Assembly (NCBI GenBank): GCA_015232565.1
Contig: JADFZK010000033.1
Location: 1 to 36,099 of the forward strand
Direction of reading: 5' to 3'
From: Candidatus Omnitrophota bacterium
GTDB taxonomy: Bacteria > Omnitrophota > Gorgyraeia > Zapsychrales > Fredricksoniimonadaceae
DNA: 36,099 nucleotides
How positions within the stretch are numbered: the stretch's first letter is position 1; every line of letters begins with the position of its first letter. The notes under the pieces are model-generated. The model did not search any database. It saw only the letters and a program-made list of their open reading frames with translations, and was not told the origin of the DNA. Shown piece by piece: positions 1-36,099 of the stretch. The position numbers and the translations under genes are program-made.

Positions 1-39
1 TTTGACGGGGCGGAGCTTTTTTCTCTTGACACAAGCCTT

Positions 40-381
40 CTAATGGGTAACCCACTGGTCGTCTTCTTTAATAGTGAGCGAGGCCAGAAAATACTTAACC
101 AATTTCTGGGATTCATCACGAAAGGCCGTACTGTCCAACGCAAGCCCGGACTGGCCGGCGTCCATTATAAAATCAAACAACAACGGATTATCCGGGTGCA
201 CGCGCAACCCTTTCATTAAAACCGGCACCGTAACCGCGCTAGGCGCTACCATAACGCCCGGAGAGGGCAAGTTCAGCACCTGGGCATATGCTCCCTGTGG
301 CAACACGACAGTGCCAAAAAAACTGCAAATTATCCAACCAACCATTACCCGAAACATAAACTTGTCCTTAAGATTAGTCAT
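40..381 (-). pseudogene. Truncated exported protein, N-terminal fragment of a large Omnitrophota-type protein
   Basis: A 113-aa frame starts at ATG 381 behind a good Shine-Dalgarno (AGGGAAGAG, 7 nt upstream). It has a signal peptide: basic start MTNLKDK, hydrophobic stretch at residues 12-30, and a probable cleavage after GAYAQ. The mature part (LPSPGVMV, then KGLRVHPDNPLLFDFI and KYFLASLTIKEDDQWV) resembles, from memory, the beginning of a long secreted protein common in Omnitrophota genomes. There the sequence continues well past the tryptophan-valine. Here a TAG at 40-42 ends the frame after WVTH. The other two minus frames stay open to the window edge but do not obviously resume the family sequence. 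I infer a pseudogene or 3'-truncated gene; a genuine short secreted protein is possible. Confidence 0.55.
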
Positions 382-439
382 AAAACCACTCTTCCCTTCG
401 TAGAAGAAGCAAACTTAAACTGATTTAACATTTAGAAGC

Positions 440-468
440 AGTCTAACACATTATTCTACTTTCTGCAA
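440..468 (-). promoter_or_regulatory. Sigma70-type promoter of the truncated exported gene
   Basis: Reading the minus strand, TTGCAG (463-468), a 17-nt spacer and TAGACT (440-445) form a plausible housekeeping promoter. It would start transcription near 433, about 50 nt upstream of the ATG at 381. Confidence 0.5.
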
Positions 469-591
469 ATTTTTTTGCGTCATTTGCTCAACAATGTCAA
501 AGAATGACGAAAAGACCAAAAGGCAAGTTCGTAATTTTACCCCGGATCTTTCATTATGCCAATTCCGGGTTTAATCAAATATCTTAGAACA

Positions 592-620
592 CTAGAATAT
601 TCTAGGAGTTGTGCTAGAAT
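592..620 (+). promoter_or_regulatory. Palindromic promoter/operator element of hisJ
   Basis: CTAGAATATTCTAG at 592-605 is a perfect 14-bp palindrome. A third half-site, CTAGAAT, lies at 614-620, 22 bp downstream of the first and in the same orientation. The third copy is part of TGCTAGAAT, an extended -10 box (TGn plus TAGAAT) ending 9 nt before the hisJ ATG. The arrangement suggests a dimeric repressor covering the promoter. No regulator can be named. Confidence 0.5.
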
Positions 621-629
621 TACCACATT

Positions 630-1433
630 ATGTTACCAATTTCCGACTACCACATGCACACGCCTCTTTGCGGGCATGCTTCCGGCGCGCCTGAGGAATA
701 TGTACAACATGCCATTGCCGTTGGCCTCAAGGAGATCGGGTTTTCCGATCATGCTCCCTTGCTGGCGTATCAGGATCCCGGCATCGCCATGGATATTGCC
801 CAACTGCCGCTTTACCACCAGATGATCGAAACCATGCGTGCGAAATATGCCGACCAGATCACGGTTCGGGTTGGTGTAGAAGCCGACTTTTTGCCTGGTT
901 TTGAAGACGGCACCCGGCAAATGCTGGCGGCTTATCCTTACGACTATGTGATCGGCTCGGTGCACTTTATTGCCAAATGGGGCTTTGACGATCCCATCCA
1001 ACTTACGGAATGGGACCAGAAAGACGTTAACGAGGTCTACCGCGAGTATTTCAAACTGGTGCGCCAAAGCGCTTTGACCGGCCTGTTTGACATCCTGGGG
1101 CATATTGATCTGGTAAAAAAATTCAATTTTCATCCCACCGAGGACATGACCGACGAGATCCAGGCCAACGCCGAGGCTTTCCGGACCGCCCGAGTAGTAA
1201 TTGAGATCAACTCTTCCGGCTTGCATAAACCGGCCGGCGAGATCTATCCCGCGCTGGACCATCTTAAAGTTTACCGTGCCCACGGCGTTCCGATAACCTT
1301 CGGTTCCGACGCACACAAACCAGTTCAGGTAGGCAGGGATTTTGCCAAAGCCCGGGATTGGGCCCTGGCCGCAGGGTACAGCGAATATGTAATGTTCGAG
1401 AAACGCCGCATCGTCCGGACCGTAAAACTTTAA
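630..1433 (+). CDS. hisJ: PHP-family histidinol-phosphatase (HisJ/HisK type)
   Basis: This 267-aa protein hydrolyses L-histidinol phosphate to histidinol, the penultimate stage of histidine synthesis, in the cytoplasm. The PHP metal site is visible: DYHMHTPLCGHA at residues 6-17 (HxH motif), GVEADF near 91, GSVHF near 110, the GHIDL histidine near 153, and GSDAHKP near 225. Length fits the bacterial HisJ family (about 260-280 aa). ATG 630 is the only good start: an in-frame TAG lies at 615-617 and the HxH motif begins six residues in. There is no Shine-Dalgarno, and the extended -10 box ends at 620, so the mRNA may be leaderless. The stop overlaps the convergent ispG stop by 4 nt (1430-1433). 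Another PHP phosphoesterase activity cannot be excluded. Confidence 0.85.
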   Translation: MLPISDYHMHTPLCGHASGAPEEYVQHAIAVGLKEIGFSDHAPLLAYQDPGIAMDIAQLPLYHQMIETMRAKYADQITVRVGVEADFLPGFEDGTRQMLAAYPYDYVIGSVHFIAKWGFDDPIQLTEWDQKDVNEVYREYFKLVRQSALTGLFDILGHIDLVKKFNFHPTEDMTDEIQANAEAFRTARVVIEINSSGLHKPAGEIYPALDHLKVYRAHGVPITFGSDAHKPVQVGRDFAKARDWALAAGYSEYVMFEKRRIVRTVKL

Positions 1434-2656
1434 GCCGCAGGCTTTTTATACCTGGCGGCAACATAACCCTCCAGTATCGCAATAAACTCTTCCTTGATCT
1501 GGTCGCCGCGCAGTACCTGCCGTTTCTCGCCTTCAATATACACCGGAGCGACCGGTTCCTCGAAAGCGCCCGGCAAGCTGATACCAATGTCCGCGTGACG
1601 GCTTTCGCCGGGGCCATTAACCACACAACCCATAACCGCGATCCGCAGTTGCTCTACACCGGGATATAGTTTACGCCATTCGATCATCCGGGCCGTTACA
1701 TGCTTTTGAATATCCTGGGCCAAAGACTGGAAATACGCGCTTTTGGTGCGCCCGCAACCCGGACAGCTGGTTACACTGGGAATAAAATAACGCAAGCCTA
1801 AAGACTGTAAGAGCTCCTGGCAAACCTCCACCTCCCGGGAACGCGGCGCGCCCGGTTCCGGCGTAAGAGATACCCGGATAGTATCGCCAATCCCGGCTTC
1901 CAGCAGAATACCCAGGGCGGCCGCGCTGGAAACAATACCTTTGGTGCCCCCGCCGGCCTCGGTTAAACCCAAATGCAGGACATGCCCGCAAAGCCGGGAC
2001 AACCGGCGATAAACCTCAATAGTATCCACGACCACGGAAAGTTTGGCGCTCAACACCAGCTTGTCCTCGGGCAACCCAAGTTCAAGGGCATAAGCCGCGC
2101 TGTCCAACGCACTCTGGATCACTGCATCATACATGATCTGCTTAAGGCTTTTCGGATCCGCCGTTTTCTGATTGGCATCCATCAACACCGCCAGAATCGA
2201 CCGGTCCAGCGAACCCCAATTAACGCCTATACGGACTGCCTTGTTATTCCGCACCGCGAGGCGGATAATACGGGCAAAGTTCTCGTCGTGACCGGAAAGA
2301 CCGCCCACATTGCCAGGATTGATGCGATATTTATCCAGCAACTCGGCCAGGCGCGGATTTTGTTCCAAAAGAGTATGCCCGTTAAAATGAAAGTCACCGA
2401 TGATCGGCACCTGGACAGAGTTGGCCCGCAGGATATCAATGATCCGGATCGCACCCACAGCGGCGGCTTCATCGTTAATAGTCCAGCGCACCATTTCGGC
2501 ACCCGACTCTATTAACTGCAAGGTTTGCGCCAGCGTGGCATCTACATCAGCGGTGGGCGTGTCGGTCATGGCTTGCACCACCACCGGATGTTCACTGCCC
2601 AATAAGACTTTACCTACCGCCACAGTGGCGGTTTTACGGCGGATGATTTTAGGCAT
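1430..2656 (-). CDS. ispG: 4-hydroxy-3-methylbut-2-enyl diphosphate synthase
   Basis: IspG (GcpE) converts methylerythritol cyclodiphosphate to HMBPP, the penultimate step of the MEP isoprenoid pathway, using a [4Fe-4S] cluster in the cytoplasm. The 408-aa protein has the N-terminal TIM-barrel (VQAMTDTPTADVDAT, residues 27-41; RINPGN, 111-116; RIGVNWGSL, 142-150). The C-terminal cluster domain has Cys298 and Cys301 in SCPGCGRT, Cys344 in GCVVNGPGE, and the conserved Glu351. Length matches the short bacterial form without the plant/chlamydial insert. It is divergent from ispH, the next pathway enzyme, with an 85-nt shared upstream region, and overlaps the hisJ end by 4 nt. Confidence 0.97.
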   Translation of the reverse strand: MPKIIRRKTATVAVGKVLLGSEHPVVVQAMTDTPTADVDATLAQTLQLIESGAEMVRWTINDEAAAVGAIRIIDILRANSVQVPIIGDFHFNGHTLLEQNPRLAELLDKYRINPGNVGGLSGHDENFARIIRLAVRNNKAVRIGVNWGSLDRSILAVLMDANQKTADPKSLKQIMYDAVIQSALDSAAYALELGLPEDKLVLSAKLSVVVDTIEVYRRLSRLCGHVLHLGLTEAGGGTKGIVSSAAALGILLEAGIGDTIRVSLTPEPGAPRSREVEVCQELLQSLGLRYFIPSVTSCPGCGRTKSAYFQSLAQDIQKHVTARMIEWRKLYPGVEQLRIAVMGCVVNGPGESRHADIGISLPGAFEEPVAPVYIEGEKRQVLRGDQIKEEFIAILEGYVAARYKKPAA

Positions 2657-2661
2657 ATCGA

Positions 2662-2689
2662 TTTACTCCCCGGCAAGCGATGATATAAT
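2662..2689 (+). promoter_or_regulatory. Promoter of ispH-murB
   Basis: TTTACT (2662-2667), a 16-nt spacer and a perfect TATAAT (2684-2689) lie in the ispG-ispH divergent gap. Predicted start is near 2696, about 45 nt before the ispH ATG. Confidence 0.6.
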
Positions 2690-2741
2690 GACCAGATAAA
2701 ACAAAACAGGTGAATTGTAACGGAACATACCAAAGGCTTCA

Positions 2742-3662
2742 ATGCAAATCTTCCTCGCCAGGACCCAGGGCTTTTGTGCCGGAGTGGCACGCGCTATTGA
2801 TATCGTAGAACAAACCCTTAAGCGTTACGGCTCGCCGCTTTATGTTTATCACGAGATCGTTCACAATACGGCAGTGGTCAAGGACTTGAAAGCCCGCGGC
2901 GTAATATTCACGAACAACCTGTCCGACGTACCAGCGGGTGCGCGGCTTATTTTCAGCGCACACGGCGTGTCTCCGGCCATTACCCGCCAGGCACAGGAAA
3001 AGAAACTATTAACGATCGACGCCACCTGCCCCCTGGTGACCAAGGTGCATAATGAAGCGGTGCGTTTCTCCAATGAAGGCCTGGATGTGGTCCTGCTCGG
3101 CCACAAAGGCCATGAAGAAGTGGAAGGCACTGCCGGATATGTGGCGGCTAAAAATCTGCACATCGTCCAGAACGCCGCTGATATCGAGAGCCTGGTCATA
3201 CCCGCGCATCGCAAAGTGGCCTTTATTACCCAAACCACCCTCTCGCTGGATGAAACCCGCGAATTGGTGCTTAAACTGCGGGCCCGTTTTCCCCGCCTGA
3301 CCGGGCCGGCCAAAGACGATATCTGTTACGCCACCCAGAATCGCCAGGATTCGGTTAAAGAACTGGCGGGGCTTTGCGATATCATTATAATTTGCGGTTC
3401 ACCGAACAGCTCGAATTCAAACCGGTTAAGAGAGCAGGGCCAGCGCTTAAAGGTGCCCAGCCTGATTGTAGACTCGGCCGATGAACTGCTTTTAACCGAC
3501 CTGGAGAATAAACAAAACATCGGCATAAGTTCCGGTGCCTCGGTGCCCCGGCACCTGGTGGACGGGATAATATTCAAGATCCAGCAGGCTTTCCCCGGCA
3601 CCACAGTGCAAACTTTTGACAATCCGGAAAAAGATATTATTTTTCCCCGGCCGGAGATCTAA
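2742..3662 (+). CDS. ispH: 4-hydroxy-3-methylbut-2-enyl diphosphate reductase
   Basis: IspH (LytB) reduces HMBPP to IPP and DMAPP, the last MEP step, with an Fe-S cluster held by three cysteines. In this 306-aa protein the ligands are Cys12 (GFCAGV), Cys96 (DATCPLV) and Cys195 (ICYATQNRQ). Substrate-site residues are also present: His41 (HEIVHN), His74 (SAHGV), and His124 and Glu126 (GHEEVEGT). GSPNSSNSNRL near residue 220 is the diphosphate-binding serine/asparagine motif. AAAGG about 7 nt upstream supports ATG 2742. murB begins at the base after the stop, so the two genes form an operon. With ispG and the nearby SUF operon this is a cluster of Fe-S producers and users. Confidence 0.97.
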   Translation: MQIFLARTQGFCAGVARAIDIVEQTLKRYGSPLYVYHEIVHNTAVVKDLKARGVIFTNNLSDVPAGARLIFSAHGVSPAITRQAQEKKLLTIDATCPLVTKVHNEAVRFSNEGLDVVLLGHKGHEEVEGTAGYVAAKNLHIVQNAADIESLVIPAHRKVAFITQTTLSLDETRELVLKLRARFPRLTGPAKDDICYATQNRQDSVKELAGLCDIIIICGSPNSSNSNRLREQGQRLKVPSLIVDSADELLLTDLENKQNIGISSGASVPRHLVDGIIFKIQQAFPGTTVQTFDNPEKDIIFPRPEI

Positions 3663-4616
3663 ATGGACCTTTCTTTCCTGACCAAAGCCGGTATACCGGT
3701 TATCCAAAACGCTTTACTGGCCAAGTACACCACTTTTCAGCTTGGGGGGCCTTGCGCGGCCCTGATCGAGTGCAATGATGCCCAACAGATCAGTTTTGCA
3801 GTATCCACCCTGCGCGCAAACGACCAGCCTTTTGTTTTAATGGGCTTCGGATCCAATATTCTGGCCTCGGATCAGGGTATCGACCGGGTCATTTTGCGCT
3901 ATTCCAGCGCTACACCGGCGATCACGCGCCACGGCAACAATATTCGAGTTGACGCCGCCACCCAAATAGATGCCTTGGCTGAATACGCAGTGAACGCAGG
4001 GCTGGCCGGGCTAACTACGTTTAGCGGCATACCCGGCACTGTGGGCGGAGCGATTGCCGGTAACGCCGGAGCTTACGGCGCGCAAATATCCGATTCCCTG
4101 ATCACCCTGACAGTGCTGGACAAAAACAACTCCGTATCGATCATCCCCCGGCATGCAGTAAAATTCGCCTATCGCGACTCCGACATAAAACATAATGGTA
4201 CTATCATCCTGTCGGCAGAATTCACCCTTTTGCCGGGCGATAAAGCCGGCATGTCCAAACAACGTGCCGATATTATACGGGAACGGGAAAGCAAGCATGG
4301 CCGCTGGCAGGAAACTCCCTGTGCGGGATCTTTTTTTCGCAATGTTGAACCCACTTCGCAAGCCGACCGGCGGCAGTCGGCTGGCGGAATAATCGAGCAG
4401 GCCGGCGGCAAATCCCTGAACGTGAACGGGGCCCATTCGTATGCCAGACACGCCAATATAATTACCCGCGATAACGGCGCCAGCGCCCTGGATGTCTACG
4501 ACCTGACCCTGGCGATCCAGGAGCTGGTAAAGAAAAAAACCGGGATCGAACTGATCCGCGAAGTCCGCCTGTTAGGCACCTTCAACGGCATCGGCGACCC
4601 GGTTGATTTCTGGTAA
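3663..4616 (+). CDS. murB: UDP-N-acetylenolpyruvoylglucosamine reductase
   Basis: MurB is the FAD- and NADPH-dependent enzyme that reduces UDP-GlcNAc-enolpyruvate to UDP-MurNAc in cytoplasmic peptidoglycan synthesis. The 317-aa sequence has the family start YTTFQLGGP (residues 21-29), the FAD motif GFGSNIL, GIPGTVGGAIAGNAGAYG near residues 121-138, YRDSD with its conserved Arg, and GSFFRNV carrying the proton-donor Ser. The catalytic Glu is in the closing EVRLLG. There is no Tyr-loop insertion, so this is the shorter type II MurB. The ATG follows the ispH TAA directly. murB is often with cell-wall genes, so pairing with ispH is modestly unusual; both feed lipid-linked wall synthesis. Confidence 0.96.
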   Translation: MDLSFLTKAGIPVIQNALLAKYTTFQLGGPCAALIECNDAQQISFAVSTLRANDQPFVLMGFGSNILASDQGIDRVILRYSSATPAITRHGNNIRVDAATQIDALAEYAVNAGLAGLTTFSGIPGTVGGAIAGNAGAYGAQISDSLITLTVLDKNNSVSIIPRHAVKFAYRDSDIKHNGTIILSAEFTLLPGDKAGMSKQRADIIRERESKHGRWQETPCAGSFFRNVEPTSQADRRQSAGGIIEQAGGKSLNVNGAHSYARHANIITRDNGASALDVYDLTLAIQELVKKKTGIELIREVRLLGTFNGIGDPVDFW

Positions 4617-4656
4617 CAATATGTAACTAATATTTGTCTGAATGAGGAAGAATGCA

Positions 4657-5112
4657 CTACTCGGTAGCAATGGTTTTTTCCTGATCCAGCGCGCCTTTCA
4701 TGGTGCGCCAGGCCAGAACAGCACATTTTACCCGGCTGGGGTATTTCCAGATACCGGAGAAAACCGTAAGCTTGCCCAGCGAATGGGGATCTTTCTCGGG
4801 ATCCAGTTCTTTGGTGAGCAAATGGCGGAACTCCTGGAATAACTGCCCGGCCTCTTCGACAGTCTTACCTTTTAAAGCGGCAGTCATCATGGAAGCCGAA
4901 GCTTTGGAAATAGCACAACCATCACCCAGAAAAGATAATTCTTCGATCATCCCCTGATCACTCACCCGCAAATATACATTCAGATGATCGCCGCATAAAG
5001 GGTTGTAGCCTTCGGCCTGATGCGTACAAGGATCAAGTTGCAGAAAATTCCGGGGGCGCTTGTTATGCTCCAGAATGACCTGCTGATAAAGTTCGTCGCT
5101 GTGTATACTCAA
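4657..5112 (-). CDS. sufU: SufU/IscU-type Fe-S cluster scaffold or sulfur-transfer protein
   Basis: The 151-aa protein accepts sulfur from SufS and relays it to the SufBCD scaffold. It has the SufU cysteines Cys40 and Asp42 (NPLCGD), Cys66 (GDGCAISKAS) and Cys130 (RVKCAVLAW), plus the insertion between the second and third cysteine (residues 85-125) that separates SufU from IscU. The start is read as TTG 5112, giving a TTGA overlap with the sufS stop; it matches the usual SufU N-terminus (LYQQVILEH). It is the last gene of the Fe-S operon and ends 40 nt from the convergent murB. No clear terminator is visible between them. Confidence 0.93.
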   Translation of the reverse strand: MSIHSDELYQQVILEHNKRPRNFLQLDPCTHQAEGYNPLCGDHLNVYLRVSDQGMIEELSFLGDGCAISKASASMMTAALKGKTVEEAGQLFQEFRHLLTKELDPEKDPHSLGKLTVFSGIWKYPSRVKCAVLAWRTMKGALDQEKTIATE

Positions 5113-6332
5113 CTGAACACCTTAATAACCTTGCGTAAAGCGGCAATAAAAAGATCCAGCTCTTCCCGGGTATTATAAAAAGTTAAAGACGCGCGTGAAG
5201 TGGCCGGAATGCCAAACCGCTTCATTACCGGCTGGGTACAATGATGGCCGGTACGAATAGCAATGCCTTCACGGTCAAGCAAAGTGCCCACATCATGCGG
5301 ATGGGCATTAGCCAGGGTAAAAGAAAATACCGGCGCTTTATTGGCCGCAGTCCCCACCAGCCGCAGTCCCTCTATTCCTTCCAGCAATTTCGTGCCGTAA
5401 ACACAAAGGTCTTTTTTATAAGCTATAATGTCTTCCCACCCCAGCCGGGTTACATAATCTATAGAAGCCCCCAGGCCAATAACACCCGCCACATTGGGCG
5501 TACCTGCCTCGAACTTGTGAGGCAGGCGATTATAAATTGTCTTCTCAAAAGTAACACTGAGGATCATATCTCCCCCGCCCTGATACGGCGGCATGCTTTC
5601 CAGCAAAACTTCCTTGCCGTAAAGCACTCCCACGCCCGTTGGCCCAAACAACTTGTGCCCGGAGAAAACACAAAAATCAACACCCAGGTCCTGCACATCC
5701 ACCGGTTCATGCGAAATGCCCTGGGCCGAATCCAGGATGAAAACCGCCCCGACAGCGTGGGCATACTTAACAAGGGCTTTAACCGGATTTACTGTCCCCA
5801 GCGAATTAGATACATGGACCAGCGAAACGATCCTGGTGCGCGCCGACAAAAGCTTGCGGTACTCATCGACGATTATCTCGCCCTGGTCATTAATGGGCGC
5901 CACTTTAAGGACACAGCCCGTTTCTTCCCGTATCATCTGCCAGGGCACAATATTGGCATGATGCTCCATAGTGGACAAAAGAACCTCGTCACCGGGTTTG
6001 AGAAAATGAGCGCCATAACTGCGCGCCAGCAAATTTAATGACTCGGTAGCCCCCTTGGTAAAAATTACCTCGGAGAGGCTTTTGGCGTTAATAAAACGCC
6101 GCACCTTGTCGCGGGACGCTTCATACTCGGCAGTGGCTTCTTCGCTTAAGTAATGAACCCCGCGATGAATATTGGAAGTGCGCTGGCAGTAGTGATGGTG
6201 GGTCCGGGAAATAACCTCGCAAGGCTTGAAAGTCGTGGCCGCATTATCAAAATAGATCAACGGCATATTGTCCCGGCCGCGCGCCGCCAGGTTGGGAAAA
6301 TCCTGACGGACTTTATTTATATCAAGAGCCAT
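5109..6332 (-). CDS. sufS: Cysteine desulfurase SufS
   Basis: This PLP enzyme of 407 aa takes sulfur from cysteine and leaves alanine; it is the sulfur source of the SUF pathway. Visible motifs are YFDNAATTFKP (27-37), STMEHHANIVPWQ (120-132), DSAQ (201-204), the PLP lysine Lys227 in SGHKLFGPTG, and the active-site Cys365 in RTGHHCTQPVMKRFG. The short loop around that cysteine is typical of group II (SufS/CsdA) rather than IscS enzymes. ATG 6332 lies 4 nt after the sufD stop, and sufU overlaps the end by 4 nt, indicating translational coupling. Confidence 0.97.
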   Translation of the reverse strand: MALDINKVRQDFPNLAARGRDNMPLIYFDNAATTFKPCEVISRTHHHYCQRTSNIHRGVHYLSEEATAEYEASRDKVRRFINAKSLSEVIFTKGATESLNLLARSYGAHFLKPGDEVLLSTMEHHANIVPWQMIREETGCVLKVAPINDQGEIIVDEYRKLLSARTRIVSLVHVSNSLGTVNPVKALVKYAHAVGAVFILDSAQGISHEPVDVQDLGVDFCVFSGHKLFGPTGVGVLYGKEVLLESMPPYQGGGDMILSVTFEKTIYNRLPHKFEAGTPNVAGVIGLGASIDYVTRLGWEDIIAYKKDLCVYGTKLLEGIEGLRLVGTAANKAPVFSFTLANAHPHDVGTLLDREGIAIRTGHHCTQPVMKRFGIPATSRASLTFYNTREELDLFIAALRKVIKVFS

Positions 6333-6336
6333 AAAC

Positions 6337-7644
6337 TCACGCCCTGTTTTCTCCGGGCACCAAAGCCCGGGTTAAGAATTGCCGGATAAGCGGATGCGCC
6401 ACCCGGGAAAGAACATCGTCCATAAAACCCTGTACCAGCATAAGGCGGGAAGCCTCCCGGCCGATCCCGCGGGTCTGTAAATAAAACAGTTGTTCGTCAT
6501 TCAGCTGGCTGATGGTGGCGCCATGGGTACATTTAACATCATCGGCTTTGATCTCCAGCTGAGGCTTGGTATCCACCCGGCAATCACGGCTTAACAAAAG
6601 GTTCTTGTTAAGCTGATAAGAACTGGTTTTCTGCGCTTCACGATGGACAAAAACCCGACCGTTAAAGACCGAATGGGCAGAATCTTCCAGAACGCATTTA
6701 TACATTTGATCGCTGGTGGTATTGAGCGCCAGATGTTCCAATAAAGTATGGCTGTCGGCATGAGCCTCACCATTCAACCGATGTAAACCGTTTATCCGGG
6801 CACCGGCACCTTCACCTTCCAGCATAACACTGATATTACTGCGAAAAAGACCCGCTCCGGATGTGGCGACCATCGACCGGAAAGAACTATCCCGGCCTTG
6901 CCACACTCTTACCGCGCCAATATAGGAAGCCAGCAAAGACTGCTCATGGGACTCGGCATATTCCAGACGTGCGCCGGCCTCCAGAATAACATCGGTCACC
7001 GGCACATTAACATACCCGCCGCCCGACCAGGAAACATAAGACTGCAAGACATTTAACTCCGCGCCCCGTCCCAGGCGTATAAAGATCCGGGGAAACAGTG
7101 CCGCGTCAGGAACAGTAACCAGATTAACAATATGGAGCAGGCCTCCAACCACCGTATCTGGCTCGACAGTGATCACCAAAGGCTCCTTAAAGCCCAAACG
7201 GTTGAGACGTAAGAAAAGCCCGGAATCATTCCGGCTAACAGCATTAAAGTTGCGCTTACCGGCATCAAGTTCTTCCCAGGCCTGGGTACCAGACAAGAAA
7301 GCTACACCAGGCAGATCCTCGGCAGATAACCAAGAGCCGTCTTTTACGGGCTGGCCGTTGACAATAAAGATCGTGCGCGCTCCTTTAACCGAAAGCGCTT
7401 TTAATTCATCCGAGACCACCCAATTAAAGGCGTCCGCGATCCTGGCGGACTGACTCCACAAAGAGGCCAACGAAGTGTGTTTCCATTCTTCAACGCCGAA
7501 TTGCGGCAATTCACAGGCATCCATAAAAAGCGCATCGGACTTCCGCAGGTCGGTCAACCACAACGGCTCACCAGGCAAGGCATTGGCCCTGCCAACTTTT
7601 AAAGACTGAATGAAGGGTGTTGAGCGCGCCAATGTCGGAGTCAT
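6337..7644 (-). CDS. sufD: SufD, Fe-S scaffold complex component
   Basis: SufD partners SufB and the ATPase SufC in the SufBC2D complex that assembles Fe-S clusters in the cytoplasm. The 435-aa product has the diverse N-terminal half and the conserved right-handed beta-helix core. The C-terminal SufB/D signature is QLEIKADDVKCTHGATISQLNDEQLFYLQTRGI in spirit: key residues Asp-Asp-Val-Lys-Cys-Thr-His-Gly around residues 362-369 and QTRGIGREASRLMLVQGF near 384-401. The frame is open to a TTG at 7656, but ATG 7644 forms an ATGA overlap with the sufC stop and gives the expected N-terminus (MTPTLARSTPF), so it is preferred. Confidence 0.95.
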   Translation of the reverse strand: MTPTLARSTPFIQSLKVGRANALPGEPLWLTDLRKSDALFMDACELPQFGVEEWKHTSLASLWSQSARIADAFNWVVSDELKALSVKGARTIFIVNGQPVKDGSWLSAEDLPGVAFLSGTQAWEELDAGKRNFNAVSRNDSGLFLRLNRLGFKEPLVITVEPDTVVGGLLHIVNLVTVPDAALFPRIFIRLGRGAELNVLQSYVSWSGGGYVNVPVTDVILEAGARLEYAESHEQSLLASYIGAVRVWQGRDSSFRSMVATSGAGLFRSNISVMLEGEGAGARINGLHRLNGEAHADSHTLLEHLALNTTSDQMYKCVLEDSAHSVFNGRVFVHREAQKTSSYQLNKNLLLSRDCRVDTKPQLEIKADDVKCTHGATISQLNDEQLFYLQTRGIGREASRLMLVQGFMDDVLSRVAHPLIRQFLTRALVPGENRA

Positions 7645-8393
7645 TTTATTAACCAATCATAGCCTTTATTCTCCACTTCCAAAGCCAGATCCGGCCCCCC
7701 CGACTTGATAATACGCCCCTTGGACAACACATGCACAAAATCCGGTTTTATGTAATTTAACAACCGCTGATAGTGCGTAATAACTATCATGGCATTACGT
7801 TTATTACGCAATTTATTGACGCCAGAAGAAACGATCCGCATAGAATCAACGTCCAGGCCGGAGTCGGTTTCATCCAGGATAGCCAGCCGCGGATTAAGTA
7901 TTGCCATTTGCAAGATCTCGTTGCGCTTCTTTTCACCGCCGGAGAAATCCACATTAACCGCCCGGTCAATGAACTTGTCGTCCATATCCAGCAGTTTCAT
8001 CTTTTCATGCAGGAAAGCATCAAAATCCAGCGGGTCCATTTCTTCCACGCCATGATGCCGGCACACCGCGTTGTAAGCCGCACGCAAAAAGAGTGAAGTC
8101 GGTACCCCCGGCACTTCCACCGGGTACTGGAAAGCCAGAAAAACCCCTTCCTTGGCGCGCACATCCGGCTCCAAAGCCAGCAGGTCAATGGACTTGCCGC
8201 CTGGGTCATATTCAATCGTACCACTATCCACTTTATACTGCGGATTACCCGCCAGGATCTTGGAAAGCGTACTCTTACCCGAGCCATTGGGCCCCATTAT
8301 GGCGTGTACTTCACCGGGATTAACCTGCAAATTTAAGCCCTTAAGGATCGCCACACCTTCCACGCTCGCACAAAGCTCACTGATCTTTAACAT
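7641..8393 (-). CDS. sufC: SufC, ABC-type ATPase of Fe-S assembly
   Basis: SufC powers the SufBC2D scaffold by ATP hydrolysis. The 250-aa protein shows Walker A GPNGSGKST (about 34-42), a Q-loop region FQYPVEVPGV, the ABC signature FSGGEKKRNE, Walker B LAILDETDSGLD and the H-loop VITHYQRLL. The reading frame extends to a GTG at 8414. ATG 8393 has a strong GAGGAG Shine-Dalgarno 6 nt upstream, overlapping the sufB stop, and gives the canonical start MLKISEL, so it is chosen. It sits 10 nt after sufB and overlaps sufD by 4 nt. Confidence 0.97.
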   Translation of the reverse strand: MLKISELCASVEGVAILKGLNLQVNPGEVHAIMGPNGSGKSTLSKILAGNPQYKVDSGTIEYDPGGKSIDLLALEPDVRAKEGVFLAFQYPVEVPGVPTSLFLRAAYNAVCRHHGVEEMDPLDFDAFLHEKMKLLDMDDKFIDRAVNVDFSGGEKKRNEILQMAILNPRLAILDETDSGLDVDSMRIVSSGVNKLRNKRNAMIVITHYQRLLNYIKPDFVHVLSKGRIIKSGGPDLALEVENKGYDWLIK

Positions 8394-8403
8394 AAACGGC
8401 TCC

Positions 8404-9855
8404 TCATCCCACACTTCCTTCCAGCTTCATTTCCAATAATTTAACCGCTTCCACCGAGAACTCCAAAGGCAAGGTCTTGAAAACTTCCTTACAAAAACCA
8501 TTGATCACCAGCGATATAGCCTCTTCTTTCTCCAGGCCGCGTGATTGCAAATAAAATATCTGATCAGCACTGATACGTGAAGTGGTAGCTTCGTGTTCCA
8601 TAGTCGCCGAATTGTTCTCCACCTCGATATACGGAAAAGTATTCGCGGAACAATTATTGCCGATCAACATGGAATCGCATTGTGAGAAATTGCGGGCATT
8701 ATCGGCCGAGGGCAGGATCTTGACCAGGCCACGGTAACTGTTATGCGAAAAGTCCGAGGATATACCTTTGGAAATAATGGTGCTTTTGGTGTTCTTGCCG
8801 ATATGGATCATCTTGGTGCCGGTATCCGCCAGCATGCGGTTGTTGGTGAGCGCCACCGAGTAGAACTCGCCGACTGAATTGTCGCCCTGAAGTATACAGC
8901 TGGGATATTTCCAGGTAATAGCACTGCCGGCTTCCACCTGGGTCCAGGAGATACGCGAATTACGCCCGGCGCATTTACCGCGTTTGGTAACAAAATTATA
9001 GATCCCGCCGCGGCCTTCCTTATCCCCGGCATACCAGTTCTGAACCGTGGAATATTTTATCTCGGCATCGTCCAGCGCGATCAGCTCCACCACTGCGGCA
9101 TGCAATTGGTTCTCGTCTCGTGCCGGAGCAGTACAGCCCTCCAGATAACTTACATAGGAGCCTTTATCCGCCACAATCAGAGTGCGCTCAAACTGCCCGG
9201 TCTCTTTAGCATTGATCCGGAAATAGGTCGACAGCTCCACCGGACAACGCACCCCGGGAGGGATATAACAAAAAGAGCCATCGGTGAACACCGCAGAATT
9301 AAGCGCCGCAAAGAAGTTATCCTGATAAGGCACCACCGTCCCCAGGTATTTGGCTACCATAGCGGAATGCTTTTGTAAAGCTTCCGAGATCGGGCAAAAG
9401 ATAATGCCAACCTTCTCCAGCTCCGCCTGGTGAGTAGTCCCCACCGAAACACTGTCGAAAACAGCATCTACCGCCACTCCGGTCAAACGCTTTTGTTCAC
9501 TGACCGGGATCCCCAGCTTTTCGAAAGTCTTGACCACTTCCGCATCCACCTCGGCCAGGCTGGCGGGGCCGTCGCCTTTCTTGAGTGGGGCTGAATAATA
9601 ACGGATATCCTGATAATCAATTGGCGCATACTCAAAATTAGGCCAATGCGGCTCCTTCATACCCTGCCAGTGACGAAAAGCCTTTAAACGCCATTCGGCC
9701 ATAAACGCCGGCTCACCCTTTTTAGCAGAAATCAGGCGCACCACATCCTCATTAAGCCCTTTGGGAATAGTATCCGAAGCAACTACCGAAGAAAAGCCGT
9801 ACTTGTAGTCGCCGGTCAACTGATTATCTTTGGAGGGATCACCGTTATTCTGCAT
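8404..9855 (-). CDS. sufB: SufB, Fe-S scaffold complex core subunit
   Basis: SufB is the main scaffold subunit on which nascent clusters form with SufC and SufD. The 483-aa length is typical. Recognisable segments are [17 protein letters not shown] near the N-terminus, [21 protein letters not shown] (about 75-95), [43 protein letters not shown] with its cysteine, YSTVQNWY, and the C-terminal [21 protein letters not shown] region that contacts SufC. The start ATG overlaps the stop of the upstream rrf2 gene by one base (TAATG), so translation is probably coupled. Confidence 0.97.
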
Positions 9856-10253
9856 TAAACCATCTCGCTGACTTTAATATCCTTGAATATACGTATTAGC
9901 CGGGCATTAAGCTTAACCATGCCATCTTTAAGGACACAAACATCTTTTCGGCCGCATTTACCATCATCAGAAGTACAATCTGTCACGGATATTGAACCGG
10001 TGACCATCCGGCTAAGTTCAAAGACCGATATTTTCCCGATATCCCCGGTTAAACGATACCCGCCATACGCGCCCTGCACCGCGGAAAGGATCCCGTTCTG
10101 AGTCATGATCTGCAAAACCCGGGAAGTAGGATCGAAAGGCATCCGGAAAGCCGCGCATATCTCTTTAGCGGTAGTCAACGCCGGGGCCGGCTTTTTCTTC
10201 ATGTATTTCAAAGCCGTCAGGGCGTACTTAACTTTCTTATGGATCTTGAACAT
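9855..10253 (-). CDS. Rrf2-family transcriptional regulator (IscR/SufR-like)
   Basis: This 132-aa protein has the Rrf2 winged-helix layout: [15 protein letters not shown] (recognised start of the family), a helix-turn-helix over residues 26-53 and the wing [10 protein letters not shown] (61-70). Three cysteines, Cys93, Cys100 and Cys106, sit where IscR binds its Fe-S cluster (spacing 6 and 5 residues), so it probably senses cluster status. It lies between nfu and sufB in the same operon, and the operon promoter carries two palindromes, which fits negative autoregulation. IscR-like versus SufR-like naming cannot be settled from sequence. Confidence 0.9.
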
Positions 10254-10258
10254 AACAA

Positions 10259-10807
10259 TTATCCCATTTCTACGACGATCTCGGGATCATACTGATCCTG
10301 CAGGACATTCTGGATAGCGTAAAGCGTGCCCATAGCCGCATGAGGACAACAACCGCACGCGCCTTCATAATGAATTGTTAGTACTTTGCCTTCCAGGCTT
10401 ACCACCTGAAGGTCTCCGCCATCCCGTTGTAAAGCCGGGCGGATATTGGCATCCAGTATCTGCTCAATACGGCCCAGGTCGCCCCCCGGTCCAAAAGCCG
10501 GTTTAACTGTTTCAACAACGCTAAAATCAGGGTCATGCGCGGCAATATTGGCAGTTATTACTGCCTTAACATTTTGTTCCAGCACGTCCCAATCGGCCGA
10601 GCCGTCCTGGGTAACCGTAATAAAATGATTGGCAAAATAGACCTCGGAAACATTAGGCAGTTTAAGAATGGCGGCCGCGAGCGCGTTCTGGCCGGCAGCG
10701 GATCCCCGCTTGTATACCGCGCTGTCCTTGCTTTTGACAACAGCATTTAATACAAACTTGAAAGCGTTCGGATTCGGAGTAGGTTGAATTGTGATCTTGT
10801 GGTCCAT
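10259..10807 (-). CDS. Nfu-type Fe-S carrier protein (Nfu N-terminal + NifU-like C-terminal domains)
   Basis: The 182-aa protein combines an Nfu N-terminal domain (IQPTPNPNAFKFVLN, residues 7-21; scaffold fold to about 95) with a NifU-like thioredoxin-fold domain from about 110. The latter holds a CxxC cluster ligand pair, Cys151 and Cys154 in GACGCCPHA, followed by GTLYAIQNVLQ. Such proteins carry assembled [4Fe-4S] clusters to apo-targets. It is the first gene of the SUF operon; rrf2 follows after 5 nt. AAGGAG 6 nt upstream of ATG 10807 sets the start. An extra Cys153 inside the CxxC makes a CGCC motif. Confidence 0.92.
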   Translation of the reverse strand: MDHKITIQPTPNPNAFKFVLNAVVKSKDSAVYKRGSAAGQNALAAAILKLPNVSEVYFANHFITVTQDGSADWDVLEQNVKAVITANIAAHDPDFSVVETVKPAFGPGGDLGRIEQILDANIRPALQRDGGDLQVVSLEGKVLTIHYEGACGCCPHAAMGTLYAIQNVLQDQYDPEIVVEMG

Positions 10808-10844
10808 TGCAAGCTCCTTGGTAAATAGTTTTGCTAAGTAAGTT

Positions 10845-10887
10845 AATATAAAGCTTAATTAAGCATCTGTCAATGCGTTAATTAACG
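10845..10887 (-). promoter_or_regulatory. Promoter and paired palindromic operators of the nfu-rrf2-suf operon
   Basis: On the minus strand TTGACA (10868-10873), a 17-nt spacer and TATATT (10845-10850) form a near-consensus sigma70 promoter, with a start near 10838. A perfect palindrome GCTTAATTAAGC (10853-10864) fills the spacer, and a second, CGTTAATTAACG (10876-10887), lies just upstream of the -35. Their centres are 23 bp apart, about two helical turns. This is a typical repressor layout; the Rrf2 protein of the operon is the obvious candidate (inference). Confidence 0.75.
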
Positions 10888-10918
10888 ACTCACTTTCATA
10901 TCCAGAATATTCCTGAAT

Positions 10919-12718
10919 CTAGCGGTCAAAAAGTTCGGCGGTCTCGGTAACACTGGATTTGGTTAGTAGGTCGGCGGCAAACAGCGTCGCTTTGCGGGTG
11001 TCTATTGTGTTAACACTATGCTGGATCTTGGGCAGGTAACTGGCATCCAGGCTGAACTTGCGAACGCCGATACCAATAAAAAAAGGAATATACCGCGGGT
11101 CATGTGCCATATCACCACAAATCGATATGTCACGCTGATAGAGGCTGGCGGCATCGACCACGCGCTTTATACCCCGCAAGACAGCGGGATGATGCGGAAA
11201 ATAGAATTCGGCAACTTTCTCGTTCGTACGATCCACTGCCAACATATATTGTATGAGATCATTAGTGCCAATAGAAAGAAAATCCGCAGTTGAGGCCAAT
11301 TCCTCAATAACCGCCAATATTGAAGGCACCTCGATCATCGCCCCGATGCGGGGCTTACGCTGGTAAGGCCGGCGATTTAAATGCAAAGCCCGCGAACATT
11401 CTGCCACCATCTCCCGCGCAGCTACAAACTCGTCAACCGACGATATCATTGGGAACATGATGCGCAAGTCGGCATCGAAACCGGCCCGCAAGATGGCCCT
11501 TATCTGGTGCGCAAAGATATCCCGGTTCTTCAGGGAGAACCGGATAGAACGCAGTCCCAGGAATGGATTAGCCTCCCGGGTACCGTCATAATATGAAAGC
11601 ATCTTGTCGCCACCCACATCCAAAGTACGAAAAGTGATCTCGCGGCCCTTCATGCCCTCTACCAGGCGGCGGTAGATCACATATTGCTCTTCTTCGGATG
11701 GAAAATCCCCGCGGAGCAAGAAAGGAAATTCACTGCGGTACAGCCCCACACCCTCGGCCTTAAATGCCTTGGCCACTGCCAGATCAGCCAACAGATTGAT
11801 ATTGGCCAGTAATACTATCCTTACGCCGTCTTTAGTGCGGGTTTCCTCACGCAAGGTTTTCAAGATCCGCTTAACATCAAGTCGTGATGCTTCCCTGGAC
11901 CGGAAGGCGCGCACCACATCACTATCAGGATCTATAGAAATATTCCCCATAGCTCCGTCCAGCAATATACAAGAACCATTTTTTACGTTCATCAGGCGCG
12001 GCTCATTGGCAATAACCAATGGAATATTTACCGAGCGCGCCAGTACCGCAACATGCGCGGTAACACCGCCCGAAAGTAGTATAATCCCGGCCGCATTCTG
12101 CAAACTGAGCTTCATTATATCCGAAGGCAATAATTCACGAGCGATCACGATCTTGCCGTCAAAGCGGTCATCCAGTTCTGAACTGCCAATCATATTGGCT
12201 AGAATTCGACGGCCAACATCTATTACATCATAACGTTTTTCACGCACATATTCATTGGCCATACTGTCAAATCGCGCCACATAGTCCTCAACAATATCAC
12301 GTACCGCTTCCTGAGGCGCGATTCCCCGGCCGATAAGTGCCTCAACAGCTCCCAGCAGGGTCCGGTCCTTAAGCATCATTATCTGAGCCGAAAAGATCAA
12401 TGACACTACATCGGGCAATTTCTTTGCTACCGCCCTATGCATTCCATGCAATTCCTTCTCGGACAAAGCAACTCCACGCTGGAAATCAGCCATAGTTAAC
12501 GGCCGGCTGGTTTTACAGACCTTAAGATCACCTAGTAAAAGCGGAGCAAAAACTATCGATGCGCCCACAGCAAAGCCTTCCGCGCCAACCTGGCCTTTGA
12601 CGAACTTTAGTCGTAGCGGCTTGGCTGCTAACCTGTCAACGTTCTTACGCTCGTCAAATGAAAATAGCGCGCCTGATCTTGCCAAACCTCTAACCGGAAG
12701 AAAGGCATCTCGTTTCAT
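10919..12718 (-). CDS. ptsP: Phosphoenolpyruvate-protein phosphotransferase (PTS enzyme I family)
   Basis: Enzyme I takes phosphate from PEP onto a histidine and passes it to HPr. The active histidine lies in GGVTAHVAVLAR. Downstream are the PEP-binding barrel motifs GLYRSEFPFLLRGDFPSEEEQ, FRTLDVGGDK, NPFLGLRSIRF, MIEVPS, SIGTNDLIQYMLAVDR and the catalytic cysteine motif ICGDMAHDP. No GAF domain is present, so it is not a full-length PtsP of the nitrogen PTS. The family symbol is used loosely. Start is uncertain: ATG 12718 has a weak GAAAG Shine-Dalgarno and gives 599 aa; ATG 12748 and TTG 12760 are alternatives. No HPr or sugar permease is in the window, so a regulatory PTS is likely (inference). 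Confidence 0.9.
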   Translation of the reverse strand: MKRDAFLPVRGLARSGALFSFDERKNVDRLAAKPLRLKFVKGQVGAEGFAVGASIVFAPLLLGDLKVCKTSRPLTMADFQRGVALSEKELHGMHRAVAKKLPDVVSLIFSAQIMMLKDRTLLGAVEALIGRGIAPQEAVRDIVEDYVARFDSMANEYVREKRYDVIDVGRRILANMIGSSELDDRFDGKIVIARELLPSDIMKLSLQNAAGIILLSGGVTAHVAVLARSVNIPLVIANEPRLMNVKNGSCILLDGAMGNISIDPDSDVVRAFRSREASRLDVKRILKTLREETRTKDGVRIVLLANINLLADLAVAKAFKAEGVGLYRSEFPFLLRGDFPSEEEQYVIYRRLVEGMKGREITFRTLDVGGDKMLSYYDGTREANPFLGLRSIRFSLKNRDIFAHQIRAILRAGFDADLRIMFPMISSVDEFVAAREMVAECSRALHLNRRPYQRKPRIGAMIEVPSILAVIEELASTADFLSIGTNDLIQYMLAVDRTNEKVAEFYFPHHPAVLRGIKRVVDAASLYQRDISICGDMAHDPRYIPFFIGIGVRKFSLDASYLPKIQHSVNTIDTRKATLFAADLLTKSSVTETAELFDR

Positions 12719-12767
12719 AACAATTCTTTCAGAATTCTTGAGGGTCATAGAATACGACAAGAATTAC

Positions 12768-12817
12768 GCGCATTGATACTTTCTGATCCATACGAAATCA
12801 GTAAAGTATCAATGCGC
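12768..12817. repeat. Long perfect inverted repeat between the BON gene and the enzyme I gene
   Basis: Arms of 15 nt (GCGCATTGATACTTT at 12768-12782 and its exact complement at 12803-12817) enclose CTGAT (12783-12787) and ATCAG (12797-12801). The structure is a 20-bp hairpin with one bulged base and a 9-nt loop. Neither side has a T-run, so it is not a standard intrinsic terminator. It lies 11 nt after the BON stop and up to 8 nt before the earliest enzyme I start codon. Confidence 0.8.
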
Positions 12818-12828
12818 ATAATCAGGTA

Positions 12829-13617
12829 TTACGTTTTGCTAAGAACGGGATCAGCAATGGTCATATTATTGATCACATTGGTAACACCGTTAACATCATT
12901 GGCTAACTTGCTGACCAAGGCTTTTTCAGCATCGTTCCGCGCTACACCGCTAATAGTGACCACACCTTCACTGGTAGCGACTTTGGTATTGATAGCGCTA
13001 GTCGAATGATGCGACCACAACCCTACTTTAACCTGAGCAGTTATGGAAGCATCATCGATCTTTTCGCCCATCGTCTGACCGGCATTTTCCGGAGCTTTGG
13101 CAATGGTCATCTCGTTCGTTACACTCTTTACACCTTCAACATCCTTGGCGTATTCTCCGGCCAGATCTTTTTGCGCCTGGGACAAAGCCTCGCCTTTCAA
13201 GGTCACAAAACCATCAGTAACCCCGACCTCGGTCTTGAACGCGTTGACATTGCGATGAAACAACAAAGCCGTTTTAACTTTAAGGCCTACCCAACCATCC
13301 GAATTCTCGACCGGACGCTCACCTTTTACCGCCAGCTGATTATCCACGCTCTTGACACCAGGCAGATTTGCCACCGTCTCCTGAGCTACCGAACGATGTG
13401 ATTCCTCGGAAACACTGCCGGTCAAAGTAACTGCCCCATCAACGGACCGGGTATTAATCGTGTCATTTAACAGGTAGGTCTTGTAAACATACGAATTACG
13501 GGCAGAAGCCTCAATACGGCTATCGGTCTCGGACGCCAACACCGCACCGGCAGAAACACCGGCCAAAATTAACCCCGCCGCTACAACTCCAAACGATCTG
13601 GTAAAATTGATCTTCAT
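12829..13617 (-). CDS. Exported protein with three BON domains (OsmY-like)
   Basis: The 262-aa protein has a signal peptide (residues 1-28, hydrophobic VVAAGLILAGVSAGAVLA) and three BON repeats at about 33-100, 108-175 and 190-257. Each contains the xxGxVTLxGxV turn followed by A...VAxxLPGVKSVxNxL (VDGAVTLTGSV, TDGFVTLKGEA, SEGVVTISGVA). BON domains bind phospholipid surfaces; periplasmic OsmY and DolP protect the envelope under stress, but here the exact role is inferred. AAGGATT precedes ATG 13617. It is the last gene of the operon driven from the conserved promoter at 14429-14474, after DUF1328 and entericidin genes, a set typical of envelope-stress loci. Confidence 0.88.
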   Translation of the reverse strand: MKINFTRSFGVVAAGLILAGVSAGAVLASETDSRIEASARNSYVYKTYLLNDTINTRSVDGAVTLTGSVSEESHRSVAQETVANLPGVKSVDNQLAVKGERPVENSDGWVGLKVKTALLFHRNVNAFKTEVGVTDGFVTLKGEALSQAQKDLAGEYAKDVEGVKSVTNEMTIAKAPENAGQTMGEKIDDASITAQVKVGLWSHHSTSAINTKVATSEGVVTISGVARNDAEKALVSKLANDVNGVTNVINNMTIADPVLSKT

Positions 13618-13661
13618 ATAAATCCTTTCTTAATTTTGCTTCAATTATTAAGCGAATCCAT

Positions 13662-13826
13662 TTACACATTACGCGGTCGGCCGAAAATAAAAGTAATGAT
13701 CGCCAAAACCAGAAACACAAAAAAAAGAATCTTGGCTATCTCCACTGCCGAACCTGCAATACTTGTAAATCCCAATAGTGCCGCGATGATCGCGACAACA
13801 AAGAAAGTTACGGCCCAATTTAACAT
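13662..13826 (-). CDS. DUF1328 (YtjA-family) small membrane protein
   Basis: The 54-aa protein [20 protein letters not shown]... has two hydrophobic helices (about 4-21 and 31-49) and the family features [21 protein letters not shown] and a terminal basic GRPRNV. The frame stays open further upstream, but ATG 13826 has an excellent GGGAGG Shine-Dalgarno 6 nt before it and is where the family begins. Function is unknown; homologues are inner-membrane proteins often induced by stress. It lies between the entericidin (55 nt upstream) and BON (44 nt downstream) genes. Confidence 0.9.
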
Positions 13827-13881
13827 ATGCACCTCCCTTCCAACATTACTCCAGGAATACCACTGCCAGCGAACCATATCC

Positions 13882-14016
13882 TTACCTGTCCGCTGTTTTC
13901 TGAATACTTTGCCCGGCATTCTCCATATCTTTCCCGGCGCCTTTGAACATATTGCAGCCTAATGCGGTAGTCATTAAAAAAGCCGCTATAAAAAACATTA
14001 GAAAGTTATTCCGCAT
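13882..14016 (-). CDS. Entericidin-family small lipoprotein, nested in frame at the end of the response-regulator frame
   Basis: The 44-aa product has a lipoprotein signal ([21 protein letters not shown], lipid-accepting Cys21) and the entericidin pattern [18 protein letters not shown]. Entericidins are tiny envelope lipoproteins; E. coli EcnA and EcnB are an antidote and toxin pair, whereas most homologues are of unknown role. ATG 14014-14016 has its own Shine-Dalgarno (AGGAGA, 7 nt upstream), so it can be translated alone. No stop codon separates it from the upstream REC domain (see next entry). The mature part would have to be exported, which argues for independent initiation. Confidence 0.8.
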
Positions 14017-14397
14017 ACTGTTATCTCCTATTTCAAAAGATTGATTGATCAAATTTACCAGCTGTTGGTCATTGAACGGCTTTTGCAGAAAACCCACCGC
14101 CCCGATCTCAGCCGCCCGCTCTCTTAGACTGTTATCCTTATCTGCGGTTATAATTATGAACTGACGTTTTGATCCGGACAGCGCCAGCCTTTTCTGTACT
14201 TCCCAACCGTCCAGGCCTGGCATATTAACATCCAGTACCAGGCAACCCGGATCAGTGTCGGTAACAGCCGCAAAGAACTCCCCGCCCGACAAGAATGTTT
14301 CTACTGTAAATCCGAAAGTCGATAAAAGGCATTTCAAAGAACGGCAAACCGATTCGTCATCATCAACAATATAAACCTTCTTGCTATCTGTATTCAC
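13882..14397 (-). CDS. CheY-like response regulator reading through in frame into entericidin
   Basis: From GTG 14397 (GGAGG 4 nt upstream) the frame encodes a REC domain of about 127 aa: VDDDES acid pocket, phosphoacceptor Asp56 in [15 protein letters not shown], Thr near 83 in IIITADK, and the switch Lys in FLQKPF. Its close paralogue at 23373-23762 stops soon after the matching LINxxxE, but this one continues without a stop into the 44-aa entericidin, giving 171 aa. A fused product would have an internal signal peptide after a cytoplasmic domain. I read it either as loss of the REC stop codon with internal re-initiation, or as a real fusion. There is no output domain. The conserved promoter at 14429-14474 drives it. 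Confidence 0.75.
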
Positions 14398-14428
14398 TTT
14401 TCCTCCTTCCTGTTTGACCGATAGGTTC

Positions 14429-14474
14429 ATATTAAAGTGTCCCGCCTGCCAAAACAATTGAACCTGGGTATAAC
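14429..14474 (-). promoter_or_regulatory. Conserved promoter/operator, copy A (response regulator-entericidin-DUF1328-BON)
   Basis: Plus-strand element CAATTGAACCTGGGTATAAC at 14455-14474 overlaps the -35 box by 3 nt. On the minus strand: TTGTTT (14452-14457), 17-nt spacer, TAATAT (14429-14434). The predicted start near 14422 is 25 nt before the GTG. The 20-mer is identical to copy C. Confidence 0.8.
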
Positions 14475-14562
14475 CATGGATGACGCATAGTCAATCCTCG
14501 ACGTAGAATATGAATAAGCGTTTTCAAGATAGTTGATAAAGATTAAGAATAAGAAGCGGGAA

Positions 14563-15135
14563 TCAAGGCTGGCGGGAGAGTTTGCGCAGCTCGTATTCTA
14601 CGTATCCGGAGAGGATCTCGGCCACTTTAGCGGGAGGCTGAACCACGAAATAATGCGAGATGATCGCATGCGCAATTTCATGGCCCAGCACTTCCTTAGT
14701 AAAATGTTCGGCGCTGATATAAATCGTGTTCATTTCATAAACATAAAACGATGGCGCCTCCACTTCACGATCGAGCACTACCCGGGCAACGCTCTTAAGA
14801 TGAGCATCATTACGGCAGATCTTAAGCATACAACGCAGACTGTAAAGATTCATGTCCAAAGTCGCAGCGATACGGCTATAGAGGGCATCCAGGACCACCG
14901 GCAGATTGTCACCTTTTATGCCCGGCTCGTTAACCAAAAGAGCTTCCCCAAGCCCGACATCCAGACTTTGGAACAAAGCCGTCAAATCGACCTGTGGATC
15001 AGAATAAATAAGAAAATGGGCACTTTCGAGCTTTTGACCCGTAGGGAAAGAATCGTCTGCCGCGGCCGCCAGGGACGCGGCAGACCAAACACAAAAGAAG
15101 AATACAACTATCCTGGTAAAGTGCATTCGGCGCAT
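14563..15135 (-). CDS. Exported HExxH putative metalloprotease, last gene of the TPS operon
   Basis: The 190-aa protein has a signal peptide (hydrophobic IVVFFFCVWSAASLAAA, cleavage near residue 26) and a zincin motif, GHEIAHAI, with His152, Glu153 and His156. A helix rich in acids follows (AEILSGYVEYE, 172-182), where a gluzincin would place its third ligand. Two cysteines (102 and 107) could form a disulfide. I recognise no named family; secreted HExxH proteins of this size are known from environmental bacteria. It starts at ATG 15135, directly after the stop of the HAMP gene, so it belongs to the tpsBA operon. It could process or trim the exported TpsA protein (inference). Confidence 0.7.
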   Translation of the reverse strand: MRRMHFTRIVVFFFCVWSAASLAAAADDSFPTGQKLESAHFLIYSDPQVDLTALFQSLDVGLGEALLVNEPGIKGDNLPVVLDALYSRIAATLDMNLYSLRCMLKICRNDAHLKSVARVVLDREVEAPSFYVYEMNTIYISAEHFTKEVLGHEIAHAIISHYFVVQPPAKVAEILSGYVEYELRKLSRQP

Positions 15136-15681
15136 TTAGGTTTTAAAGAACCCGATATTACTGGCTATTACCTGGATATCCTTGTCGAATACATTGCCTT
15201 CTTTATTTTTGAAGGTGGCAATACTGGCCTTGGTCAGATTGATCTGCTGGCGTACCGCAACGATCATAGCATTCATTTCGACAGCCAGGTCTTGTAATTG
15301 ATCATAATCACGAATATGGACATCCCGGGAAAAATCACCTTCCTTAAGGCCCTGAATGACACTTCTAAAATGATACAAAGGCCCGGCGATCTTATGCGAG
15401 AACAACAAAGTCACCACTATAGTGGCAAGACCGACTATGACCATTACTATAAGCCCGGTCTGAACCAGAACCGGAAAAAGAAAATCCCCGGTCGGCCGTA
15501 CCATTACCTGCGAGTTTACAATAGCTACAGTGGTAGAAGCCTTACCCCAAAAATAGAGTATGATTATGGTCAACACCCCGCTAAAAACCACCAAAAGACA
15601 GAACTGAATAATAAACCTGGACTGAAAATCTTTGTTAATAAAATAGTTCCGGCGCTGATCGCGCGCTTTTATATCCGCCAT
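15136..15681 (-). CDS. Two-helix inner-membrane HAMP-domain protein
   Basis: The 181-aa protein has transmembrane helices at about 24-44 (FCLLVVFSGVLTIIILYFW) and 72-95 (GLIVMVIVGLATIVVTLLF). A short periplasmic segment lies between them, and a HAMP domain follows (HKIAGPLYHFRSVIQGLKEGDF to about 150). There is no kinase, cyclase or methyl-accepting output domain, so it transmits or scaffolds rather than catalyses. A TTG further upstream overlaps the chaperone gene; ATG 15681 has a perfect GGAGG 5 nt before it and is preferred. Homologous two-helix HAMP proteins are annotated only as HAMP or methyl-accepting-like. It lies within the TPS operon. Confidence 0.75.
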   Translation of the reverse strand: MADIKARDQRRNYFINKDFQSRFIIQFCLLVVFSGVLTIIILYFWGKASTTVAIVNSQVMVRPTGDFLFPVLVQTGLIVMVIVGLATIVVTLLFSHKIAGPLYHFRSVIQGLKEGDFSRDVHIRDYDQLQDLAVEMNAMIVAVRQQINLTKASIATFKNKEGNVFDKDIQVIASNIGFFKT

Positions 15682-15695
15682 TATTTCCTCCGGGT

Positions 15696-16271
15696 TCAAC
15701 CAGCATTCTTATTCTTCTTTATATCATTCGCAATCGGATAAGCGCTATTTACCTCAATATTAGCTTCATTATAGATACGCGTTACCCATTGTTCCATGGC
15801 TTTATTCTCCTCGGCACGATTCAGCGACCATTTGATCTGCGCATACATCTGGTCGTAAGTCTTATTAGCCTTGCCGGCCGTGGATAATTTCTTGTACTCC
15901 GCCTCAATGGCGGCATCCGAGACCATTACCGAGCTGGCAATTTCCCGGTCTTTCTGATCGATCGCTCTTTGCAGCAGGGACTGCTCCCAGAAACGCTCGA
16001 CCATCAACAGGAACTCCTGGTCCTTATCCAACCCTTTAGCATGAGCGTCCTGCAGGATCAATTTACGCCTCACCAGAGAAGATAGAAAATCTTTCCTGGC
16101 TTCCTGGGTATCCACAGCCGCAAAAGCGGAATTCTTAAAGTCACGCTCGAAGCCTTCCGCAGTAATGGCATAGTTATTGATCCTAACCAGATAAGGCTTT
16201 TGACGGTCTTTAAGCAGAAAACCTGCCGCAACCAATGCCAGTATAACTGAGCAGCCAATAATCATTTTCAT
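15696..16271 (-). CDS. SurA N-terminal-like periplasmic chaperone
   Basis: The 191-aa protein has an N-terminal membrane anchor or signal (MKMIIGCSVILALVAAGFLL). Its helical domain resembles the SurA/PrsA/SurA_N_3 N-terminal domain: VRINNYAITAEGFERDF, RKDFLSSLVRRKLILQDAHAKGLDKDQEFLLMVERFWEQSLLQRAI (key features: FL..LV.RKLI...A...GL). A parvulin PPIase domain is absent. SurA-type chaperones guard unfolded outer-membrane proteins and TPS partners in the periplasm. It begins one base after the tpsA stop, which supports a role in handling TpsA or TpsB. Confidence 0.75.
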   Translation of the reverse strand: MKMIIGCSVILALVAAGFLLKDRQKPYLVRINNYAITAEGFERDFKNSAFAAVDTQEARKDFLSSLVRRKLILQDAHAKGLDKDQEFLLMVERFWEQSLLQRAIDQKDREIASSVMVSDAAIEAEYKKLSTAGKANKTYDQMYAQIKWSLNRAEENKAMEQWVTRIYNEANIEVNSAYPIANDIKKNKNAG

Positions 16272-16272
16272 G

Positions 16273-19200
16273 TTATTTGCTCTTTCTTTGATCCTGGCTC
16301 CCGGATTGATAATACAACGGGAATGAATTCTGACTCTTCAGATCAATATTCCGGTCAATAAATTCATATGCCTGGCTATCCAAAGCAATCCCGTCGAAAG
16401 CGCTGGCGTCCGCCACCGTTAAAGGATGATAGAAATATACCCCGGTAGTGGCGACACGATCCATTGATACCGTACGGAAAGCCGGATCGTATATTGTGCG
16501 TAAACTCGTATTCATCGACAACTGCTGTTGCATCAACGAAAGATCAATTGGCGGAGTTACCACCACCAGGCCGGGATCAGGTGCAACCACCTCAGGCACC
16601 GGCACCCGAACGGGGACCTTGGGCCAGATCTCGGTATTGTTAACAAACACATACCCGGAAGGATCTCCAGCGAATTCGCCGTCTGCCAGGTCATTTGAAC
16701 GTGTACCAGGATCTATTTTATAAGCTTCCCCAACCACACCTTCCAACGTTCCACTCACCGGCATTTCCCCGGCACTACCAGCGGCCAAACTGTCTCTTCC
16801 CCCAGCGGCCAGATACAGATCCTTCGTTACATTGATATTCAGAGGCTTGTACGGTATCCAACTGCCAATAACATGGCCAGCTGTCAAATTGGCGTCTCCG
16901 CCTGAAGTAACATGAGGACCAGTTCCTGTTCCCAGGATCGATCCATTAACCGCCTCCAGAGACAAGTCACCGGCAGAATTGATATTGGCCACACTCAAAT
17001 CACCGGATAAAGCCTTTAACTTTACATGATCAGCGGCGCCACCACCCGAGCTGATATTCTGCGCGGCAATAGCATCCGCCGAAATTATATCGATCAAGCC
17101 CTGATTAGTGCTTACTCCGTTCAAACCAACCGCTTTGGCTTGCTCAAGATAAATATCCCCGATATTCCGGGAACGAGCCGAAATATCATTTACATCGGTA
17201 TTGATCCTGTTCGCCAATGCCCCAACACCACCCGTAGACGTGGAAGATACCTCAGCATAATACGAACCGGAAACGCCATCGGTGGCCGGATCAAGCCATT
17301 GTGTTACTGCGCCGGTTGAAGCCGGAACATTCGCCGCCACCTTTTGCCACGCCACATCAGTCAACACTCCCGGTCGAAAATATATATTGTACCCGGAAGC
17401 GCCTGGCAAATTATTGATAGCCAACATCTGGTGTCCGTCCACAACGGAAGTGTTAATATCAATTCCCAGTGTAAGAAATGCACCCAAAGCACTGCCAATG
17501 ATACCAGAAGCCAGAGTTAATTGATCCGCAGTCACCAGGCTATCGGCATCTTCATCAGTAATGTTACCAGCGGCATCCAGCAAAACATCGCCCAGACCAG
17601 CCGCCGTTACTTTACCTACTTCAATGTCACCATAAACAGTCCTTAGACTGATGCCATCCTTTTGGGTCCCGCCATAAGTAGAAATATCCATGGCATTGAT
17701 CCGGCCGCCAGCAATTATGTCGATCAAACCGTTCATATTGCGCATGTCATTGATTGTAACGGCTGTAGCCTGATTAATATAAATATCACCAACTCCCTTT
17801 GATATCCCTGACAGATGATTCACATTTGTATTAATACGATTAGCAGCCGTACCAATATCGTTGCCGGCAGATAACCATAATCGGTTGGCAGTTATCATGC
17901 TATCGCGGTCATTGTCCGTAATACTTCCTGAGGCATCCAAAGAAACGTTCCCAAAACCCGCCGCCTTGACCACCCCGACCTCAATATTCTTCGCGTTCTC
18001 CGCAGTAGTCCTTAAATACACATCATCCCCAAACGCTCCGCCGTTATTTATGACCGACCGGGCATTAAAGCCGCGGGTATTAGTGATCTCGATCTTGCCA
18101 TGGCCGGCATTGTAAGCAGTGACCTTGTCGGCTGACACAAGTATCGGTGCGGTAACGCCGATCCCGTTCTCAGCAGTAAAGTACACATCTTTGGCATTTA
18201 TATTCTTGCCCAGATCCGCCATAGAATTGATTATTTGATCCTCGGCGTGAACATCAACATCACCAGATCCAGCATCAACCAAAGCCGAAAGATCAATAAC
18301 GGATCCTTCAAGAGTAACTTTGCCTCCATTAGTCTTGATCCCGGCGCCATTACCCATATAGATATTCCCCGGTTCACCCCGGCCATTACCTTTATTAGCG
18401 AACAGATTTACCGCGCCGCCCTGGGTAACGATCGAACTATCATTCAAATATATATTCCGGCCGGCTTTCAAAGTAAAAACCTCGGTATCAAAAAATTGCA
18501 AATTCAATTCCTTGTCGCTTAAAGCAAAATTAATATCATTAGTAGCCTCAATTATCAAATCCATACCACCCATATTCTGGTCTGAAAGTATCTCGAAGAA
18601 TCCCTGATCATCACCGATCGTATAATCCCACGGGTCCAAATATAAGATGCCATTCCTGCCGCCCAGCCCATTAGCGCGATAACTGCCATGCTCCATATTC
18701 AGCCTGGGCGCGCTCAACTCAATTAATCCGCCGTCGGCGTCCTTTTCGCTCGCACTAACATCCAGCAATCCGGTATTCGATACTAATGAATTCTCTTCCG
18801 GAGCTATCAATACGATCTCACCTTTTCTGCCGACCAGACTGCGCGCTTCAATTATGCCTTCGTTATTAACCGCGTTCTTGAATATTCCGTCCAAAACCTT
18901 AGCTGTCAGTAACACCTTACCGCCATTGGCCGTGATCCGTCCGGTGTTCTTGACCGCCGAGTCCTTATTGGCCAGATTCTGGGAAGTCTTTTTATCTATA
19001 ACGACCGCAACCACGCCTTGTGGATCCAAACTAAGCGTTATGGCTTCACCGGAAGCCAGGATCACACTCCCTAAATTGGCCTCGATCACACCGCTATTTT
19101 CAACCGTAGAACCCAATAACACCACAAAACCACCCGGAGTAGATATATAGCCCCGGTTAACCACACTTCCCCCTTTTCCCAGGAAAGTGTACCGACCAGC

Positions 19201-19626
19201 CAAAAAGTCGCTTTCGTTAAGATCCAGTGTCGACGCTACCAGCCCGGCCGCGTTCACTGATGACCCCTGAGCAAACAGGATGCCATTATGATTGATCAGG
19301 AAAATCTGGCCATTAGGCGCGTTGATCGCTCCAAAGATATTCGAAGGATCAGTACCAATAACTGTATTTATAAAAGTAAACGGAGCGTTCCCGTTGAAAT
19401 TCACCGCATTATTCTTCCCGACCGAGAAACTGTCATAATCGGCCCTGTTTTGTGGAACAGTAACATTAACGTTCAATATCCCGGGCTGGGATACATAATC
19501 GAACTTGGCATCACCCAGGGTGGCTACCGCGCCCTGCGGCAAAACATTTTGCGCGTGTATCTCCAACGGATACATTAGAAATGCCGCGAGCACTAAAATA
19601 GAAATCGATCTTGATGGCTTTCTCAT
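16273..19626 (-). CDS. TpsA: filamentous-haemagglutinin-family secreted exoprotein
   Basis: The 1117-aa protein is the exported partner of a two-partner secretion system. It has a signal peptide (1-26) and then the TPS secretion domain (about 27-260). Family signatures include VLPQGAVATLGDAKF, FNGNAPFTFINTVIGTDPSNIFGAI and the motif NHNGILF at 112-118, where most relatives have NPNG. A beta-helix rich region follows, with at least three related modules (roughly residues 545-945: DIYxxQAxAV, GLIDII, xxGDIxVGKVxAAGLGDVLLDAAGNIxD). A block of about 95 residues interrupts the second module. A Pro/Val-rich linker (VPVRVPVPEVVAP) precedes a C-terminal tail with no recognised anchor. AAGGGG precedes the ATG. 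It follows tpsB by 10 nt. Confidence 0.9.
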   Translation of the reverse strand: MRKPSRSISILVLAAFLMYPLEIHAQNVLPQGAVATLGDAKFDYVSQPGILNVNVTVPQNRADYDSFSVGKNNAVNFNGNAPFTFINTVIGTDPSNIFGAINAPNGQIFLINHNGILFAQGSSVNAAGLVASTLDLNESDFLAGRYTFLGKGGSVVNRGYISTPGGFVVLLGSTVENSGVIEANLGSVILASGEAITLSLDPQGVVAVVIDKKTSQNLANKDSAVKNTGRITANGGKVLLTAKVLDGIFKNAVNNEGIIEARSLVGRKGEIVLIAPEENSLVSNTGLLDVSASEKDADGGLIELSAPRLNMEHGSYRANGLGGRNGILYLDPWDYTIGDDQGFFEILSDQNMGGMDLIIEATNDINFALSDKELNLQFFDTEVFTLKAGRNIYLNDSSIVTQGGAVNLFANKGNGRGEPGNIYMGNGAGIKTNGGKVTLEGSVIDLSALVDAGSGDVDVHAEDQIINSMADLGKNINAKDVYFTAENGIGVTAPILVSADKVTAYNAGHGKIEITNTRGFNARSVINNGGAFGDDVYLRTTAENAKNIEVGVVKAAGFGNVSLDASGSITDNDRDSMITANRLWLSAGNDIGTAANRINTNVNHLSGISKGVGDIYINQATAVTINDMRNMNGLIDIIAGGRINAMDISTYGGTQKDGISLRTVYGDIEVGKVTAAGLGDVLLDAAGNITDEDADSLVTADQLTLASGIIGSALGAFLTLGIDINTSVVDGHQMLAINNLPGASGYNIYFRPGVLTDVAWQKVAANVPASTGAVTQWLDPATDGVSGSYYAEVSSTSTGGVGALANRINTDVNDISARSRNIGDIYLEQAKAVGLNGVSTNQGLIDIISADAIAAQNISSGGGAADHVKLKALSGDLSVANINSAGDLSLEAVNGSILGTGTGPHVTSGGDANLTAGHVIGSWIPYKPLNINVTKDLYLAAGGRDSLAAGSAGEMPVSGTLEGVVGEAYKIDPGTRSNDLADGEFAGDPSGYVFVNNTEIWPKVPVRVPVPEVVAPDPGLVVVTPPIDLSLMQQQLSMNTSLRTIYDPAFRTVSMDRVATTGVYFYHPLTVADASAFDGIALDSQAYEFIDRNIDLKSQNSFPLYYQSGSQDQRKSK

Positions 19627-19636
19627 ATATTTCCCC

Positions 19637-21391
19637 TTAGAATTTTACGGCAACTTCAACCCAGGGTTGAACATTGCGGTGTTTAGTATCTGTAGACTGC
19701 GGCCCACCCAGTGGATAACCAAACTCAGCTTTTACAGAAATACGATTGGTGATATTAAATCGTGCTCCCAGACCACAACCTTTTATAGTCCGGCCTTTGC
19801 TTTCATCGAGCTGACGATCGCTCATCCGTACCGTAGCCCAGTCGTAGAACATCACAAAACGTGCGGTGTCATACCATTTCGAGTTAGTGAACGGTACTGT
19901 CCAGCTCCGTGGGATAAAGTAATATGGCAAAACGAGTTCCACGGCCGAATACAAACCCCGGTCGCCGGCATAAGCCGCGGGAGCATACCCGCGCACACTA
20001 TAAGGACCGCCAACCTGGAATTCTTCCGCCGCTGTAAGCGTACTGTTGGTATACTGGGCAGAATTCTTGAACAATAACGCCGCCGATAACGGCAATGGCT
20101 GGGCACGATAAAGGTTAAACACGCCTTTTAAGAACTTTCCGCCCGATCCTGTACGGCTGGCACGCGGATCCTTATCACTTAACCCGCCCCACATATCGGG
20201 AATGCCATTGTCCAGTTCAGCCGTAAACAAAGTCCGTCCCAAGAAGTCTTTCTTATCCACATCCAGGCCGATCTTGGCCACCCGACTGTCATCGCGGGAT
20301 GTTTCCCGGGACTGCAGATAACTCTTGATCGATTTATAATCAAACCCCAGGTTCGCCCGCACATCCAGCGTTTCATTGGAGATCAAAGCCTGATTCACAA
20401 AGGCTCCCAGGACTGTTGACTTACCAATTGATTCGGCCGCCAGAAATTCACTGCCGAGCTTTGACCTGGCAACGGAACCGGTCAACCCGATATTGGTGGT
20501 TTTTGTTAACGGAAACAGATACCGCCCGCTTTTGTAATTTGCCAACTCGCTATCCGCGGCCACCATATATTGCAAGAACAACTGATCGTCAGAACCGGTC
20601 AGATTATTGTGCTCCAAAGTAAAGAAATTCAGATTTCTTCCTGCATAACGTGACCCATAATTATTAAAAGTGTACCCGGCATGTACCGGCAGGCGATCTT
20701 TGGCTTCTATAATAATATCGGTCCCACCCTGAACCTTGCCCGGGGCCAGAACGACTTTAGCGGATCGGTCGGGCTTTTCATTGATCGCAACCAGCGATTT
20801 TTGTAATTCAGCATAATTAAACGGTTCTCCCGGCTTTAATCTTAATTTCTCTTCATATATCCGGGTTTTAAAATATTTGTTCCCGGTTATGCTGATGTTA
20901 CCCACCGTGCTTTCCACTACCGTAATTAAAAGCACGCCATCCTGCTTTATAGTCTGCCTGGGGATAAACGCACGTGCGGTAACATAACCTTTTGCCCGAT
21001 AGGCATCAGTTATCAGATCCGCCGCTTTCTGCATTTCAGCGAAAGAGATCTGTTTATTCTCAAATTCACCAGTTATCCTGGCGATATCGCTATCCGTAAG
21101 AGCACGTACACCTTCAACCACGATCCGGCTTATAAAAACCTTCTCACCATGATCAACCCCGATCACTGCGGTGGTCTTTTCTTTGGTCAGATTCTTTCCT
21201 GTATTATCAAGGATCTTGCTCTCCAGAGCTTTACTTTGATCAATATCACTCTGCAGTTTCTGAATCCCTCCCGCTGTTTGCGCCGCGGGCACATCACCAG
21301 AAGCCGCACGTACTTCGCTCACGATCAGAAATGTTCCTGACATGACCAGCAAAACACCATAGAAACGCCACCTTGCCCATAAGCTTCTCAT
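19637..21391 (-). CDS. TpsB: ShlB/FhaC/HecB-family outer-membrane transporter
   Basis: The 584-aa protein exports its TpsA partner through a 16-strand outer-membrane barrel. It has a signal peptide (residues 1-30) and a linker helix region with basic and acidic residues (40-75). Two POTRA domains follow: KVFISRIVVEGVRALTDSDI to about 160, and GNISITGNKYFKTRIYEEKLRLKPGEPFNYAELQKSL to about 235. The ShlB barrel then ends with the C-terminal aromatic VAVKF. The conserved L6 loop motif is present as GGPYSVRGY. AGGGGAG precedes ATG 21391. It is the first gene of the operon under promoter copy B. Confidence 0.93.
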   Translation of the reverse strand: MRSLWARWRFYGVLLVMSGTFLIVSEVRAASGDVPAAQTAGGIQKLQSDIDQSKALESKILDNTGKNLTKEKTTAVIGVDHGEKVFISRIVVEGVRALTDSDIARITGEFENKQISFAEMQKAADLITDAYRAKGYVTARAFIPRQTIKQDGVLLITVVESTVGNISITGNKYFKTRIYEEKLRLKPGEPFNYAELQKSLVAINEKPDRSAKVVLAPGKVQGGTDIIIEAKDRLPVHAGYTFNNYGSRYAGRNLNFFTLEHNNLTGSDDQLFLQYMVAADSELANYKSGRYLFPLTKTTNIGLTGSVARSKLGSEFLAAESIGKSTVLGAFVNQALISNETLDVRANLGFDYKSIKSYLQSRETSRDDSRVAKIGLDVDKKDFLGRTLFTAELDNGIPDMWGGLSDKDPRASRTGSGGKFLKGVFNLYRAQPLPLSAALLFKNSAQYTNSTLTAAEEFQVGGPYSVRGYAPAAYAGDRGLYSAVELVLPYYFIPRSWTVPFTNSKWYDTARFVMFYDWATVRMSDRQLDESKGRTIKGCGLGARFNITNRISVKAEFGYPLGGPQSTDTKHRNVQPWVEVAVKF

Positions 21392-21462
21392 CTTGACTCC
21401 CCTTTTAAATACGCTGGTTAACTTTAAACATCATTTTGTTACTATTCGTCACTGGAAAAATA

Positions 21463-21507
21463 ATTGTACTTTGTAATCAAAAACAAACAATTGTACCCGG
21501 GTATAAT
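21463..21507 (-). promoter_or_regulatory. Conserved promoter/operator, copy B (TPS operon)
   Basis: Plus-strand element CAATTGTACCCGGGTATAAT at 21488-21507. On the minus strand: TTGTTT (21485-21490), 16-nt spacer, TACAAT (21463-21468). The predicted start near 21456 is about 65 nt before the tpsB ATG. The phasing of element to -35 is the same as in the other copies. Confidence 0.8.
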
Positions 21508-21529
21508 GCCCCTCAACCAACACCGATAA

Positions 21530-22405
21530 CTAAACAGCCGACTTCTTTTTGTACATCAAAACATCCGCCCCCCTTAAGAGTTCCTCGATCGTTTGCGGCG
21601 AGGCCGGATCGTAGTACATGATCCCGACACTAAAAGTTAATTTATGCCCCAGGTCGACGTTGTAGCGGGATCTGCGCATGTTTTCGCTTAATCTTTTGCT
21701 TAAGGCATTTAGATCTTCGGCCCTGGCCTCCAGCGCCAATACCGCGAACTCATCCCCTCCCACCCGGCTTATCACATCTGACTCCCGAAAAGTCTTTCTG
21801 AGAACTTCCGCTATGGCGACCAAAGCCCGGTCACCTTCTTCATGGCCCAAGGCGTCGTTGATCTCCTTCATATTATCCAGATCGGCATAGATCAGGATCA
21901 GCCCCTTCTTGGTTCGCAGGGATAACTTAAGCAAATGGTTAGCATAGGTAAGAAAGCCCCGGCGATTGTAAAGTCCGGTAAGTTCATCAATAAGGGCCAA
22001 CTCCCGCATAATGGCTTCGGCTTTCTTCAAGCTTTCAAACTGCCTGATCATGGGCGTGTAAAAAAATGCGTAAAGAACCGGTGATAAACAAACAATCAGC
22101 AAAACCGAACCGATCAATGGCATATCCCGCATTTGCAGGCTTGGAAACCATACAAACAAGAAATCCAATATTAGACCGCAAACCAGAATAGTTAACGTCA
22201 GCAACAAAATGAGCCGTACCGGTGTATATTTACGGTCGAAATTATCCAAAACTGGATTCTTTACCATGATCGCCACTTCGGGATCGGGTATATTTACAAG
22301 CGGCGATGGGACCTTACCAACTCCACCGGCCCGCGAGTTAGCCGCCCGGCGATACAAGGTTGGCGCAAGACGCAATTGTAAATACTTAAGGACATCAATT
22401 TTCAC
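21530..22405 (-). CDS. Membrane diguanylate cyclase (GGDEF domain)
   Basis: The 291-aa protein makes the second messenger cyclic di-GMP. It has two transmembrane helices (about 65-88 and 97-118) and a C-terminal GGDEF domain (about 135-290). Motifs are LTGLYNRRGFL, YADLDNMKEIND with a metal Asp, the catalytic GGDEF itself in SRVGGDEFAVLA, and the inhibitory I-site RESD located five residues before it. It is therefore probably active and product-inhibited. The start is GTG 22405, overlapping the small upstream gene by 11 nt; ATG at about 22267 is a less likely alternative. Cyclic di-GMP commonly controls surface adhesins, and the TPS operon next door shares the same promoter type. Confidence 0.92.
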   Translation of the reverse strand: MKIDVLKYLQLRLAPTLYRRAANSRAGGVGKVPSPLVNIPDPEVAIMVKNPVLDNFDRKYTPVRLILLLTLTILVCGLILDFLFVWFPSLQMRDMPLIGSVLLIVCLSPVLYAFFYTPMIRQFESLKKAEAIMRELALIDELTGLYNRRGFLTYANHLLKLSLRTKKGLILIYADLDNMKEINDALGHEEGDRALVAIAEVLRKTFRESDVISRVGGDEFAVLALEARAEDLNALSKRLSENMRRSRYNVDLGHKLTFSVGIMYYDPASPQTIEELLRGADVLMYKKKSAV

Positions 22406-22595
22406 GAGAATACTTTCGGGCAGTATTCTTTCCCGCCAAACGATAAAGGATCTTTATCCTTTGCCAAAGGTCACTCCAGCAATCGAGGTCCTGATCTCCA
22501 GCTATGCTATTGATCTGGTTTCTGGGCAACAAGAACATGGCATCGTTCTTGGAAATCTCACTCTGACGGAACTTTTCTTCTTTAATGGTTAACAT
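22395..22595 (-). CDS. Small hypothetical protein coupled to the diguanylate cyclase
   Basis: The 66-aa frame runs from ATG 22595 (GGGAGA 4 nt upstream) to TGA 22395, overlapping the GTG of the GGDEF gene by 11 nt. The sequence (MLTIKEEKFRQSEISKND..., two Trp in CWSDLWQRI) is charged and mostly helical, with no signal or membrane segment. I do not recognise a family. The start matches the spacing from promoter copy C (60 nt from the element), and the overlap suggests it controls translation of the cyclase. Confidence 0.55.
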   Translation of the reverse strand: MLTIKEEKFRQSEISKNDAMFLLPRNQINSIAGDQDLDCWSDLWQRIKILYRLAGKNTARKYSREN

Positions 22596-22629
22596 ACGCT
22601 CTCCCGGGAAAAGGTTGATCAGGAAACGT

Positions 22630-22675
22630 ATTCTAGAAGGCAGGAGAAAAAGAAACAATTGAACCTGGGTATAAC
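22630..22675 (-). promoter_or_regulatory. Conserved promoter/operator, copy C (small protein + diguanylate cyclase)
   Basis: Plus-strand element CAATTGAACCTGGGTATAAC at 22656-22675. On the minus strand: TTGTTT (22653-22658), 17-nt spacer, TAGAAT (22630-22635). It lies in the 47-nt gap between the FixJ-type regulator gene and the small gene. Confidence 0.8.
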
Positions 22676-22705
22676 AGTCATCTACGACGAGAGTATATGG
22701 ATGGG

Positions 22706-23326
22706 TCAGGAAGGAACCAGGCCCGCTTTTTGGGCGAAATGAATAAGCTCGGTAACAGTTTTGGCCTGCATTTTCTGCATAACTCGTCCACGATGGACCT
22801 TGATAGTCTGCAGGGCCGTGCCACGCCGGGAAGCGATCTGCTTGTTCATCAGCCCCTGCGCCACAAAATGGAAAACTTCCAGCTCGCGCGGAGAAAGCGT
22901 GCTAATACGCCGTTTGATCTGATCCACTTCCGCACCAGACCGGTTTTGCACCTTGCTTTTTGCTATGGCCCGTTCAATAGCATTCAACAGGTCTTGATCA
23001 ATGAACGGTTTGGGCAGGAAATCCACCGCGCCACCTTTCATAGCCTTAACACCCATTGGAATATCCCCGTAACCAGTAATAAAAACGATTGGGATATCCA
23101 GCTGACGCTCGCACATAATGTCCTGAAGCGCGGGGCCATTCAGCTCCGGTAAACGCACATCCAGTAGAAGGCACGCGGTCTGACGGGGATGCTTAAAAGC
23201 CAAAAACGCTTCGGCAGAAGAAAAAGCTGCCACTTTGAAACCATGACTATGCAACAACAAAGTGAGCGCCCTTTGTATTGAGGGGTCGTCGTCGACCACA
23301 TATATTAGAGCCTTGCTTTTATTCAT
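22706..23326 (-). CDS. FixJ/TodT-family response regulator (REC + LuxR-type HTH)
   Basis: The 206-aa regulator has a REC domain (residues 5-120: VVDDDPS pocket, phosphoacceptor Asp56 in CLLLDVRLPELNG, Thr in FITGYGD, Lys in FLPKPF) and a C-terminal LuxR/NarL-type helix-turn-helix (about 142-205: LSPRELEVFHFVAQGLMNKQIA, then TIKVHRGRVMQKM recognition helix). GDIPMGVKAMKGGAVDFLPKPF is characteristic of the FixJ subfamily, which pairs with FixL-like kinases. It is the last gene of the kinase / CheY-like / FixJ-like set. NarL/FixJ-type HTHs often bind inverted TACCC-like half-sites, so it is a candidate ligand of the conserved TACCCGGGTA element (inference). Confidence 0.92.
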   Translation of the reverse strand: MNKSKALIYVVDDDPSIQRALTLLLHSHGFKVAAFSSAEAFLAFKHPRQTACLLLDVRLPELNGPALQDIMCERQLDIPIVFITGYGDIPMGVKAMKGGAVDFLPKPFIDQDLLNAIERAIAKSKVQNRSGAEVDQIKRRISTLSPRELEVFHFVAQGLMNKQIASRRGTALQTIKVHRGRVMQKMQAKTVTELIHFAQKAGLVPS

Positions 23327-23372
23327 TTTACATTTCCCAATCCTGAATCTTCAGCTCAAACGATATTTACAG

Positions 23373-23762
23373 TCATGCACTTACCAACAAAGCATCTTCG
23401 CAGGCTGAGTTAATAAGATCCACCAGAACCTGTCCATCAACCGGCTTCTTTAAAAAACCTACTGCACCAACTTTAAACGCCCGCTCAATGGCAATATCCG
23501 GCTTTTCGGCAGAAATAAAGATCACCGGACGCTTCGATCCGGATTCCACCAACTGTTTCTGCGCCGTCCAACCGTCAATTCCCGGCATATGAATATCGAT
23601 CAATAAACAACCGGGAACATCATTAGACACGGCCTGGAAGAAACTGATCGCTGAAGAAAACGTTCGCACCGCAAACCCGAAGGTCAAAAGCAGGATACTC
23701 AACGCGCGGCAGACCGACTCATCATCATCAATAATAAAGACCTGCTTGATCTCCAGAGACAT
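23373..23762 (-). CDS. Stand-alone CheY-like response regulator
   Basis: The 129-aa REC-only protein has IIDDDES, phosphoacceptor Asp56 (CLLIDIHMPGIDGW), Ser in FISAEK and Lys in FLKKP. It is clearly paralogous to the REC at 14016-14397 (shared [10 protein letters not shown], TFGF, MPGxDGW, QKxLxxSGSKR, GAVGFLxKP). ATG 23762 is chosen over 23789 because GAGGAG lies 8 nt upstream of it. Unlike its paralogue it ends normally just past the domain. It lies between the sensor kinase and the FixJ-type regulator, where it may act as an intermediate or phosphate sink. Confidence 0.9.
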   Translation of the reverse strand: MSLEIKQVFIIDDDESVCRALSILLLTFGFAVRTFSSAISFFQAVSNDVPGCLLIDIHMPGIDGWTAQKQLVESGSKRPVIFISAEKPDIAIERAFKVGAVGFLKKPVDGQVLVDLINSACEDALLVSA

Positions 23763-23826
23763 ATCGCCATACTCCTCATTAAATATCATTAACGTAAACT
23801 GCCAATAAATATACAGGGTTGAGATA

Positions 23827-23856
23827 CTATTGATTACTGGCTCGGCAAGTCAATAG
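23827..23856. repeat. Small inverted repeat between kinase and CheY-like gene
   Basis: CTATTGA (23827-23833) and TCAATAG (23850-23856) form a 7-bp stem around a 16-nt loop, in the 111-nt gap upstream of the CheY-like gene. It could be an attenuator or operator; evidence is weak. Confidence 0.3.
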
Positions 23857-23873
23857 GGCCAAGATGCTATTAA

Positions 23874-25100
23874 TTATTTCTGAATTATCGCTTCAACATA
23901 TACTGGCAAAGTAAAATAAGAAGTTGCTCCACGATCAGGATTGTTGGCGACCTCTAGCAGACCGCCATGCGCCTCAATGATGGAACGGCTAATTGACAAT
24001 CCCATACCCAAGCCGTCGACTTTACTGGTAAAGAAATGCGTAAACAAGCGCGGTAAATCTTCCGTGCGCACACCGGATCCGGAGTCCTTCACGGACACCC
24101 TGATCATACCCGGTTCTTGTAAAACTGCACTAATAGTTATTTCACGAATATCTTTAACCGGTTCGATAGCTTCAAAACTGTTACTAATAAGGTTCAGCAA
24201 CACTTGTTTAATTTGTATCCGGTCTACACACACTAATGGCAGATCCAAAGCGATTGAGGTCTTTAAAACTATATGCCGTACCGTAAGATCAGTGGCGATC
24301 AAGGCAATGGTTTGGCCAATAAGTTCTTGAATACAAAGCGGCGTGGTTTCCGGACGAGTTTTCTTTAAAAGAGAACGCAAGCGCCGGATAACCTCACTGG
24401 CACGTTGATCATCATCTACAATAAATTGCAGGATCTCGCGCACCTTTGGCTCGCGGTCACCGAGCAAGCGCTGGGAAGCTTGCGCATAAGAAAGGATCGC
24501 AGTTAACGGCTGGCTGATCTCGTGCGCCAGCGATGAAACAAACTCGGCGAGCATTCCCACCCTGGTAACATGTAAAAGATCCTCACGCTGAACTTTAAGC
24601 TCCTGCTCTCTTTGCCTTAGCAAAGTAACATCAGTCTGGATCCCAACATAATGAGTAACCGCACCGCTAGCATCCCGTACGGGCGTAATACGCAGCATAT
24701 TCCAGTATTTATCCCCATTCTTGCTAAAATTCAGCATTTCGCCATGAAAAGAGCGGCCCTGCACAATAGTATGCCGTATCTCTTCAACGACTCGTGGATC
24801 TGCCTCGGCACCGTAGAGCAAAAAATAATTCTTGCCAATTATCTCCTTGTTACTATGGCCAGTCATGTCCTGAAAAGCCGGATTGGCATAAGTTACCGGA
24901 AAGAACGGTTTCTGGGCGTCGATAATAAATATACCATCCGCAACCGATTCCATTGCCTTGGTACGAATAATAAATTGCTCGTCGGACTTGCTCTGCTGTT
25001 CGACTGCCCGCTTCAACCGGGATCGTAAACACCCCTTTTCCGCACAATTTTTGCGACTGCGCGGCGTTTCTGGCACCTTAATAGGCTTCTGTTCTTTCAT
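23874..25100 (-). CDS. PAS/LOV-like sensor histidine kinase (FixL/DctB-type, soluble)
   Basis: The 408-aa kinase has a basic N-terminus, one PAS domain at about 45-160, a coiled linker, a HisKA domain with His193 in SLAHEISQPLTAI (FixL-like HExxQPL), and an ATPase domain (N box NLISNSFEAI, G1 KDSGSGV, F box FTHFFTSK, G2 GLGMGLSIS). No transmembrane helix is seen, so it is cytoplasmic. The PAS is very like photoreceptor LOV domains (YANPAFQDMTGHSNKEIIGKN, ADPRVVEEIR, LNFSKNGDKYWN, THYVGIQTDVT) but has Tyr92 where LOV has its flavin-bonding Cys. ATG 25100 (GGGGA upstream) is preferred to TTG 25115. It is probably the partner of the two downstream regulators. Confidence 0.88.
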   Translation of the reverse strand: MKEQKPIKVPETPRSRKNCAEKGCLRSRLKRAVEQQSKSDEQFIIRTKAMESVADGIFIIDAQKPFFPVTYANPAFQDMTGHSNKEIIGKNYFLLYGAEADPRVVEEIRHTIVQGRSFHGEMLNFSKNGDKYWNMLRITPVRDASGAVTHYVGIQTDVTLLRQREQELKVQREDLLHVTRVGMLAEFVSSLAHEISQPLTAILSYAQASQRLLGDREPKVREILQFIVDDDQRASEVIRRLRSLLKKTRPETTPLCIQELIGQTIALIATDLTVRHIVLKTSIALDLPLVCVDRIQIKQVLLNLISNSFEAIEPVKDIREITISAVLQEPGMIRVSVKDSGSGVRTEDLPRLFTHFFTSKVDGLGMGLSISRSIIEAHGGLLEVANNPDRGATSYFTLPVYVEAIIQK

Positions 25101-25204
25101 ATCATCCCCGAACAATATTTATCTCACAAGGCATTCATTATCCTCCCGACAACAAGATAATGATACGAATTATTTAATACCCCCGGTAACTTGCAAGAAC
25201 CGAC

Positions 25205-25669
25205 CTATTCCCGGTTTAACAAAACAATAGCGGCTCTTGGCGTTTTATCTGATAAATGAGCAAAACTCGCCGGGAGATCCTTCTCGGACCGTAATTTTGT
25301 TACTTTGGTAAGTTCACGGTACAATCTAATATCACAGCCGGATTCTTTCGCAATAGCAGCCTCCAGGCTGGCGATAGTAGCAGTTCGCGGATTAAACTTT
25401 ACCTGCTTCAAGTCCTTAATGTCTAACGAACTCCGGGATGTGCCGGGAAGGTAAATCGTGCCGTTACTAAAATCAATCGCGTAGGCGATAATACCCGGGA
25501 CCAAAAAGAATAATAATCCGACCCCGTCTAAGATCGCTATCCCGGCATCGATCCTGCCGCTCCTCTGGCCAATACGCTCAGAGTGAAGAATAGTGCCACA
25601 TCCGGTCAATTGCACCATCACCACAGCACAAATAATTGCATATCCAATCTTGCCGAATACTTTATGCAT
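25205..25669 (-). CDS. Lipoprotein, YceK/YidQ-like
   Basis: The 154-aa protein has a lipoprotein signal ending LTGC (lipid-accepting Cys24), then GTILHSERIGQRSGRIDAGIAILDGVGLLFFLVPGIIAYAIDFSNGTIYLP. This pattern, a short polar segment, one hydrophobic stretch and an NGTIYLP motif, recalls small envelope lipoproteins of the YceK/YidQ type and relatives (from memory, not searched). The C-terminal half (residues 85-154) is polar and unrecognised. ATG 25669 has GGAGG 5 nt upstream; the frame stays open for nine codons before it. It follows the 47-aa membrane protein by 23 nt, and both fall under promoter copy D. It ends 104 nt before the kinase gene. Confidence 0.75.
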   Translation of the reverse strand: MHKVFGKIGYAIICAVVMVQLTGCGTILHSERIGQRSGRIDAGIAILDGVGLLFFLVPGIIAYAIDFSNGTIYLPGTSRSSLDIKDLKQVKFNPRTATIASLEAAIAKESGCDIRLYRELTKVTKLRSEKDLPASFAHLSDKTPRAAIVLLNRE

Positions 25670-25692
25670 AAACGCCTCCATTGTAGATAAGA

Positions 25693-25836
25693 TCACGACC
25701 TCGATCTGACAACTTTCTTACGCTTTTTAGAATTACCCAAGATTTTATAATGTTCTTTAATCAACAAGAATCCGATCCCATTCAAAGCCAAACTTACTAT
25801 CGTTCCAATGATGATGACCGGCAGAGATATCCACAT
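25693..25836 (-). CDS. Small single-pass membrane protein (47 aa)
   Basis: ATG 25834-25836 has AAGGA 3-4 nt upstream and reads MWISLPVIIIGTIVSLALNGIGFLLIKEHYKI..., ending in a strongly basic tail (KKRKKVVRSRS) at TGA 25693. One hydrophobic helix spans about residues 3-26; the positive-inside rule places the tail in the cytoplasm. No family is recognised. Support comes from position: the start lies 20 nt behind the predicted transcription start of promoter copy D, and the lipoprotein gene follows after 23 nt. Confidence 0.65.
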   Translation of the reverse strand: MWISLPVIIIGTIVSLALNGIGFLLIKEHYKILGNSKKRKKVVRSRS

Positions 25837-25862
25837 ATTTCCTTACCATTCTTAATTGCGTT

Positions 25863-25908
25863 ATTTTAAAGAATAATGATAATCACTGCAATTATACCCG
25901 GGTATAAT
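25863..25908 (-). promoter_or_regulatory. Conserved promoter/operator, copy D (small membrane protein + lipoprotein)
   Basis: Plus-strand element CAATTATACCCGGGTATAAT at 25889-25908, containing a perfect 18-bp palindrome (ATTATACCCGGGTATAAT). On the minus strand: TTGCAG (25886-25891), 17-nt spacer, TAAAAT (25863-25868). It is the most symmetrical copy and shows the operator is a dyad. Confidence 0.8.
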
Positions 25909-25923
25909 GCCCAAGAATTCTGA

Positions 25924-27207
25924 TCACGATTGCACCGAAGACATTTCTGGCGAAATAAACGCTCCGGTAGCATTGGTAAGATTCTTCGCCAACAACCATT
26001 GAGCCTGAATTGAGCGCACAGTATCTGACCAGAAACCGTCTTCCCGTTTAGGCCGCGAAAAGCCCTGATAAGCCGTAAGCCCGCCGTATATCTTTAAAGC
26101 TTTCTGCGCGCACAGCTTCATGGCAAAATCTTTGGCCGTTGTTTTACAAGCCAGCTTGAGCTTAAGCCTCCTGCCTGCCGATAAACGCTTTAACCAGGTT
26201 AAAGCCAGCACAAAGTCTTCAATATTCTCGTGATCTAAAAGACACCCATTCACTTTATCTCTCACAACTTCTCGAACACCAGGTGCCGCAACCGCCACCA
26301 CCGGAATGCCGGAGGCCATCGCCTCGGTTACCACCAGGCCCTGGGTTTCACTTTGCGAAGCAAACACAAATACATCCATGGCATGATAAGCACTAACCAG
26401 ATCTTTACCATTTAGCATACCCACCAGATGTAAACGATCGATCACCCCTTCAGCAGTCAATATGTCTTTAATGGCGCCTTCCGAGGTGCCCGTGCCTCCG
26501 ACCAGAAAATGAGTCCGGGGATTATTCTTAAGAAATCGGGCCACCGCTCGGGCCAAAAACTCCAGATTTTTCTCTGGTGCCAGCCGCCCTACATGCCCCA
26601 CCACAAAAGCATCACCTGGAATATGATGAGTTTTACGAAATGCCCTCCCCGCGCCGCGGGAAAACTGCTCAATATATATTCCGGTAGGTACTACATCTAC
26701 GGGCGTAATTACGCCGCGTTCTTTAAGCATAGCCAGCACGCTTTCACTCGGCGCAAAAACCTGATCAGCCAGATTGGCATAACCGGTAGCCAACTCAATA
26801 ACGAAACGCTTTAGAGCGCTTTCATTCCCGGGCATATAATGCACATTTTCTTCATACAAACAATGATGTGTGAACACCAATGGCACATTATATTTTGACG
26901 CAATGCGCAAAGCCGTATCGCCGATCAGAAAAGGATGATGGGCATGAACTATAGAAGGTTTAAAATCACCCAAGGCCTCGGTTAATGTGCCCTGCACCGG
27001 CAATTGCACCGAAAAGTCGGTACCATTAAAATTTTGCATTGCCGGAATACGAATAACATCTTCTTCCGGCACCATATCCGGATATTCAGGCGCTACAATG
27101 ATCACCCGATGCCCGGCTTTCCTGAATTCAGCCGCAAAACTGCTAACTGACCTTTCCAGGCCGCCCACCAATGGCTTATAAGTATTAGTCATCTTCAAAA
27201 TATTCAT
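25924..27207 (-). CDS. GT4-family glycosyltransferase
   Basis: The 427-aa enzyme has the GT-B fold of family 4. The N-terminal acceptor domain opens MNILKMTNTYKPLVGGLERSV (glycine-rich loop) and includes HAHHPFLIGD and FTHHCLYEENVHY. The C-terminal donor domain has VVPTGIYIEQF, GHVGRLAPEKNLEFLARAV and the nucleotide-sugar motif ETQGLVVTEAMASGIPVVAVAAPGVREVV (EX7E-like). The pattern fits retaining transferases such as diacylglycerol or phosphatidylinositol glycosyltransferases. ATG 27207 overlaps the stop of the acyltransferase gene by 4 nt (ATGA), so it acts in the same pathway, probably a glycolipid (inference). It ends 16 nt from promoter D. Confidence 0.9.
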   Translation of the reverse strand: MNILKMTNTYKPLVGGLERSVSSFAAEFRKAGHRVIIVAPEYPDMVPEEDVIRIPAMQNFNGTDFSVQLPVQGTLTEALGDFKPSIVHAHHPFLIGDTALRIASKYNVPLVFTHHCLYEENVHYMPGNESALKRFVIELATGYANLADQVFAPSESVLAMLKERGVITPVDVVPTGIYIEQFSRGAGRAFRKTHHIPGDAFVVGHVGRLAPEKNLEFLARAVARFLKNNPRTHFLVGGTGTSEGAIKDILTAEGVIDRLHLVGMLNGKDLVSAYHAMDVFVFASQSETQGLVVTEAMASGIPVVAVAAPGVREVVRDKVNGCLLDHENIEDFVLALTWLKRLSAGRRLKLKLACKTTAKDFAMKLCAQKALKIYGGLTAYQGFSRPKREDGFWSDTVRSIQAQWLLAKNLTNATGAFISPEMSSVQS

Positions 27208-28718
27208 AATGAAACCTTTCCAATATCAACAGATGCTTTAAATGATTCTGACTCAGAAATATCAACCTCACTCTTTAATCTAATTAACGCTTTGCGGGCA
27301 GACATGCATATGGCTTCATAAGAATCTGCCGCCCCCATAGCCAGCCCCTGCCGCTCCAGACCCTCAACATTCAGCGGCTTACCAAATTTTAACCGTATGG
27401 GACCACAACGCGGATATCTGGCCGTACTTGGCCAGGCTGTATGCGCCCCCTTGATCGCTACCGGCACCAGCATGGCACCAGTCTCCTTTGCTAATACTCC
27501 AAAACCTTTCTTGAATTCAGCGATCTCACCGCTGGCCGTGCGTAACCCTTCCGGGAAAAAACACAAACCCTTACCGTGCTGTAATACATAGAAGCTGCTG
27601 CGTAAAGCTTCCAGAAAGTGGGTTGAGAAATCAAACGGAATGAACCGGCCCATTTTGATAAGATTCCTTAAGACCGGATTACGAACAAATGGCCGGAAGA
27701 AATAGGGGCCAAAAACAAAATAAAACAGCTGAAATACCGGGCGCCGAGGTAAGCAGGCGGCTATTGCCGGCCCATCAAGAAAACTGGTATGGTTACCATA
27801 CAGAATATAAGCGCCTTCCTTAGGCACATTCTCTTCGCCTTCAGCTTTGATATCAAAAAAGACCTTAAAGATCAGGCAATCAATACCGGTTAAAATTATC
27901 CGGAACAACCAGGCAAAAAAACCGGTGCTTAATTCAAGCAAGGCCAATGTTTCTTTCTCTGGTGATACTGCCAGATGATCTTTCCAATAGTGCGGTCCTA
28001 AAGACGCTCGCTGATCCCAAAGCGGAATAATATCAGCCTTTTTTAAAGCTTCGGTCATTTCCTGGATCAACCGTCGCACACTAAAAGCCCGGGCTACTGC
28101 TTCTACATCAATTTCGGCTTTAAAAACCTCCTCCAAAGCGGAACCCAACTCTATGCGCCCCAGCGAATCGATCCCCAGATCAAGTTCCAACGAATCTTCA
28201 AGAGTGATCGGTCGATTGATCCGACTTTGACCTTGTAAACATTGAAAGATCTTTTGGCCGACTTCCGATAAAAGCAAAGTTTTATCATCTGCGGAAAGCT
28301 GGCCAGTTACCGGAAGAGCGCCTTCGATGCCTTCGATCACCCGGGGCTCATAGATCTTCTTCACAGCTGACCTTTGCAACTTGCCAAAAATATTATGCGG
28401 CAAATCCTCCAACGCAATCGTAAAGCCCTTGAGCCGTTTATAAAGAGGCAGGGTCTGGGCGGCATTGTCAAAACGCTCCTTCAGCACATCCCGCAAATTG
28501 ACTTCGCCAAATTCCCGGAACAGCTCCAGGTCCGGCTGAATTATAGCCCACAACAATTTCGATCTTTGCACTCCGCGCATCCCGGAAACAATAAAGACGC
28601 ACATTTCCTTAACCGGCGCAAAACTGCTGTACAGTCCCTCGATCTCGTCGGGGTAGATCTTCTCACCGGAACTTAAGGTAAATGAAGCCCGCGAGCCCAA
28701 CAATAATGCGGCTGTCAT
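27204..28718 (-). CDS. N-terminally truncated adenylate-forming enzyme fused to ACP and PlsC acyltransferase domains
   Basis: The 504-aa protein begins at the hinge of an ANL (acyl-CoA/acyl-ACP synthetase) enzyme. LLLGSRASFTLSSGEKIYPDEIEG (residues 5-28) is the A8 region, followed by the small lid domain to about 125 with the catalytic Lys in LPHNIFGKLQR. Then comes an acyl carrier protein domain (about 145-235; Ser in LGIDSLGRIEL for phosphopantetheine) and a PlsC-type acyltransferase (about 300-470; NHTSFLD catalytic HX4D, and FPEGLRT). The roughly 400-residue adenylation core is missing. Start and stop overlap the neighbours by 4 nt each, so the truncation sits inside an intact coupled operon. 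It probably transfers acyl chains to a membrane glycolipid (inference). Confidence 0.85.
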   Translation of the reverse strand: MTAALLLGSRASFTLSSGEKIYPDEIEGLYSSFAPVKEMCVFIVSGMRGVQRSKLLWAIIQPDLELFREFGEVNLRDVLKERFDNAAQTLPLYKRLKGFTIALEDLPHNIFGKLQRSAVKKIYEPRVIEGIEGALPVTGQLSADDKTLLLSEVGQKIFQCLQGQSRINRPITLEDSLELDLGIDSLGRIELGSALEEVFKAEIDVEAVARAFSVRRLIQEMTEALKKADIIPLWDQRASLGPHYWKDHLAVSPEKETLALLELSTGFFAWLFRIILTGIDCLIFKVFFDIKAEGEENVPKEGAYILYGNHTSFLDGPAIAACLPRRPVFQLFYFVFGPYFFRPFVRNPVLRNLIKMGRFIPFDFSTHFLEALRSSFYVLQHGKGLCFFPEGLRTASGEIAEFKKGFGVLAKETGAMLVPVAIKGAHTAWPSTARYPRCGPIRLKFGKPLNVEGLERQGLAMGAADSYEAICMSARKALIRLKSEVDISESESFKASVDIGKVSL

Positions 28719-31378
28719 ACACCACTTTCCGGAACTAATGTGCAGTTCGCGGTACCCAAAGCCACCCTGACCTTCCTAAAACCCGGCAAGTGAATATCAA
28801 TATCCGGCTCCCGCGTAAACCACTGGCCGCTCCACTCAACCAATACCCTCGCTCCTTGAGGCGTGATCTTAATATTTATATCGCCAAAAGCCGTTGGAGC
28901 GGCGCCAAAGGACATGACTTCTTGTTGCTCCAGCCAAAGCATCGGGATCCCGGAACATAAAACCAGACGGTCGGATTCTTCCCGGACAAAACAATTGCGT
29001 ATCATTAGCACCCATTCAGCCGCGGCCCAAACATGCTGGCCGTCTCCCATACAGCCACCGCCAGTACGCGGATGGATCGACTCCGGCCACTGACCGGTAG
29101 AAGACGCCCAATTTGCCACCGCAGTCATTAAACCAAAGTACCGGGGATCACCAGCTCGCAAAAGAACTTGCGCCAAATGCAAAGTTAAATACGGATTAAT
29201 GCCCGAATGCGTCATGTCATGAAAGAACCCGCCCTGAACCAGACATTTCCGCAACAAATATTCAGCGGTATCCATAATTCGATCATCATTTTGACCAAAA
29301 ACCTGCAAAGGATAACTGGCCACCAGGGAACCGATAGCGCCCGAATCCATCCGACGGTATGGCGAAGCCGGGAGAGCGCGTCTTTTCAGACGCTTTTCTA
29401 CTGTCTTCGTACTTTGCTCTATACAACACGCCAAACCAATGGACTTTTTCTTAAAATGTTCTGCCTGTTCCTTATCTTCATAACGGTCAGCCAGGAAGGC
29501 CGCGGCATTCAGGCCGGCCACACCCCAGAAATCATCCCAGTAATAAAAGTCATTTGGCCCCAGATGCTCAGCACTAAAACCCGAAGGCAATAGTCCCGCA
29601 TGGGGAGAATCCGGTTTTAGCGCCAGGCGTTTGTTGGCTATCCACACTCCCGCTTTGTAGATCGAATCTTTCCACTCTTTGGGTGGCAACAGCCCGGTCT
29701 TCTCACAATACTGACGCATTATCCACAAAGCCTCGCCGTTCGAATCCCACTCACCTTCCTGGGAAAGAAAATATCCCTGAGCAGTCTGACGAGCCTGGAA
29801 ACAATCCAAAGCCCGGCGCACCCGGCTTTTTAGGCCAACACATAGTAAAGCCTGCAGAATAAATGCCGCGTCACGAAACCAAAACCGCCGATAAATATAT
29901 GGCCCCGGGTATACTTCCTTGGGCGAATGCAGGACCATAGTATGAAGGGCAGAATCATAAAGGAACTGAAAATGCTTGTTGGGAACTTGCAGTTTACATA
30001 CGCCCTGCAAACTTTCTTTCCAGGCCGACCGCGCCAGGGCCAGGTCACCAGGGGAAGGCCCTTTTACGTTCACCTTAGTTAAAGGTACCGATATAACTAT
30101 CGCCTCCGTCTTCCCGGGAGCTAGCACATAAACCGCGGCGGCTGTTGCCAGGCCGACATTACAAGTAACCGCCAGCTCTTTATCCGGCGAACTCAAACGG
30201 CTGTAAACATCACCCCTTTGATAATCAGAGAACACCCAGCGTGAAGGCTTTTTGTCCAGGTAAACAGACAATTCTTTATTGACCACCCACCCTGACTCTT
30301 CTGCCAGCAGATCGATATTATTTATAAAACTGATCCCTTCCGGATTATACGGCCGCAGAACGACCACCAACTGCGCGCCGGTATGGGCAAACCCCGTTAC
30401 GATTATCCGACAAACCGGTGCCAGGGCAGAACCTGTTACTTGCGCTTTTAAAACGATACTACCTTGGCCCGTTCCAGTTATTTCCGTACTTACCCCCAAG
30501 TCCTCACCCAGAATGATCTTTTGAACTACATTCAGGCACCGGGATGGAATAAGCGGCTCGCCGACATCAGGAATAAGCCAGAAATCAATGGACCAACTAT
30601 CATAGAACGGAGTCACCAGGCCGCGCGGATCAACCAAAGGAAACTCGGCACAATCCGGGACCCCCAGCGCGGTCCAGTTACGATGAGTCAGATTGATCTG
30701 GGTCAAAGAAAATGACCGCGGGATAAAAGCCGGATTTCGGGGGTCGTATTGACACTCCACCCAAAAAGGCCAGATCCAATCCAGATTATGCTGTATCGCC
30801 AGGCTGTTTACCAGGCCGCGAGCATGCAGGACTACTCCGGAACGCACCAATTCAAGAGGAGCCACTACTTCAGAAGGCTGGGCAAAGTTCTGCAAGGCCG
30901 CGAGGATCTTGTCGGGATCCAGGAACCCGTGCCGGCGGGCGGCATCCTTAACCAGCAATCTCCACGGGAACCACTTCCACCACACAAAGGAAACGCCTTC
31001 CTGCAAGAGCACCCGAAATACCCACCACTTATAGCAAACAAAGGTAAACGCGCCGGTCAAGGCCGAGGCCATTACCAGATCCACCAACACCGCTCCCGGC
31101 CAAACAATTAAGAGACGCTGATTTACCAGCACATTGATACACAACGCCAGCACATTAATAAACAAATACCGGCCAACCTCGGCATAAGAAGGTTGGTTAC
31201 AGGAGAATATCCAGTACTTGTTAAAAATATACCCGACTATTCCGGCGCAAATGAACGAGATCCCTTTGGCCAGGCTGAAAGGCATAAAACGGATCAAAAG
31301 AAAATAGATGCCAAAATCGGTTGCTCCGGTAATCAGCCCTGCAATATAAAAACGGATCATCTCTTTTTTAGTGTTCAT
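28715..31378 (-). CDS. GtrA-family membrane domain fused to a glycogen-debranching-like (alpha/alpha)6 glycosidase
   Basis: The 887-aa protein has an N-terminal GtrA-type domain with four transmembrane helices (residues 8-125: IRFYIAGLITGATDFGIYFLL, ISFICAGIVGYIFNKYWIF, YLFINVLALCINVLVNQ, ALTGAFTFVCYKWWVF). A 150-residue linker, a beta-rich domain (about 250-460) and a C-terminal six-hairpin barrel follow (about 480-860: YIYRRFWFRDAAFILQALL, GEWDSNGEALWIMRQYCEKTG, YYWDDFWGVAGLNAAA, WPESIHPRTGGGCMGDGQHVW). The barrel resembles amylo-1,6-glucosidases and GH15/GH63-type enzymes. GtrA proteins are thought to carry polyprenyl-phosphate sugars across the membrane. The stop overlaps the next gene by 4 nt. 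The fusion is unusual; the substrate cannot be told. Confidence 0.8.
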   Translation of the reverse strand: MNTKKEMIRFYIAGLITGATDFGIYFLLIRFMPFSLAKGISFICAGIVGYIFNKYWIFSCNQPSYAEVGRYLFINVLALCINVLVNQRLLIVWPGAVLVDLVMASALTGAFTFVCYKWWVFRVLLQEGVSFVWWKWFPWRLLVKDAARRHGFLDPDKILAALQNFAQPSEVVAPLELVRSGVVLHARGLVNSLAIQHNLDWIWPFWVECQYDPRNPAFIPRSFSLTQINLTHRNWTALGVPDCAEFPLVDPRGLVTPFYDSWSIDFWLIPDVGEPLIPSRCLNVVQKIILGEDLGVSTEITGTGQGSIVLKAQVTGSALAPVCRIIVTGFAHTGAQLVVVLRPYNPEGISFINNIDLLAEESGWVVNKELSVYLDKKPSRWVFSDYQRGDVYSRLSSPDKELAVTCNVGLATAAAVYVLAPGKTEAIVISVPLTKVNVKGPSPGDLALARSAWKESLQGVCKLQVPNKHFQFLYDSALHTMVLHSPKEVYPGPYIYRRFWFRDAAFILQALLCVGLKSRVRRALDCFQARQTAQGYFLSQEGEWDSNGEALWIMRQYCEKTGLLPPKEWKDSIYKAGVWIANKRLALKPDSPHAGLLPSGFSAEHLGPNDFYYWDDFWGVAGLNAAAFLADRYEDKEQAEHFKKKSIGLACCIEQSTKTVEKRLKRRALPASPYRRMDSGAIGSLVASYPLQVFGQNDDRIMDTAEYLLRKCLVQGGFFHDMTHSGINPYLTLHLAQVLLRAGDPRYFGLMTAVANWASSTGQWPESIHPRTGGGCMGDGQHVWAAAEWVLMIRNCFVREESDRLVLCSGIPMLWLEQQEVMSFGAAPTAFGDINIKITPQGARVLVEWSGQWFTREPDIDIHLPGFRKVRVALGTANCTLVPESGV

Positions 31379-31430
31379 GGGTTTCTTTTAATTATGTTTT
31401 TAGAAAACCTGATCGCAATCGTGAATTCTA

Positions 31431-31601
31431 TTAACGAGCATTCCGGTCAAGAACTGCCCGGTCAGAAATTCGCGTTTCATGCTTGTAATGTTCATCCTCA
31501 GATTGCCGCGCCTGACGGGTGTACATGCAACCACCCGACAGCAAGGCAACGGCAATTCCCGCCACAATTAACACTGCCAACTTTGATTGATTAATGCGCA
31601 T
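31431..31601 (-). CDS. Small lipoprotein (56 aa)
   Basis: ATG 31599-31601 (AAAGGAAG about 5 nt upstream) opens MRINQSKLAVLIVAGIAVALLSGGC, a lipoprotein signal with lipid-accepting Cys25. A short, highly charged mature part follows (MYTRQARQSEDEHYKHETRISDR...), ending at TAA 31431. No family is recognised. It lies 28 nt after the exported protein at 31630-32286 and is probably cotranscribed from promoter copy E. Confidence 0.65.
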   Translation of the reverse strand: MRINQSKLAVLIVAGIAVALLSGGCMYTRQARQSEDEHYKHETRISDRAVLDRNAR

Positions 31602-31629
31602 AATTCTTCCTTTTCCATACCAACACGAT

Positions 31630-32286
31630 CTACTGGGTAGTAGTTACCACTGTGGTCGTGGTGGTACCTTTAACGATCGGGGCATAAAGTGTTACATATT
31701 GCGCCAGCTGTTTACGGTCTTTCAGTATAAAATCAACTTTCACTGTATCGCCCGGTTTAACCAATAACTGTACCGGTTGACGACTGGGACTTTGCATGAC
31801 CACCAGTTTGTCAGGCTCAAAGACAAAATATGACATTGTCCGACTATCCGCCATATCGCTTTTAGCTCTTTCTTCCAGCACCAAAGTACCTGCCGCGTCG
31901 ATGGTCTTGACCTCGCCAAAAGCCTGCTGCCAGGCGGCTTCCTTATTACGGGTAAGCATAACTTTCTGCACGACCATTTCTTCCTTACCCTCGATCACAT
32001 CCACTTTAACCTGCTGGCCAGGCCAAAGGTCGGCAACCGTCAGCATTTTCTGGTCCGCAGGATCGGTTACCCGGGTATCATTCTCAGTTATCCGGTATTC
32101 CAGAATATCTCCCTTGTCTTGCAGCATGTCACTCCTTAACTGCATACGGCCATCTTTAAGATCAACCCAGGTGATCTCTCCTGACTCACGCCGCACACTC
32201 ACCGGATCCGCGGCTTGCGCATACACCCCCGAGCACAAGATCACCGCAGTAACACCCAAAACAAAACCAGTATGATTTTTCTTCAT
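31630..32286 (-). CDS. Exported protein of unknown function with a Thr-rich tail
   Basis: The 218-aa protein has a signal peptide (MKKNHTGFVLGVTAVILCSGVYAQA, cleavage near 25). Its mature part has two similar halves (SGEITWVDLKDGRMQLRS... and FGEVKTIDAAGTLVLEE...), each leading to a WPGQQVKVDVI or KPGDTVKVDFI strand. This suggests two small beta-barrel (OB-like) domains. The end is rich in Thr and Val (GTTTTTVVTTTQ). ATG 32286 has AAGGAA 9 nt upstream; the frame is open to 32337 but those codons lie in the leader. I do not recognise a family. Promoter copy E drives it, together with the small lipoprotein. Confidence 0.7.
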   Translation of the reverse strand: MKKNHTGFVLGVTAVILCSGVYAQAADPVSVRRESGEITWVDLKDGRMQLRSDMLQDKGDILEYRITENDTRVTDPADQKMLTVADLWPGQQVKVDVIEGKEEMVVQKVMLTRNKEAAWQQAFGEVKTIDAAGTLVLEERAKSDMADSRTMSYFVFEPDKLVVMQSPSRQPVQLLVKPGDTVKVDFILKDRKQLAQYVTLYAPIVKGTTTTTVVTTTQ

Positions 32287-32342
32287 GGTACACTTTCCTT
32301 TCGGTAGATATGAATATGGCTTTACCAGACTGCACAATGGCT

Positions 32343-32388
32343 ATTGTATGGGGGGATATTCAATGAAACAATTGTACCGGGGTATAAC
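32343..32388 (-). promoter_or_regulatory. Conserved promoter/operator, copy E (exported protein + small lipoprotein)
   Basis: Plus-strand element CAATTGTACCGGGGTATAAC at 32369-32388. On the minus strand: TTGTTT (32366-32371), 17-nt spacer, TACAAT (32343-32348). The start near 32336 gives a 50-nt leader. One central base differs from the other copies (G for C or T at 32379). Confidence 0.8.
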
Positions 32389-32500
32389 ATCGCGTACGTA
32401 CGCACGTGGAGGCGGGTAATGAAATGCGTCGACAAAAAAAGGCATCCCCGTCACTAAACGAGAACGCCCTTTTCACCACCAGTTTCACCACCAAAAATCA

Positions 32501-33562
32501 TTACTTTGATCTTTTTCCATTGCTGGCAGGACTTGTATTTTCGATCAGTTTAACAACACGATCAAAGTCTGACTCAGCCATGCGATCTTGAGCAACCCGG
32601 TACTTCTCGTATTCACTTTCTGCCAAAGCCACCGCAACTTCATGGCTTATCTTTCCACTATTCCGTAGTATTTCTTTCTCGTTAAAGTGCAAAAAGGCAT
32701 CCAATTTCTGCACCCAATCTTTCATGTTCATGACAACGCCTCTTTGTGCCTGAAGTTCAGCGTAATCAAGATACATCGAAACGACTCTGTTCAGCCCATT
32801 CAATTCCTTCTTATCAAGATAGTTCTTGGCAATACTCACATCCGTCTTGCGAATAGCCCCCTTGGGTGACATTTTCCAATTCGTAAGCCCCATGTTAGGT
32901 TTCTCACTACTAACCCTGGCATGAATGATCTCTGCTGCCGTCTGTCCCGAAATTGCAAAGTGCAGCTTATTTTGCACCATTGCGAAGAAACTCTTTGTAA
33001 TTTCTTCACTAGGATCATAATCGGCACTGCATTGAGCGTAAATATCGGTTATCTTTTGATAAAATCTCCGCTCACTGGAACGAATATCACGGATCCGTGC
33101 CAACTGCTCTTCAAAATAATCCTTACCAAAAATGTTATTAGGTTCTTTCAGGCGGTCGTCATCCATCGCAAAACCTTTGACGATGTACTCCTTTAGCACC
33201 TGAGTCGCCCAGATACGAAAATGCGTCGCCTGCCTTGAATTGACACGATAGCCGACAGAAATGATCGCATCCAGATTATAAAACTCAACATTTCTGGAAA
33301 CAGAACGCCCCCCTTCCGCTTGAACTTGTGCAATTTTTGCACAGGTTGCGTTCTTATCCAATTCACCATCCTGAAAGATGTTTTGAAGATGTTTGGTAAC
33401 GACACTTCTCTCAACACCGAATAGATCAGCGATCTTTGCCTGCGTTAGCCATACAGTCTCATCACGCAGAAATATCTCCACCTTGATCTTACATTCCGGT
33501 GAAGTATAAAGCAGGAACTCGGTAAAACTATTTTGAGGGACGATCGCTTGTTTTCTTTTCAT
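32501..33562 (-). CDS. RhuM-family protein (virulence RhuM / phage-type DNA-binding)
   Basis: The 353-aa protein has the RhuM pattern: KVEIFLRDETVWLTQAKIADLFGVERSVVTKHLQNIFQDGEL (winged or helix-turn-helix start, residues 30-70), then RNVEFYNLDAIISVGYRVNSRQATHFRIWATQVLKEYIVKGFAMDDDRL and GKDYFEEQLARIRDIRSSERRFYQKITDIYA. Family members are found in mobile islands and near restriction or toxin-like genes; their biochemical role is unknown. ATG 33562 is chosen; a GTG three codons upstream is possible. The Shine-Dalgarno is weak. It follows the hypothetical exported gene by 13 nt, and a T-run at 32434-32440 (minus strand) may end the transcript. Base composition here is AT-richer than in the core genes. 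Confidence 0.85.
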   Translation of the reverse strand: MKRKQAIVPQNSFTEFLLYTSPECKIKVEIFLRDETVWLTQAKIADLFGVERSVVTKHLQNIFQDGELDKNATCAKIAQVQAEGGRSVSRNVEFYNLDAIISVGYRVNSRQATHFRIWATQVLKEYIVKGFAMDDDRLKEPNNIFGKDYFEEQLARIRDIRSSERRFYQKITDIYAQCSADYDPSEEITKSFFAMVQNKLHFAISGQTAAEIIHARVSSEKPNMGLTNWKMSPKGAIRKTDVSIAKNYLDKKELNGLNRVVSMYLDYAELQAQRGVVMNMKDWVQKLDAFLHFNEKEILRNSGKISHEVAVALAESEYEKYRVAQDRMAESDFDRVVKLIENTSPASNGKRSK

Positions 33563-33575
33563 TAGTATCACTTCA

Positions 33576-33998
33576 CTATTTCATCGATTTTATATGACTG
33601 AGATGATCGTAATCTAAAATACTGGTCTCAGCATTATAATCAATCGCCACATAATAGTGCTTGAGTTCTGTTTTACCCTCATATTTCTTCAGATACAATA
33701 AAGCTTTGTGCGGCAATGCACCTTTCAACGTATAGAAATAATAGCCGATTGTAATTACATCCGAATCAATTTTTCCTTTTTTAACTTCTAAAATGCGATA
33801 TTTTGCAAAATGTATCTTATCGCCCCCTTCTTCTGCGACCAATTCTCCAATCGCAGTAATACGTTTTTCTGGGTCGTTCTCAAACTGGGACGGGATTTGA
33901 CTTTTCTCCATCTCGATCCCAAATTTGTCGGAATTTTGTTGAGCATATCCAGTCACTGCCATAAAAAAGATCAAAATTCCAAAGATAATTTTCCTCAT
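33576..33998 (-). CDS. Hypothetical exported protein
   Basis: The 140-aa protein has a short signal peptide (MRKIIFGILIFFMAVTGYAQQ, cleavage near 19) and a mature domain of alternating strands (ITAIGELVAEEGGDKIHFAKYRILEVKKGKI, VITIGYYFYTLKGALPHKALLYLKKYEGK). This is typical of small periplasmic or secreted domains, but no family is recognised. AAGGAAAG lies just before ATG 33998. It sits in tandem with the RhuM gene, which is an odd pairing and suggests recent assembly of this stretch. Confidence 0.65.
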   Translation of the reverse strand: MRKIIFGILIFFMAVTGYAQQNSDKFGIEMEKSQIPSQFENDPEKRITAIGELVAEEGGDKIHFAKYRILEVKKGKIDSDVITIGYYFYTLKGALPHKALLYLKKYEGKTELKHYYVAIDYNAETSILDYDHLSHIKSMK

Positions 33999-34128
33999 TC
34001 TTTCCTTTCCTTCGGGAGCGTGCCATATAAAGATTCCACCAGCAACAAAGACCCAATCTCATCCCTTGCAATCTCTTGATCAAGTTTAAACAAAGCTAAG
34101 AGAAATTCAAACATATTCCTTTTATCGA

Positions 34129-34156
34129 GACCCTAAAAAGAATCCTTTTCAGGGTC
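34129..34156. terminator. Hairpin, possible terminator
   Basis: GACCCT (34129-34134) pairs with AGGGTC (34151-34156), and AAAAG (34136-34140) with CTTTT (34145-34149), across one mismatch, around a 4-nt loop. The plus side continues into a T-rich CTCGTTTCTTTCC. It lies 131 nt before the hypothetical exported gene on the minus strand. Confidence 0.45.
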
Positions 34157-34182
34157 CTCGTTTCTTTCCTAATATAAACACA

Positions 34183-34213
34183 AAACCCTCGCCCATACGG
34201 GTAGAGGGTTTTT
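34183..34213. terminator. Bidirectional intrinsic terminator downstream of tRNA-Ser
   Basis: AAACCCTC (34183-34190) and GAGGGTTT (34204-34211) form an 8-bp stem, with an inner CCC/GGG stem around ATAC. T-runs flank both sides (TTTTT on plus; TTTTGTGTTT on minus). It is placed to end the minus-strand tRNA-Ser transcript. Confidence 0.75.
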
Positions 34214-34240
34214 ACTTGTAACGAATTCTTAATACAGGCT

Positions 34241-34380
34241 CCGACAGCCCCGAAGGCCTATTGGCCCTCAGGCGGCTGTTGGGACGATTTTTGAAGAATC
34301 CTTCACTACACCGTCCCGACAGCCCCGAAGGCCTATTGGCCCTCAGGCGGCTGTTGGGACGATTTTTGAAGAATCCTTCA
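34241..34380. repeat. Exact 65-nt tandem duplication abutting tRNA-Ser
   Basis: Copies at 34241-34305 and 34316-34380 are identical over 65 nt (period 75). Each unit folds: CCGACAGCC pairs with GGCTGTTGG, with an inner GGCC-TATT-GGCC hairpin. The end of the second copy (GATTTTTGAAG...) forms an 11-bp hairpin with CTTCAAAAATC, which runs directly into the tRNA 3' end. An apparent 87-aa frame across it is only the repeat read through and is not called. Confidence 0.9.
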
Positions 34381-34385
34381 AAAAT

Positions 34386-34470
34386 CGGAGAAGGTGAGAT
34401 TCGAACTCACGGACCCTTGCGGGTCAACGGTTTTCAAGACCGCCGCCATCGGCCACTCGGCCACCTCTCC
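34386..34470 (-). tRNA. tRNA-Ser (UGA anticodon)
   Basis: The 85-nt gene folds with acceptor stem GGAGAGG/CTTCTCC (one G-T pair) and a discriminator G (34386), as serine tRNAs require. It has D-arm GCCGAGTGGCCGATGGC, anticodon loop CTTGAAA (anticodon TGA), and the long variable arm GACCCGCAAGGGTC characteristic of class II tRNAs. T-arm GTGAGTTCGAATCTCAC completes it. CCA is not encoded. It reads UCA and, by wobble, other UCN codons. Confidence 0.97.
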
Positions 34471-34527
34471 AAAAATTTATACGCAATTTCCAGACACACC
34501 TGCCAGACGCCAGAAAAACAATAACAA

Positions 34528-34555
34528 AACCCTCTCCCATACGGGCAAAGGGTCT
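34528..34555 (-). terminator. Intrinsic terminator after the DUF4160-DUF2442 genes
   Basis: On the minus strand ACCCT...AGGGT with an inner CCC/GGG around GTAT is followed by TTTTGTTATTGTTTTT. The core (CCCATACGGG on plus) is the same as in the terminator at 34183-34213, so the tRNA gene is bracketed by two near-copies. Confidence 0.65.
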
Positions 34556-34680
34556 TAAAATTCACGGATTTTGATATAATACCGTAGACCCGCAGGCTTT
34601 ACAGCCATCAAGCGACTAACGATGCAATTTATAAAGACTCCTCTAAGAAATAGGGAAGTCGTTGCCGCTAGGCGAACCAA

Positions 34681-34926
34681 TCAATTAACCTTTGATGCCT
34701 GGAAGCTTTCGTAAAGAGCATCCGGGGCCAAATCAGCGCCGTTGGGCCAAGTAACAACACCAAAATCATCAATCCGAGCCTGCGCAAAAATACTTTCATC
34801 CTTAAGAGGTTCAAATACAGGGCCAAAAAGACGATCCGATAACGTCACAACTCCATGCAGGCCATCTTCAAAAGAAACTTCGAGACGATAACCATCAAGA
34901 ACTTTTAGCTGAGTTACCTTCTCCAT
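34681..34926 (-). CDS. DUF2442 protein
   Basis: The 81-aa protein matches the DUF2442 pattern: VLDGYRLEVSFEDGLHGVVTLSDRL, then a DDFGVVTWPNGADLAPDALYE segment. It is a small alpha/beta fold with no known activity. It follows the DUF4160 gene by 10 nt, a pairing that is common across bacteria and widely suspected to be a toxin-antitoxin-like or mobile module (not proven). Transcription would end at the hairpin at 34528-34555. The 120-nt gap to the tRNA holds no other gene that I can see. Confidence 0.88.
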   Translation of the reverse strand: MEKVTQLKVLDGYRLEVSFEDGLHGVVTLSDRLFGPVFEPLKDESIFAQARIDDFGVVTWPNGADLAPDALYESFQASKVN

Positions 34927-34936
34927 ACTTCCTCCA

Positions 34937-35197
34937 TTACTCCAAAGGAGTAATATCCTTCAAAGGTTTGTGGTTCTCAGCCAGAGACCAGTCTTGCAAT
35001 AATTCATCACGGTGTAGCGATGCCCACTCCAAAACCAAGCCTAAAACGCGCTGAGGTAATTTGCCCTTCATAACGCGCAATGTTGCGATTTCAATGGCAG
35101 CTGTATGATCACCATAATAAGCATGAAAATGAGCTGGCGAATGCTCATCAAAATACATGCGAATAAAGACACCAAAGAATGTGCTAATCGTCGGCAT
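34937..35197 (-). CDS. DUF4160 protein
   Basis: The 86-aa protein starts MPTISTFFGVFIRMYFDEHSPAHFHAYYGDHTAAIEI, the DUF4160 signature with the HSPxHFHA histidines. It continues with LRVMKGKLPQRVLGLVLEWASLHRDELLQDW, where the HRDEL acidic-basic helix is conserved. The clustered histidines could bind metal, but function is unknown. GAGGGGAG precedes ATG 35197. It is coupled to the DUF2442 gene downstream. Confidence 0.9.
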   Translation of the reverse strand: MPTISTFFGVFIRMYFDEHSPAHFHAYYGDHTAAIEIATLRVMKGKLPQRVLGLVLEWASLHRDELLQDWSLAENHKPLKDITPLE

Positions 35198-35492
35198 TGT
35201 ACTCTCCCCTCACAGGTTCGCGTCAACGACTACTCAAGAAAGAGTTCTGATTCGCCTCGTCGAGAGGGTTCACTTCAAAATAAAACGGACGCGACTGCAA
35301 CCAATTAGAACCGCGTCCCTAATAACTACAAAGATCATTATTGAACCAATTCAATCTCAACCTTTATACCAGAGGTTCGCAGAAAAAGCAACCGAACTTC
35401 ATGCTTTAGGAATGTCACAACGGGAAATCGCCGCAGCCCTTCATGTCAGTAGGAGGATCATTCGCTCTGCCTTGGAACACAACGACAAATGA
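35157..35492 (+). pseudogene. C-terminal helix-turn-helix remnant
   Basis: The last 50 residues of this frame (LYQRFAEKATELHALGMSQREIAAALHVSRRIIRSALEHN, about 35345-35489) are a clean Hin/homeodomain-like helix-turn-helix (GMSQREIAAALHVSRRIIRSAL). The upstream part is low-complexity, overlaps DUF4160 on the other strand and has no sensible start or Shine-Dalgarno. I take it as the 3' remnant of a recombinase, transposase or resolvase-type regulator. A short stand-alone HTH starting at a non-ATG codon cannot be excluded. Confidence 0.4.
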
Positions 35493-35520
35493 CCAAAATG
35501 TCCTATTATTGACACCACTA

Positions 35521-35559
35521 TTTCCCACAAGTCATTGCATAACAATAACTTGTGGGGAA
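35521..35559. repeat. Inverted repeat between two convergent HTH frames
   Basis: CCCACAAGT (35524-35532) and ACTTGTGGG (35548-35556) pair, with ATTG/CAAT inside across one C-A mismatch, giving a 14-position stem and a 5-nt loop. It lies between the convergent ends at 35492 and 35586. No T-run follows on either strand. It may be a terminator or the end of a mobile element. Confidence 0.6.
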
Positions 35560-35585
35560 TACAGCGGTAGTCAAGGACACGCCGA

Positions 35586-35900
35586 TCAGTTCTGTTGATA
35601 CTTTAATTTTAACTTCTCAAAAACACTGATCATATCCAGCTCAACCTGATGCGCCGCCTTCATGGCTTCAAGCTTCTCCATCAGCTTAAGCCCAGGCGTA
35701 TTCGCTAAGCAAATGTAATATGCCTCTCTTGCCTGAAACCGGCGAGAGATACTCGCAAAAATATTATTAAAGCAATTTCCATCTTCAAAATTCGATTGCT
35801 CCTCACGCATCTCCTTTTGATACCGCCGGACCGTCCGCGAAGACTTTCCAAGAATATTAGCGATCATATTCTCCGTATAGCCCCGACTTTCCCATAACAA
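35586..35900 (-). CDS. Helix-turn-helix protein, 5' end uncertain
   Basis: The frame encodes LLWESRGYTENMIANILGKSSRTVRRYQKEMREEQ, a homeodomain-like helix-turn-helix, followed by a helical domain (FNNIFASISRRFQAREAYYICLANTPGLKLMEKLEAMKAAHQVELDMISVFEKLKLKYQQN). TTG 35900 is a formal start. The in-frame codons upstream (EIALKLVDQTKLYQCI) continue the helix sensibly up to a TAA at about 35956, with only ATT or CTG as possible starts. The true start is therefore probably upstream at a rare codon, or the gene is frame-disrupted. It resembles phage or plasmid replication/terminase-type HTH proteins. Confidence 0.5.
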   Translation of the reverse strand: MLWESRGYTENMIANILGKSSRTVRRYQKEMREEQSNFEDGNCFNNIFASISRRFQAREAYYICLANTPGLKLMEKLEAMKAAHQVELDMISVFEKLKLKYQQN

Positions 35901-35956
35901 AATACACTGATAGAGCTTGGTCTGATCAACCAGCTTTAATGCAATCTCGCCGGATT

Positions 35957-36099
35957 ATATGTGCTTACAAGTCACGGCAGCCGTCATTGATTTTATTGCT
36001 TTAGGATTGCTAAGCATTTCTCTTTCTTTGTTCAGCAGCTTCCCTGTGTAGACTCTCACAATAATCCGTCTTATTTTCTCACATTAAACTGAACCTCTC
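35957..36099. other. Window end without a supported gene
   Basis: I see no convincing coding frame, tRNA or promoter in this 143-nt stretch. It follows the uncertain 5' end of the HTH frame, so it may contain the disrupted beginning of that gene. Confidence 0.4.

Follow-up and report, generated by a model that had tools for sequence, protein, structure and literature searches.

A FixJ-type response regulator as candidate regulator of palindromic operator-promoters in a probable envelope and stress regulon of Omnitrophota

The StyS/StyR and TodS/TodT systems of styrene and toluene breakdown in Pseudomonas rely on a response regulator that joins a receiver domain to a LuxR-type helix-turn-helix (HTH). 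StyR-like regulators read the palindrome ATAAACN4GTTTAT, and StyR is thought to touch DNA via residues K175, V176 and H179 (PMC5874301). StyR activates transcription from a site at about -40 (PMC2442086). Here we describe five similar operator-promoters from a genome of the Omnitrophota, a candidate phylum without isolates, for whose response regulators or motif no published account was found in the open-licence literature. We consider it probable, at roughly 80%, that these elements are the operators of a two-component system encoded among them, and that its response regulator (RR) would act as a class II activator.

The window, by which we mean the whole 36,099-nt stretch of DNA analysed, contains five copies of a minus-strand element, (G/A)TTATACCNNGGT(A/T)(C/T)AATTG, or (G/A)TTATACC-NN-GGT(A/T)(C/T)AATTG when spelled out, each located 5' of minus-strand genes (Table 1). 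A search of the window with the 20-mer at up to three mismatches returned four matches, and 100 shuffles returned none; the fifth copy, at 25889, is a perfect palindrome, ATTATACCCGGGTATAAT. On re-reading the window sequence, the coordinates and orientation given for the five elements in the original prediction proved right, as did the 3-nt overlap between element and -35 in 5/5 copies (TTGTTT four times, TTGCAG once) and the -10 hexamers with their spacings of 17, 16, 17, 17 and 17 nt. Transcription starts were predicted by counting 7 nt beyond each -10, which reproduces the five positions proposed earlier; the dyad centre, previously placed near -43, was recalculated as about -43.5 with the 17-nt spacing and -42.5 with the 16-nt spacing. 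The element had been described as 20 bp long. Its copies are real, but conservation of the operator is confined to a 16-bp dyad, TTATACCNNGGTAYAA, and the TTG at the end is part of the -35.

Table 1. Predicted operators, regulatory genes and target genes in the window
Feature	Positions	Strand	Details
Operator 1, GTTATACCCAGGTTCAATTG	14455..14474	-	-35 TTGTTT; -10 TAATAT 14429-14434, spacing 17; predicted start 14422
Operator 2, ATTATACCCGGGTACAATTG	21488..21507	-	-35 TTGTTT; -10 TACAAT 21463-21468, spacing 16; predicted start 21456
Operator 3, GTTATACCCAGGTTCAATTG	22656..22675	-	-35 TTGTTT; -10 TAGAAT 22630-22635, spacing 17; predicted start 22623
Operator 4, ATTATACCCGGGTATAATTG, perfect 18-bp palindrome	25889..25908	-	-35 TTGCAG; -10 TAAAAT 25863-25868, spacing 17; predicted start 25856
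Operator 5, GTTATACCCCGGTACAATTG	32369..32388	-	-35 TTGTTT; -10 TACAAT 32343-32348, spacing 17; predicted start 32336
FixJ-type RR, receiver + LuxR-type HTH	22706..23326	-	Pfam Response_reg, GerE; proposed operator binder
Single-domain receiver protein	23373..23789	-	Pfam Response_reg
PAS-domain histidine kinase	23874..25115	-	Pfam PAS, HisKA, HATPase_c; proposed RR partner
Receiver domain, then in-frame entericidin-like lipoprotein	13882..14397	-	Pfam Response_reg, Entericidin; GTG start 14397; operator 1
DUF1328 membrane protein	13662..13919	-	Pfam PF07043; operator 1
BON-domain (OsmY-like) exported protein	12829..13617	-	Pfam BON; NCBIfam OsmY below cut-off; operator 1
TpsB (19637-21391) and TpsA (16273-19626), two-partner secretion	16273..21391	-	Pfam ShlB, POTRA_2, TPS; operator 2
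Small protein ORF and GGDEF diguanylate cyclase	21530..22658	-	Pfam GGDEF; operator 3
Lipoprotein-like protein, 163 aa	25205..25696	-	First long gene of operator-4 transcript
Exported protein, no Pfam family	31630..32286	-	Operator 5

These five elements are part of a set of sites spread across the Omnitrophota. The core TTATACCNNGGTAYAATTG has 10 matches at up to one mismatch in the genome that contains the window (2.64 Mb, 80 contigs); the reversed pattern, searched as a control, has none in the same 2.64 Mb and 2 in total in 285 genomes of the phylum. When the core was combined with a -10 and three mismatches were allowed, at least 11 credible promoters were found in this genome, including the five in the window; others precede DUF2934-DUF3309-CsbD (contig C51), an HSP70 gene and a cation ATPase (C72), a dehydrogenase-like gene (C76), DUF5670 (C46) and a lipoprotein-like gene (C68). 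A further match, at C51:7785, lacks a good -10 and probably does not act as a promoter. The multi-genome consensus is TTATACCYNGGTACAATTGATT-N16/17-TAnAAT. Among 110 distinct sites, a TANNNT-like -10 follows after 16 nt in 50 cases and after 17 nt in 30, with counts of 0-3 at most other offsets, and 84/105 non-redundant sites have a good -10 at 16 or 17 nt; with shuffled downstream sequence the number was 6 on average and 13 at most. The fixed phasing had originally been taken to indicate an envelope regulon under one dimeric regulator; the scan of the genome and its relatives extends the -35/-10 phasing to over 100 promoters in many genomes, with envelope and stress genes downstream, and this remains the best reading.

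An operator centred at about -41 to -44, beside the -35, occupies the position of a class II activator, and the centres at -42.5/-43.5, together with the recurrent -10 spacing, conform to that layout. Alternatively, the RR might bind the same sites as a repressor, blocking polymerase from beside the -35 until phosphorylation changes. The contact between site and -35, and the fairly near-consensus -35 (TTGATT/TTGTTT) and -10 sequences, are in keeping with repression, but we regard it as unlikely given the fixed centre and 3-nt overlap, since the position of repressor sites is usually more variable. StyR, moreover, is an activator at its site near -40 (PMC2442086).

The five sites surround an operon at 22706-25115 that encodes the PAS kinase, the single-domain receiver protein and the RR, which the original prediction had not named as the regulator. 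The RR matches the profiles PF00072 (4.5e-25) and PF00196 (2.3e-17) and has the layout of the NarL/FixJ family, with an N-terminal receiver and a C-terminal LuxR-type (GerE) HTH. Comparison with solved proteins gave StyR as the best match (1yio, E=5e-51) and FixJ as the second, both full-length. Among named genomes, its best matches are in Candidatus Omnitrophota MAGs (60-75% identity) and in one record titled Candidatus Goldiibacteriota (L063). Around RR homologs of other phyla (L066-L117), TTATACC-like or ACCNNGGT palindromes did not exceed a rough chance expectation. Suggestive palindromes from other phyla were seen at L068, CTATACCAAGGTATAG, and at L101, CTAAACCAAGGTTTAG, the latter 74 bp after the RR of that locus, and are not drawn on here. 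The kinase adjoins the RR in nearly all relatives, and this gene order suggests that the two proteins are partners and that the kinase phosphorylates the RR. Binding as a phosphorylated dimer would be typical of the family; the candidate site is palindromic.

Sites and regulator occur together across the phylum. The motif was fixed in advance and searched in the 285 genomes, in which the RR was also searched. It was present in 21/22 RR-positive and 17/263 RR-negative genomes (Fisher P=1.8e-20), and the association persists on stratification by family (P=1.7e-12; 11 families with RR-positive genomes). The RR diverges most (52%) in G289, the lone RR-positive genome without the motif. Two genomes scored as RR-negative (G008 and G045) have an incomplete or disrupted RR next to a site, and 15 genomes have a motif match with no detected RR, several of these being single matches or fragmented genomes. 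A site follows the RR stop codon in the same direction at 27/27 Omnitrophota-type loci, in 26 of them within about 300 bp and in L041 at about 320 bp; no site follows the frame-broken RR of a further Omnitrophota locus, L108. In the window this place, occupied in nearly all Omnitrophota relatives, is taken by operator 3, some 30 bp 3' of the RR stop codon. Motif-bearing RRs share a nearly invariant recognition helix, LQTIKVHRxRVMQKMQAK; that of L066 and G289, neither of which has the motif, is different. The RR tree places the motif-bearing proteins together in a single clade that excludes G289 (support 100/99). The tree mixes families, which suggests that regulator and operators may spread horizontally together.

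Such linkage would also be expected if another DNA-binding protein read the motif and the RR were a mere target gene, since the RR operon itself bears sites. We consider this improbable: the co-occurrence holds within families, in a search of its own genome for LuxR-type HTHs the RR is the only strong PF00196 match, the layout of the motif matches that of StyR-family operators, and the recognition helix is conserved together with the motif. The RR is thus a strongly supported candidate regulator and very probably the protein that binds the sites.

We propose that the PAS kinase phosphorylates the RR, a dimer of which would then bind the 16-bp dyad TTATACC-NN-GGTAYAA just 5' of the -35, with its centre near -43, and act as a class II activator by recruiting RNA polymerase, in the manner of StyR at its -40 site. 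The regulon would comprise envelope and general-stress genes throughout the genome. It would also include the kinase-regulator operon itself, giving positive feedback. Sites before this operon suggest autoregulation: in at least seven relatives a second site lies about 70-140 bp 5' of the receiver/kinase/RR operon, and in the window operator 4 precedes the lipoprotein and kinase-receiver-RR genes. The original prediction had correctly assigned the lipoprotein to the 25889 promoter, but the assignment was incomplete, the kinase-receiver-RR genes also lying downstream.

Across genomes, the genes 3' of sites encode receivers, kinases, a 235-aa exported protein, BON proteins, the 163-aa lipoprotein and GGDEF proteins, as well as DUF1328, DUF3309, MlaE-MlaF-MlaD, Transgly_assoc and HSP70. 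Relatives of the window's 163-aa lipoprotein are found in this position in other genomes, and those of the operator 5 exported protein in many. The stress-type families 3' of sites are Entericidin, DUF1328, BON, CsbD, DUF3309, DUF5670, HSP70 and Transgly_assoc. In nine genomes, 6/6 DUF1328 genes sit 0.3-2.4 kb 3' of a site; CsbD is tied to a site in 1/2 cases, and DUF1328 alone is consistently linked. DUF1328 (YtjA), CsbD (YjbJ) and EcnB are among the targets in a Salmonella RpoS study (PMC5437024), and CsbD and ecnAB among those of an EcfG regulon (PMC7083833). Because several of the target families belong to RpoS or EcfG regulons elsewhere, we infer that the targets resemble a general or envelope stress regulon.

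The element could in principle be a piece of the promoter of an alternative sigma factor and no operator at all, given its fixed distance from the -10 and the seven Sigma70_r2 matches, untyped, in the window's genome. This is very improbable, for the element is a dyad, at times a perfect palindrome, and lies 5' of an ordinary TTGATT / TATAAT-like promoter; the regulon promoters look sigma-70-like, and a dyad in this position fits a housekeeping sigma factor acting with a dimeric regulator. A dispersed repeat or mobile element, as several near-identical copies inside 18 kb might suggest, is contradicted by the data and has a negligible likelihood: conservation is limited to the 19-bp core and the hexamers of the promoter and does not extend to the flanks, 103/110 sites are not within predicted ORFs, the elements keep a constant phasing and always point towards the gene, and the motif occurs in 11 families.

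An unusual and unexpected feature of the regulon concerns its start codons. An ATG or GTG stands exactly 6 nt after the -10, at the expected +1, in 35/110 sites and in 30/105 non-redundant sites (shuffled mean 0.5, maximum 3). At several loci this codon opens a long gene, including MlaE-type permeases (375 aa), receivers beginning MRTIYIVDDD and a dehydrogenase-like protein; at some others the frame that begins with the ATG is short, so the +1 codon does not mark a gene in all cases. Promoters of this type have no room for a ribosome-binding site, and a start codon 6 nt past the -10 implies leaderless mRNAs. None of the five window promoters (0/5) has a +1 start codon, and outside the regulon in the same DNA, with crude ORF calls, no enrichment of TANNNT 6 nt before start codons was observed. 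We suggest, tentatively and as something rather less than an even chance, that in some Omnitrophota a FixJ-type system, and not a stress sigma factor, runs the general or envelope stress response, largely via leaderless mRNAs whose AUG is +1. If true, operator, promoter and start codon would form one block. With their start codons at +1, the regulon promoters lend themselves to a sharp test of whether this unstudied lineage translates leaderless mRNAs.

The regulon is real and conserved, and as a FixJ-type regulon it is of a known kind. For the Omnitrophota it supplies a candidate regulator together with an operator, a promoter architecture and a list of targets, and offers a route to reading stress-response genes from metagenomes. 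With FixL/FixJ of rhizobial nitrogen fixation it shares the domain layout of kinase and regulator, but the RR scores 197.5 bits against the NCBIfam FixJ cut-off of 255, the kinase 195.7 against the FixL cut-off of 850, and no fix genes were seen among the Omnitrophota regulon targets. Target families overlap with the general stress regulons of RpoS in enterics and EcfG in alphaproteobacteria. Those regulons are driven by sigma factors, whereas the shared element here is most probably an operator next to a promoter of ordinary sigma-70 type, and its occurrence follows that of a response regulator and not of a sigma factor.

Similarity is closest to StyR and TodT. The original prediction held that no described motif matched the element; this appears to hold for the exact motif, but the StyR/TodT operator has the same layout. 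The 6-N4-6 palindromic arrangement is shared, with 4/6 half-site letters in common, the half-site being ATAAAC in StyR/TodT and TTATAC in Omnitrophota. Of the StyR contacts, K175 and V176 are kept in the Omnitrophota RR, and H179 is replaced by G/S/A/C. Retention of K and V, change of H and an altered half-site within the same layout are as expected of a related regulator with altered specificity. The Omnitrophota system differs further in its short PAS kinase, its predicted leaderless starts and its phylum, and where StyS/StyR and TodS/TodT each serve one catabolic pathway, it is associated with many envelope and stress operons. The comparison suggests that an operator layout from aromatic breakdown in Pseudomonas serves an envelope and stress programme elsewhere.

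At about one-third of the regulon promoters, those with the operator motif ahead of envelope and stress genes in the host and other Omnitrophota genomes, the −10 element is followed at exactly 6 nt by ATG or GTG (among others at the loci L009, L020, L024, L042, L048, L130 and L147). Outside regulon promoters in the same DNA, start codons at this distance are not enriched. The spacing implies that around a third of regulon promoters would give rise to leaderless mRNAs.

One target of the first operator is a single open frame in which a receiver domain and an entericidin-like lipoprotein are joined without an intervening stop codon, and AATAGGAGATAACAGTATG, lying 5′ of the entericidin methionine, is a possible internal ribosome site. 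The two parts are matched jointly by tblastn in some relatives and separately in others.

In the tree of the FixJ-type response regulator (RR), the proposed operator-binding protein, families are intermixed within the RR clade, families f38, f4 and f5 grouping with support of 100/99; this mixing hints at horizontal transfer of the RR system. In one phylum genome (G045; L143, L144), the RR gene is split, with two in-frame TGA codons, and a perfect site still adjoins it. Site-like palindromes occur close to homologous RRs in Rhizobium and Massilia, in no excess over a rough chance expectation.

Features and their coordinates
Feature	Position	Remark
Receiver–entericidin frame	13882-14397 (-)	
RhuM-family gene and DUF2442-DUF4160 pair	within 32501-35197	upstream of last site
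Rhizobium palindrome	L068:5059	CTATACCAAGGTATAG
Massilia palindrome	L101:10677	CTAAACCAAGGTTTAG

The RhuM-family gene and the DUF2442-DUF4160 pair look like mobile or toxin–antitoxin-type genes. Elsewhere in the host genome, contig C68 (L166, L167) carries an open frame of ~35,884 amino acids containing Sigma70_r2 matches. Sigma region 2 is an odd constituent of such a frame; giant ORFs as such are already known from Omnitrophota (PMC10066038).
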